Below, piece after piece: positions 1 to 64,000 of a stretch of DNA of 64,000 nucleotides. Origin of the DNA: Siphonodentalium dalli. Its lineage: Eukaryota > Mollusca > Scaphopoda > Gadilida > Siphonodentaliidae. Every line of letters begins with the position of its first letter. Positions within the stretch are counted from its first letter, which is position 1. The DNA lies in NCBI GenBank assembly GCA_032622095.1, contig CP136062.1, positions 227,552,578-227,616,577 of the forward strand, written 5' to 3'. The position numbers and the translations under genes are program-made. A model generated the notes under the pieces. That model saw only the letters and a list, made by a program, of their open reading frames with translations. It was not told where the DNA came from and did not search any database.

Positions 1-299
1 ATTTGACAGATAGGATGAGCAATTATCCAGCCAGCAGGTTGTTTATCTTTACCTTCATATAACCACCCCCTAGAGCTCTGTACCATATGTCATCACTCAA
101 TTAATAACAGATTTCACTTGGAATGACATCTATTAAAGGTACTCTCAAATACTCTGGATATTGGATGTTCACATGGTAATTTATTGATATCATTATATTA
201 ATGCAACTATTGCAATAAAATCTTCATATTTTCAAACAGGACATCACACCTAATTAATGGTATAAAACTAAAACAAATTACAGTGTCAAATTGTCAATG
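1..299. other. AT-rich sequence, nothing recognised
   Basis: Non-repetitive AT-rich DNA. If the NKIRAS gene continues leftward this is intron. I found no exon matching the next part of a kappaB-Ras protein here. Confidence 0.4.
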
Positions 300-830
300 A
301 AAAAACAATTTTTTAATTAAATAATTTTTTTTATTTATATAAAAGTTTTTAAATATTTTTGTTTTTGGTTAAATTGAGCGAGGAGTTCAATATAAAAAAA
401 ATTTAAAAAATTTGAATTCTTTTTCGAAAAAGGGTCATAACTCCTTTAAAATATCTCGGATCAAATATTTGAATTTGATCTGTATTTTGGGCTGAGAAAC
501 TCACATACTAAATTTGGTGTCAATCAGATAAAAAATGTTTGAGTTATGCAGCATGCGTGAATTCTAAGTTGAAAAAGGGCCATAAAAAAAACTCGGATCA
601 AACCCACATTCGAACTCGATCTGTTTTTTGGGCTGAGAAACCCATATACAAAATTTGATTCCGTCCAGATAGAAAATGTTTGAGTTATCGCATTATGCGT
701 AAAGTGTCTATGGACGGACAGAAGGACAGACGGTACGACAGACGGACGGACGAACGACGAGTGGTCAATCCGGACATTGAGACTATGTGTACCATACTAT
801 GGTATGGCACCGTATGGGTACACATAAAAA
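300..830 (+). repeat. Dispersed repeat with GGACGGAC tail (copy 1)
   Basis: The stretch contains repeated phrases around GGGCTGAGAAAC and AAAATGTTTGAGTTAT, followed by a GGACGGACAGAAGGAC-type simple tail and a small palindrome around ACCATACTATGGTA. A reverse-complement relative lies at 29520-30240. Repeats of this style are common in molluscan genomes (general knowledge). No coding capacity was recognised. Confidence 0.65.
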
Positions 831-1349
831 TCATATTGATAGATATCTTACATTCACTCCTAGTAGACTTCCTCCAGTGTCGAATACTCTTACTTTTTCT
901 TTGACTCCCCTGTCCGTCTCTATCACCATTGTGTATATGTCTTCAATTGTAGCAAAAGTAGGCTGTATGAACAAATATGAAAAAGTGAGCGTGGAGGAAG
1001 ATTTTTTTTCTAAATTTACAATTATAAATACATGTATAGATAATCCCTTTCTTCTATATTGACCTCACCTGCAAAGTTTTGTGGTAAAACGAGTCCAACA
1101 TATTTTATCCAAGTGAAGTAAGCCATTAATTTCCAGCTAACTATATGATGGCCGATCTCATACACAATGGCATATTAAGATGTCCCTCAACACAGACGTC
1201 GTAGTATGAACCCATGCCTGCCTGCAATGATGGTATCCATGAGACCATGACCTAACCACCATAGCTATGGGGACATCGTCAAAAAGGAAGCCCTTTCCTC
1301 AGTTGAGCTGTGTATCAGTCTAAACATGGGTTCAAATGTTGACACCAAA
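831..1349. other. No gene recognised
   Basis: Mixed unique-looking sequence. No exon for the leftward NKIRAS gene and no known repeat family recognised. Confidence 0.4.
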
Positions 1350-1625
1350 TGGATCTACTGTTATCAAAAGATGCTTTAGTATTATAAATCAGAAACGATT
1401 AATTTCCAAAAAATAATGCCAATGCTAGTATAAAATTTTCCAAAACGTACATATCAACATTTTGTTCAACAGAATTTGGTATGGAGAGTATGAGGTTCGG
1501 CTCATCGAATATTTGCTAGGCCGCCGAATATTCCAGGTGGTGAAAAAGAACAGATTTCAAAAATCGAAATCTGTCAACTCTGAGCTTTGATGAGTGGGTT
1601 CCTCGACTCAAATCAAATATTTTAT
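1350..1625. repeat. Decayed copy of the AGGTACTC TTAA element family
   Basis: It shares phrases with the ends of the 9188-14291 unit and with the 56600-57068 MITE (TTTTGTTCAACRRAAT, then CTCTGAGCTTTGATG and CCTCGACTC). Terminal repeats are not preserved, so this is an internal fragment. Confidence 0.5.
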
Positions 1626-1656
1626 TTGTGTTAATTTGGATTGTGCATCTTTATTC

Positions 1657-2080
1657 TGTGACCCGCCATATCAAATCCAGTCGTAAGTCGGGATTTTTTT
1701 TACCCTGTGCCAATGCATTCTCTTATATATGCGAGTCGACCATAGGTCGCCTCGCATATATAAGAGAATGCATTGGCCTAACAATTTTTTACAATTTTAA
1801 TAATTTGTTCTTGTATTCTTTAACAATTTTATAATTTCACCCATACAGAGCCCCAGACAAACATGAGCAGACGACCCTCTTCTATATGCTTCTATATATG
1901 TGTGGGGCTCCATGCAGGGTAATGGATGTTTTTTATTTTATGTCCTAAAAATTGTAAGAAACATTTATTTAAAAAAAATGATAACAAATTGTTAGGCCAA
2001 TGCATTCTCTTATATATGCGAGGCGACCTATGGTCGAATCGCATATATAAGAGAATGCATTGGCACAGGGTAAACAAATA
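1657..2080. mobile_element. TGTGACCCGCC-family MITE with two hairpin modules, right end lost
   Basis: The left terminus TGTGACCCGCCATATCAAAT at 1657 matches the intact copy at 31551-31931. Two imperfect hairpins of about 69 bp (1709-1777 and 1996-2064) lie in opposite orientation around a centre containing CAGAGCCCCAGACA. The right terminal repeat is missing. Recognisable element stops around 2075-2080, within about 10 bp of the NKIRAS 5' splice site. The superfamily is unknown. Confidence 0.75.
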
Positions 2081-2090
2081 GTTTACTTAC

Positions 2091-2213
2091 AGATTCAATA
2101 ATGTGGTTTCCATAGATGAGCTGTTCCATGAGAGCAGTTTTCCCACATCCGCTCGTGCCACATACTAGAATCTTACTCGTCTTGCCCATCTCACACTTTC
2201 ATTTACTCAGGAC
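2091..2213 (-). CDS. NKIRAS: NKIRAS-like kappaB-Ras GTPase, first coding exon (partial gene)
   Basis: On the minus strand an ATG at 2189-2187 opens 33 codons ending at 2091, followed by a GTAAGT donor (2090-2085). A TTTTTTATAATAG acceptor lies just before 2213, giving 24 nt of 5'UTR in the exon. The peptide begins MGKTSKILVCG and carries a P-loop GTSGCGKT (residues 11-18), then EQLIYGNHII. In family terms this matches the N-terminus of kappaB-Ras (NKIRAS1/2), small Ras-like proteins that bind the PEST region of IkappaB and dampen NF-kappaB signalling. The residue equivalent to Ras Gly12 is Ser13, in keeping with the atypical P-loop of this family. The remaining exons should lie left of the window, so the gene is partial here. 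A plain Ras or Rap exon is the main alternative, but the YGNH motif after the P-loop favours NKIRAS. The exon lies between a MITE and a 1.9 kb TIR element. Confidence 0.82.
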
Positions 2214-2384
2214 CTATTATAAAAAACAAAAAGATTCAGAATATTAATATGATACATGTCCTCGGTGGGCTTCTAAAATATTATATATGGCATTTTGGCG
2301 CGAAAGCACTTTTTTGCATAAAATTATTTTGAAACTATAGGTTCATATGGGAGGCCAAAATCACTTTTAATAATTATTTGCGCT

Positions 2385-2775
2385 TAAGTGCAATTATTTG
2401 TGCTTAAGCACAATTATTTGCACTTAAGCACAATTAATTGTGATTAAGCGCAAATAATATAATTACGCTTAAGCGCAAATAATATAATTACGCTTAAGCG
2501 CAAATAAGGAAATTAAAAACCATAACCATATTAACCCTTTTGATATTGGCAGAGTCCACCACACATTAGGAGTTCGAAAATGGGGAAGCCTATTTAATTT
2601 TTGAGGGAAGATCTATATTGATGGGGAATGAAATGTACATATTTGAGCTTAAGCACAAATATTTTAGCTTGTGATTTACTGCCAATATCAAAAGGGTTAT
2701 GGTTTTTAATTTCCTTATTTGCGCTTAAGCGCAAATATTTTAGCTTAAGCACAAATATTTGCATTTAAGCAAGCC
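2385..2775. repeat. Tandem CTTAAG units around an internal palindrome
   Basis: Units of about 18 bp (GCTTAAGCGCAAATAATT) flank a foldback centred near 2615. Its arms include AAAAACCATAACC on the left and GGTTATGGTTTTT on the right, with CCCTTTTGATATTGGCAG inverted inside. Confidence 0.8.
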
Positions 2776-4054
2776 TGGAAGTCTGCCTACAGCCCTCCTA
2801 GAATTTTCCAAGGCAGGCTTTTTATAGCCCGCCTCGTCTACAATAGGAAATTTATTTTGTTATTTTATTGCGTTTTATGAGAAAAATACTGCCTCAAAAT
2901 CGTAAAGAATTATATTGTACAGTGTGCGTATGCGTGACATCGGCAACTGATGGTAATGTCAAATGGCGGAATCATTAAATTAAATTAAATAAATCAAATA
3001 AAGCAGTCACTTGTAATTGTATTCAAGTGTAAATATACTGGATTTAATATGCTACTTGATTGTGTATTTTATGTAACATTACACAACGTAGAAAATGCTT
3101 TAAACATTGACAAACTCACCCAATTTCATTGGATGGGTTGGACACCGACTGAAATTGTTGAGTACAAACACTCTTACATTAATTTTGTTTGTGGTTCATA
3201 TTAATTATCATAACACATAAAACATAATTAAATATTCACCATACCATTATCACCAAGCCATATTCCCCCATTCAAACTATTTCTTATTTACTTTACTTCA
3301 TATTCATTTCCTCTCAAATCTGTTCATTACTTTCAATCAATCATGCCTCAATTGTTCTTTATCTTTATCATCTTAACTAAGGCTTGCCACGTTAATTGCT
3401 AATTCTCCAATCAAGCTTCATATAACTCTTATCAATTGACATAAATCTTTACACCTATTATTCTAAATGTCCAGGTGGCAAGTCCTGCTGTTAATTAGTA
3501 TGCTTCAGGCTTTCACACGTCTTTGGCTAATCAAATCTATTGTTTCACTAAGTTGTATATATATATAAAAACTTCTAAATGTAAGTTAAGCAATTCATCT
3601 TTAGACTTCACTCTTCACGGCACCCGGTTCTTATTCTCTCTTCACGGCACCCGGATTATATATTGCATTTCATCGGCACCCGATAGATTGTTCAATACTT
3701 GTGTACCTAATATATGCTTGGAATTCAACAATAAATACTGTTATTACTATATATCTGGAGTCCATTGATCATCTTCATATCAAAACCTACCAGAGCTAAT
3801 TGACCCTGTGATATCAAATTCCAGTCCGTGTTACCATACTGTGGGGGATTTGACATTCACAACTCTGAACATTTTTTTTCCACACAACAAAATTTATTTA
3901 GATGAACTTATTATAAACATCAAAAATTGACAAAGGGTACTAGTAACTCAGGTAAAATAAATCATAACTGTAAAAGTTGAGGAGGGCTATAGCCCACCTA
4001 GGCAAATCTAGGAGGGCTATTAATAGCCCTATTGGATTTTCTAGACCGCCAGCC

Positions 4055-4240
4055 CTGATTAAGCTCAAATAATTGTGCTTAAGCGCAAATAATTGTGCTT
4101 AAGCGTAAATAATTTTGCTTAAGCGCAAATATTTGTGCTTAAGCGCAATGTTTTTACCCTTAAGCATAAATAATTGTGCTTAAGCGCAAATAATTGTGCT
4201 TAAGCACAAATAATGGCGCTTAAGCGCAAATAATTATTAA
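4055..4240. repeat. Tandem 18 bp CTTAAG repeat
   Basis: About ten imperfect units of GCTTAAGCGCAAATAATT form the right subterminal array of the 2337-4263 element. Each unit holds a GCGCTTAAGCGC-like palindrome. Confidence 0.85.
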
Positions 4241-4377
4241 AAGTGAATTTGGCCTTCCATAGGTTCGATTACATAAGTTCCTGATATACATGTATCTTGT
4301 CAACTTTTCAAGTATAAATGCCGAAAAATATAGTTTTTCTAAAATGTTGTATGTTTCGTGCAAATTTTTTTATTAAT

Positions 4378-4791
4378 TTTTTTACCCTGTGCCAATGCAT
4401 TCTCTTATATATGCGAGTCGACCATAGGTCGCCTCACATATATAAGAGAATGCATTGGCTTAACAATTTTTTATCATGTTTTTTAAATAAATGTTTCTTA
4501 CAATTTTTAGGACATAAAATAAAAAATCATCCATTACCCGCAGGGAGCCCCACACATATATAGAAGCACATAGAAGAGTGTCGTCAGCTCATGTTTGTCC
4601 GGGGCTCTGTATGGGTGAAATTATAAAATTGTTAAAGAATTCAAGAACAAATTATTAAAATTGTAAAAAATTGTTAGGCCAATGCATTCTCTTATATATG
4701 CGAGGCGACCTATGGTCGACTCGCATATATAAGAGAATGCATTGGCACAGGGTAAAAAATCCCGACTTACGACTGGATTTGATAAATGTTT
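4378..4791. mobile_element. TGTGACCCGCC-family MITE with two hairpins, left end lost
   Basis: Hairpins at 4391-4459 and 4678-4746 flank the same central segment as the 1657 copy. The right end retains AATCCCGACTTACGACTGGA, but the outermost terminus and the whole left terminus are absent. Confidence 0.75.
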
Positions 4792-4837
4792 CTATTTTTG
4801 TAACTGTTCAGATTGGATTGTTTTGAAGAGGAATGGC

Positions 4838-4865
4838 GGGGGGGGGGGGGGGGGGGGGGGGGGGG
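4838..4865. repeat. Poly-G tract
   Basis: 28 consecutive G residues. The proline-rich open frame on the other strand is an artefact of this tract. Confidence 0.95.
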
Positions 4866-6160
4866 TGTTTCCTCCCTATCCTGAGTGACAGCGATGAATT
4901 GAAGCCACCCGATTCGAGATTAACACCGAATCGGTCCGCTGATTCAGATATTTTCGAATCAGTTACACTTTGGTGTAATCTTGTTTTATGCATCTAAATA
5001 ACACATGCCAAATGACCTGAACTCACAAAAATTTAAGCACAAGGTTGCCAAGTTAGCCAACGTAGGTAATGTATGCCGTTCAGAATAGACGTGCATTATA
5101 CAAATGATGTACTTCGATCGCAACCCGTGAGTGCCCGTGACGGTGATCAATTGCCGCATATTTGTAATGTATGGACACTACATGTATGTGAATAATGTAA
5201 ATTGTCTACAATCGTGAATGCTAGATGCAGAACTCAATTGATACCTTATGTTTAGAACTTCAGATATCCAATTCAGATTATATGAATAAAATTCAACGTC
5301 AGCCACAATTATGAGCGACAAAACAGATTGGAATGAACAGAAACGGTGAGAAAGCTAAGAACAATCGATCAATTATGTTCTTAAATGGACGTCATAGTGT
5401 GCGACCAGTTATCTGCGACACTGCCGGCAGAATTCCTATAAATTTATACTTTCAGTTTCTGTTTCCCGGGAAATCGAGCGCGTTGCACCAAGTTTCGATC
5501 CGTTGAATCTTGTTGGGATAACATTTAACACTTCAATTCACTTGTAATTTGTGCCTGTTTTCTGGGACCCCCTCTGTAAAGACAACTACTGTGAATATGT
5601 GATGTAGATGTTTGATCTATTGTACGGTGAACAGTTTAACAGATAACTACCATTGGTATCGGACTACAACAATTATATAGCTGAACGGTGTACCCATGTC
5701 CACTTGTGTCAAATCTTTATTATCTTTATTAAATAATGTAGACAAGTGACTTCCATTCCATGGGGTTTGCGATACATTGATTGAACTGTATTTAGGTGTC
5801 TTACTGTCACTTCTTTCGATGCTCGCCATGACACAGCTAGATAGAAATGCAATGCAACATATCCCAAACCCTCCATGAGACTGAGAATGACTTGCCTATG
5901 TCACGATTTTCCTAAAAAGAAAAACGCACACAAGTTCTAACAGATGTTTAAGGAGATAAACATTGTTATATAGTATCTTGTGAATTTTACAGTTTTTTGT
6001 CATGAGACACCGAAATACACTCAGGTAAACAATATCAATCACTAGCTGATTCGATTCGATGTCGATATCAGGAAGGAGATTCGATATCGAGATTCGATTC
6101 GATGCAAAATCCCGATTCGCAGATCCCTACGTAAATCATAAACAAGCCTGATTATAGCGT
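4866..6160. other. Mostly unique sequence, possible NKIRAS upstream region
   Basis: This block lacks obvious MITEs apart from a hAT-like end at 6040-6133 (GATTCGATTCGATG strings ending ATTCGCAGATCCCTAC). It contains the small open frame at 5647-5829 and a minus-strand GTAAGA donor at 5804-5799. It could hold the NKIRAS promoter and first non-coding exon; this is inference. Confidence 0.35.
5647..5829 (-). CDS. Unrecognised 60-residue open frame, possible 5' exon
   Basis: An ATG at 5829 opens a frame starting MASIERSDSKTPKYSS. I recognise no family. Upstream on the minus strand a TTTTTCTTTTTAG acceptor-like site lies near 5910, and a GTAAGA donor starts at 5804, only 25 nt into the frame. If that donor joined the NKIRAS acceptor at 2213, the ATG would head a short upstream reading frame that stops before the NKIRAS start. 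It may equally be chance: 60 codons is short and codon choice is uninformative. Confidence 0.2.
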   Translation of the reverse strand: MASIERSDSKTPKYSSINVSQTPWNGSHLSTLFNKDNKDLTQVDMGTPFSYIIVVVRYQW

Positions 6161-6164
6161 GCGT

Positions 6165-6252
6165 GTCATTTGCAGAATGAGGTCCCCAGAGGGTGAATTT
6201 AGTGACACTATCCCGCATAGCGGGCTAGCTTCACTAAATTTACCCTCATGAT
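6165..6252. mobile_element. Fragment of CAGAATGAGGTCCCC MITE
   Basis: GTCATTTGCAGAATGAGGTC is followed by a CCCAGAGGGTGAATTTAGTG arm and a partial return arm. It is truncated relative to the copy at 28477-28725. Confidence 0.7.
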
Positions 6253-6364
6253 CACAAAAGTAACAGAAAAACTTGCAATTTCGAATTGTGACCTTCACCT
6301 ACAGCGAAGTACATTATTAAGGAACAGATATAATAATTAAGAAATATATTATGCGTGTTATTTT

Positions 6365-6636
6365 GGCAATATCATACGACTTCCCCGTCGAGAAAATTTG
6401 TCGCCCAATGTTTTGAGTTTTTCAAAGAAATGTAACTCTAACATACCCGTTATTTAGTAAAAAATCACCTTTACTAAATAACGGGCATACCCAAAGAATC
6501 ACCACAGAGAGACACATTTCAAGAATACTATAGGAACAATACTTGGCAGGGTGGGTGGGCTTGGGGGTGGCGGGCGGTACTGTCTAACAAACTTCAGCCC
6601 AAAATGTTCTCGACGGGGAAGTCGTATGAGATTGCC
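6365..6636 (+). mobile_element. 272 bp MITE, ATACGACTTCCCCGTCGA termini (copy 1)
   Basis: Terminal inverted repeats GGCAATATCATACGACTTCC and its near-exact complement enclose an internal hairpin built on CCCGTTATTTAGTAAA. An inverted relative lies at 7124-7393. Confidence 0.8.
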
Positions 6637-7123
6637 GTTAGTAACGGTTACTTTTTCGACATTATAAGTTCCCTGTCAAAACTTTAAAAAGTTCCAAGGT
6701 TTTGTATTGGTGGAATATGATCTCTGCGGGCGTTAGACAGAGTAGAGATTCATGGCATGATCTATATAGATCTGTAGATATTACAATGCAGGAACCAATT
6801 CTGGTTGTAGACGCACTAGCTGCATGGTCCAGGTGCTACCACGGCCGAGGAACTTTATAACCCTGTGGTGACTCCAGTAGCGTTATTTAACGTGCACACA
6901 CCGAGGCGTGTACACGGGTCAGCCATTAATGTCCGCGCCCGATCGGACAGCGTACTGCACCCACGACAACATACCTGGACATTGTAATGGGGGGGAAGTC
7001 GGCATTTTGCATCCGGATCTTTATTCAGTGTTCACAAATGAGACTTTTCAGCATGACAAACTTGGTATCTGACCGAGTTCAGATTTTTGTCAGAATACCC
7101 TGACCAGGTTGCGATCCCCGGTC
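6637..7123. other. Spacer between the two inverted MITE copies
   Basis: No gene recognised. A segment of about 45 bp around GGGCGTTAGACAGAGTAGAG (6728-6775) recurs in direct orientation at 7459-7505. Confidence 0.4.
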
Positions 7124-7393
7124 GGCAATCTCACATGATTTCCCCGTCGAGTATATTTTGGGCTGAAGTTTGTTTTAAAGTGCTGCCAACCTCCACCAAG
7201 CCCACCCACCCTACCAGTGTTTTTTTCCTATAGTGTTTTTGAAACGTGTGTCTCTGTGGTGTCATTCTTTTGGTGTGCCCGTTATTTAGTAAAGGTAATA
7301 TTTTACTAAATAACGGGAATATTAGAGAAATATTTCTTTGAAAAACTCAAAACATTGGTCGACGACGGGGAAGTCGTATGATAATTGATATTG
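7124..7393 (-). mobile_element. 270 bp MITE, ATACGACTTCCCCGTCGA termini (copy 2)
   Basis: Same family as 6365-6636 in opposite orientation, with the same CCCGTTATTTAGTAAA hairpin. The left TIR is more diverged. Confidence 0.8.
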
Positions 7394-8084
7394 CTAGCAC
7401 GAGAGACCAGTACACTACATCTCGGCTACCGACTTCCACTAATGTGTACAATGACTACGGGCGTTAGCCAGAGTAGAGATGCATGGCATGATCTGTACAA
7501 TGACTATCATATGTACAGACTTCCAACAATGGCAACATATTCCGTTTGTCAGCTGTCGAAATAAGGCAACATCAACATTAATGTATAATAATATAGTGGT
7601 TACGTCAAGCAGCAATGTTTCAAATTATACTATATCGTTGTATCAGACGCACGAATGAGAAATAAGTAAGATCGAAGAAAACTTGTAACTTTTAAATTTT
7701 CATGCCAGTTAATTGTTTGTTGTGATATGTCCGTATCCATAGATAGGTTCTTAATTTATCGTCTTCCGAACAGGTGCCCCGTGCTTTTCAAATATAATCC
7801 CCGTATTCAGAAGATTGGATATCTCGTAGACTAAATTATTTATGGATTATGCCCCGGTAGCAAATCTCGGGGCGTGGTCAAGTGTACAGAATGACAGTTA
7901 ATGACAGGTTAGTCGTCGAGCAGAAAAAAAACAGAAAACAGAACAAATACGACAAACAACCAAAGAAGAAACAAAAACAGAAATCAGTCATGGTGGTTTG
8001 GAGACACACATTATAGACTACATATAGCACAGGCGTCCAGAACTCCAGGAATTTAATATAATTTATATATCTATATTTTGTTAA
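7394..8084. other. No gene recognised
   Basis: AT-rich sequence. The aromatic-rich minus frame near 7.9-8.1 kb is low complexity, with no recognisable family. Confidence 0.4.
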
Positions 8085-8735
8085 AGGGGTACTGTACCCC
8101 AATTTCAATAAATTCCCAGTGACAATAGCGATCTAATATGAATATTATATTATAAAATAACTAATTTGAGTCGACGATGTCTACTGAAAACGTTCCGGTT
8201 AACAGGCTATCGTAAAAGTAAAATTGAATTATTTAATATAAATTCATTTATGGCTGGAGTCATAAAATGGAGAATTATGCCATTACGAGTTACCGTTCTT
8301 GAAATCGCATATGTTGCGTGTCTTTATGATCTTTTATCGACGGCCATTCGCGAACATTATTGAGTTGCAAACAAAACATGTTACCTGCAAAAGAAGGCCC
8401 GTTATAACCGATTCGAGGAAAAAGGAGAAAGAAACAAGAGTCATAAAGCGTCAAGTATTTTATAGGGAGTGAGATTGTTCGATGGAAGAGATTGAATGCA
8501 TCAATCGAAGCTGTGAGCAATGAACTTCTGGTTCTTCCTGCAACCTGCTTCTTCTCCGGTGAAGGTAAAAAAAATGGCGTAGTTTGAAATCGTAATATTT
8601 TTGTTTCCAAAATCAATATTTTCCTCGCTAAATTAGGTTTATACGAAACTCATATAACACGAACACAATCTAACTTGAAAGTTATTTCAATGGGAGTAAA
8701 TAAAAAAATCGCCTATCTTAGTGTACAGTACCCCT
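8085..8735. mobile_element. 651 bp Kolobok-like MITE (AGGGGTACTGTACCC, TTAA target)
   Basis: TTAA at 8081-8084 and 8736-8739 flanks inverted termini AGGGGTACTGTAC and GTACAGTACCCCT. Kolobok and piggyBac superfamilies both duplicate TTAA; the purine-rich start favours Kolobok. The interior shares TTTATGGCTGGAG with the copy at 14747-15338. No transposase is seen. Confidence 0.8.
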
Positions 8736-8888
8736 TTAAAGGTTCCCCCGGACTCGATCACTGACAATGCTGAATTAATGTAAAAAAAATTAACTTGAAC
8801 TTGTTTGCGCGAAAATGTTGTCAAAAAATGAGTTGGGTGGGTAAATTGGGACCGGGAGATGTCAATTAAGGCACGTCTGGATATCTCT

Positions 8889-9093
8889 ATAGCAGCCACA
8901 GGGGCCTGTAACGCGCTCCGCTGTCCGCCCCCATTTTGTGCTGCGGCCATATACGCCGCTGCTATATACGCACCCGCTTCACGCTAATACTACCATTAGC
9001 GTGAAGCAGGCGCGTATCTAGCAGCGGCGTATATGGGCAGCGCAAAGGGGGCGGGCAGCGGAGCGCGTTACAGGGCCCAGGGCTGTGATAGCA
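8889..9093. repeat. GC-rich 205 bp palindrome
   Basis: The arms run from TAGCAGCCACAGGGGCCTGT to GGGCTGTGATAGCAGC. The centre lies at about 8991, between TTCACGCTAAT and ATTAGCGTGAA. The GC content is far above the flanks. It is probably a foldback MITE. Confidence 0.8.
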
Positions 9094-9614
9094 GCTAAAT
9101 GAGTCTAACATTACAATAGATCCTCCTCCGATTTTATTGCCTAGTGCTTATTTTGCATTATATAGTCACGAAACGCTGAGAAATTAAAGGTGCTCAATCC
9201 GATCAGAGGGTCCCCATGTCACCAAGATACAACAACAACAACAACATTTCTTCAAAATACGTTTTAGTTATCAGAATCGATTAATTGTAACAAAATAATG
9301 CTAGCCACTGTCAACTATGGTATAAAATTTCCCAAAGCGTGTTATTTATCAGCATTTTGTTCAACGAAATATGGCCGTATTATCACTTGAGTAGGCCTAT
9401 TCACGAAATTTAACCGTATTACCATAGATCCTATTTTTAGTCTATATGGTATTATATACCACTTGTTTTTAGAGTTATCCATCTTCATCCGTAATTTTTA
9501 CCGAGGCCTGCTTTTACCGACGGCGTGCTTCTGGGCCACAAACAATTGAAATAACAAACTTAAAAAATCGATATCTGATCACTCTGAGCTTTGATGGGTA
9601 GGTTCTTCGACTCG

Positions 9615-9927
9615 ATTCACTGTTGGTGACATAATATATGGCTGGGACATATACCGGCGCACTGGTGGTGACATAATATATAGCTGGGACATATATAGAC
9701 CGACGCACTGATGGTGACATAATATCTGAATATATAGCTGTGACATATAGACCGGCGCACTGATGGTGACATAATATCTGAATATAGCTGGGACATAGAC
9801 CGGCGCACTGATGGTGACATAATATATAGCTGGGGCATAGACCGACGCACTGATGGTGACATAATATCTGAATATATAGCTGGGGCATAGACCGGCGCAC
9901 TCATGGTGACATAATATATAGCTGGGG
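9615..9927. repeat. ~50 bp satellite, block 1
   Basis: Tandem units built on GACCGGCGCACTGATGGTGA and CATAATATCTGAATATATAGC. Open frames here merely translate the repeat. Confidence 0.9.
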
Positions 9928-10988
9928 GCCTAGGGTCCTGTGAATTCTGGAAATCGAATCGAATATCGAATCGAATCATATCTGTGTGTTGCATTCTCAA
10001 TTGGGCATGTTTTGTCAACGATAATAGACGATTTGTGAAACGTTCTATCAACTACATGCACGAAGTTCCACCATAACTTATGTGGCGATGAACCGTCGTT
10101 TGCAATACTATTAACTTCAAATGATAATTGTCGAGAAAAAAAGGCAGATTAAAAAAAAACGTCTATGCGGCCGTCACGACGATAAATATATAACCACTAA
10201 ACGGATTATCAGAACTAAAATCACGCGAAATTTGTACAGTTTGCATGTACATGCAAAATTTCAAATCGACATTCGGAATCACCCGTTGTTATAAACTTGA
10301 AGATACAACAACAGTCGCAGGGTAGCCTGATTATGTAGCGCTGGATGCTTCTTGGACAGATGATTCCATAGATGGGTCATTGTCCCAGATGCCTGCGATT
10401 TATACACCATGCAGGTTGCATTCATCTCAAGTTTAAGTCCCCGCACTACCTGCAGATGTATCATGTTTAAAATAAACATGAATAACGACGACATTTTGTC
10501 AAGTGTCAAAGAACGCTCCGATGCCGGGAACACGTGTTGTTTAAATTCTCAGCTATACTATACATAATGCAGAATATGAGACGGATAGACGGCAGATAAC
10601 GCTATAGCGGTTGCTCAGTCTCATAGCTATTATTATTCACGCGCGTTGTCGGTCCATCGGTGATCTCCGAGCTTTTGGCTACCATGTTCAAAGCTAGAAT
10701 TCGGGCGTATTTAGTAGTCCTATAGTGGCTAATTGCTGGTTATACTTATATTTAATATATATAATCGCGATGTACAATAAGAATGATAAGGTGCATATAT
10801 ACATCATTTTCTGTAATTAAGTGGCACAAAAACAGCTAAGATCGATGTGTGTACTTGTCCGTAAACAGCCTACTTTTCCATCAGTGTATATTCGAAATTT
10901 CGAGTTGGCAATTTCGACTCGAATTCGAATCGAATTTGACTTTCGAATCGAATCTCGAATCGAATATCGAATATTCGCAGGACCTAGG
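9928..10988. mobile_element. 1.06 kb hAT-like insertion splitting the satellite
   Basis: Left GCCTAGGGTCCTGTGAA and right TTCGCAGGACCTAGG are inverted and lead into GAATCGAATATCGAAT strings. The satellite string TAGCTGGGG lies on both sides (9919-9927, 10989-10997), consistent with an 8-9 bp target duplication. A degenerate BED-finger frame inside supports hAT. Confidence 0.65.
10279..10533 (-). pseudogene. Degenerate BED-type zinc finger (hAT transposase or ZBED remnant)
   Basis: An 84-codon minus-strand frame contains NATCMVYKSQASGTMTHLWN followed by HLSKKHPAL. The spacing of the first Cys, the aromatic-rich HLWNH and the final KKHP fits a BED zinc finger as found at the N-terminus of hAT transposases and ZBED proteins. 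The second Cys of the C-x2-C pair is replaced by Tyr, so the finger should not bind zinc normally. No catalytic domain follows. The remnant sits within the 9928-10988 insertion, consistent with an internally deleted transposon. The family call rests on the finger pattern alone. Confidence 0.45.
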
Positions 10989-11275
10989 TAGCTGGGGCAT
11001 ATATAGACCGACGCACTGATGGTGACATAATATCTTAATATATAGCTGGGACATAGACCGGCGCACTGATGGTGACATAATATCTTAATATATAACTGGG
11101 ACATAGACCGGCGCACTGATGGTGACATAATATCTTAATATATAGCTGGGACATAGACCGGCGCACTGATGGTGACATAATATCTGAATATATAGCTGTG
11201 ACATAGACCGGCGCACTGATTGTGACATAATATAAAGCTGGGGCATAGACCGGCGCACTGGTGGTGACATATATA
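10989..11275. repeat. ~50 bp satellite, block 2
   Basis: Continuation of the GACCGGCGCACTGATGGTGA array after the hAT-like insertion, with about six units. Confidence 0.9.
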
Positions 11276-11279
11276 TAAT

Positions 11280-11835
11280 ATGTAAAGTTAGAATTAAAAT
11301 ATAAGAATTAAAATGTTAAGTTAGAATTAAAATATTAAGTAAGAATTAAAAGATTTAGTTAGAGTTAATAGAATGTTTCTGTAATGTTTCTAGAATGTTT
11401 CTGTAATGTAAATAGAATGTAAATAGAATGTAAATAGAATGTAAATAGAATGTAAATAGAATGTAAATAGAATGTAAATAGAATGTAAATAGAATGATGT
11501 AAATAGAATGTAAATAGAATGTAAATAGAATTAAAATATAAGAATTAAAATATTAAGTAAGAATTAAAAGATTAAGTTAGAGTTAATAGAATGTTTCTGT
11601 AATGTTTCTAGAATGTTTCTAGAATGTTTCTGTAATGTTTCTAGAATGTTTCTGTAATGTTTCTAGAATGTAAATAGAATGTAAATAGAATGTAAATAGA
11701 ATGTAAATAGAATTAAAATATAAGAATTAAAATGTTAAGTTAGAATTAAAATGTTAAGTTAGAATTAAAATATAAGAATTAAAATGTTAAGTTAGAATTA
11801 ATATGTGAAGTTAGGATTGTGACCCTAATAACCCT
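11280..11835. repeat. AT-rich minisatellites (GTAAATAGAAT and GTTAGAATTAAAAT)
   Basis: Runs of the 11-mer GTAAATAGAAT (about 11405-11530 and 11666-11712) alternate with GTTAGAATTAAAAT and AATGTTTCTAG-type repeats. The whole block is partly duplicated. Confidence 0.9.
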
Positions 11836-11839
11836 CCAT

Positions 11840-12260
11840 AATATATACACCGACGCACTGATGGTGACATAATATATTAATATATAGCTGGGACATAGAC
11901 CGGCGCACTGATGGTGACATAATATCTGAATATATAGCTGTGACATAGACCGGCGCACTGATTGTGACATAATATAAAGCTGGGGCATAGACCGGCGCAC
12001 TGGTTGTGACATATATAATATGTAAAGTTAGAATTAAAATATAAGAATTAAAATGTTAAGTTAGAATTAAAATGTGAAGTTAGGATTGTGACCCTAATAA
12101 CCCTCCATAATATATACACCGACGCACTGATGGTGACATAATATCTGAATATATAGCTGTGACATAGACCGGCGCACTGATTGTGACATAATATATAGCT
12201 GGGGCAAAGACCGGCGCACTGGTGGTGACATATATAATATCTTAATATAGCTGGGACATA
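11840..12260. repeat. ~50 bp satellite, block 3
   Basis: Further GACCGGCGCACTGATGGTGA units, duplicated together with a piece of the AT-rich minisatellite (11810-12020 resembles 12080-12240). Confidence 0.85.
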
Positions 12261-12369
12261 GACTGAATATATAAGGACACAATTGTTTCTCCTGACCCTA
12301 CTAAAAATACATGCATATGTACCATAAAAAAAACTCTCTATATATAATACTCAAGCGTAAGTATCTTTT

Positions 12370-13565
12370 TATTAGGTTTAAAATTGAACCGTAATTATAT
12401 ACGATTTGTTTAGGGTTAGGGTTAAAATTGAACCGTAATTATATACGTTTTGTTTAGGGTTAGGGTTAAAATTGAACCGTAATTATATACATTTTGTTTA
12501 GGGTTAGGGTTAAAATTGAACCGTAATTATATACGTTTTGTTTAGGTTTAGGGTTAAAATTGAACCGTAATTATATACGTTTTGTTTAGGGTTATTGTTA
12601 GGGTTAAAATTGAACCGTAATAATTTAAGCGTTTTGTTTTACGGTTATGGTTAAAACTGAACAGTATATAACTAATACGCGTTTTTTAGGGTTAGAGTTA
12701 GGGTTAAAATTGAACCGTAATTATTCGTTTCGTTTTAGGGTTAGGGTTAAAATTGAACCATCTGCGTTTTGTTTTAGGGTTATGGTTAGGGTTATGCGTT
12801 TTGTTTTAGGGTTACAGTTAACACTGAACCATAATTTTGGATTCTGTTTTAGGGTTAGGATTAAAATTGAACCGTAATGATGTGTTCAACTTTTTGTTTG
12901 TTTTAGGGTCAGGGTTAGGGTTAAAATTGAACCATCTGCGTTTTGTTTTAGGGTTATGGTTAGGGTTATGCGTTTTGTTTCAGGGTTACGGTTAAAACTG
13001 AACCATAATTTTGGGTTCTGTTTTTGGGTTAGGATTAAAATTGAACCGTAATGATGTGTTTTTGTTTGTTTTAGGGTTAGGGTTATGGTTAGGGTTATGC
13101 GTTTTGTTTTAGGGTTACAGTTAACACTGAACCATAATTTTGGATTCTGTTTTAGGGTTAGGATTAAAATTGAACCGTAATGATGTGTTCAACTTTTTGT
13201 TTGTTTTAGGGTCAGGGTTAGGGTTAAAATTGAACCATCTGCGTTTTGTTTTAGGGTTATGGTTAGGGTTATGCGTTTTGTTTCAGGGTTACGGTTAAAA
13301 CTGAACCATAATTTTGGGTTCTGTTTTTGGGTTAGGATTAAAATTGAACCGTAATGATGTGTTTTTGTTTGTTTTAGGGTTAGGGTTATGGTTAGGGTTA
13401 AAATTGAACCGTGATTATGCGGGTTATTTTTTTTTATTTTAGGGTTTTGGTTAGGGTTAAAATTGAACCATAATATGCGTTTTGTTTAGGGTTATGGTTA
13501 GGCCGTGTTATGCGTTTTGTTTTAGGGTAAGGTTAAATTTGAACCATATTTTTGCGTTTTGTTTT
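12370..13565 (+). repeat. TTAGGG-like satellite with higher-order structure
   Basis: Units of about 60 bp combine GTTTAGGGTTAGGGTTAAAA with TTGAACCGTAATTATATACG. In the second half a 303 bp higher-order unit is repeated: 12784 matches 13087 and 12901 matches 13204. The GGGTTA strings resemble telomere repeats but are interspersed with non-telomeric sequence. Confidence 0.9.
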
Positions 13566-13869
13566 AGGTGTTGACGTCATAGATTGCACTCACCGCCAAG
13601 GGTCCTTGTATTGAAAATTTCGAAAAGACGTCAGTTATGCATTCGGATTCTTCCGTGTTGCTTTTCAAAGGTCTGAGTGTGCTTGTACGTTGGCGATGTA
13701 TATATCGGTCAGGGCACGTTTGTAACATTCCACGAATTGGTATACCCTCTCGGTACATACGACGCACCACCATATAAACAACGATATATATATATATATA
13801 AAATCGCGCTGGGTATGCTGTTCAAGATGCATTATCTGAATTAACGTTCCTAAATTAATTACTATTTCT
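13566..13869. other. Non-repetitive inner flank of the 5.1 kb unit
   Basis: Contains a TA dinucleotide run near 13785-13800. No coding similarity recognised. Confidence 0.4.
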
Positions 13870-14411
13870 TTGGCTTCGGGGGTAAAACAAAATGTTTGAT
13901 ATACGAGTCGAGAAACCCACCCATCAAAGCTCAGAGTGATCAGATATCGATTATTGAAGTTTGTTAGTTCTCGACATGTGCAATTATTTGTGACCCAGAA
14001 AAACGTCGTCCTATACGGACGACCTCGGACAAAATTGCGGATGAAGATGGATAACTCTAAAATCAAGTGGTAATACGGCAAAATTTCGTGATACTCAAGT
14101 GATAATACGGCCATATTTCGTTGAACAAAATGTTGATAATTAACACATTTTATGCCATCATATTTGGCAGTGGTTACTGGTTAGCATTATTTTGTTGCAA
14201 TTATTCGATTATGATAACTAAAGCGTATTTTGAAGAAATGTTGTTGTTGTATCTTGATGATATGTGGACCGTCTGATCGGATTGTGTACCTTTAAAATAG
14301 CCACCACAAACAGAAAGAATATTAAAATATAGAAATATATATTTTGTTCTGAAACCAATCATAAATATCGCGAAAATAGCATGTTATTGCCAAGTTCGTA
14401 AGCTATGTTAA

Positions 14412-15437
14412 CCCTTTACCCAACAAAACGGCCAAAAACGCCCAAATAAAGCTTCAACAGCCTAAAATATCTTCGGTCTGTCTAAATAACACCATACAAA
14501 TATGGATATCATTGGAACCGGTTCATTGACCACATTATGATGGTTACAGTTATGCCCTGTGCCAATGCAATCTCTTATATATGCGAGTCAACCATGGGTC
14601 GCCTCGCATATATAAGAGAATGCATTGGCCTATATACATTTTAACACTTTTTTACCATTTTTTAACAATTTTATAATTTTTTCTTACATTTTTTATAATA
14701 TTTTTCTACATTCTTTGACAATTTTATCATTTTTAATATGTGTTAAAGGGGTACTGTACCCAAGATGTTGTTGTTGGTTTCTATAATCCCCGAGTCGGAG
14801 AATAAGTTAACAACTTTTCCATTTTTTGAAAGTCTGTTGAGTACGAAGTATTGTTACGGATGGCAAATTTACCGGAATGCAAAAATACAAATTGTCGTTG
14901 TCGAGTAATTTTTGTAAAGTTTTCAACCAAATGAATCAAATAAACATTATATTATATGCTTAGTAGTCCCATATACTCATTTAAGTTAGTGTACCGTCAC
15001 TAGTCAATGAGTGGCTTGGGTTTTCTCCCCGTATAAGCATAATGTTTCAAACGATCGTGTGTGCAATTGTTTTCCTAATCCAGTATCCCTCAATTATAAT
15101 TTGATTACGTTTTGTACACGGAAATTCGAATTTTAAGAGACGCCATTTTATGGCTGGAGCCATAAAATCAATTTATATTAAATTATTAACTTTTAAATTA
15201 TTAAATTTTAAGATAGCCTATTAACCTGAGCGTTTACAGAATACATCTTCGACTCAAATTACTTATATTTCTATATAGTATCGATAATAGATCGTTGTTA
15301 TCACCGGGAATTTATTGAAAATGGCGTACAGTACCCCTTTAAGCCAATGCATTCTCTTATATATGCGAGGCGACCTATGGTCGACTCGCATATATACGAG
15401 AATGCATTGTAACAGGTCCGTTCTGTTGGGTAAAGGG
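14412..15437. mobile_element. piggyBac-like MITE (CCCTTTACCCAACA) carrying a nested element
   Basis: TTAA at 14408-14411 and 15438-15441 flank CCCTTTACCCAACA and TGTTGGGTAAAGGG. Hairpin modules are at 14561-14629 and 15343-15409. The native length is about 430 bp; the excess is the nested insertion at 14747-15338. Confidence 0.85.
14747..15338. mobile_element. 592 bp Kolobok-like MITE nested in the piggyBac-like MITE
   Basis: Termini AGGGGTACTGTAC and GTACAGTACCCCT are flanked by TTAA (14743-14746, 15339-15342). Sister MITEs at 27.03 kb and 47.07 kb carry the uninterrupted GTTAAGCCAATGC, showing the empty site with one TTAA. Confidence 0.9.
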
Positions 15438-15441
15438 TTAA

Positions 15442-15879
15442 TCAAACACAAGCCAGGTCATGTAACATTTTTGGTTTTGTTAACAAAGTGTACAAACTTG
15501 ACAATTACATACTGCTTACGCGATGTCTATATATATTTTTTAATGTATTTTAACATCCTTTCTGTTATGGCAGTTTTAACGGGTGTGAATATTTTAACAG
15601 CAATTCCCACCGCGAAGGCCATCAGTGCCTTTAAATTCTAAATATTCTAAATTGAATCTGGGGTTTATAGGTGCAATTTTCGAACACGATATATATTATA
15701 TACCATGCATATTGTCTCTTTTACAAAACTGGGATCGCGCTATATATGGGGTTATACTGGATCGTCCAATCTACAACGGTAACGTATCTTGTCTGGATTT
15801 GAGGACAAGTGAACCGCAGAATAATAGGATCGGCCTATCTCGCGAACGTCGGGGCCAATTGTTTCTGTTTTTTTACATA
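15442..15879. other. No gene recognised
   Basis: Contains open frames of up to about 100 codons, with no recognisable family and no splice context. Confidence 0.4.
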
Positions 15880-16356
15880 TAGGGGAGACACGGGCAAAGC
15901 GGGGCACCAAATGTTTTCTAGGAATTTTAGATAGGGTTTTCGCCGGAAAAAACCGGAAAGCCGTTAATTGGTATAGAATTCATCGGCGCATATAATCGGG
16001 TGGTCATTGGTATCAAACAACGTCTCGGTATGTCCCTTTTGGAACCTCTTGTTTTGTTCCACTTTGCCCGTGCCTTTGGGCAAAGTGGGACACCACGCTG
16101 GGCAATGTGGGACAATATGCCAGGCTATCGGGGCAAAATGCATGGGACAGCAAAATCAAAGAGACATGGAGAGTTGCCATTGCTCAGACTGCCACAGGCA
16201 GACAGGCTCTGTGTGGCAGATGAGTTTCTGTTGGGGTATGTAGGATGGATTTCTTGTCTGCTACCACAGTTATCTATTTTAACGATATATTCACCCCTGT
16301 CACAGTACCGATTAAAACGAAGGTGACTTCCATTCCTTATTCGAAAATTTTATAAT

Positions 16357-18246
16357 TTTGTCAAACAAAGGGTGTTGTGTGGTCCCCCCCCCACATATAT
16401 TGTATCCAAACACCCCATTCCGACCCATGCAAAGTGGCCGCCGTCCAGAAGGGTTCAAATAGGGCACCCATGCCATTTATCGGTCAGTTGACCGATTTAG
16501 GTCAAACAAAGGGTGTTCTAGGGTCCCCCTCAATCTAAATATTCACCTCACCCAGATTCGAAATGGTCGCTGTCCAGAATGGTTTAAATAGGGCACCCAT
16601 GCCTTTTCTCGGCCCATTTATCCGATTTAGGTCAAACAAAATGTGTTGTAGGGTGACCCGCAAGCCAGTCTAAATACCCCCTCCCTGATCCAAAATGGCC
16701 ACCATCCAGAGATTGTCAAATAGGGCACCCATGGCATTTCTCGACCCCTAAGCTTGACCGATTTAGGTCAAACAAAGGGTGATGTTAGGTGCCCCCACGA
16801 AAATCTAAATATTCAACCCTTTCACACCACCCCGATTGAAAATGGCCGCCGACTAGAAGGGTTCAAATAGCACACCCATGCCATTTCTCGCCCCGTTGAC
16901 AGATTTAGGTCAAACGAACGGTGTTGTAGGGTGCCACCCCAAGGTATTCTTTCCACACACCTTACACACCTCAACCTGATCCAAAATGGTCGCTGTCCAG
17001 AGGGGTTCAAATAGGCCACCCATGTCATTTCTCGGCCTTTTGACCGATTTAGATCAAACAACGGCTGAAGTAGGGTGCAACAATATAATCTAAATATGCA
17101 CCCCTTTCACATCACCCCGATCCAAAATGGCCACCGTCCAGGTGGGTTCAAATAGGCCACCCATGCCATTTCTCGGTCTTTTGACCGATTTAGGTCAAAC
17201 AAAGGGTGTTGAAGGGTGCCACCAATATAATCTAAATATTCACCCCTTTCACACCACCCCGATCCAAAATTGCCGTCGATCAGAAGGGTTAAAATAGGAC
17301 ACCCATGTCATTTCTTGTCCCGGTGACAGATTTAGGTCAAACAAATGGTGTTATAGGGTGACCAAAGGCCAATCTAAATATTCACCCTTAACCCCACCCC
17401 GATCTGAAAGGGCCGCCATCCAGAAATTGTAAAATAGGGCACCAATGACATTTATCGACCCCTTGACCGATTTAGGTCAAACAAAGGGTGTTTTGTATGG
17501 TGCCACTAAGACTATTTAAATATTCACCCATTTCACACCATCCCGATCCAAAATGGCCGCCGATCAGATGGGTTCAAATAGGACACCCATGCCATTCTCG
17601 TCCCGTTGACCGATTTAGGTCAAACAAAGGATGTTATATGTGCCCCCAGGATCATTTAAATATTCACCCCTTTCACCCAACCCCGATCCAAAATGTCTGC
17701 CATCCAGAAGGGTCGAAATAGAGTAACCATGCCTTTTCTTGTCCAATTGAACGATTTAGGTCAAACAAATGGGGATGTAGGGTGGTCCCCAATCCAAACT
17801 AAATATTCACCCCTTTCATACCACCCCGATCCAAAATGGCCGCCTTACAGAAAATGTAAAATCTGGCACCAATGCCATTAATTTTCTCGGTCCCTTCACC
17901 GATTTAGGTCAAACAAAGGTTGTTGGAGTGTGGACCCCAAGCCAATCTAAATATTCACCCATTTCGCCCCACCCCGATCCAAACTGGCCGACGAACAGAA
18001 ATGTTCAAATATGACAGCTATGCCATTTCTCGGCCCCTTGACCGATTTAGGTCAAACAAAGGGTGATGAAGGGTGGCCCATAATGGACTCTTTCCACACA
18101 AACACCACCCCATCCAAAATGGCTGTCATCCAGAGGGATTCAAATTGGACACCCATTCCATTTTCGTCCCGGTGACCGAATTAGGTCAAATAAAGTGTGT
18201 TGTGGGGTGTCCCCAAGCTAATATAAATATTCACCCCTTTCATCCT
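16357..18246 (+). repeat. ~140 bp satellite, about 14 direct units
   Basis: Each unit carries CCGATTTAGGTCAAACAAAG, AATCTAAATATTCACCCCTT, ATCCAAAATGGCCGCC and CAAATAGGGCACCCATGCCA. Successive copies of the first motif are about 132-147 bp apart. Confidence 0.92.
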
Positions 18247-18254
18247 TGTTTGAC

Positions 18255-18535
18255 CTATAAATCGGTCAAGGGGTCGAGAAATGGCAAGGTGTCCTATTTG
18301 AACCTTTCTGGGTGGGGCCATTTTGGATCGGGTGGGACGAAAGGGTTAATATTTAGATTTGCTTGGTGCCACCATACAGCAACCTTTGAACTAAATCAGT
18401 AAAAACAAAATGACCGAGAAATGGCATGGGTGCCCTATATGAACCATTCTGGACGTCTGCCATTTTGGATCGGGTGGGGCGAAAGGATTAATATTTAGAT
18501 TCGCTTGGGGGGGGGGGGGGGCACCTTACAACTCC
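18255..18535 (-). repeat. Inverted units of the same satellite
   Basis: From about 18250 the same unit runs as its reverse complement (GGCCATTTTGGATCGG, AATATTTAGAT), for about two units, ending in a G-run at about 18507-18521. Confidence 0.9.
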
Positions 18536-19010
18536 CTTTATTTGACCATATCTGTCAAGTGGCCGTGAAATTGCAAGGCAAATATACTATATTGACAATC
18601 ATTCCGGGCAAAGCGGGACAGGCTCGGGTCCCACTTTGCCCGAAATGATCATATGACGCATGTATTGACAGTTTACAGAGACATAATTATTTATTTGTGT
18701 GTTATTGTTAGGTGAGATAAGTTGGTAGGCTATAAATAGGAAATGGTTCTGCTGTGAAAGCAACGAACGAAAATTAGTGAAACTATATGGTACTTATTGT
18801 TCAGAAAAAATCTAATTTTGCACCACAAAAGTAGCCTGGTGATCTCTTCTAAACTCGAGTAACTCTTCAAACAAATTGCGCGCTGAAATTAGTCACAACT
18901 GACGTCATCTAACGTTATCAAGTTTCCCGGGAAATGCTCGTCAAGTTTCAGGCAAGTTGTGCCGATGTCCCGCTTTGCCCGGGTGCCCCACTTTGCCCGG
19001 GTCTCCCCTA

Positions 19011-19830
19011 TAGGGCCTATGGACAAACTGCTTCTCAGAGAATTAGAAATATCACGATATTTCTGGGAGTTATATATGATTATGAAGGTATTTTTTTTAC
19101 ACAAATCACGTCAAGGACAAATTAATTTAAAACGATTTAGGTATTTTGGTGAACTTTCGAGTAGATTCTCATTCTGAATAATTGCTGAGAAATGCTCTCA
19201 TCCACGAAATATGACCGAAATTAGTGTCGAAAAAAAAGTGAGTTTCAGCACAAAAACACCCAAGTCGATTATGCTTGACACAAAGGACTTATTTTCCTAC
19301 TAAACTAGCAACTTTTTCTGAGAATTTACGCCGTTGCCGTTGAGAATGATATCGCGAGAGAGGACTTTCTGATTTCCTGCCTATCATTCTGGCCACGCCC
19401 AGATTATTTGGTTTGGCCACACCCTGATTTTTCACTTCCGATGCAGGTAACCTATCTTGCCTCACATTCGACAATCCGCCATCTTGTGTCGTTTACCTTA
19501 CGCAGGTTGTTCTCGCAATAGTTTTAGTTTTTCAGATATCAACGGCTGATTCAAAGACAACATTCATAATCAGATAGAATTGTCCGAGGCACATTGTCCA
19601 GTTCAATTTGATTACGTTACTAAAGTTCAAAAGTATGTTTTTTATAACGTAAAACTCTTTTTAGTTTCACTTCCGTGTTCAAAAATACAAAATCAAATTA
19701 AAATTTTCAATCATTCTGAATTCAGTGAATTGATAATTCATTCAATTTCAAATGTAAATATTCGGAGTGCGTGACGCATATTGAAAAAAACATCGATATT
19801 TATGAAGATAAATAGTGTTTCGCATGTGAA
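19011..19830. other. No gene recognised
   Basis: Unique-looking sequence. No exon or repeat recognised. Confidence 0.4.
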
Positions 19831-20849
19831 GTTACCAGGTCTGGCAAATGTGAGAATACAGCTGAGCTACAATTTAACATATACAATAGCTGTATTCAGC
19901 GAACATTAATTTGCGCATAAAGTATTAAAGACTTATGTTACACCATTCTCCAATCCCTTTCAAACAAATCAAAACTGTCACTCATTTTGTGACAAAGTGT
20001 TGTGTTTTGTCAACATTATGAATTTATGTGTGAAAATATCTAGCCCGAGATTCACTGAGTCAGCACAACTCACCACTTTAGCTTACCGAACACTATCTGT
20101 AGACTGTATTAAAAATTTAAATACCATTGTAAACGAAAAGTTATCGGTATCCAGGGCACGCCATACATTTAATTTTGCCAGAATCAAATGCTGAAATAGA
20201 ATCTTCGCGAGAATCATTACTTTAGGCCTAAAAAAAAAATACGTTTGTTTCCGCTAACCCGACCGACCCTGATTGAATTATTGTACCGAGCGTACGTGTG
20301 CATTAATAATTTTAGCTGTCAACCTCTCATTGTTTGTTACTCGTCTTCAATGCTGGTTTTCCCCTCTCCTATTTTCGGGACTCCGTGTCGGCTGACAAGT
20401 CAAATGATATTAAATTTAAATGTTCTTGAAAATATTTCTCTCTTAATCTACTTCATTATTCCACTGAATCCTCAAATGGGTCAAATGTCCAAAACTGTGG
20501 TAATAATAGTAATAACATGATTTCATCGGGCATTATGGTTTATTAACGGCCCTCTGAAATGATTAACAGCCCTCGGGCCTATTAGCGTCCCTCGACTTCG
20601 TCTCGGGCCGCTAATATGCCCTTGGGCTGTTAATCATTCCAGCCGGGCCGTTAATAAACCATAACGCCCTCAAAAATCATGTTATTGTTATATTGTGACC
20701 TGACCTTTCCATGACTGACATAGTAGAAACAGCCAATGACCGCTCAGAGTTAGAATCGAGGTCAGGTCATAATGAATATTAAAATGAGGACCTCGATTCT
20801 AACTAATAGCTATTGTAGCTGTATTCTCACATATGCCAGACCTGGTTAC
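19831..20849. mobile_element. 1.0 kb foldback element
   Basis: Left GTTACCAGGTCTGGCAAATG and the inverted right end (CATATGCCAGACCTGGTTAC) match over about 33 bp, extending into TGAGAATACAGCT. The interior contains a strong palindrome at 20509-20690 and a second small inverted pair around TAGAATCGAGGTC. No coding sequence is recognised. Confidence 0.7.
20509..20690. repeat. 182 bp palindrome
   Basis: The arms share ATAACATGATTT and TATGGTTTATTAACGGCCC with their complements. The centre lies near 20600. Confidence 0.85.
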
Positions 20850-20927
20850 ATTGGAAATCTTTGTTAATTCTTTAAAAAAGCAAGAGATTTCGCAGTGAAG
20901 TGCGCTCATAATTCGCCATTTTGTTAA

Positions 20928-21264
20928 CCCTTTGAAGAGTATCTGTAACGTCATATACCTGACGTCATGAGTAAATTTAACGTCAACGTCATAGCAATAA
21001 TTAACAAGATCGGGTCAAAATGGTCCAATGATTCGTTTTAATTTATGAGCATTTTTTGTTAACGTGTGTTATCATAATCGATTGCACTTATACATTTGGG
21101 ACATTATATTAATCAAAATAACTCCTATACAAATCATTTATAAATCAGATGATTTATTGAAGTTATGTCTACATAAAATAACACTTCCTGAAACGACATA
21201 TGTCGTTCTACTCCTCAACCGATAGACGACAATCACAACATATGTCGTTCTACTCGCCAAAGGG
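20928..21264. mobile_element. 337 bp piggyBac-like MITE (CCCTTTGAAGAG)
   Basis: TTAA at 20924-20927 and 21265-21268 flanks CCCTTTG and CAAAGGG. The interior has CGTCATATACCTGACGTCATG and two copies of CATATGTCGTTCTACTC. Confidence 0.7.
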
Positions 21265-21772
21265 TTAAAGTTAGGCCAGTTGACTGCATCGACCAACTTG
21301 TTGGAATTGTCATCTAATATAGGGACGACTCCTTGAATTCGACTGATACAGTCCTTGAATTAGTCCTTGAATCAAATTTTGAAAATCCTGTACGAACCAT
21401 GATATTGGAATGTGCATAAGTTACATCCCAGATGCTATATTGAGTCTCAGGGTGGGAATTTCATATTTCTCCTCTGGACCCTAAAAATGGCCCCAGTATT
21501 TTTACTCATAGTGGAAACTCTGGTTTATGGTACTACATTATTGTGATGATTAAAAATGAAGAGAAAGCAGTGTGAAGTTTTTAAACAGTTTCATGTTATG
21601 ATAATGCAATATACCTTTTCCAGACAGTTATTCTGTTTCTGTTATCAGAACTCCAATGAATACTAATGGCACAGTTGTTGCTAGGGGTCCAATTTTTGTG
21701 TCCGAAGTTGTATTTTGTATGGCTTCAATGCACCTTTCTGTGACATTTAATGCTTATACCGGTACTCTCCCC
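21265..21772. other. No gene recognised
   Basis: No exon or repeat family recognised. Confidence 0.4.
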
Positions 21773-23367
21773 TGCCTAATAATAGTGATGGCCAAATAAT
21801 AGTGATGGTGCACATTTTCGGGTGTTATTAATAATAGTGATGGTGCCAAATAATAGTGATGGCGCACAATGATGGCATTTTACCATATTTCTACTATAAA
21901 TGAAGCAGAATGTAGGCCTTAATTAATTTGGCATTGTTGGGCAAGTTCCCATGCATGTAAGTTGTTCTCATTGGCTCCTTTAATAATTACAGTAAGTAAT
22001 TTGGTAACAGTACCAGTCTGAGTAAGGTAAAGTACTGTGGTGCCAGGAACCCATCCTCACTGGATTTTTGGGACACTTTCTCATACTTTTGCTTTCGACT
22101 GTTCCATTTTATTTCAGCTTCCTTTTTTTTCTCATCACATTCTTGTTTTATTTTGACTGCTCTGTCGGCAAGTTGATTCTTTTGTTGTAACGAATATTTG
22201 TTTTTCTTTTTCCACGTTTGAGTGTGAGGTTCACCCATCTTGAGGTCCACAAACAAAAACAAAACTATTTTAATTTTCCCATTTTCGTCTGCTGTAGAAT
22301 TATTTTAAATTCCAGATTGGAAACAAAAACGGAACAATAACGGAACGCGCGGTTTGAAATGCTGTAATGGAGCTTATAAAACGGACCACATTAATTCAAC
22401 CAGTTCTATAATGCGAAAAACAAATATAGTGGGGAAACTTCTATTATTATTTATGATAAATAAAGTTCGGCATTTTGATCAGTGACAATGAGTAAAAGGT
22501 GGAACTTGCGGGAAATTAGTTGGCATATCGGTTGCATCATCCATCAATATTTCGCTCGAGATGTAAATTAGAGTTATCTTTCTTATGTCGCACATCGGCT
22601 ATTTAAAATCCGACATAAAACTTAAATCCGACATAAAACGTAAGTTGTGGTTAATAATGTGGAACTGTTGCCAAGTCATCGCATTCATAATTAAACTGTG
22701 CTTTGAATACACGGACATGTTATATTGTATTGCTTTATTGCATAGATTTAAATACATGTTCCTGTGTAGTGTGTACACACAGAAGCTACTGCGGTGTCGT
22801 AACTTTCCATTTATAGCCAAAACCAGTCACGCATGTGTGCACACGACTCACAGCTTCTGTGTCTTCATGATAGCGCATAATTGGGTCACGATAACAGTAT
22901 TGTTTGGAGAAGTCGGCCACGTCAAGTTAAATTAGTTCATCAGTTGTCACTCAGATTAGTTTCACTGATTATTTTATAATATAAGCCTGGTGATGTGATT
23001 TTAGCATTAAGTCCCGTTTTGATAGTAGAAGTCGGTTCCGTCCCAACGATAATTAGTTGTCACTGTGTGATTATAAGCTTTGATGAGTTGTAATTAACTG
23101 CGATAATCCGTCTGTTTATACACGGACATCATGATCTAGAGGCCTAAATCCTGTTAGGAATGAGATTCTCCCACATTCCTGTCAACTTGTCAAGTGCACT
23201 TCTATTTTTTTTAGTGAGCTGCACGTTTTTTCTAACTTTTTGACTGAAAATTCCGCGACTTTGCAAGAACTTTAAATAATCGTGATGGCGCCTAATAATC
23301 GTGATGCTGTCGTATTTTTCTTTAAATAAATAAACGTGACGTCACGTTTATTTGGCAGGAGAGAGTA
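21773..23367. mobile_element. 1.6 kb putative TIR element upstream of RBM39
   Basis: Left TACTCTCCCCTGCCTAATAA and the inverted right end (TTATTTGGCAGGAGAGAGTA) agree at most positions. AATAATAGTGATGG-type subterminal repeats (21780-21880) recur as AATAATCGTGATGG at 23275-23315, in direct orientation. The right edge is under 100 bp before the RBM39 5'UTR acceptor, so the element may contribute promoter or first-exon sequence. Confidence 0.5.
21987..22238 (-). CDS. Unrecognised Lys/Glu-rich 83-residue frame
   Basis: An ATG at 22238-22236 in strong context (AAGATGG) opens a frame beginning MGEPHTQTWKKKNKYSLQQK. Residues about 10-60 are rich in Lys, Glu and Gln and could form a charged helix or coiled coil. 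A GTGAGG donor at 22060 would end a 178 nt exon; without splicing the frame stops at 21987. I do not recognise the family. It points away from RBM39, so it could be a divergent neighbour using the same promoter region. It could also be the product or remnant of the TIR element (21773-23367) that surrounds it. Codon content looks protein-like, but no homology can be claimed. Confidence 0.35.
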   Translation of the reverse strand: MGEPHTQTWKKKNKYSLQQKNQLADRAVKIKQECDEKKKEAEIKWNSRKQKYEKVSQKSSEDGFLAPQYFTLLRLVLLPNYLL

Positions 23368-23456
23368 TAAAGTTAGTTCAGATATTCAACCTATTTTGAT
23401 GCCGTAAAAAAAGCAAATATTAGGTTGGCTTTATAGATTATATCTTTATATTTTAG

Positions 23457-23523
23457 GTTCCCAGACAGAATGGCAGATGACTTCGATGTTGAGGCCATGT
23501 TAGAGGCTCCATACAGGAAAGAA
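23457..23523 (+). CDS. RBM39: RBM39 exon with start codon (coding 23470-23523)
   Basis: A TATTTTAG acceptor ends at 23456, then 13 nt of 5'UTR and ATG at 23470, encoding MADDFDVEAMLEAPYRKE (residues 1-18), then a GTAAGT donor. The start is fixed by the strong resemblance to the conserved RBM39 N-terminus. At least one non-coding exon must lie upstream; a GTAAGT at 22640 is a possible donor, unproven. Confidence 0.93.
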
Positions 23524-26500
23524 GTAAGTCTAATAATACTTCTTATGCAACCAATAACTTTTAATTAATCCCAAGTACATGTATGTAAAGCCAGTTATAG
23601 TAAAATCCTTTTTGTCTGTTCCTTTATATCCATTTTTTTGAATTTGAGCTGGTAGCAATCATATTAGAATAATACCCCATGTTATCTGTAAAATGTATGC
23701 GATTACTGCATTTAGTTTGTTTGAAGCCATTTGCTGAAGCAAACTGGGCCACGGCAATGGGTTGCTATAGCAGATTGCCGTAGCCAAACAATCTGAATTA
23801 AGAGGACTGGGTGATCAAAGTTCTCTATTGGACTAATTAGAGTTGAGTGGTACTATTTACAAATGTATTTTAATTGGCCTTCGGGAATCATCATAGAAAG
23901 TGAAAACACCTGAAAAAAATTATTTTTGTTTACTACACCCTGGCCCCCCACCTTTCCTACGTTTGGAGCCCAGGCTACATACATACCCCCCTTCCCTATG
24001 TATGGAGCTTTCCTGATGGGCTCAGGCCCGAGAATAAGATGCCTGTCATTTGCAGAATGAGGTCATTTGCAGAATGAGGTCCCCAGAGGGTGAATTTAGT
24101 AATGCTATCCCATACAGTTGGCTAGCATCACCAAATTCACCCTCTGGTGACCTCATTCTGCATGGTCTCATCTGCTATGGGAGACATAGACTCAGATTTA
24201 AGTTCCCAAATGGTGAATATTGTGATGTATACCCATTAGGGAACCTCAATTATGCAATGTGGTCCCTAGCAGACCTGTGGCCAATTTGGGGATATAGAGA
24301 AACTAAACTAAAAAAGAAATAGAATCTATGTGATGAAGTTTCTATAGAAATTAGATGAGGCTGTGTGGAATAGCGTCACTAAATTCACACTCTGGTGGGA
24401 CCTCATTCTGCAAGTGACACACTAAACTCAGACTTGGTGAAATCAGTGATTTGGCTGTCTATTAGAATGCAAGTTTTCTTTTATTCATGCAAATCATGCT
24501 TGTATATATTATACTATAGTACTAGTATATACGCCATGCAAATCATGCTTGTTAAAATTATAGTATATACGCCATGCAAGGTCAATTTCTCATGCACATA
24601 TTTTATATATTTTATTTCAAAGAATTTCACTTCTGCAATGGCTATCTCTGGGTCTAATTACAATTGCCTGTGGCCAATATTTCCTGAATGCATGTCCATA
24701 AAATTTTTTTTTTGTTTATTTATTTTGTCCATATATGGTATTACTGACATATTTTTGACATTGCAGGTGCTATTCTTCACATGTTTAACACGTTTGAACT
24801 TATTTACCGATTACATTACTGAAATGGGAATAAAAATAGTACCACAATTATTTTGTACCAATTGAAATTTTAAACATGAATAAAAAGTGGCATGCGCAGG
24901 GTTTCGCGACCCATGCGCTTGGCTTGAGAAATCGGAAATTGATTTTGTGTGGCCATACAGTAGGTATAGTACCAGAGGAAATATATTTAACATGAGTATC
25001 ATATTATTAATGTACATGTATACAGGTGTTAACAATTCCTGGAAATCTGATATACTAAGTTCCATTGCAGGTTATAATGTTTGATGTCCGAATATTCTAT
25101 CCCATCGGTTGATGTTCAGAATTCATGAATTCTGCTCGTCTGCTTGGCTGCTGATCAACATTGGTACTGTAAATATTCCAAACGTGTCGAAATCATGTTT
25201 GCAGATTTCAATTGTTAATGTCTGCAACATGGTGAAATTTCAAGTGAAATCTAGCGGAGATCAATTGATTCTATCTTAGTTCTGATTGAAACAAGACTGA
25301 GACCACTGGTACACAGTCTGATGAATTGGGGGGGGGGGGGGTGTTCCATTACCATCAGAAGGCATTATGTCAGTGTCAGCCAATCACAACATTTATCAGT
25401 AAAGCGATGCAGCCAATCGGGCGATTGTTGGAATTTCACACAATGTTCACAGAATTAGAGATTGTGTCAACTAACTAAAGTTACTGAACACTAAAAGCTT
25501 ACATGAAGAGTCCATAATTTACCAATAATACCAAGCAAGGTGAATGGATGTATGATTGTACGTATTTCCAAGTGTTTCGACAGTTAACCCTTTACCCCAC
25601 AAACCGGCCAAAAACGGCCAAATAAAGCTGCAACAGCCTAAATTATCTTGGGTCTGTCTCAATAAAACCATACAAATATGGATATCATTGGAACCGGCTC
25701 ATTGACCACATTGTGATAGTTACAGTTATGCCCTGTGGCAATGCATTCTCTTATATATGCGAGTTGACCTATGGTCGACTCGCATATATAAGAGAATGCA
25801 TTGGCACAGGGCCGTTCTGTTGGGTAAAGGGTTAACACCAGTTTGAAGCTGGGGACATAAAGGAGATACATGTATGTGGTGTGCTGTCATTCTGCCTGGA
25901 TAGTATGTAGAAGTTATTTATAGTGACAGTAATTTAACACTGAGCCAAATTCATCAGACTGTACAGTGTAGAGGTCCCAGTCGGGTTTCAATCAGAACCG
26001 ATTCTATCTGTGAAAAGGCAGTCTCAGTAACATGCACAGATATTTATAATTTAAGTTGTCTTTTGTCGTCATATGTTTAGAATAGATTAAGAAACCCTCA
26101 ATTAGTTTGCAATTGTTATTGAACAGACGTTGAAATAAAAAAAAAATGAGTGTTGCCACTCTTTACTTAGACAATTGATGTGTTGAATTTCGAATTAAAA
26201 AGATCCAATATATTGGACTGATGTGAGAAGGTTCTCTTCTGTGTTCCTAGTAGTAATTTTGTAACCCGAGTGTCAAATATTGCACATTTAAAATGTCACT
26301 ATTATTGACTATTCCACACACTGCATGCTTCGGTTACTAATATTTACCTGTATGTCTTGTGACAATCAGTAGATTGATGATGAGAGCAGTGTTCGTTATG
26401 CTATGGTTAATTAGGCTATGGTTAATTAGGCTATTGTTTTTAAGTTTATCATCGCTCTTTAATCTGATAAATTACAATTAAAGTCGAAATGCGATGATTA

Positions 26501-29500
26501 TTTATGTTGTCTTTGTCAGTTGCGATAACACAACCTGTTCACTGTGTTCTATACTGAAGGGATTTTCACATTCAGTTAAAAATGATACATTGTAATGGTC
26601 TATTATAAATTAACCATGTCCTTAAAAGTCCATTGCCAACCATGATTCCAATTTGTTTCGAGCCAATATCTAATAGAATCTTAGTAGTGCCTTACATGTA
26701 TCAGGGCATGATATTTGGATGTGAATGAAAACGTTATGGTGCCCTGTTAACCCTTTACCCAACAAACCGGCCAAATAAAGCTTCAACAGCCTAAAATATC
26801 TTCGGTCTGTCTCAATAGAACCATACAAATATGGATATCATTGGAATCGGCTCCTTGACCACATTGTGATAGTTACAGTTATGCCCTGTGCCAATGCATT
26901 CTCTTATATATGCGAGTCGACCATAGGTCGCCTGGCATATATAAGAGAATGCATTGGCCTAAACAAATTCTTTTTTTAACACTTTTTACCATTTTTTCTT
27001 ACATTCTTTAACAATTTTATAATTTTTAATGTGTTAAGCCAATGCATTCTCTTATATATGCGAGGCGACCTATGGTCGACTCGCATATATAAGAGAATGC
27101 ATTGGCACAGGGCCCTTCTGTTGGGTAAAGGGATAACAAGTCTCCCTAATTCTCATGGTGATTCAATTACAAATAAAGTGAGTGGAGCGTAACGATGCAA
27201 GCGTCCTTACGCGGGGGAGGGGGTCTGGGTCCCTAAATTCTAGCTACTTAGAAGCCATTTCCTGCAACTTGGAAAATATCTACAAAAGGTAAGTTATTAT
27301 GTCATTTCTTTGGAAATTTTTACTCAGACTCGTGTGTCAGTTTTTTAAAAGTTCGAGTACTAGTAAAATGTCCACGGAAAAGCCTTAAAAAATACCACGA
27401 CGTTTCTAGTTGTTTCACCCAATATACATCTGCAAGTCACCCTGTAGAATATACTGAGGACAGTGAGCTCCTGTTTTCTATGATATTGCATTCTTTAAAT
27501 AACTGATTTCCTTCTAAATCCTGGTAACAACAAATTCAATAAGTTTTTGTTTTCATTTCAGGAAGACAAAAGAGAGGAAAGGGAAGACAAAAGTGATCGA
27601 AGTAGGAAGTGAGTAAACAAAAAACTGCATTACACTCTCGTTGACAAATACATTCAAACATTTCAAAGGCTTCTGGGTTTATTTTCTACATTTAATCAAT
27701 ATGGTAACTATGGTAACAATGAATTCAGATATCAATTTCTCAATATTTTGAGATCTTATAATAATTCTATCAAGAAATTGCCAATGGCTATCTTTAGAAA
27801 AATGATTCAATTTAAGAAGTTCTGGGTACCGTGATATTAAACTTAATTCAGTAGAGGTTTTGATTAAATATCAGTTCATCTAATTGGTTTGGTTAGAAAT
27901 CGTGAGTTGCCATTCTCTCGCCAATGAGAATTTTCTTTTCTATTTTAGGTGTTCATTTGCTGGGGGAAATTCCCATCCAAATATCAAAGACTTTTTTTTT
28001 CATTTCTCAAAAACAATTTACAGGCACCACAGAAACTTTCTATTTCAACATTTGTTGTTTTGTTTCTGACTTTTTCACGAGGGCTACAATTTTAGTACAT
28101 GTTTTCTATTTTCTCATTTAGGTGCAGTCTGCCAGATAAATTCACATAAAAGTTTTATGTTTATTTCTAAATTGAAGACACACAGTTTTCAAATTCAAAT
28201 ATATACTATTTTCTGTGTCAGTGATGGTATATGGAGTATTTGATATCAGGACGTCAATTTTGAATCCCTGAAGCGTAGCTGCAGAGATCGCAATGAAACA
28301 TCCATGTGTCAAATCTGTATTTTCCATCAATGTTACCATAGATAAATATGTTGTCCCCACAAAGAAAACTTTTCTATTAACCTGTTTTTTTTTTTGCTGA
28401 CTGAGCCTGACTTCATTACTTGAAGATAATAGTCATTCATTGAATGAGGTGTAAGGTTATATTAGAGCACAACCAAGCCTTGAAATAGTGTCTTCTGTCA
28501 TTTGCAGAATGAGGTTCCCAGAGGGTGAATTTGGTGATGCTAGCCGGCTATGCGGTGTAGCATCACCAAATTCACCCTCTGAGAACCTCATTCTGCTTAC
28601 ACCTCAGCAGAATGAGGTCCCCAGAGGGTGAATTTGGTGATGCTAGCCCGCTATGCGTGGTAGCATCACTAAATTCACCATCTGGGGACCTCATTCTGCA
28701 AATGACAGGCTCACTATTTCAAGGCATGAGAATGATGTGTCACATGCTCTCTTAACCCTTTCATGACTGGAGCTTCCTGAAATATTACGAAAACCCTGTG
28801 CCAATGCATTATGTATATATGCGAGTCTCCTATAGTGAGCCTCTCATATATAAGAGAATCCATTGGCCTAACAATATTTACTTTGACCTTGTAAGCCAAT
28901 GCATTCTCTTATATTTGCGAGTCTTCCAATGGATCTTTACCATGGTTACCCCTTCCATGACTGAAGCTTCCTGAAATTATGCAAAAATTCTGCCAATGCA
29001 TTCTCTTTATATATGCGAGTCTCCCATATGGAGCCTCGCATATATAAGAGAATACATTGGCCTAACAATATTTACCTTGTAAGCTACATGTTTATTTAAG
29101 AGAATGCAGTGGACCAAGATCTGTAATGCTGCACCAGCTCAGCTTCCGTCATGAAAGGGTTAAACCATTTTTATTTTCACAAATTTTAAATACTTGTTGA
29201 TTCTAATTCACATGGTCAGAAGATGACAATGTTAAAAATAGATATGGGGACAAAACACTATATTTGATAATAGCTTTAAAATTAATCGTTTATAATATTG
29301 AATATTAGTTCTTAAATTTTACCCTCTTGAGAAGGTCATGTTTCTAATAGGGTGCACAGATTAGAGAGGAATCAAAGTCAGTATGAATTGACTAAACTAA
29401 TTTTCTAAGAGTTCCCTTTTGACTGATAGAATACCCCCCCCCCCCCCCACTTTTGCCAATAATTATTTATAAACTGATATTAATTATATATATACTATTA

Positions 29501-32500
29501 TTTGATTCTCAGAGCCCTCACTAGTTATGTTTACCCATACCATAGTATGGTAAACATAGTGTCGACGTCCCGGTTGACCATTCGTCGTTCGTGTGTCTGT
29601 CAGTCAATCTGTCCGTAGACACTTTATGCATGGTGCGATGACTAAATTTTTTTTTATCTGATCGGAACAAAATTTTGTATATGAATTTCTCAGCCCAAAA
29701 GACAGATTCAGTTCGAACATAGGTTTGATCCGATTATTTGTAACTGAGTTATTTGAACCAAAGTTGGTATTTCACAGTGTATTTCCCAGCTAAAGATACA
29801 GGTCAAGTTCAAATATGGGTTCCGTCCAATTATATTTACATGAGTTATGGTCCTTTTTCGACTTAGAATTTGACCGTCTTAACATTTTTGCTTTCCGACC
29901 GATAACTCCTGTTTAGATAATTGATCTGAACCAAAGTTGGTATGTGTAATTCCCAGCTAAAGATCCAGGCCATGTTCGAATATGGGTTCTGTCCTATTAT
30001 TTTTACTGTCCTTTTTCGACTTAGAATTTGACTTAACATTTTTGGTTTCCGAATGATAACTCCAGTTTGGATTATTTGATCTGAACCAAAGTTGGTATGT
30101 GTACTTTCCAGCTAAAAATACAAGCAAAGTTTGAATATGGGTTCCGTCCAATTATTTTTACATGAGTTACGGCCCTTTTTCGACTTAGAATTTGACTGTT
30201 TTTGGCATTGAAATTAGGGATATTAGATATTCTTAGTTTGCTCAAATCATTATTTTATTTTGAGGTAGTACATGTACAATTCGAAATGGCTAAAGGCCCT
30301 TAGTGATGCTCTTGTTAAAAATGTTTCAACAATACACATGACATGTTATTTACAGTAGACTAGAAAATCATTGCTGCATTGCACAGCTGAGTATATCCCT
30401 CTGCAGATGGTCTGAGATCATTATAAATGTTATAGGTTTAATAGAGATGCCAGGATTTAGCACAAACAAAACCAGTGAATAGTTGACAGCTCTGCTGTAT
30501 AATTGATATTAATGGGTCATCAGTGAGGTGGCTTATCTTGATGGCTGTATTGTTGGTAGAATTTGATACATTATCATTATAAACTTAAATTTGACTCAAG
30601 TTTTCCATATCCGGGCCACGGTCCACCCTTTCACATTTAATCCAAGGTTGCGCTGGTGCAGCATTACAGATCCTGTGCCAGTGCATTCTCTTATACATGT
30701 ATATGCGAGTGACCCACAAATACCAATAATTTGTGTGATGTACATTTGTCTACAATAGTACATAACAGTATACTATATAATTCAACATCAAAACTCTAAT
30801 TTATGATTCCGATCATATGTAATTTACTATCGCCAAGGGATGGGTTAAACATCTGCCGATCGTAATCCGTCTCTCACAGTTTATATCCCAAAAGAAACTT
30901 GTGAAGTCTCGAGTGTCATGTGTTGTCAAGCCTTGAAATAGTGAGTCTGTAATTTAAGAATGAGGTCCCCAGTGGGTGAATTTAGTGAAGCTACCCCACA
31001 CAGTGGGCTAGCATCACTAAATTCACCCTCTGGGGACCTCATTCTGCTTGGGTCTCATCTTCTGGGAAGTATCTTATCTCTCAAATTAACCTTGTTTTTA
31101 GTTACTTTTTCCCTTCTTTTCAGTTTATATATATCCCCTAATTTGCGGAAGATAAAATGCATAATCGAGGTGACTAATGGGTGAACATCACCAACTTCAA
31201 CTGGGGAACTCCAATCTGATCCTATGTGTCTCGTAACAGTTGAGGCCTCAGCAGAATGAGTTTCCCAGAGGGTGAATCTGGTGACGCTAGCTTGCGGGAT
31301 AGTCACTAATTTAACCCTCTAGGGGCCTCGTTTTTGCAAATGACAGGCACACTGTTTCAAGGCTATACTGTATTATATTGTAGTTTGAGGTATATTAATT
31401 ATACTTCAACTCAATTCATTGGTGATGAGAATTTTATTTCTGAGATGGTCTCAAATTATTTATTTTGGTGTTTTGTGGTTTTTTCTTAGGATTTGCAGCT
31501 GAAATCTTCTTTCATGGAATTCATTAGTTACGGCTCTAACTTAACACAAATGTGACCTGCCATATCAAATCCAGTCGTAAGTCGGGATTGTTTTACCCTG
31601 TGCCAATGCATTGGCCTAACAATATTTTACAATTTTAATAATTTTTTCTTGTATTCTTTAACAATTTTATAATTTCACCCATACAGAGCCCCAGACAAAC
31701 ATGAGCAGACGACACTCTTCTATATGCTTCTATATATGTGTGGGGCTCCCTGCAGGGTAATGGATGTTTTTTATTTTATGTCCTAAAAATTGCAAGAAAC
31801 ATTTATTTTAAAAAATTGTTAGGCCAATGCATTCTCTTATATATATAGGTCGTCTCGCATATATAAGAGAATGCATTGGCACAAGGTAAAACAATCCCGA
31901 CTTACGACTGGATTTGATATGGCGGGTCACAAATGCAGGATAGAATATTTATTGTAATACACTGTCAATGATATGATAGTAAAAAATGTGTATCACTATA
32001 CACGTTAATGCAGTTGTCATTGCTGAACTGTCAAAAATGTTAATGATTGGACAAATTATCTATTTTTTTTACTCAGCTGCAAACCTTTTCTATTCTTATC
32101 TTCTTTGTTATGTATGAACGTACTTAATTGCAAGTTAATGGGCAACAAATCAGCCTTGTTTATCACAAACATTTTCATTTATGTGGCACTTAAAGGGGGA
32201 CTGTACAATAAATCCGGCCCTTTTTTGGACCATCTCATTTTATACTCAACAGAATATATGCAACAAATGAATCAATTTGAGCCATGGATTACTGCAAAAT
32301 ACACTCATGTGCTCTATGAACGATGCAAACAACATGGTAATTATGAAAATGAGTTTATGACTCGAGTCGTGCATCGTTCGTAGAGTTTATTTTGCATTAA
32401 TCCATGGCTCAAATTCATTCATTTGTTGCATATATTCTGTTGATTATAAAAGGAGATGGTCCCATAAATGGCCAGATTTAGTGTACAGTACCCCTTTAAA

Positions 32501-35500
32501 TAGATACAAATCTCTTATTTCATTTGAGTTTAGTGACTTGCCGTAAAGAGGATGTTCATATGACATGTTTTTAATTATACGCTCTGTGATATTCCTCATA
32601 AATATTATGTAATTTGTCAGCCTGACTAAAACAGACTAACAGCATTCCATCGTACCATTCATGTAGTTTGGAACATTTGAACGGGTGAAATCATATTACT
32701 ACCGTTGTTAAATATACTTGGATAACCACAACAAGTGTCAAATATGATCAGTTGAAGTAGAATCTACAGAACACAACAATATTATTTAATTTGTGCTTGG
32801 CAAGTAAATCTCATCGATGTTAAATTGAATTTTTTTTCGATGTTCTCAGACAAATAGATGTCAATTTTGAAACGAGGGAGGCTATTTGTAATATATTTGT
32901 AATCTGTTTCTTGCAACAAGTATCGAAAACCTTTTCAAATTCAGAATGCTCTCAGATAGTCTAGATGCTTTAGTCAGACTGGTTTACTATGGTAACTATG
33001 GGTGTTGATCTAGAATTTTATTTTGGACACACATGCCTGCTTTTAAATTTGGCAAATTACATGTAGCACAATGTTTACATGCAGACCTTGTGGTGGGAAT
33101 TAATATTCTTTCACAAAATTCCATTATATTGATTCCACCATGGAGGAAAACAATCTCCATACACTCCAGTTCAATTATGAAACTAAAGTTTTCTGTAACT
33201 GTTCCCAAATGTTGTCTAACAGATCCTAGATCAGCCCCTAGGGTTGAAATCACTTCAATCCTAGCAAATATGGCAATAGGAGTGTAATTATATGGGTGTA
33301 ATAGGGGTGTAATTAGATGGGTGTAATAGGGGTGTAATTAGATGGGTATAATAATGGTGTAATTGCCATCTACAGTGTGGGTTATTGAACAAAAAATAGT
33401 TTGTCACTCTGTGCTAATGGCTAATTGAAAATAATGGCTTGAGTGTGTAAGATAAATATTAAGGTAAGATAAAGAATCATGCTGATATTGACATTTTATC
33501 TGTATCTGAGATGAATAAATGAACTTTTGGTTCCATTTAGATATGACAAACAGAATCATGTTGATATTGACATGTTGTCCGTAACTCAGATGAATAAATG
33601 AGCTTTTGGTTCCATTTAGATATGACAGACAGAACTGATATTCCATGGTCAGATTAATGTAAGAAACCTCGGTTATTTCAGGTGGGCGTCTGTTGAGACC
33701 ACAGACCTATTTTTTTTTTTACTGTCATTATAAATTGTATAGAATTATGTAGATGATTTTCTAATGACACGCCTCTCTGTCGTGATAGGTTTCGAACAAG
33801 TCAGTATAAATTGAAACGACGAAATGCTCTGATCTGATCATTCATTGCGGGGCTATAGTCCAACCAGGTATGTCAGCATATAGCAAAAGGCGGGTTACTT
33901 TATAATTATATGTCAAATTTTATGCACGATTCACTAATGGCTCTTATATTTCAGCGTAAACTAATATATTTCTCATTTAATTTATAAATGTTGGGAGACA
34001 AACAATATGTTTACTCATAACTGTCGGGCCTTAAAATCTGACATGAATCAGAATTATGATTCTCATTTTGATTTCTCGTAAAAAGTCTTGATTCCCTGTA
34101 GAAACGCTGTGTTTTGATTCTTGCAAAATTTGATAGATTTTAAGGCCTGACTGTTGAAAGGTTTAGATTTCACCCATTTGTACCAGTAGGAAAAATAATT
34201 TTATCTCTTTTAAATATCCAAAATTTGAACAGGGGACAGTTTTAGCACAAAGTTCAGTTATTTTTCACTATTTGTATTGATAAGGAATTCTCACAGTCTT
34301 AATTTTTAGGCCCGCTATCAAACAGAAATTTATCACATAATTAGCCCCTAAACCCGGCGTCATATTTTTTAGTAAGACACGTGTATTATCGGCAGGCGCA
34401 GTGATGTATAATATAATAACATCTTATCTTATCCATAATATATAAATAATAAAATCTTATCTTATCGAGGGAGCCTCGCTCATATAAGAGAATGCACTCG
34501 CTAACAAGATCAGGGTAAATATTGTTAGGCCCATGTATTCTCTTATATATGCAACGCTCATGAGCAAAAGTTATGTCTAGTCAAGAACTGTGAGACTTCC
34601 TGACCAATTCTACAAGTTATGCTCTCCCAGCTTTTCTTTGCAAAGGTCGTCATTGATTAGTTAACCCTTTCTTTACTAGATTTTATGAACTTATTATCTG
34701 AACCATTTCCCACCAATGAATACAGGGTATGAATCATTCTTCTCCTCTTAATATCTTTCCATAAAATTGGATAAGTTCTTTGCGATCGACAATAATTCAT
34801 ACATGTTTGTCAATTGTTGAACTGATTATCTGAACATTTCCCTCCAACAAATTGGACTCCTTCTGTTCTTTTATTATCTGTCGTCTGCATATTCCCCTGA
34901 AAACCCCTCCAGATTAACAATGGACCATTCCAATGTATACTTTTTATAACTGAGTGGGAGAATTCATTTAGTTTAGAAAGGGTTAATTCAGCATGTTGCC
35001 AGGCGTCTTAGCCTGCCATATACACATACCTTAATTTCAATTTCAACTGAGTCAAATCTTGAATTGCCTGTACTTGTACTAATGCAATTACTTCTCAATT
35101 TCAGCTCATTGTATCTGCTTTGGATAATTGGACATTTCTAAAACATAGCCATCTTTTCTGTTTCTTGTAGGAAGGGAAGTAGAAGTCGAGACCGGGAACG
35201 AAAACGGAGTCGAAGCAGAGATAGGGAGCGCAAACGTAGCAGGAGTCGTGATAGGAAAAGGTAGCTAATTTAAAGATTTGGTTAAGTTTACTCAATGACG
35301 AAATAGAATGCAAAACAGTAAGGGTTGGGATAACAATGAGTGTATTATATACACGATTACGTGCACATGCATCTGTTATAAGTTTCAAAATCCAAGGACT
35401 GCAAAACTCTACGATTCCGATCATAGCTACTTACTATCGCCAAGTGATGGGTTGAACATCTGCTGATCTTGATCGGCCTCATTCTGAATTACGTTTAAAA

Positions 35501-38500
35501 ACATGGCTGCCGGCAACCATCTTGGATTTTACTCTTTGCATAACTAAATCCTTTGCCTACAGACCAGCGGCCATCTTGGATTTTACTCTTTGCATAACTA
35601 AATCATTCGCCATACCCTAAAGGCCACATCCCTCATCCGATTGTCACTTAATAGTTCATATGGATCTTCGGGGTGACCATCAGATGGAAGCCATCAAATT
35701 TTTCCAAATTTCGTATATAAAAAAAATGGCTGCAAGTGATCATCTTGGAATTCACATTTGAATTCATTGGCACACCCTGCAGCCGACATTTATTGGAGAA
35801 ATGTTTTTATAATTTAAAGGCATATTAAGGATCACTTCTTGATTGGAGCTATCAAATTTGAACGATATTCTAATTCAATTAAAAACATGGCTGCCGGCAG
35901 CCATCATGGATTTTACTTTTTGCATTATTAAATACTTCGGCATGTCCTGCTACCAACATTTTTCATCCAATTGATCCCAAACTTCATATGACTCTTCAGG
36001 TTAATCTCTAGTTGTTATCAACTTTCCGCATTCCTTATCACTACATTACAGTATGACATTATCCTCTCTCCAAGTTGAGCTACAGTGTCATTGACATTTT
36101 CATTAGAACAAACTGTCTGGAAATCTCAGATAGAGATAGAGATTTCCCGCTTCCAACTTTTTGGCGATCCGTAACGTGTCCAAGGTGATTATATGTATTA
36201 TCCCTTTACCCAACAAACCGGACAAAACCGGCCCAAATAAAGCTTCAACAGCCTAAAATAACTTCGGTCTGTCTCAATAGAACCATACAAATATGGATAT
36301 CATTGGAACCGGCTCCTTGACCACATTGTGATAGTTACAGTTATGCCCTGTGCCAATGCATTCTCTTATATATGCGAGTCGACCATAGGTCGCCTCGCAT
36401 ATATAAGAGAATGCAAAGAATGTAAAGTTTGAGCTATTGCCATGGCTTGGTATCCGTCGTCCGTGTGTGTGTGCGTGTGTGATGCGTCAACAATTTCCTT
36501 TAGCACGGGCTACAGTTCGTACCTTTGGTCCGATTATTATGAAATTTGTCATGTAGATGGGAACGAGTCATTTTGGTGTCATTCGGAATAAAAACATGGC
36601 TGCCATCGGCCATCTTGGATTTCAAAATTCAATCCATTAGCACGGGCTACAGGCCGTACTGTTCGTCTGATCATCATGAAATTTGTCATGGATGTTAATA
36701 TTGACATGTAGATGGGAACGAGTAATTTTGGGGTCAATCGGCCAAAAAACATGGCCGCCAGCAGCCATCTTGGAGTTTACTCTTTGTATGACTAAATTCT
36801 TTAGCACGGGCTACAGGTTGTGTACCTTTAGTCTGATCATCATAAAATTTGTCATGAATGTTAACAATGACATGTAGACAGGAACGGGTCATTTTGGGGT
36901 CATTCGGCCAAAAAACATGGCCGCCAGCAGCCATCTTGGATTTTACTCTTTGTATGACTAAATCCTTTAGCACGGGCTACAGTTCGTACCTTTAGTCTGA
37001 TCATCATAAAATTTGTCATGGATGTTAACAATGGCATGTAGATGGGAACGAATCATTTTCGGGTCATTCAGCCGAAAAACATGGTCGCCAGGGGCCATCT
37101 TTGATGTCAAATTCAATCCATTAGCACAGGCTACAGGTCGTACTGTTAGTCTGATCATCATGATATTTGTCATGGATGTTAATGTTGACATGTAGATGAG
37201 AACGAGTGATTTTGGGGTCGTTCGGCCAAAAACATGGCCTCCAGCAGCCATCTTGGATTTTACTCTTTGCATGACTAAATCCTTTCCCGCGGGCTACAGG
37301 TCGTAGATTTGATCGGAACTTCATGAAATTTGTCGTGGATGTTAACAATGACATGTAGATGGGAACGAGTCATTTTGGCGTCGTTCAGCCAAAAAACATG
37401 GCCACCAGCAGCCATCTTGGATTTTACTCTTTGCATGACTAAAACCTTTGGCGCGGGCTACAGGTCGTACCTTTGTGTCTGATCTTTATGCAATTTGTCA
37501 TGAATGTTGACATTGACATGTAGATGGGAACGAGTCATTTTGGGGTCATTCGGCCAAAAAACATGGCCGCTGGTGGCCATATTGGATTTCAAAATTAAAT
37601 CCATTGGCGAGGGCTACAGGTTGTACTGTTAGTCTGATCATCATGAAATTTGTCATGGATGTTAATATTGACATGTAGATGGGAATGAGTGATTTTGGGG
37701 TCGTTCAGCTAAAAAACATGGCCGCCAGCAGCCATCTTGGATTTTACTATTTGCATGACTAAATCCTTTCCTGTGGGCTACAGGTCGTAATTACATGAAA
37801 TTTGTCACGGATGTTAACAATGACATGTAGATGGGAACGAGTCATTTTGGGGTCATTCGGCCAAAAAACATGGCCACCAGCAGCCATCTTGGATTTTACT
37901 CTTTGCATGACTAAATCCTTTGGTGCGGGCTGCAGGTCGTACCTTTGGTAGGATCTTCATGAAATTTGTCATGGCTGTTGACATTGACATGTAGATGGGA
38001 ACGAGTCATTTTGGGGTCATTCAACCAAAAAACATGGCCACTGGTGGCCCATCTTGGATTTCAATATTAAATCCATTGGCGCGGGCGGGCTACATGTCGT
38101 ACTATTCGTCTGATAATCATAAAATTTGTCATGGATGTTAATATTGACAAGTAGATCGGAACGAGTCATTTTGGGGGTCGTTTGGCCAAAAAACATGGCC
38201 GCCATCAACCATCTTGGATTTGACTCTTTGCCTGACTAAATCCTTTGGCGCAGGCTACAGGTTGTAGCTTTGGTCGGATCTTCATAAAATTTGTCATGGA
38301 TGTTAATAATGACATGTAGATGGGAACGAGTTCTTTTGTGGTCATTCGGCCAAAAAACATGGCCAACAGCAGCCAGGGGCTAATCTAGGCCGTATTTGGA
38401 TCCGTAAAACGGGTTTGGGCGCCGGTAGTTTGGGCGCCCATTGCCGCCCAAACGAAATATGATCAGAGTTGTAAAACATTTTCCCAGTTAATCAGGAATT

Positions 38501-41500
38501 TTTAGATAAAAAGAGACTGCCAACTAATTTTAATACGATGGAAATGTTAATTGAACGCTTATACAATGAAAGAAAACATTGCTATTTATCAACAAATTTG
38601 ATCTACCGAGGGAAAACGACCCATTTTAATCATAAAAATTAAGTCAGTCGGTTGTTTCGCGAACGAATCAAAACATACTCTAGTGATCCGAATAACCGTA
38701 CCCTGTACGATTGTTAATTTTGGAGAAAAAATCCACCCCCTACGATTCTTATTCAAGCCCCTACGATTATTTAATTTTGATCACCCATACTCCATTATTC
38801 GTAGTTTTTAATAAAATGGCATGCATGAAACGGAATACATTCAAAGAATTCGCGCAACCGTCTGGCATCGCAATATAATCAATGATTTGATCCATGGGAA
38901 GTAACTCCATCCTCGCACGTGTCGCTATTTTGCAATTCGTGCGACCCTATTGCAATAGACAGACCCCCCCTCTGCGGGTATTGTTTATCGTTCAGTGAGG
39001 CGAACAAAGGTGACAACGCGTTATGTCTGTGTTTTTTTTTACAATTGACACGTTATTAACTAAGAAGTTAATCAACGTCTGGGGCTCACGTTTGAAAGTT
39101 TCTTTAATTAGAACACAATTGAGTAGTTGGTGGACCGATTCCGACCAAAGAAAATTAATAGCATGAAAGTAAACCTTCCGCGTACCTCCGTCAAATAACT
39201 TGTGGTGTACGGGTCACGCGAGTTGTCAATGTCACATGATTTATACAAACCAACATACTACCAGTAGTACTACAGACGAAACTTATAAAACTGGGTGTTA
39301 CCGCTATACTTAAAGTAATTGACCATCTATAACGCGGTGTCACCCCGTTAATACCGCAGTATGATACCGCGGTACTGATGCCGCTTATTAACGCTTCAAC
39401 ACCGCGCATACCGCGGTGACCCCACGATGCATGCGGTCACGGTTCGCGATACCGCGGTGATTTTAAAGGACAATTTGCGCGGAAAAAAACAAAGGACACT
39501 GAAGAAATCTTCATTTATTGTGGTTATTTTATTTACTTATTATTGACGATGATGTTTTTTTGCCAATAGTGATTTGTCCATGTGTATAATATGCTTTTGC
39601 CAATAGTGATTTCTTTATGTGTCTGAGTCATCAAAAACTATCTCTTGAGTGGAATTTTTTTTCTCGTCTCGGTTACTTCCGGCCTCGACGGAAATCTTTC
39701 CACTTACGATTGAATCGTTGTCGTCTGAACGTTCACTAAATGCATCCCTTCAAAGAGTTCCATGAAAATCACCGCGGTATTCAAAACATTTATCACGGTG
39801 CCCGCTATCAGACCGCGGTATCCTTACCGCCGATACCGTAACTCCACCGCTGTGACCGTCTCGATACCGCTACCGTTTATTACAGGTATCACCACGGTCA
39901 TGACCGGGGTATCACCCCGTTTTTCTGGTCAATTACTTTGAGAATAGCGGTATGTTCTGATAAGAAAGGGACACCATACCCTTCCCGCATGTGTTACCGC
40001 TCAGGATCCCCTGAGTGTTAGATTTTTCGAGCCTTGTGCTGGAACTGAAAATTCGTATAAAAGTGTTGACGCAGTGTTCTCCGTTCAAATCAATGACATT
40101 GAAAAGGTTCTGCAAGAACCAGACGTTGTCCGGGCTGGGTCGTGGAGTGTTTATTATAAGTTTTTGTTTGATAATTAAATCAGTGTTCTTCAATGATCTC
40201 CTTTTTCATTGACATTTCCACCCCCTACTATTATTCCGACCCCTACTATTATTAAAATTTGGCAAATTTTCCATCCCCTACTATTATTCCGACCCCTACT
40301 ATTATTCGGATCACTAGAGTATGTCTTCCTCTTCCGGTTTGGGTAAATAAATAAAAATTCGGAACGTGCTGAAACGAAACTACTGAAATCCGCAAAGATC
40401 CGTATAGATCTAAAACAATTTAATTTATAGATCAATCTTACGGTACTTACCAAAACTCCACATCGAGTGCTTGCCGTTACGTGTGCAAATAAACCTTTAA
40501 AGCGCTTGAAATGTTATTTCCACGACGGTTAAATTTTAGATAGCATATCGCGGTATGTGATTACGCGGTACGTTTTTTTAACATAACGTGAATTTATAAT
40601 TAAAACTAAGAGATATAAAGTTTAACAAGAAGTTTATTTCCGCGAATATTTAAACAAGATGCCGCGACTAAAAAACCAGTGGTGTAAGAGTTTCTACTCT
40701 CATCCAAAATTTTAACACAGGGTAGGTAGAATATATATTTTTATTTCAAGGAAATATACATATTGGTATAAAAAGGGTGAAACTGAAACATTAAAAGTGA
40801 AACAAATCTTTTAATAAACAAAAGAATATTTCAGCGTGTTGTACAATGATTAAGAGTAGAAACAAACAAGTTTGGTCATGACTTTTAGCTATCAGATCAA
40901 TGAGTATGATAGTAGAAAATCACGAACAATTAAAGATTTTTTGTCAATATTATGACTAAATTTACCAACCTGAATAGCACAATATAAAGGTTCAGAATGC
41001 CCCAGATTCACTCTCAGGGCATTGGATTTTCAAAAATTTCCTGGGGGAGTGCCCCCAGATCCCCCTTTCAAAGGGAGGGGGACACACCCTCCCAAACCCA
41101 CCCCCACCTCTGGCCTACGGCCATCGGGATATGCCTACGGCATATCGTCCTAGGACTGACAGGGTGCCCAAACTTAAAACCTAGATTAGTCCCTGGCAGC
41201 CATCTTGGATTTTACTCTTTGCATTTAGAATCCTTTGGCACAGGTAAGACATTTCAATCAGCATCTTTCCTATGGTCGACGCATATATAAGAGAATGCAT
41301 TGGCACAGGGCCCTTCTGTTGGGTAAAGGGTTATACCAGAAAATTTTGAAATAAAATAAATATTACTTGATAGAAGCTTTTGCAGACTGGGGTCTTCGAT
41401 TCAAATTTATTAATTTATACCCAGGAAACTATACAACACATGTTAAAGGAAGAGATAGACCATCTTTAACCCTTCCATGAGTGGAGCTTCCTGAAATTTT

Positions 41501-44500
41501 ACGAACCCTGTGCCAAAACATTCTCTTGTATATGCGAGTCTCCCATAGGGAGCCTTGCATATATAAGGGAACACATTGGCCTAACAATATATACCTTGAT
41601 CTTGTAAGCCAGTACATTCTCTTATATATGCGAGGCTCCCAAAGGGAGACTCGCATATATAAGAGAATGCACTGGCACAGGATATTTAATGCTGCACCAA
41701 CGCAGCTCCCATCATGAAAGGGATAACAAGTGAAGTGAATATTTGAAAAGTCTAATTAATAATTTTGTTAACTTTAGAAGCCGAAGCAGAGATCGCCGAG
41801 ATAGAGACAAGCACGGACATGGAAGCAAGAACAGAGACAGTGGAAGGCGTCGTCATTCATCTCGCGAGAGAAAGAGGAGCAGAGATAAGGAAAGGAAATC
41901 ACCGAGAAAGAGGAGTCGATCGAGGGAGAGGAGGAGACGAAGCATCACAAAAAGCCCTATACGGTTAGCAGAGTTTTCTTAACCCCATGATGGGAGCTGT
42001 GCTGGTGCAGCATTAAAGATCCTGTGCCAGTGCATTCTCTATTGTATGAGTCTCCCATGGGATCCTTGCATGTATAAGAGAAAGCACTGGCTTACAAGGC
42101 CAAGTAAATATCTTTGGGTCAATGCATTCTCTTGTATATGCGAGGCTCCCTATGTGAGACTCACATATATAAGAGAATGCATTGGCACAGGGTTTTTGCC
42201 AAATTTCAGGAAGCTCCAGTCATGGAAGGGTTAAAACCTTTTCTATATGAAAATAATCAGGATAAAAATTCCCACTTTGTGGAAGAAAAATGTGCAAAAT
42301 CGTGCTCAAGAGGAGGTTTGAACTGGCCACTTTGGATCTCCCCATTGGTTCTTATAGCTTTGATGTTATAGGAATTTCCCTGAAGTACATACTCTACTGC
42401 ATTTGGAACATTCTTACCGGGAAGTAAGAGAATTCATCCTCTGGAAACCTCATTCTGCATGGCCTCATCTGTTATTGGAGACCTAGCCACAGATTTAAGT
42501 TACCAGATGGTGAAAATGGTTCTGTGTACCCATTGTGCCCCTTGATTATACATTGTGTTGTCTGTCAATTGGGGAAAATGAAAAACTAAACTAAAAAATA
42601 ATAAGAAACTTTTTAAAGCCAAAAAAAAGGGTTAAAAGTCATTTAATCTTATTTAAAAAATCATTTAATCTTATGTAAAAATGACATTGTACTACCAGTA
42701 TATGGCAGGGATTACCTAACATTATATAATGTCCCTGACTATTTCACTATTGTTATTGCTGTCTATCTTATTTTCTCAACAATTCTTTTTATTTTAGGGA
42801 GGCTGAACCAGAAATGACTCCAGAAGAGAGAGATGCACGAACAGTTTTCTGCATGCAGTTATCTGCTCGGATCAGACCCCGTGATTTAGAGGAATTCTTT
42901 TCCTCAGTTGGCAAGGTATAACTTTTATCTCATGGGCTGTGGACCAGATTAAAAAATATTCATGTATCCTACCAGTATATCTTTGAAGCTATATAAAGGC
43001 CAAACAAAACAAATATTTGATTCTCAGGCAATATCTTTTTTTAAATCAATGTGGGAGCTAGGGTTTAATTTCATTTTGTTCTGCCCATAGACTGGCAAAG
43101 TAAGCATGGGTTAGTATTCCTTTCCAGGTCCAGAAGATGTAGGGAGAACTTTGTAATGGATATAAACTAATTTAATCTGATGTAAAGAATGACAAATTAT
43201 GACTGCTACCTGTACATCATATAGGGATTACCTAGAATGATATATATGTTGATATGATTTTGATATTGACACAATAATTTTTAACAACAATCAGAACTAC
43301 ATATCCGATTTATATAAAAATACAGAACATAAATACAGTCGAAATGAAAAGATAAAGTGATCTTCCAAACTATCATAGAAAGTCTTGATTCACTTATTCT
43401 GCTGACTGATTAGACACCGTATATCTACCGCAATGGATGTGGATGATAGACAATAAAATTTCAAATAACCATCATAAATATGGCCAGTATACACTGCTTG
43501 TCAAACTCTATTGCGCTATGCTTTTGGGTTACTTTGTTCGCATTAGTGTAGCAAGGGGGAAAACTCTATCTTGCTGGGTTACTTACTGTGGAAAGGTCAG
43601 GTGAATATCCAACTTCCTGCTGATCTTTTATCGAAATATTTCAACACAATTGACCAATAAACTTGGGGGTTTGGACAGCCTGTGGTGACAATATACCTGA
43701 TAGTTATCATTGCCTATGGTCTTTTGTTAAATACCCAAACATACATTGTATTTAGCTCCTATTCGACATTTGAAGCATAACTAATTTCCGATTGAAAGTT
43801 TCCTTTTTTCATGTTACCGGTTTACAACTATGGTGAAATCCAAATTGAAATAAAATGGTCCAACGCTGGCCAATTTTTTTTTAACGATGTGCCGATGCCT
43901 GAGAATCAAAACCTTTTTTTTTGGCCTAACCCTTTCTACACTAAAGTATCATTGAGTTATCCCACAGGGAATGTTCAGATATTAAGTTCAACAAACGACT
44001 ATATGGGTTGTTTGTTGTACTTACTATCTAAACATTTCCATAAATAAATATGACTCTTTCTGTACTTTTAATTATCTGTCGTCTGCATATATTACCTGTA
44101 AATTACTCCCCTTGCTCCCTGAAACTAACCTTCTCTGGAAAACTATGGTGATCTATCGTGAGATCACGCTGATATTCCAATACCAGTATGTTACAGGAAT
44201 TCAGATGAAAACGAAGTGTAATATTGATTACACAATTTATTAGGGCAAGAGTGAGGCAAGCTCAGCATGTTACACAGTGAATATTATACATGTACATAAG
44301 ATGCATCCATCATCTTCACCACACATTCACTCAGTTCGACAACCACCTGTCAAAAATTGTCAAATAATTCCAAATTGGCGCTAAGTTCAAAGGTGACAGG
44401 TCACAGTTCCGGTCGATATGAATTAGTATAATTTCCGGATATTTGTTCGATACCGGGCACCGGAACGAAGTGCGATCGCGGATTGGGGAATAATTAATTA

Positions 44501-45451
44501 TTATTCTAATAATAGCTACATCCCAGTAAATCAATAATAGACCATTACGATGTACACTTTTTAACTGACTGGGAAAATCAATTTAGTATAGAAAGCAGTC
44601 CTCAAAATTGACCATGGCAATAAGGAATGCCGTGGGAAATGCCATGGCAACATGTGCAAGGTAACATGCCACAGCATTAAATTTGCCATCTGGGAAATTG
44701 TTCCGAATTTCAAGGGCTGAGAAAGAGTTACAATTATTCTATTCATGTTTTGGGAAACAACATTAATAGTATTCCCAATTCTACCATAATGATAACAAAC
44801 TACTAAAGCAATCAGCCAGGCCATCACACACTTTAATTAAGTTAATTAATAAAAATTTGTGTGCTGAACCAACAAAGTTAGGACTAGAAGTGACTACACT
44901 CCACTGATTTCCCGCCGAAATCAATTCTCCAATAACAACTTTTCATTGGCTGCTGGCTTAATGAAAACTCCGCCTACTCATAACATACATTATTCATTGA
45001 GCTGTGAATACAATACTTTCCCGCTAATACAAGAAAACGCGGGAAAGTTATCATTAATTTCAGTTTAGTAAATTGCTATATCACTTTCTTCTTGTATTAT
45101 GCATGTACATTGTCTATGAAAATACAGGTTGGCCCACTTAGTTAATTAACTCAGTTCAAGTCAGTTGCCCCATGTTCACCAACATCAAGCCTTTCTATGA
45201 GTGGTTGTCCCTTAGGAGATAAAATGAAATGCAGTGAACGAAAAACAGGTTGCCTAGAAAATTGAGAAGCTCTGATTAATTAGCTTAATAATTACTCAAT
45301 CAAGTTCATAAAAACAGGATGTTCAAAGAATTACCATTGTTCATTATTAGTGAATAATAGTAAAAAGCTGAAATGATTTAACCCTTTGAGTGCCAGGGGC
45401 CGATCTCATCGGCCCTAAACCTACAAAATAAGTCGGAATAAATTATTAAAA

Positions 45452-45489
<38 letters not shown>

Positions 45490-48400
45490 TTAGGCCAATG
45501 CATTCTCTTATATATGCGAGGCGACCTATGGTCGACTCGCATATATAAGAGAATGCATTGGCACAGGGTATATGGGTTGATACAAAAATCGGACCTGGCA
45601 CTCAAAGGGTTAAACATATAATGCAACAACATTGCTGAAGAAATTAAAAAAACTTGAATAGTGCTGAATTTAGAAAATGTTGTAGGTTAAATAAAACTAA
45701 TAATAATAATAGTAATGAAGTATCATTATCATAATTAAGATCAATATTGCATTGTATTTTCATTATTAATGACTATTATAACAAATTTTTGAGGGAAATT
45801 TCCAGTGATTGAAGCAGTCTGCATAATCTTTTAAGTAACCTATGGGACATAGTATGAGTTATCGGAAAATTCCAGGGGAAAGAACTATGGGTCACCTATT
45901 AAACATCAACCAGGAGAACGAAACATAGTTGAAATGTGCAGGCCTGTTTAAGTTAGATGTACTATTAATATATAAATTGTACTTTGATAATTTTTCAGGT
46001 TCGGGATGTCCGTCTAATCACAGACAACAAGACCAGGCGTTCTAAGGGCATTGCATACATAGAGTTTGCCGACACAGAGTCAGTAGCTCTAGCCCTACAT
46101 CTAACTGGTCAGCGCTTACTCGGCGTGCCCATATTGGTTCAGGTATCGCAGGCCGAGAGAAATCGTATTGGAAATGCGACAAATGCTACAACTAGTCTCC
46201 TGACTAAAAATTACCAGGGACCAATGAGGCTATATGTTGGCTCTCTCCATTTCAACATCACCGAAGAAATGCTCCGAGGAATATTTGAGCCATTTGGGAA
46301 GGTGAGTTTTAGATCTTTATAATCCAAATGATAGGACATAATATAATGATGATATAGTGTTGAAAATTTCTTAATATAAGTTAACCCTTTCATGAATTGA
46401 GCTTCCTGAATTATTGCGAAAACCCATGCCAATGCATTCTCTTATATATGCGAGTGGACCATAGCTCGTCGCCTCGCGTATATAAGAGAATGCATCGGAC
46501 TAACTTATTTTATATTATTCATAATTGTTAATGGGTCTCGAAACCCTGTGCGTGCAACCTTTTTATTGGCAGAACAATTTTTGTTTTTTTTTAACCAAAA
46601 AAAAATTAATTATTTGTCAAATTTTATTATTAAGTCTGTTACAAGTGTATTTCGAGGAGTTTGACAAGACTGTTTTGTATTGTATATAAGCTCTTTAAAA
46701 TAGTGTTATGTGGTTTAATTATTATAGTTAACCCTTTACCCAACAAACCGGCCAAAAACGCCCAAATAAAGCTTCAACAGCCTAAAATATCTTCGGTCTG
46801 TCTCAATAACACCATACAAATATGGATATCATTGTAACCGGTTCATTGACCACATTGTGATGGTTACAGTTATGCCCTGTGCCAATGCATTCTCTTATAT
46901 ATGCGAGTCGACCATAGGTCGCCTCACATATATAAGAGAATGCATTGGCCTAAAAAAAATCTTTTACCATTTTTTCTTACATTCTTTAACAATTTTATAA
47001 ATTTTTCTTACATTTTTAAACAATTTTTATAATATTTTTCTACATTCTTTGACAATTTTATCATTTTTAATATGTTAAGCCAATGCATTCTCTTATATAT
47101 GCGAGGCGACCTATGGTCGACTCGCATATATAAGAGAATGCATTGGCACAGGGCCGTTCTGTTGGGTAAAGGGTTAATGGTAATTGAACATGGTAATTAA
47201 ATTGTTTTGAACATTTGTCTATACATGTTGCATCAATATCTAACCTTTAAGAGAGTTAAATGATGTTTGTCATGTTTGAAAACTTAATCTGATTTGAAGG
47301 AAAGGGAGTGAACAGTCCTATAAAACAACATAGTGTGTATGATATGACTTAACTTTACCCGTGTGACTATGTGCCTACTTCATCTTACAACTGGATCATT
47401 CCAAATGAAAACAGATTGTTGTGGTAGTAAATTGATAGTTTCAGTGACGAGTGAACTGTTGAATATAAAATATTCAAGCTTTGCTTTAATGATATATATA
47501 ATTTCAGATTGATGATATTAAGTTGATAAGAGACCATGAAACTTCGAGATCACAGGGATACGGATTTTTAACTGTAAGTATTGAGATGATATCTGCATGT
47601 TGAATATTTTCGTGGCATTGGTAATTATCTAGTGGATTGGACTCATGAAATTTGCGTTCAATGCTGGCCTCAACACAGTCTGAGTAAACTCATACCTAAA
47701 TATTCATTACAACATTGAATATAAGGTCTGACGGATAACATCGCTATCTCATTTCCAAGTCCTCGGGATTCCGTAATCTGATTGATTGCGTAAATTATTT
47801 TCCGTCCAATGAAACCGTATGGGTTAATAAACAAGTGTTAGTGGGCGGAGACTCCCATAATGTCACCTCTAATTATAGTAACAGAGCTGAATTTCTCCGA
47901 TCGAAAGCGATGCTTGCAAATACAACAGAGACAGAAACAATGGCTTCGAAATTATATATTCGGTACGATTCGGATTAATTTGAAGGATGTGCTAGACCTG
48001 ATAGATAGGCCTGCGCATGGTACCAACTTGGCCTCCCATAAATATAAATAGAACTCACTCATGTCCGTGTATTTGATTTACTTTATTGTACCATGGTTTG
48101 CAAATCAAATTATTTGTCGTAAAAAAGTCATCTGAAAGTTAACACCGAGGAAATGACTTAATTTTATGCTTTTAAATAGTTCTAAAGCATCATTTTTGAT
48201 GACGACCTTATATTTTGCTCTCGGATGCAGCTTTCCGGTTGATGCAGCGAGTTCATCTCCCGAAAAAGAATAGTCGCACACACGACAAATATCTGCTGTA
48301 AGTTTATGTCGCGACACAGGCCATTGCTATTGCGAAGCACAACAAATAACACGTGGGGACACCTGTCAATCATCGATGTATTTTTAAAAATCCGTGACGT

Positions 48401-51400
48401 CATTTTGGGGAAGCTCTTCGCTGAATAGAAATGGTTTTGGCGACATAAGCTCCAGACTCTATATTTCAAATATAGAGTCGACGTTCACCCAGACTGGCCT
48501 CAACATATATTGTCGGGACATTTGTTGAATGAAGTCCCTAAATCCACCTTCTGGGGACCTTAGACCTCATCTTCTCTGGAAAGGATCTTTATTATCAAAA
48601 TAACCTAAATAACAAGTTTTTTAGTGTCTTCGAAGATGTTTCTTTTTCTTTATTAGTTTAGATTCTCTACATACCAAAATTGGCAGATGACACAATGCAT
48701 AATCAAGGTGACCAATAGGTACACATCACCATCTGGGAATTTAAATCTGAGTCTCACATAGCAGATGAGTCCATGCAGAATGAGTTCCCCCAGAGGGTGA
48801 ATTTAGTGATGCTAGCCCACAGTGCTATGCCCTAATTTTACCCTCTGGGGACCTCATTCTGCAAATGTCCAGCACCATATTTTATGGCCTGGTTCAAAGT
48901 CTCAAGAAATCACATGTTTTCCTACTCTCAAATAGTGTCCGTCATTTGCAGAATGAGGTCCCCAGAGGGTGAATTTAGTGATGCTACACAGCATTGCAGG
49001 CTAACATCATCAAATGCACCCTCTGGGGACCTCATTCTGCTTAGGCCTCATCTTCTGGGAAGTATCTATAGTCTCAAATTAACATGTGTTTTTAGTTACT
49101 TCTGTCCAGTTTCTATATCCTATAATTTGAAGATGATAAAATGCATAATCAAGGTCACTAATAGTTGAATATCACCAACTTCAACTGGGGAACTTCCATC
49201 TGATCATAGGTCTGCCATAGTAGTTGAGGACTAAGCAGAATGAGGATCCCAGAGGGTGAATTTGGTGGCACTAGCCCACTCTGCAGGATAATGTCACCCT
49301 CTGGGGACCTCATTCAGTAAGTGACAGAATACACTTGGTGTGCTCTATGAATGATGCAAACAACATGGTAATTATAATGACTCCAGTCATAAACTCATTT
49401 TCATTATAATTACCATGGTTTGTGCATCGTTCATAGAGCACACAAGTGTATTTTGCACTCATCCATGGCTAAAATTAATTCATTTGTTGCATATATTCTG
49501 TTGGGTATAAAAGTAGATGGTCCCATAAAAGTCCCCCTTCAAGGCCAAGCGTGAATCTTTTGCTGACTGTGTGACAACAAAAACAAAATGGCAATACGAC
49601 CTAAATACGGTCATTAACCATATATGAACAGTGCCTTAGAATCACTAGAAATTTTGACTTGTAACAGAATGTTGTGCGCCCCATCCATGTGGCAGCCCTG
49701 GCATATTATTTATTGCATCCGATTCTAACCATGATGTACTAGCTACGACAATCGACCTAACAGGGTGATGTGATCATGCAAGATATTGGTTCCCATGCGA
49801 AATATATTAATCTCAGAGTGTTCCCCTATGTAGCTGTAATACTCAGAGTCCTGGACATTTTCTAGCCAAATCGAGTCCCTTTCTACGTACCGCTCTATAG
49901 AGTCTCTAGAGGAACACTCCGAAGATCACCACCAAATTTCATGGGAGCATTTTATTGTACATAAAACTGACGATTAAAATCTAGAAACTACTCGCCAGTT
50001 ACAGCATGAAGGCCTTATAAATCTACCACATGTGTCTATGGGAAAACTTTTATTTAGGGCCTATGGAACTAGATTGAAATGTAAACAAGCTTATTATAGT
50101 ATTTAAACCATTGTTTTGTAGTTTAACAATGCTGATGAAGCCCGGAAAGCTTTGGAGCAGCTGAACGGTTTTGAGTTAGCTGGCCGTCCAATGAAGGTTG
50201 GTCATGTGACAGAACGAGTGGCTCAGGAACAGAACAATTCGGCTCTGGACAGCGATGAGATGGACCGAGCCGGGATCGATTTGGGAGCGACCGGCCGGCT
50301 ACAGCTCATGGCTAAGTTGGCTGAAGGTAAATATTGTCTTATCCAGGCGTCAAAATATGGTGCCGGACATTTGCGGAATGATGTCCCCAGATAGTGAATT
50401 TAGTGACACGACAGTCATATGCGATAATACGTCGCGCTTTGCGATTGGCCAACGTCACTGCAACTATCCAATGAGAATGCTCGATACATCGCTGCTCTAT
50501 TATAATATAACTGCGCTATTTATATCTCGCTCCAATGCGGTCATTTACCGTAAACCCGGAAATGTAAGAGGTGATTAATTACGGATCATCGGCGTGTTGT
50601 TGTATCGCGAATATTCAAGGCTTTTCAAGGCCCATTGCCCATATTCCAGGATTTCAAGGCCTTGAACCACACCTTGTCAAATTCAAGGCCGTTCCTTGAA
50701 TCCAAGGCCCAGCGGGAACCCTGATTATGATACCTTCCCTTGTCTAGTAATAGTCAGAAAATTTAGAGGGAACTTTGTAATGCATATACCCTTATTTAAT
50801 ATGATATAAAAATTACATTGTAATACCAGTATATGACAAATGGATTACCTATAACGTTATAATGCCCCTGACTATTCACAATTGTTATTGTCTATAAATT
50901 GACACCTGTAAATTATAACATGTGATCCTAAATTTCCTCCACTTGATTTAATTATGCAATGTTTATTTACACAAACTGGATTTAATTATACAATGTTTAT
51001 ATACACAAACTGGATTTAATTATACGATGGTTATTTACACGAACTGGATTTAATTATACAATGTTTATTTACACAGACTGGATTTAATTATCTTATGTTT
51101 ATTTACACGAAGTGGATTTAATTAATCATACTATGTTTATATACAGGAACTGGATTTGAGATACCACATTATGCTGCCAATGCTCTGATGAACAGTTCAA
51201 ATGGTGCTCCTCAACAGCAACAGCAACTTCCCACAGGCATGCAGATTCCTGCAGCAACCGCCCTGGCTCCGCCCATAGCAACTCAGTGCTTTATGCTATC
51301 CAATATGTTTGATCCAGCTTCTGTGTAAGTTTAATTATTAGGGCATTAAAATATCTTGTGTTCTCAGGCAATTAGATCTTAATTTTGAAATGAGAGGGGG

Positions 51401-54400
51401 GAGCTATTTATTTCTATTTTATCAGAATAATCCATAGTCCAAAGAAGGGACAGCAATATTAACAACCGAATCATTTGTAATGCTCTATTTTTATCAAGCT
51501 ATTATTATACCCCCACTTTCGAAGAAAATGGGGGGTATACTGGATTGACTGCGTCCGTCCGTCTGTCCGTCACGCTTTCTCCATCCGTTCATCCGTCCGT
51601 GTTTACTAATGACTACTTATGTGGCTAAGATTGTGTAAAATGGATATTTATGTGCATAACTTCCGTTGCGTGGCTAGCCACGTAACAGCTTTCAGATGGA
51701 CGTTCTAAAATGATCTATTTGGCCTAATCAGCTTATTTAATTTTGTAGTCACTCAAAATTTGGAAGAAAAAAGTCCATCGATTTAGACATCCATGACCCG
51801 TCAATAGGAGATGTCGGACACTGACAAGACATTTATGTGGCTAGCCACCCAATCACGGACCTGTCAGTTTCTCCTATTCCACTGTCCCAGTTGCTGTGAG
51901 CAAGTTTTTGAGTTTTAATCAGCTTCTTCTGCTATAATTCCAACATGTTATGAATCCATAATCTGGAGTTTTATCACTATCTACTACTTGATAGCCACTT
52001 AAAATTTTATGGCTACTTGAGAAGCCACATAAAAACTAAAGCCACATTACCATTTCTAGCCACATAGGTCGAAGCCACATATCTACCCATTTGTTGGTAC
52101 GTCCGTCCGTTCATCCGTCCGTCCGACCTCATAACTCGAACAACTATGAACCGATTTCAATAATTTATTGTATGCAATCTCTTTAGGACGGTCTCTCCGC
52201 ATGATGCTAATTGCGGTTCGGTCAGACTTTTTTTTTTTCAAGGTACGCCTCTTTTTCGACTTATTTTGACTTAGAAAATTCTGTCCGACTTAATAACTTT
52301 AACAAATATGAACAGATTTCAATAATTTTTGTTATACATGCTTCTCACAATACCCTCTCTACATGATGCGGCTAGGGATTGGCTCAGACTGTTTTTCGTA
52401 ATATTACACCTCATTTTCGACTTATTTTGACTTAGAAAATTCTGTCTGACTTAATAACTTTAACAAATATGAACCGATTTGAATAATTTTTTCTGTACAA
52501 GCTTCTTGTGACACCATATCGATATTAGTAGTCCGAATTTTTCTTTAAAGTTAAAAATCTTTTTGGTTGAGTTTACGGATAATGCGGGTTGAATTTGCTA
52601 CGGTGGGGGTATGCTAGCACTAGAGTGCACACCTCTTGTATTGTATTTATTTCTATTTTTTCTCAAAATCTGGAAAACGTACTCCAAAAAAAAAATGTTT
52701 GACGAGGCTTCTTTAAATATCATTTTCCATTCTATGAAACTAATTGAACTTGTACCTTCCTAATATTAATTTGCGAATAATTGTAATGTAGATTTCACCA
52801 AGTTTTGTCATTTCTTTCAATTAAATGCCAATACGCTGAAAAATTGCCATAATTTTCATAAAACCTTCTGCAGCCTATGTTCATTCATGAAATTTAAATG
52901 CATTCAAGATATATATAATTCTGTCTAATTTTGTCCCAAAGTTTGTTTTATGTTTAATCATAAGGAACCATCACAAAACCGACAATAGAATGACTTCCGA
53001 TAGTTCCTTCACAGGTGTAAATTCAAAGCGTTATTCTGAAAAAGAGTTTAAACTTCAATATTTGAATTACCAGCACGATCAGAGATATTTGTTGACAAAT
53101 CACTGACAGTAATGTTTACATAACATTGGTTCAACATGCAAAATATAGTTTTTGTGGAATAATTTATAGTCGGTTTGCGAACAAAGTCGATCTATTTTCC
53201 CGATGTTCTTGGTGACAATTGACTTTTATGTAGGGCCCTGCGAATCGGAAATTCGTACCATCTTATTCATTCATAACATGTTAATATAGTTTGATCGTTA
53301 ATATATTAACAGTGTGGATACTAAAATGTATTAATATGCAACTAGCATAATTATGAAGCACAACACACTTGGCAAGTTAACATAAGTAGGTATGAATGCA
53401 CGTTCATCGATTAGAAGAAACAAAAGCAAACACTAACTATATAAAATTATATAGACCGTAGATGTCTTGAATTTTGAACTGCATATAGTGATTATATTCA
53501 CTGATATACTATATTTTACCCCAACATTGTCCAAGAACAACCATGTTAAAATGTATTCACATCCGTGAAAGCGCGCCAAGACTGTGATTGCGCGTAATCA
53601 TGTAAACTCTAAATTACCTCATACGCGAGACCTCCAGACAGGAAAACACAGTGCAAGCAGCAATTGCACAATAAATTGACCTCCATAAATACAAAAATTA
53701 GTTTTGTCCCCATTAACTGGAACAGATAGGCAGATTCGAAAATATATACGAATCGGAGAGCCGATACGGTATCGATCCCGAATCTGAACACCGATGTCGA
53801 CATCGAATCTTCGCAGCGCCCTACTTTTATGATTTCTCATATCTTCCCACTGCGAAGGCCTAATGCCCCTTTCATGACGGGAGCTGCGCTGGTGCAGCAT
53901 TAAAGATCCTGTGCCAGTGCATACTCTTATATATGCGAGTCTCTGATAGGGAGCCTCGCATATATAACTAGAATGCACTGGCTTACAATGTGAAGGTAAA
54001 TATTGTTAGGCCAATGTATTCTCTTTTATATGCGAGGCTCCCTATGGGAGACTCGCATATATAAGAGAATGCATTGGCACAAGATTTCTGCAAAATTTCA
54101 GGAAGCTCAGTCATGGAAGGGTTAAATTATTTTTGTTATCAAATTGTATTACAATGTACTAAATTAATCAGTTATAAATATGGTTCTTTGACCTTGTTGA
54201 ATGTTTTTCCACTAATTAATAAGAAATATATATTCACAGTGACCAGAAACCAAACTGGGACCAAGAGATTCGAGATGAGGTGATTGATGAATGCAATAAG
54301 CATGGTGGAGTCATACACTTGTATGTTGACAAAGCATCGCCGTCGGGGAACGTCTACATCAAATGTCCAAGTATTGCGGCAGCTGTGTCATCTGTGAATG

Positions 54401-54941
54401 CCATACATGGTCGATATTTTGGAGGTATGTTGTCAGGGATGTGATTTTTCAGGTTTTTCTGGATATTTGAAATATTTCAGAATTTTTGTGACTTTCCTGT
54501 GAGCTTTCTTTTTAGCTTAACTTGACAAAAGTCTATATATGTAAACAATAAGAAATTCTGACCGCCAATTCTCGTGAGACTTAAGACCAGCATTGGGAAG
54601 GCGATGTTGCTGCAGATATAAAACCGTTGGATCTCACAGACGGAATTATATTTTATTGCTGCAGTTTGCATGTCATATTTTTCCAACAAAGCAGAAAACG
54701 ATGAATTTTTTTAATTTGTTATGTTGTAACTGAAGGTTTGGAACCTTGACTGTATCTTTAATTGCATCTTCTCGTTTCAGGTAAGATGATAACGGCTGCC
54801 TATGTTCCACTTCCAAACTATCATCAGTTGTTTCCAGAGTCACACCGCGCAAATCAGCTTCTACTTCCATCAACACATTCACTACAGACGAACTTACAAG
54901 GCTCATTCCTCCCGTCCGCCGAGGTTCAGATGGGCAGGTGA
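23470..54941 (+). CDS. RBM39: RBM39 (CAPER-alpha/HCC1), complete 11-exon coding region
   Basis: Joining 23470-23523, 27562-27608, 35171-35260, 41778-41963, 42798-42915, 45999-46301, 47508-47573, 50122-50326, 51147-51324, 54240-54424 and 54781-54941 gives 1593 nt and 530 residues, with GT-AG introns and intact frame. In order: an acidic start; an RS-rich domain (about 35-125); RRM1 (about 141-218; RNP2 VFCMQL, RNP1 KGIAYIEF at 181-188); RRM2 (about 242-319; RNP2 LYVGSL at 243, RNP1 QGYGFLTF at 282-289); a linker with five Gln (379-383) and LSNMFDP; and a C-terminal UHM with RYF (474-476). RBM39 is a nuclear splicing factor of the U2AF65 type and a transcription coactivator; its UHM binds ULM peptides such as those of SF3B1. 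The helix MLRGIFEPFG, bound by DCAF15 with aryl sulfonamides in humans, is conserved (G259, E262 and P263 match human G268, E271, P272). Oddities: RNP1 of RRM2 starts with Gln, and the C-terminus has a longer tail than human. The introns total about 30 kb and are mostly repeats. Confidence 0.95.
24041..24420. mobile_element. CAGAATGAGGTCCCC MITE
   Basis: Starts CTGTCATTTGCAGAATGAGG and ends with the inverted CCTCATTCTGCAAGTGAC. A nested foldback (CCCAGAGGGTGAATTTAGT with its return arm) lies at 24078-24165. A short local duplication of GTCATTTGCAGAATGAGG occurs at the left end. Confidence 0.8.
25588..25831. mobile_element. piggyBac-like MITE (CCCTTTACCC), single hairpin
   Basis: TTAA on both sides (25584-25587, 25832-25835). 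Termini CCCTTTACCCCACA and TGTTGGGTAAAGGG. Only one hairpin module (25737-25805), so one arm was lost by internal deletion. Confidence 0.88.
26751..27132. mobile_element. piggyBac-like MITE (CCCTTTACCCAACA), two hairpins
   Basis: Left TTAA at 26747-26750; the right target copy has decayed to ATAA. Hairpins at 26890-26958 and 27038-27106. The middle GTTAAGCC (27032-27040) is the empty site for the nested insertion at 14747. Confidence 0.88.
27562..27608 (+). CDS. RBM39: RBM39 coding exon 2
   Basis: 47 nt between TTTCATTTCAG and GTGAGT, encoding EDKREEREDKSDRSR and two bases of the next codon (residues 19-34). It is a charged segment leading into the RS domain. Short and low complexity, but it keeps the frame and both splice sites are strong. 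Confidence 0.85.
28477..28725. mobile_element. CAGAATGAGGTCCCC MITE, intact foldback
   Basis: Termini GCCTTGAAATAGTG and CACTATTTCAAGGC, then CTGTCATTTGCAGAATGAGG and its complement. It consists of two adjacent foldbacks (28505-28598 and 28607-28702). Confidence 0.85.
28756..29159. mobile_element. piggyBac-like MITE (CCCTTTCATGAC), two to three hairpins
   Basis: TTAA at 28752-28755 and 29160-29163; termini CCCTTTCATGACTGGAGC and GTCATGAAAGGG. Hairpins at 28800-28867 and 28992-29061 and a half-copy at 28894-28935. The inner stems use the CTCCC/GGGAG version. Confidence 0.85.
29520..30240 (-). repeat. Dispersed repeat, reverse copy of the 300-830 family
   Basis: Begins with ACCATACCATAGTATGGT near 29535, then the complement of the GGACGGAC-type tail, then about three internal repeats of TTTTTCGACTTAGAATTTGA and GAACCAAAGTTGGTAT. 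Confidence 0.75.
30241..30929. other. Intronic sequence with a fragment of the CCCTTTCATGAC MITE
   Basis: At 30640-30715 a left arm (GGTGCAGCATTACAGATCCT, then part of the hairpin) survives. Around 30805-30870 a phrase TTACTATCGCCAAGGGATGG also occurs near 35425-35460. Confidence 0.55.
30930..31363. mobile_element. CAGAATGAGGTCCCC MITE, 434 bp
   Basis: Termini GCCTTGAAATAGTGAG and the inverted ACACTGTTTCAAGGC. Two foldbacks flank a central unique part. Confidence 0.8.
31551..31931. mobile_element. TGTGACCCGCC-family MITE, both ends intact, first hairpin deleted
   Basis: Left TGTGACCTGCCATATCAAAT and right ATTTGATATGGCGGGTCACA are inverted. The first hairpin is collapsed to GCCAATGCATTGGC (31602-31615). 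The second (31823-31880) has a damaged loop. Confidence 0.88.
32194..32495. mobile_element. 302 bp Kolobok-like MITE
   Basis: TTAA at 32190-32193 and 32496-32499; termini AGGGGGACTGTAC and GTACAGTACCCCT. The interior is a foldback around GTGCTCTATGAACGATGCAA. A relative of the interior without these ends is at 49330-49545. Confidence 0.85.
33281..33363. repeat. Short minisatellite
   Basis: Units of about 25 bp based on GGTGTAATTAGATGGGTGTA. Confidence 0.85.
33473..33626. repeat. Tandem duplication of ~76 bp
   Basis: Two adjacent copies containing AGAATCATGYTGATATTGAC and TTTTGGTTCCATTTAGATAT. Confidence 0.9.
33627..34664. other. Intronic sequence, one MITE fragment
   Basis: A decayed hairpin-module fragment lies at 34460-34555 (CATATAAGAGAATGCACT and ATGTATTCTCTTATATATGC). 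Nothing else recognised. Confidence 0.5.
34665..34982. mobile_element. 318 bp piggyBac-like MITE (CCCTTTCTTTACTA)
   Basis: TTAA at 34661-34664 and 34983-34986; termini CCCTTTCTTTACTA and TAGTTTAGAAAGGG. It shares TTATCTGTCGTCTGCATAT with the decayed relative at 43930-44597. Confidence 0.78.
35171..35260 (+). CDS. RBM39: RBM39 coding exon 3 (RS domain)
   Basis: 90 nt between TTTCTTGTAG and GTAGCT. It encodes alternating Arg-Ser/Arg-Asp/Arg-Lys residues (KGSRSRDRERKRSRSRDRER onward), residues 34-63. This is the first part of the RS domain, which in this family mediates nuclear-speckle targeting and contacts with SR proteins. The donor GTAGCT is weaker than the others. Confidence 0.9.
35495..36000. 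repeat. Dispersed relatives of the ~160 bp CATCTTGGATTTTAC satellite
   Basis: Three or four diverged units, each with AACATGGCTGCCGGCARCCA, TCTTGGATTTTACTCTTTGC and CTAAATCCTT. Confidence 0.8.
36202..36415. mobile_element. Left part of a split piggyBac-like MITE
   Basis: TTAT at 36198-36201, then CCCTTTACCCAACAAACCGG and most of one hairpin (36352-36415). The right part is at 41269-41330. Confidence 0.85.
36416..38373 (+). repeat. ~160 bp satellite, about 12 units
   Basis: GACATGTAGATGGGAACGAG recurs every 152-167 bp. Units also carry CATTCGGCCAAAAAACATGG, CAGCAGCCATCTTGGATTTT and CACGGGCTACAGG. Two unit types (TTTTACTCTTTGCATGACTA versus TTTCAAAATTCAATCC) are mixed. A leading GTGTGTGTGCGTGTGTG stretch starts the array. 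Confidence 0.92.
38673..40324. mobile_element. 1.65 kb TIR element nested in the hAT-like insertion
   Basis: Left ACATACTCTAGTGATCCGAA and the perfect inverted copy at 40302-40324. Subterminal CCCCCTACGATTATT and CCCCTACTATTATTC repeats lie near both ends. It carries the 39301-39950 element. Confidence 0.8.
39301..39950. mobile_element. 650 bp TIR element rich in ACCGCGGTA palindromes
   Basis: TA flanks CCGCTATACTTAAAGTAATT and the inverted AATTACTTTGAGAATAGCGG. The subterminal zones carry many ACCGCGGTATC-like palindromes. Confidence 0.75.
41196..41268 (+). repeat. Resumed end of the ~160 bp satellite
   Basis: GCAGCCATCTTGGATTTTAC and a diverged CTTTGGCACAGG tail, directly before the MITE right part. 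Confidence 0.8.
41269..41330. mobile_element. Right part of the split piggyBac-like MITE
   Basis: Begins inside the second hairpin (CCTATGGTCGAC) and ends TGTTGGGTAAAGGG, followed by TTAT (41331-41334), which matches the left target copy. Confidence 0.85.
41470..41722. mobile_element. piggyBac-like MITE (CCCTTCCATGAG type), two hairpins
   Basis: Left TTAA at 41466-41469; the right end ATGAAAGGG is followed by a decayed ATAA. Hairpins at 41512-41580 and 41608-41676. It ends 55 bp before the exon 4 acceptor. Confidence 0.82.
41778..41963 (+). CDS. RBM39: RBM39 coding exon 4 (RS domain)
   Basis: 186 nt between TTAACTTTAG and GTTAGC, residues 64-125, starting RSRSRDRRDRDKHGHGSKNR and ending ITKSPIR. 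Completes the Arg/Ser/Asp/Lys-rich region. The acceptor has a weak pyrimidine tract, which may make inclusion regulated (inference). The human segment between the RS domain and RRM1 is longer, so a further exon could be absent or unseen. Confidence 0.9.
41964..42797 (+). other. RBM39 intron 4
   Basis: Contains a MITE at 41983-42230 starting only 20 bp after the donor, and a CAGAATGAGGTCC-family fragment at 42421-42600. Confidence 0.9.
41983..42230. mobile_element. piggyBac-like MITE (CCCCATGATGGGAGC to CATGGAAGGG)
   Basis: TTAA at 41979-41982 and 42231-42234. Hairpins at 42026-42091 and 42119-42186. Inverted relative to the 41470 copy. Confidence 0.85.
42798..42915 (+). CDS. RBM39: RBM39 coding exon 5 (start of RRM1)
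   Basis: 118 nt between TTTTATTTTAG and GTATAA, residues 126-165. It encodes MTPEERDARTVFCMQLSARI and ends SSVGK. VFCMQL (142-147) is the RNP2 strand of RRM1. PEERDART is a hallmark of RBM39/RBM23. Confidence 0.96.
43930..44597. mobile_element. Decayed CCCTTTCT-family MITE
   Basis: Left CTAACCCTTTCTACACTA and right TTTAGTATAGAAAGC are degenerate inverted ends. The interior shares TTATCTGTCGTCTGCATAT with 34665-34982, plus an extra internal segment. Confidence 0.6.
45382..45609. mobile_element. 228 bp piggyBac-like MITE (CCCTTTGAGTGCC)
   Basis: TTAA at 45378-45381 and 45610-45613. Termini CCCTTTGAGTGCCAGG and CCTGGCACTCAAAGGG. One hairpin (45494-45562) of the same type as in other families, preceded by an A-run at 45457-45486. 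Confidence 0.88.
45999..46301 (+). CDS. RBM39: RBM39 coding exon 6 (RRM1 to RRM2)
   Basis: 303 nt between TTTTTCAG and GTGAGT, residues 166-266. Holds the rest of RRM1 with RNP1 KGIAYIEF (181-188), the inter-RRM linker, and the first half of RRM2 with LYVGSL (243-248) and MLRGIFEPFGK (256-266). Very close to vertebrate RBM39, with a divergent linker. Confidence 0.97.
46382..46499. mobile_element. Truncated CCCTTTCATGA MITE
   Basis: TTAACCCTTTCATGAATTGA, then one hairpin (46428-46499). The right half is missing. Confidence 0.78.
46742..47173. mobile_element. 432 bp piggyBac-like MITE (CCCTTTACCCAACA), complete
   Basis: TTAA at 46738-46741 and 47174-47177. Termini CCCTTTACCCAACA and TGTTGGGTAAAGGG, hairpins at 46881-46949 and 47079-47147. 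It is the best complete copy of the family and serves as the unoccupied reference for 14412-15437. Confidence 0.92.
47508..47573 (+). CDS. RBM39: RBM39 coding exon 7 (RRM2)
   Basis: 66 nt between AATTTCAG and GTAAGT, residues 267-288: IDDIKLIRDHETSRSQGYGF then LT. It carries most of RNP1 of RRM2. The first RNP1 position is Gln282 where the consensus has Arg or Lys. Confidence 0.95.
48105..48317 (-). CDS. Short frame with C-x2-C, unrecognised, possibly a transposon remnant
   Basis: A minus-strand frame of about 70 codons without an ATG at its start includes ADICRVCDYSFSGDELAAST and then HPRAKYKVVIKNDALELF. The Cys pair and regular codon use look like a piece of a zinc-binding protein. GTTAACTTTCAG lies downstream and could be a splice acceptor. 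I cannot name the family. It sits antisense within RBM39 intron 7, a typical place for a transposable-element remnant, and no other exon is evident. Confidence 0.25.
   Translation of the reverse strand: MSRHKLTADICRVCDYSFSGDELAASTGKLHPRAKYKVVIKNDALELFKSIKLSHFLGVNFQMTFLRQII
48520..48895. mobile_element. CAGAATGAGGTCCCC MITE, diverged
   Basis: Left GAATGAAGTCCCTAAATCC arm and right CTCTGGGGACCTCATTCTGC arm. The interior includes CACCATCTGGGAATTTAAAT. Confidence 0.65.
48926..49327. mobile_element. CAGAATGAGGTCCCC MITE
   Basis: CAAATAGTGTCCGTCATTTG, then AGAATGAGGTCCCCAGAGGG. It ends with ACCCTCTGGGGACCTCATTC. Confidence 0.75.
49330..49545. repeat. Foldback related to the 32194-32495 interior
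   Basis: GTGTGCTCTATGAATGATGC and its return arm GCATCGTTCATAGAGCACAC surround CATGGTAATTATAATGA. It continues as CCCATAAAAGTCCCCCTT, but the terminal TTAA ends are not preserved. Confidence 0.75.
50122..50326 (+). CDS. RBM39: RBM39 coding exon 8 (end of RRM2 and linker)
   Basis: 205 nt between TTGTTTTGTAG and GTAAAT, residues 289-356. Encodes ARKALEQLNGFELAGRPMKV, GHVTER, then DSDEMDRAGIDLGATGRLQL. The latter block is characteristic of RBM39/RBM23. Confidence 0.97.
50327..51146 (+). other. RBM39 intron 8
   Basis: Contains a CAGAATGAGGTCC-family fragment (about 50367-50415) and a minisatellite running into the exon 9 acceptor. Confidence 0.9.
50930..51146 (+). repeat. ~36 bp minisatellite next to the exon 9 splice acceptor
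   Basis: About six units of ACTGGATTTAATTATACAAT followed by GTTTATTTACAC. The last unit merges with the acceptor, and its ACTGGATTT matches the first coding bases of exon 9. Confidence 0.9.
51147..51324 (+). CDS. RBM39: RBM39 coding exon 9 (linker)
   Basis: 178 nt between TTTATATACAG and GTAAGT, residues 357-415. TGFEIPHYAANALM, a five-Gln run (379-383), an Ala/Pro-rich part, and TQCFMLSNMFDPAS. The LSNMF-P motif precedes the UHM in the family. The linker is shorter in Ala and richer in Gln than in vertebrates. Confidence 0.95.
51490..52640 (+). repeat. Dispersed repeat beginning TATACCCCCACTTTCGAAG
   Basis: Starts with the palindrome CCCCCACTTTCGAAGAAAAT and GGGGGGTATAC, then a CCGTCCGTCTGTCCGT string, and later two tandem-like segments with TTGACTTAGAAAATTCTGTC. 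Ends near GTGGGGGTATGCTAGCACT. The style is frequent in molluscan genomes. Confidence 0.7.
53231..53823. mobile_element. 593 bp hAT-like non-autonomous element with 8 bp target duplication
   Basis: Termini TAGGGCCCTGCGAA and TTCGCAGCGCCCTA are inverted. CTTTTATG flanks both ends (53223-53230, 53824-53831), a perfect 8 bp duplication as expected for hAT. The subterminal GATACGGTATCGATCCCGAA resembles that at 6040-6130. Confidence 0.88.
53866..54121. mobile_element. piggyBac-like MITE (CCCTTTCATGACGG), two hairpins
   Basis: Left CCCTTTCATGACGG (left TTAA decayed to TAAT-G), right CATGGAAGGG followed by TTAA (54122-54125). Hairpins at 53913-53982 and 54010-54078 with CTCCC/GGGAG inner stems. 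Confidence 0.85.
54240..54424 (+). CDS. RBM39: RBM39 coding exon 10 (UHM)
   Basis: 185 nt between TATTCACAG and GTATGT, residues 416-477. Encodes WDQEIRDEVIDECNKHGGVI, HLYVDKASPSGNVYIKCPS and HGRYF. RYF (474-476) is the Arg-x-Phe motif that holds the ligand Trp in UHM domains. Confidence 0.97.
54425..54780 (+). other. RBM39 intron 10
   Basis: 356 bp, GTATGT to TCTCGTTTCAG. Nothing else recognised. Confidence 0.92.
54781..54941 (+). CDS. RBM39: RBM39 coding exon 11 with stop
   Basis: Residues 478-530: GKMITAAYVPLPNYHQLFPE completes the UHM, then NQLLLPSTHSLQTNLQGSFL and a tail to QMGR and TGA (54939-54941). Human RBM39 ends soon after the LLVPS segment; here about 25 extra residues follow. 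Confidence 0.95.
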
Positions 54942-55400
54942 CCATTATCAGACTGAGGCATCCATGCTCGGGATGCATGGGAGTGAGACATTCATGCTAG
55001 GGATGTGTGGGGAGTCAGACACAGTGAGAGACTGTACCCTCGAGTGGTTCATTGACTGAGAAAGGAAGATGTTGATTCATCTTTGTTCGGGAGCTATTCT
55101 GGAGTTTACAGAATCAGAGATTGTGTTGATACAGAAACTGTTGTTTATACAATCCCGATTATAAATGCAGTTTGTCAGAATGTTGTTCAATGGTAAAACA
55201 TTGTAGGGTGATTTTATGTTTCTGAATAATTGTTAAATTTTTTAATAAATTGAGAAAATAGTCATTCAGTTAAGGGTAGCAAACCAGTGGACAATGCATA
55301 GAATATTGTTTTCTTTTAATGTACTAGATCATTGTTAGTTCTAAACATCATAAAGATATATGAACCCTGTAAACACAATAATAAACACCAACTTGGTCGA
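54942..55400 (+). other. RBM39 3'UTR with candidate poly(A) signals
   Basis: AATAAA at 55244-55249 and 55380-55385 are candidate cleavage signals 305 and 440 nt after the stop. Which is used cannot be told from sequence. Confidence 0.65.
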
Positions 55401-55602
55401 GTTCTTTAACAATATACACAGGGGTAGCAATATGCTGTAGGAAATATTTGAATGATTAAATTATTCTCATATGAGTGGACAGTGCCACAGTGTAGCTGCA
55501 CAACTAATGATTGCTTACCATTCAGTTTATCAACCCTGAGCTGTGCTATAAAAAGAACAAGAATATTTGACAAACATACATATGGTATTTAAAGATGGTC
55601 TA

Positions 55603-55861
55603 CAGTAATGCCCTAAGTAATCGACCCCTTAACCACAGCAGAATTATGGGTAACTTTTCAGGATTTAGTCGGAAATATGGCTTGTTGAAGTTGTTGCCAT
55701 TCATTGGAAATTCATTGGAAATATGGCTTGTTGCCATTCATTGGAAAACTCTCAGTGAGAGCTTTCCGATGAATGGCAACAAGCCATATTTCCGACAAAA
55801 TCCTGAAAAGTTACCCATAATTCTGCTGTGTTTAAGGAGTCAATTACTTAGGGCATTACTG
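55603..55861. mobile_element. 259 bp mariner-like foldback MITE
   Basis: TA flanks CAGTAATGCCCTAAGTAAT and the inverted ATTACTTAGGGCATTACTG. The two halves are inverted copies almost to the centre (GGAAATATGGCTTGTTG and CAACAAGCCATATTTCC). Confidence 0.85.
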
Positions 55862-56599
55862 TACAAGTTTTATATAGTTTCCTAGGTATAAAATAATAAA
55901 TATGAATCAAAGACCCCTGTCTGGAAATGCTTCTATCAAATAATATTTATTTTATTTAGAATTTTACGGTGTAATATATACAATCAATTTGGGACATTTT
56001 ACGGCTCGCTGACATGTTCGGAGTGTAGCATGCGGGAGAACTCTGAGATCGCCTGAACATTTCATGACTGTTCTAATAATAATAAAACGGAAAAAAAGTC
56101 CCAATTGACTTATCGCGTTATATAAGAAATATCAATATAAAATCAATATTAATTGAATTTGATAGAAGATTCCAGACAGATGACTTCGACCTATATTCAA
56201 CGTATTTAGGAAGAGATAGACCATCTTTAATATGTGGAACAGGCAGGTGATTAGCATAACTTCAGCATATAATTGAATTCCTATGTGCGTTGTTTTGGCA
56301 AATAATTTTTGTTGATATTTTATTGTACAGAGTCACTGTAAAATGTGCAAATAAATATTTTATTTCAAAAAGTTGACCCATGATAATTTTTCTCCAGTTC
56401 TAATTAAAATTAGACTCTCGAATAAACTACACAATACATAGTCTAAAGATCTTCACTATCATTCATATTACCGGCGCTATAAATAGCTTCTGGATGCAAT
56501 CCCTGCAGTACAGTGAACAAACTGTTATACGAGTCACAGAATGATATCTCCTTACGAACTGCTGAAATTCATGGAAATAAACACCTCAAAAAAAGTTAA
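55862..56599. other. No gene recognised
   Basis: AT-rich intergenic sequence. A short phrase GGAAGAGATAGACCATCTTTAA (first 20 bases matched) near 56210 also occurs at 41449-41468. Confidence 0.4.
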
Positions 56600-57068
56600 A
56601 GGTACTCAACCCGATAAAACTCCTCTCAATTACTATTTCAATGGCTTCGGGGGTCAAAAATATTTGATTCGAGTCGAGGAAGTCACCCATCAAAGCTCAG
56701 ATTTGTTAGATATCGATTTTAGAAATCTATTATTTTTCATTATCGGGAATACTATCTGGCCCAGAACTCAGTCAAAATTGTGTTAAAATTACCACTTGAT
56801 TTTAGAGTTATTCATCCTTGTCTGTTTGAATAGATTTGGAGTACACATCCAGAGCAGATTACGGCAGTTATTGGTACTCGTCTCGAGAACATAACAAATT
56901 TTAAAAATCAATATCTAATAACTCTGAGCTTTGTTTGATGGGTTCCTCGACTCGAATCAAATATTTTTTACCCCCAAAGCCAAAGAAATAGTAATATAGG
57001 ACCCTCTGATCGGATTGTTGTTGTTGGAATCTGTTGAGATGGGGACCCTCTTTACGGGTTGAGTACCT
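56600..57068. mobile_element. 469 bp TTAA-flanked MITE (AGGTACTCAACCCG)
   Basis: TTAA at 56596-56599 and 57069-57072. Termini AGGTACTCAACCCG and CGGGTTGAGTACCT. The foldback interior has GGCTTCGGGGGTCAAA and TTTACCCCCAAAGCC. Same terminal family as 9188-14291. Confidence 0.85.
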
Positions 57069-57245
57069 TTAAGTTCTGTATATCGCCTGTGTTATTTATC
57101 TGATCATGCTGGATCATGTTGAAATTTTTAACGAATTGAGAACATGGTAAATCCAGTACATTGCAGTAGTTTCTTATCCCAATAGTATGGGTAAACTGGG
57201 TGGTCAGTGTTTGTTTAGTGTCACCGACCTTTATACTGGGTGGGA

Positions 57246-57344
57246 TTTTCTTGAACATGACCAGTTAGTACTCTATGGGAATTTATGGGTGGTTCAAAAG
57301 TATGCCCATACATTCTCAGTGAGAACTGGTCAAGTTCAAGAAAA
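57246..57344. repeat. Small inverted repeat
   Basis: TTTTCTTGAACATGACCAGTT (57246) and AACTGGTCAAGTTCAAGAAAA form 20 bp-class arms around a 57 bp loop. Confidence 0.7.
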
Positions 57345-60300
57345 TTCCATGCACTAATAAGGCTGATGACACTTACATAGTGGGGAATCACTCATTCAAA
57401 ATGGCCGAGGCCAGTGCAAACGCACAAATACACAATATATGAAGGAAAAACATAGCATTCTGACTGTTGTGAGGATATGCCAGTTTATTTAAAAAATAAG
57501 TTGGTACCTTATATGTTTGGAAATAATCAGTTTTATATAACAAAGTTTCCAGTGGAACGTTCATGGAATACACTATTCCATACATCTTGTGAAAACTGTT
57601 TTCTTTTGACTCTGTAGCACGTAGCTTGTCAAGAGTCTAATTTTAATTAGAACTTATTTTCCCCATAACATTGTACTACTATCAGTTGAGTCTCACCTGG
57701 TTTAAAGTTAACCAACTTGGGACTATTATCAGGGTTTCTGTTGGGGAATGGGACCTCTCCAGCCGCTGGGGCGGGGATCTCATTCCATGAATTTATTCCA
57801 GTATCGAAATTATTAGCTGCAAATATTAATAGGGAAGCTCTGCATTATAACACAACATAATCAGCTGTGTGCTTAACGCAGACAATGGATCATGTCAATG
57901 CAATTTACGGATCAATGCAACAGACTCCTCTGAACACTCATTTAACCTGCATTGCTGATATCTTCGTTTATCACAACGTTGGATTTTTCCGCCAAGGAGA
58001 AGCCCTTCAACTGAACTATATGGATTATTATCCTCGGCCTTGTGTTTTCAGGAGGGTTAAAATTTATTGTCCGTTTATTTGCCTACTCCGGTCAATCAGC
58101 GCTCGGATTAGCTCACGCATGAATGCGTCCCGTGCAAATCCCGCGCTCTCAACAATTCATCTAGCCAGTTTTATTTCTCTCCTTGGACCTATCAGACGTG
58201 GTTTTAACTAAAGGAAGTATTTCTCTATTGCGAGTTTATCAACTCAATATTTATTGTTGATAACAAACTTGCAATTTATCCGTTGCTTACCCGGTCGTTT
58301 AATATTTTTTAAGTACGCGCAGAAACTCTTCGTTTCATAGTAGGCGCAACGCAATTTATAAAAATTCCGTGTTTTTATTGACACATTTTATCTCGAAAAT
58401 TTTGGGATTGGAATCGACAAAATCATGTTGAGAACTTCGCCATTGATGGCCATTTTGACAATGACTACAGACGCACATCGTTTACTTGTAGCAAACCTAT
58501 ATTGCATTATTGTGCAACATATACGGTGGCATGAATCGTCCGATTTCGGAGTCCACGTGGTACGGTATGCGAAGTCTCCTAATTTCGTGCTAACTTTTTC
58601 ATGAAGCCGACTTCTCGCTACGTTCATTTCATGTACACTACCTCATCGTATATGCAACAGCTCTGTTAGTGTGCAGAAAGTTGGCCTGGACAAAAATGTC
58701 TCCTTTGACGATAATTTACATGTATTCATAAACAAGATAGAACTTGTAATCCAATGGAATTTCTTTTGCCTCAACTAATTGTAAGTTGAAGTTGAGCGAC
58801 TGGAACTTAACCGACATTTGGATAATGATTATCACAGAACATCATTGTACATATACAACATGTCGTTATAATTAATTGTGCTTACCGATTAATATTTGCA
58901 AATCTTAGCTAGCCCGAATGTATTACTATTAACATGAGGGCTCGTATTTGGATACTTGGAACGTCGCGAACGTTACATCGACTTCAAGATATTTATTTGA
59001 AATTTTGACCCTGTTCTTGCGATTCCATTTTCTTTCCCTCATTGTATCATCGGAACAATCGCTGGAAACAATGAGATTATGTTTGTTATAACATATAGTA
59101 TTATATGACCTGTGTTCAAATAATGCTGTGTCTCTTGAATAGTCTCGTTCTTTACATGCCTGTCCAGTATTACTGACAGTGTCCGGTTGCTACGAATCGT
59201 GCAACTGGTTTGATTGGGGACTAGGATTATCTGACACAAGATTGGGCACCAAGGATTTTCATTTCAAGTTCCAGGGCTCAAAATACATTGAATTTTACGA
59301 GAATCAAATGCTGAATCATGTTAGTCATAAAGCACTGCAAATTGTAAAGTTTTGTGAGAATCATTACGGGAATCGATTCGGTGATTCTCGTCGAATCTTG
59401 AAGCCTGAGTTCAGGGCCCAAGCTAGGTATTGAAAACAGGGAGAAATGAAGTCTCCCTCTGCAGATTTTAGGGAGACTTCAGCCAGAATAGGGAGACTTA
59501 TAAAAAAAAATACTTACTAATTTTCAAAATTCGCTTTATTTATCTGCACATCAATAAATAAGATAAAACAACAAGATAAAACATATTTAGCAAGATACAA
59601 CACAAGTATAGCACCTGTATAGATTGATAATCTAAAATTTTAACTAAATTTATAACTTTAATTTTTTTTTAAACTGTTGACTTTTATCTGAAGAAATTAA
59701 TTGTCTACTTCATAACTTTTAATATCTGAATTGTTATTATAAATTTAAATTTTTGGAAATGGCTTTTGGCCACTGCTGTAATGTGGGTGTCCGTTAAAAT
59801 AAACAATAAGGACTAATTAAGGAGGTGTAAAAGCTTTTAATTTTGTTTCTAAAGAGTTTATTGTTGAATACCATCATCACGACCGTCAGTGTTGTCTGAT
59901 GATAATCCGATTAAAGCAATAAACTTGACGAGTTTGATAGCCGTGTCACAATAGTGGTTAATATGTTCTTAACAGAGACCAGTTGAGCTTATAATATGCA
60001 CCAGCAGGTTATTTAAATACCTGCATTGTAACGAAGTAGGCCTACATGCAATTAATTTGCAACCGTTAACAGACGTACCGGTATATACGCGGAGCACGTG
60101 GTCTGAGCGATAGATTGACAACAATTGTAATTTGCAAACACATAGTTTTGACACGAATTAATCATTTTAAATGAGTTTGGATAGTAATAGTTTATTATGT
60201 AGATCTTTGATTTAACTAAGAACATTAAATTAAGTACTTCCAACGCACATTCAAACCTCTGTGTTTAATAGTAAGCAAGCACGTGTTCTTGTTTGTAAAC

Positions 60301-61480
60301 AAAATAAAATGCAATTCCAAAAAGTAAAAAGTTGGATTGGGAAACGGAATCCGACACAAACTACTTTTGTAAAAGTGAAAATTCATAGATATGTTTTAGT
60401 TTAATTTCAAAGACAGTATTATTTGTTCACTTTGGCTACTGCATGAGCAGTGGAAACCATGTATGGCTATACAATTTGCGGTTACAAAATGACCCGACGG
60501 AACAAATTAAGTAAAGGTCTAAATTCCAGTCTCCTTAAAACGAACCAGTAGCTCATCATAAACTTCGTTGCTCAGCGCAATTTGCCATTTCCAAAAGCAC
60601 CCAATCTGATTAGAATATGTGGATAGGGTACACCATGTATAATGTATAAATAAAATGCCTCGTTGGAACAGTTGAGACTATATATTTATTTTTTTGCAAA
60701 ACGAGCAGAAACGAGTCTAATTTTCACCGGTAAAATTACCGTAAATCCTAAGCTAGTTTTGTCAAATTTGGAGGGCAACTTCGCCAGCCCAAGGGCGAAA
60801 TTCTCGCCCGTGTCGCCTCCTAGCGTGGGGCCTGCCTGAGTTCCCATTGTCGAATGGCGGTCTCCATCAATTCATACCGGTACTCTGTCGTTATTTCGGC
60901 GACAATTGTGTCTGTTTCTTTGCAATCACTCAATGTATTTTGCTGAATGGGCTTCCCTGTTCCATGACTACACAGATATGCAAGTGCAGTAGCCTGAACC
61001 TTCAGCTATAGTTTGCTTAAATATCCAAGGATACTTCCGTCCGTGGTCAGAACTCTTTGGAGATATTTTGGATGAGAGCCTTTGGCTGGCCTACTTGTGG
61101 CAAGTCACCATATCCGTGTGACCTAGCATGGTCACAGTGTTGAAATGATTCCTTGGCTAGCCAGTGTCTCCATAAAATTTCAGTCAATCAATGTTTATAC
61201 TTTTGATGATTTTGATGTTTCACATTTCCATGTGTTCACTGTAACAAATAGACAACATCTGAACTGTTATCCTCAGACATTAGTATTTGTCGATACATTC
61301 ATATTACAAATTAACATGATACAAAATGGTGAGCTTAAAAACATGTATGGCCAGCCATAATTGTTCCATACTAGTACAAGGGTGTCAGTGCCTCAAAGGC
61401 TCAATGACATACGAACTGACTATCAATATGGCGTGCGTCAATTTTCACTGATACCGACCTACTTCTGCGCTTTCAATCCG
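57345..61480. other. Intergenic, no gene recognised
   Basis: Open frames up to about 114 codons (57867-58211 plus; 58388-58627 minus) match nothing I recognise. Near 59420-59510 and 60770-60840 are phrases about AGGGAGACTT and CGCCAGCCCAAGGGCGAAAT, without clear repeat structure. Confidence 0.35.
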
Positions 61481-61499
61481 TGAATAGTCAAGGTGAACT

Positions 61500-62230
61500 A
61501 CTATGCATTTATATTGTCATGTGCCCCGATGCACTGCCAATAGCCTTTCCATCACTTGGCTCTCTACCTTCTATTTCCACATATAGAAAAGATCAAATGT
61601 CAAATAGCCTTCACTCACGTATTAAGCACAGTTACAGGAAATGCATTTATATTGCGCAGGCCCGCTGCCACTATAATTTCCATCAGAGACCAACACATGG
61701 CTCTTTTCCTTCTATTGCCTCATATCCAATTGATTATCGGGCAAATAGCAGAAAGGACAGCATTTGTATTGTCACACATATAAAGTGCAGTTACATGAAC
61801 AGCGTTTCTATTTATATTGCGCACGACCACTGCAGGCCTGCGTATTGGAGGCGAATGACGGTTCGGTTCACCTGGAGGTTGTGAAATCTAGGTCGCGTCA
61901 AAGTTGTATGTGGCTCTCGTGATACTGAATATAACAGTTTGTGTAACCTATGGGTACCTAAGCACAACCAGACAACCGACAAATACGTTACGGCTTACGA
62001 TTTATTTTGCATTCGGCAGGCCTGCCAGTGCCAATTTCAAAAGAGTCCAAAACATGGCTCTTCTCCTTCTATTACTACATATCCATATGATTATCTGGTA
62101 AATAGAAAACCTAAATGAATAACTCAAATGAAAGCATTTGTATCATCACACATATAAAGCGCCGTTCCGCAAGAAGCCTTAATATTGTGCATGACCACTG
62201 CCCAGTACCAGTGACTGGCGGGGTGCTACC
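61500..62230 (+). repeat. ~200-400 bp diverged direct repeats
   Basis: Three diverged units share TGGCTCTTYTCCTTCTATT, CATATCCAATTGATTAT, GCATTTGTATYRTCACACAT, ATAAAGYGCMGTT and TATATTGCGCAYGACCACTG. Open frames of up to 134 codons span them, but no family is recognised. Confidence 0.6.
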
Positions 62231-63000
62231 ATCGTTGATTTGGAAAACAAATCTTCAAGGGCGAATGCCACAGCTCCTGAGCATTAGGGTGGGGAAGACT
62301 CATTATGTGCCACTAACAGCGCACCAGCCAACCAGACTTCAGTTCTTCCCAGATGTAAACGCAGCTCGAGCTCTCATTTGCTCTCGCAATTCAGAAGACG
62401 GATGTACTTGCGCCTGTATAATCGTCAGTTATGTTTTTCTCAAATTCAATGTCATTGTGGGATAGACCTCAAAACATGCATGTTCCATGGCACTTTCACA
62501 TTCCCATAATTTAACTGCGATGGGAACGGTTTTATATATACCTTCCAATAGTTTAATATTGAATCAATGATTACTATAACCATGCACATTTCGTCAAGAG
62601 TGCACAGTTTAATATTCGTGAATTAGAAAATTACAATTGCATACGGCTGCGAGAACAATTGCTCCTGTCTCCTGGGAAGGACTGAGACTTCTGACTCTTC
62701 CCCACGGTCCGTGGCCCACTCCATTACGAGAGTGGGTCTTGTCCCCCTGGAATCATACTCCCTCGGGATATTCCAGGCCTGCTCCACCATCTGCAGACTT
62801 TCCGTAAGTGTATAAAACGTTCTCCTCACCGTAAGCAAGGACACCGCTATGTTCTTGCACAGGAGAAATCGGATCTCATCGTCCTCTTCGCCGAGAAAAG
62901 ACAGTATCTTACCTGCGGTTTAATTTCTAGCAGGTAAGATCACGTGGCCATAGTAAATAACGGAATTTACCTTATTAACCTTGTTTTGCAATAACTAACA
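62231..63000. repeat. Interrupted copy of the GC-rich 63 kb block
   Basis: GGTGGGGAAGACTCATTATG and GCGCACCAGCCAACC (62287-62335) match 63329-63375. CCGTGGCCCACTCCATTA (62709) and TCCAGGCCTGCTCC (62772) match 63399-63475. AT-rich sequence separates the two parts here but not at 63.3 kb. Confidence 0.6.
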
Positions 63001-63139
63001 AATGTTTTGTATATTATGCTTGCTAATAACTAACAGAATGTCTTGTCTTGCTTATAGTCGAACGAGATTCGACTTTGATGGCCGTACGGGTTGCTCATGA
63101 ATATACGCGATATTGTCATAGTTGGTTGAGGGCCCATTG

Positions 63140-63900
63140 GTCCATGGTTTTACATTTTGAGCAAACGTACCAGTCTTAACTCGGGCAGGAACCATTCGGT
63201 CCCCCCTGGTCATGCTGCAAACCCCGTCTTCTGCAGACCGTGGGAGGCAGGGTACCGTCCTCCGGAGATTCGGGCAACCAATCCTCCAGGACACAAGCAC
63301 CCGCGCCTTTGGCGACTGTTCTGGGTGGGGAAGCCTCGTTGTCCCGTGCCGCACAAAGCGCACCAGCCAACTGGCCTTCTGACGCTTCCCCACAGCGCCG
63401 TGGCCCACTCCATTATGAGGGTCGATTTGTCCCCCCTGGAAACGTCATCCCAAGTGATACGTCCAGGCCTGCTCCTCTGCCGTCAGGGGATCCTAGTGGT
63501 ATGTCATCGACGTTTATGTCAGCGTGTCAGGACCACCTGCATTTGGGAGATTCGGTGGGGGGCTTTCCCTGGTCAAATGGATCCTTTCAATTTCCCTTTT
63601 TTCCGCCATTTTGGCCTTGGGGGGTGGGAAATAACACCTTAAAATCTAACTGTGAGCGCAATTGTTCCTCGTTCGAGCCATTCCCAGTGTGGGCTTCCCT
63701 CTAGTACCTTACCTCAACCTGATGCAGGCTGTTCTGTTGCTGGCGTCGATCCTGATATGCTTTCTAGTTTCTATAATTCTCCTGGCGTCTGATGGCTTTG
63801 ACGACGATGAGCAAGGATCTCGGGCCGACGGTGGTTCCGTTCCCACTGTCGGTCAAGGATTCTGTCGTTCCTAGGAAACTCGCTTTGCGTACAGAAACGA
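63140..63900 (+). pseudogene. GC-rich block, possible decayed retroelement ORF (gag-like), unrecognised
   Basis: The GC content rises sharply over about 750 bp, and plus-strand frames stay open: 63240-63704 (Pro/Ser/Gly-rich, with PFFPPFWPWG) and, after a frame change, SDGFDDDEQGSRADGGS near 63788-63840. An acidic Asp-rich stretch after a Pro-rich region would fit a structural protein of a YR or LTR retroelement, but there is no zinc knuckle, protease or reverse transcriptase in the window. A relative lies just upstream (62231-63000), so the block is repetitive. It could continue beyond the right edge. Confidence 0.3.
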
Positions 63901-64000
63901 CACGGGTCGATCTCTTGTAAAAACTTCATCACAGGATATGTGTCAAATCTTGTTACAATGAATTACACAAACTTTGCACAACTGTACCAGTCCTCGGGCT

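Follow-up and report, generated by a model that had tools for sequence, protein, structure and literature searches.

A 69-bp palindromic module common to MITE families whose ends differ, in a 64,000-nt window

The CMITEs of Acropora corals are families of TTAA MITEs. Their ends, mostly CCCTTT, differ from family to family, while a single internal region is better conserved between families than these ends are, and their authors linked them to piggyBac-type mobilisation (PMC2872659). In piggyBac itself, identical 19-bp palindromes are found in both ends, at unequal distances from the tips, and the palindrome of the left end is bound by two cysteine-rich domains (PMC11707139). Human piggyBac-like elements have inner inverted repeats that have been proposed to allow hairpins or cruciforms, and the right end of piggyBat is described as having no palindrome (PMC11707139, PMC12324416).

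We describe here a single stretch of 64,000 nt (the window), in which elements resembling the CMITEs are found. Its NKIRAS and RBM39 exons mark it as metazoan DNA. These are likewise short MITEs with TTAA duplications, whose ends differ while an internal region stays conserved between families. TTAA MITE families that share an internal region are already known; what is different here is that the region is a long hairpin, usually present as an inverted pair. CMITEs are about 100 bp long with one 75-bp internal region, whereas the elements in the window are about 230-440 bp (excluding one that is split by a nested insertion) and carry a 69-bp hairpin, usually twice. CMITEs are TTAA elements, whereas the hairpin is also found in one backbone without TTAA, and the main text of the CMITE paper does not contain the words hairpin, palindrom or secondary structure (PMC2872659). 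The likeness is one of architecture. A 21-base word from the arm has no exact match in viral_contigs or genome_contigs, a 20-base element word has none in viral_contigs, and six element strings were not found in the literature searched.

The hairpin consists of a 27-bp stem, a T·C mismatch, 5 bp and an ATA loop (fold -54.3 kcal/mol, z about -14). It is bounded on the outside by CCCTGT (or CCTGT), and on the inside usually by a CTAACA-like sequence. Using the copy at 1709-1777 as query, blastn gave 30 matches in the window at about 29 sites, where the first-pass annotation had estimated about 25. Among these sites are 20 near full-length copies, six fragments and three altered copies, these being a left/right fusion (25737), a shortened copy (31823) and a truncated one (36352). 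The first 14 bases of the hairpin, with up to three mismatches, match 58 times in the window, whereas 100 shuffles gave 5.75 matches on average (sd 2.38, largest 13). Of the 28 short-loop hairpins in the window that pass the score threshold, 18 belong to the family. Sixteen of the 20 near full-length hairpins are paired in inverted orientation, always with the same side facing out. Eight elements have two full hairpins, head to head as the annotation had described, and in these the outer flank is CCTGT in 15 of 16 hairpins and CTTGT at 54010. All six of its example positions were exact, and the four backbones, with the ends it gave, are all present: A (TGTGACCCGCC), ACCC, GAG and CAT.

Backbone A is represented by three copies. 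The first (1658..2079, forward strand) lies between two NKIRAS exons and starts with the left end TGTGACCCGCC, followed by a hairpin at 1709-1777, a spacer and an inverted hairpin at 1996-2064; the right outer arm is absent. The second (4376..4784, reverse strand) is inverted relative to the first, with hairpins at 4391-4459 and 4678-4746 and a single outer arm, which is truncated. The third (31552..31930, forward) has both TGTGACC ends, but its first hairpin has collapsed to GCCAATGCATTGGC (31602-31615) and its second (31823-31880) is shortened to 58 bp.

The ACCC elements (TTAA, CCCTTTACCC) are on the forward strand unless indicated. The complete element at 46728..47177 has TTAA on both sides and hairpins at 46881-46949 and 47079-47147, and a similar two-hairpin element at 26747..27136 has them at 26890-26958 and 27038-27106. 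The element at 14408..15441 (hairpins 14561-14629 and 15343-15411) is split at an internal TTAA, where another element, with ends of the AGGGGTACTGTAC type, is nested. At 25584..25835 there is only one hairpin (25737-25805), in which an internal deletion has joined the left half of the left hairpin to the right half of its partner. A truncated element (36198..36415) has a hairpin from 36352, and a right-end fragment on the reverse strand (41280..41333) contains a partial hairpin. The one fusion and the one collapse (31602-31615) show that the palindrome is unstable.

The GAG family (TTAA, CCCTTTGAGTGCCAGG) has a single element, at 45378..45613 on the reverse strand, with one hairpin at 45494-45562. 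CAT elements (TTAA, CCCTTTCATGAC) with two hairpins are found at 41466..41724 (forward; 41512-41580 and 41608-41676), at 41979..42234 (reverse; 42026-42091 and 42118-42186, with TTAA at both ends) and at 53867..54125 (reverse; 53913-53982 and 54010-54078). A rearranged one at 28752..29163 (forward) has hairpins at 28800-28867 and 28992-29061, with partial ones at 28895 and 29093. The remaining CAT sequences are a left end (46381..46499, forward) with a CGACC-like hairpin at 46428-46499, whose right end was not recognised, a right-end fragment on the reverse strand with a partial hairpin (30640..30700), and a degenerate pair of hairpins without strand assignment (34468..34552).

The TTAA-family end sequences include CCCTTTACCC, CCCTTTCATGAC and CCCTTTGAGTGCC. 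In the ACCC, CAT and GAG families, 21 ends were examined and 16 of them adjoin TTAA, a count that leaves out the fragment ends at 30640 and 34433 and is unchanged by the ends at 41329 and 41720, where the sequence reads ATAA and TTAT. Complete elements have CCCTTTACCCAACA, CCCTT(T/C)CATGA or CCCTTTGAGTGCCAGG at both ends, except that one CAT end (41983) reads CCCCATGA, and a CC[C/T]T terminal motif with short inverted repeats is present in all three families. Judged by their ends, these are TTAA-flanked, CCCTTT-ended piggyBac-type MITEs. Backbone A begins with TGTGACC, has neither TTAA nor the CC[C/T]T motif, and has no recognised superfamily. No transposase was found among the 10 ORFs scanned with Pfam, of 111 listed (at least 75 codons).

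The inner stem had been described as CGACC/GGTCG in some families and CTCCC/GGGAG in others. These are indeed the main forms: CGACC/GGTCG is found in 10 of the 11 full-length A, ACCC and GAG copies (the other having CAACC/GGTCG), and CTCCC/GGGAG is exact in three of nine CAT copies. However, five CAT copies have a form decayed by one or two bases, and the remaining one (46428) is CGACC-like. The T opposite C is kept in both versions, as reported, in 20 of 20 near full-length copies (the three altered copies are left out of this count; the fusion at 25737 reads T opposite A). At the observed rate of change, such retention has P of about 0.23 by inheritance alone; it is unremarkable, and uninformative as a sign of function.

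The first-pass annotation had further proposed that both sides of the stem change together, in a compensated rather than random way, and that the retained mismatch suggests a functional secondary structure or a module that moves between backbones. The two sides do change together between subfamilies, where 3 of 32 pairs covary, in about two blocks. Within copies they do not: relative to a subfamily consensus that includes the three covarying pairs by construction, the 636 stem-pair cells of 20 copies contain 46 one-sided departures and no two-sided ones, and so no copy compensates its own changes. The 46 are 41 distinct departures, of which four are common to two or three copies, and they are therefore not all separate events; a G to A at column 67, common to three CAT left hairpins, is uncompensated. 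Three measures are above all 500 shuffles, namely the covariation score, the count of paired cells and the count of cells changed on both sides, although, as the covariation tool warns, kinship of the copies alone can produce such an excess. By contrast, the counts of covarying pairs (3) and further pair types (13) are not above the shuffles, 359 and 456 of 500 respectively being at least as high. Selection on pairing was rejected as the source of the covariation, since these pair counts are within the shuffles and the copy-level departures are all uncompensated. The annotation had named random, uncompensated stem changes as what would count against its proposal, and within the window the changes of individual copies are of this kind; the inference of function is for the most part not supported. 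The subfamily covariation represents about two ancestral events, and not a continuing upkeep of structure in each copy. In RNA genes, a template switch can make multi-base paired stem changes in one event (PMC8794818). Such a switch could also yield the CGACC/CTCCC block, here in a transposon palindrome and from one window.

A second palindromic MITE family (GAATGAGGTCCCC...) has four short-loop hairpins and another copy in the window, and in this further copy at least one paired change can be seen by eye, an anecdotal observation. The 69-bp family may thus not be alone in having paired changes.

In ACCC elements, 8 of 478 hairpin bases have changed, compared with 28 of 845 flank bases (p 0.08), and the left hairpin is less changed than the left flank in five of six non-independent copy pairs. 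A pairwise count for backbone A gives 2/138 against 9/217 (p 0.21), and pooling the two gives slower change in the hairpin with p 0.03, again from non-independent pairs. In CAT there is no difference (37/568 hairpin and 22/361 flank bases, p 0.89). We take the slower change of the hairpin as a weak trend, confined to the younger families.

A, ACCC and GAG have the same majority hairpin sequence (GAG being one copy). Over the 40 bp outside CCCTGT, by contrast, none of 13 comparisons between families (six ends, each represented by one copy) shows more likeness than shuffled sequence, and outer-flank queries gave no cross-family match in the window at E 0.05. This bears out the view that one module is common to several backbones. 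Inner flanks are partly alike, with 0 of 500 shuffles as good for A-ACCC, 8 for A-CAT and 27 for ACCC-GAG; the other ten between-family comparisons are weaker.

Our preferred reading, to which we give a probability of roughly 0.6, is that the 69-bp palindrome has been shared or captured between MITE source elements, has been copied by transposition, and probably has a DNA-level role in cis. The module sits just inside the MITE ends, normally one per end and inverted. It would have passed between source elements by recombination or template switching and then have been copied as the elements transposed, as suggested by dispersed copies of the same elements and by the TTAA at their ends. The match between the arms would reflect the youth of many copies, together with two or three paired changes that became fixed in a source lineage, probably through palindrome copying; after insertion, copies in the window change without compensation. 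By analogy with piggyBac, its most likely role would be as a subterminal palindrome that is bound by the transposase or aids end pairing. In support of the analogy, both have palindromes inside the ends, and the three two-hairpin ACCC elements are asymmetric in a similar way, with hairpins 139-149 and 26 bp from the tips (PMC11707139). However, CAT hairpins are symmetric (42-46 bp on both sides), the GAG element has one hairpin only, and the piggyBac palindrome is 19 bp in length compared with a stem of 27+5 bp here (PMC11707139). The human-type inner repeats, for their part, were searched for with arms of 5-15 nt (PMC11707139, PMC12324416). Also counting against the preferred reading are backbone A, which has no TTAA, the negative Pfam scan of 10 of the 111 ORFs, and the flank searches of the window, in which no hairpin-free copy of a backbone appeared to document a capture directly.

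It is doubtful that several older MITEs were each invaded by the two-hairpin core (CCCTGT-hairpin-CTAACA ... TGTTAG-hairpin-ACAGGG), acting as a transposon in its own right. The sharp outer boundary near CCCTGT in the compared families and the partly common inner flanks would fit such an origin, as would the loss of the outer arm soon after ACAGGGTAAA in both A copies 1 and 2. However, the edges of the core in ACCC, CAT and A show no common target-site duplication, the spacing between the hairpins differs (27 bp in CAT, 218 bp in A), and flank searches of the window yielded no backbone copy without the hairpin.

It is distinctly doubtful that the palindrome has no role and is passively carried along in MITE families that are related through recombination at the palindrome, with exchange of their ends. 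The fusion at 25584 demonstrates that hairpins do recombine, the copy at 46428 joins a CAT left end to a CGACC-like hairpin, and the changes of individual copies are uncompensated; but cargo would not require a regularity such as inverted pairs just inside the ends of families whose ends are unrelated. It is unlikely that the hairpin is a portable transposition signal, one asymmetric palindrome acquired by different MITE families, one of them outside the TTAA group, for mobilisation by more than one transposase. If it were, the tip would be separated from the recognition site, and MITE ends would be modular.

A functional RNA structure under selection on pairing, such as a small-RNA precursor, is very unlikely. 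In its favour, the fold is very stable, three pairs covary, with a covariation score and a count of paired cells above all 500 shuffles, and in ACCC and A the hairpin tends weakly to change more slowly than its flanks. The hairpins are also probably transcribed, since the interval from the first to the last RBM39 exon found (23470-54878) contains 24 of the 30 blastn matches, and two others fall between exons of NKIRAS. Against it, copies do not compensate, pair counts are within shuffles, mismatch retention is uninformative, CAT hairpins have diverged as much as their flanks, Rfam gives 0 matches at the gathering threshold across the whole window, and a loop of 3 nt would be small in a Dicer-type precursor.

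The uncompensated changes of individual copies also call for caution: when the subfamilies of a transposon palindrome covary, this does not in itself show that an RNA structure is being maintained. For the coral CMITEs, the published account did not settle how MITE families whose ends differ came to have an internal region in common (PMC2872659). A long palindrome, in inverted subterminal pairs and unstable enough to collapse and fuse, is a candidate for how such shared regions are recognised and exchanged.

The hairpin module has the sequence GCCAATGCATTCTCTTATATATGCGAG-T-CGACC-ATA-GGTCG-C-CTCGCATATATAAGAGAATGCATTGGC. The first-pass annotation had described it as a repeated element, which is confirmed here: it is present, with small differences, at all six of the positions offered there as examples, and blastn gave 30 matches in the window, at approximately 29 sites. 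These comprise 20 copies of near full length, three altered copies (25737, a fusion; 31823, shortened; 36352, truncated) and six fragments. The predicted fold of the copy at 1709 has a stem of 27 bp, then one mismatch, a second stem of 5 bp and a loop of 3 nt, with an energy of -54.3 kcal/mol. Of the 28 short-loop palindromes over the score threshold in the window, 18 belong to this family. The hairpin analysis covers the copies within the 64-kb window.

Hairpins were oriented by their flanks, one of which usually reads CCCTGT or CCTGT while the other resembles CTAACA. Two full hairpins are found in eight elements: 1658 and 4376 (backbone A), 14408, 26747 and 46728 (ACCC), and 41466, 41979 and 53867 (CAT). 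Their outer flanks are CCTGT in 15 of 16 cases and CTTGT in one, and therefore the hairpin belongs to the inverted-repeat architecture. Both members of a pair have the identical T-left, C-right mismatch. The distance from hairpin to tip is 139-149 bp and 26 bp in the three two-hairpin ACCC elements, 42-46 bp at both tips in CAT, 47 bp at one tip and 112 at the other in the single-hairpin GAG, and 50-51 bp in A where the outer arm is present.

The piggyBac/TTAA MITEs are marked by TTAA duplications and CC[C/T]T ends (PMC2872659), and judged by sequence the ACCC, CAT and GAG backbones have both hallmarks. TTAA adjoins 16 of their 21 examined ends, the other five having TTAT, ATAA or unrelated bases; it starts at 0.9% of window positions. 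Backbone A, unlike the other three, lies outside the TTAA group: its end is TGTGACCCGCC, and no TTAA was found at the ends of the A copies in the window.

The majority 69-base hairpin sequence is the same in A, ACCC and GAG (GAG being a single copy). Over the 40 bp outside CCCTGT, similarity was not above that of shuffles in any of the 13 comparisons made between families (among 500 shuffles each, 85 to 500 scored equal or higher), using one copy per end and an ACCC right window that extends beyond the element end. The module is therefore shared across unrelated ends, which supports the earlier proposal of sharing between backbones. The inner flanks, which are A/T-rich, are partly common to the families, three of 13 comparisons being equalled by at most 27 of 500 shuffles (A-ACCC, 0; A-CAT, 8; ACCC-GAG, 27). 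The CTCCC form is that of the CAT backbone, with the exception of 46428, where a CAT end is followed by a hairpin of CGACC-like form. We infer capture or exchange of the module between source elements; flank searches of the window found no backbone lacking the hairpin. The nearest precedent found is that of the coral CMITEs, where families with different ends likewise have a common internal region, the origin of which its authors call "a mystery" (PMC2872659).

The alignment for covariation contained 20 copies, 15 of them distinct. Both sides have changed in three of 32 stem pairs: 5/70, which is A-T in most copies but G-C in the right hairpins of the three CAT elements, and two neighbouring pairs, 31/44 and 32/43, which form the CGACC/CTCCC difference. 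The chance that three differences per arm hit complementary partners is only 7.5e-6, and so the changes are truly paired, as first proposed, but about two events in source elements are enough to account for them. Multi-base paired changes have been described as a product of template switching (PMC8794818). Departures from the subfamily consensus are one-sided in 46 of 636 pair cells and two-sided in none (vs 0.83 predicted under independence), and thus copies change without compensation; the suggestion of a functional RNA is not supported. Of these departures, 41 are distinct, and that at column 67, common to three CAT left hairpins, disrupts its pair. The T-C mismatch, taken earlier as a possible sign of function, is kept in 20/20 copies, which says little about function, because at the same rate all 40 mismatch cells would stay unchanged with probability 0.23.

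One of the two hairpins of the 31552 element is reduced to GCCAATGCATTGGC, a collapse that fits a deletion between the two direct repeats AATGCATT, and some of the centre is missing from the second. The hairpin of the 25584 element is a composite of the left half of one hairpin and the right half of the other, with T opposite A, as expected from deletion between the hairpins. Both cases resemble the accidents usual for palindromes; they suggest that the hairpins are able to recombine.

The window holds other elements and repeats as well. An element with ends of the AGGGGTACTGTAC type (14743-15342) is nested in an ACCC element, inserted at a TTAA directly beside the hairpin of the latter. Apparent TTAA elements with CCCTTT ends and without the hairpin are at 20924-21268, 34661-34986 and 2531-2694. 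A second palindromic MITE family (GAATGAGGTCCCCAGAGGGTGAATTT...) occurs at 24068-24162, 28527-28676, 30957-31045 and 48948-49040, with more copies nearby, around 28510. Between the inverted pair of A elements, a 20-bp unit around TTAAGCGCAAATAATTGTGC is repeated in arrays (2364-2515, 2632-2780, 4039-4255). Repeated ORFs at 9517-12350 on the - strand encode repeats of a peptide similar to HHQCAGLCPSYI, which points to a tandem repeat.

The window DNA is metazoan, to judge from exons of RBM39 (23470 to 54878, + strand, located by tblastn with the human protein; Pfam RRM_1 and RBM39linker matches) and NKIRAS (2189 to 870, - strand). At 2064-2091, the apparent 5' splice site of the first NKIRAS coding exon is followed, about 26 nt downstream, by a full hairpin, a stable structure at very short distance from the donor.

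The two ends of piggyBac carry identical 19-bp palindromes at asymmetric positions, that of the left end being bound by two cysteine-rich domains (PMC11707139), and the inner inverted repeats of human piggyBac-like elements could form hairpins or cruciforms (PMC12324416). By analogy with these, the hairpin is most likely a putative subterminal signal, acting at the level of DNA.
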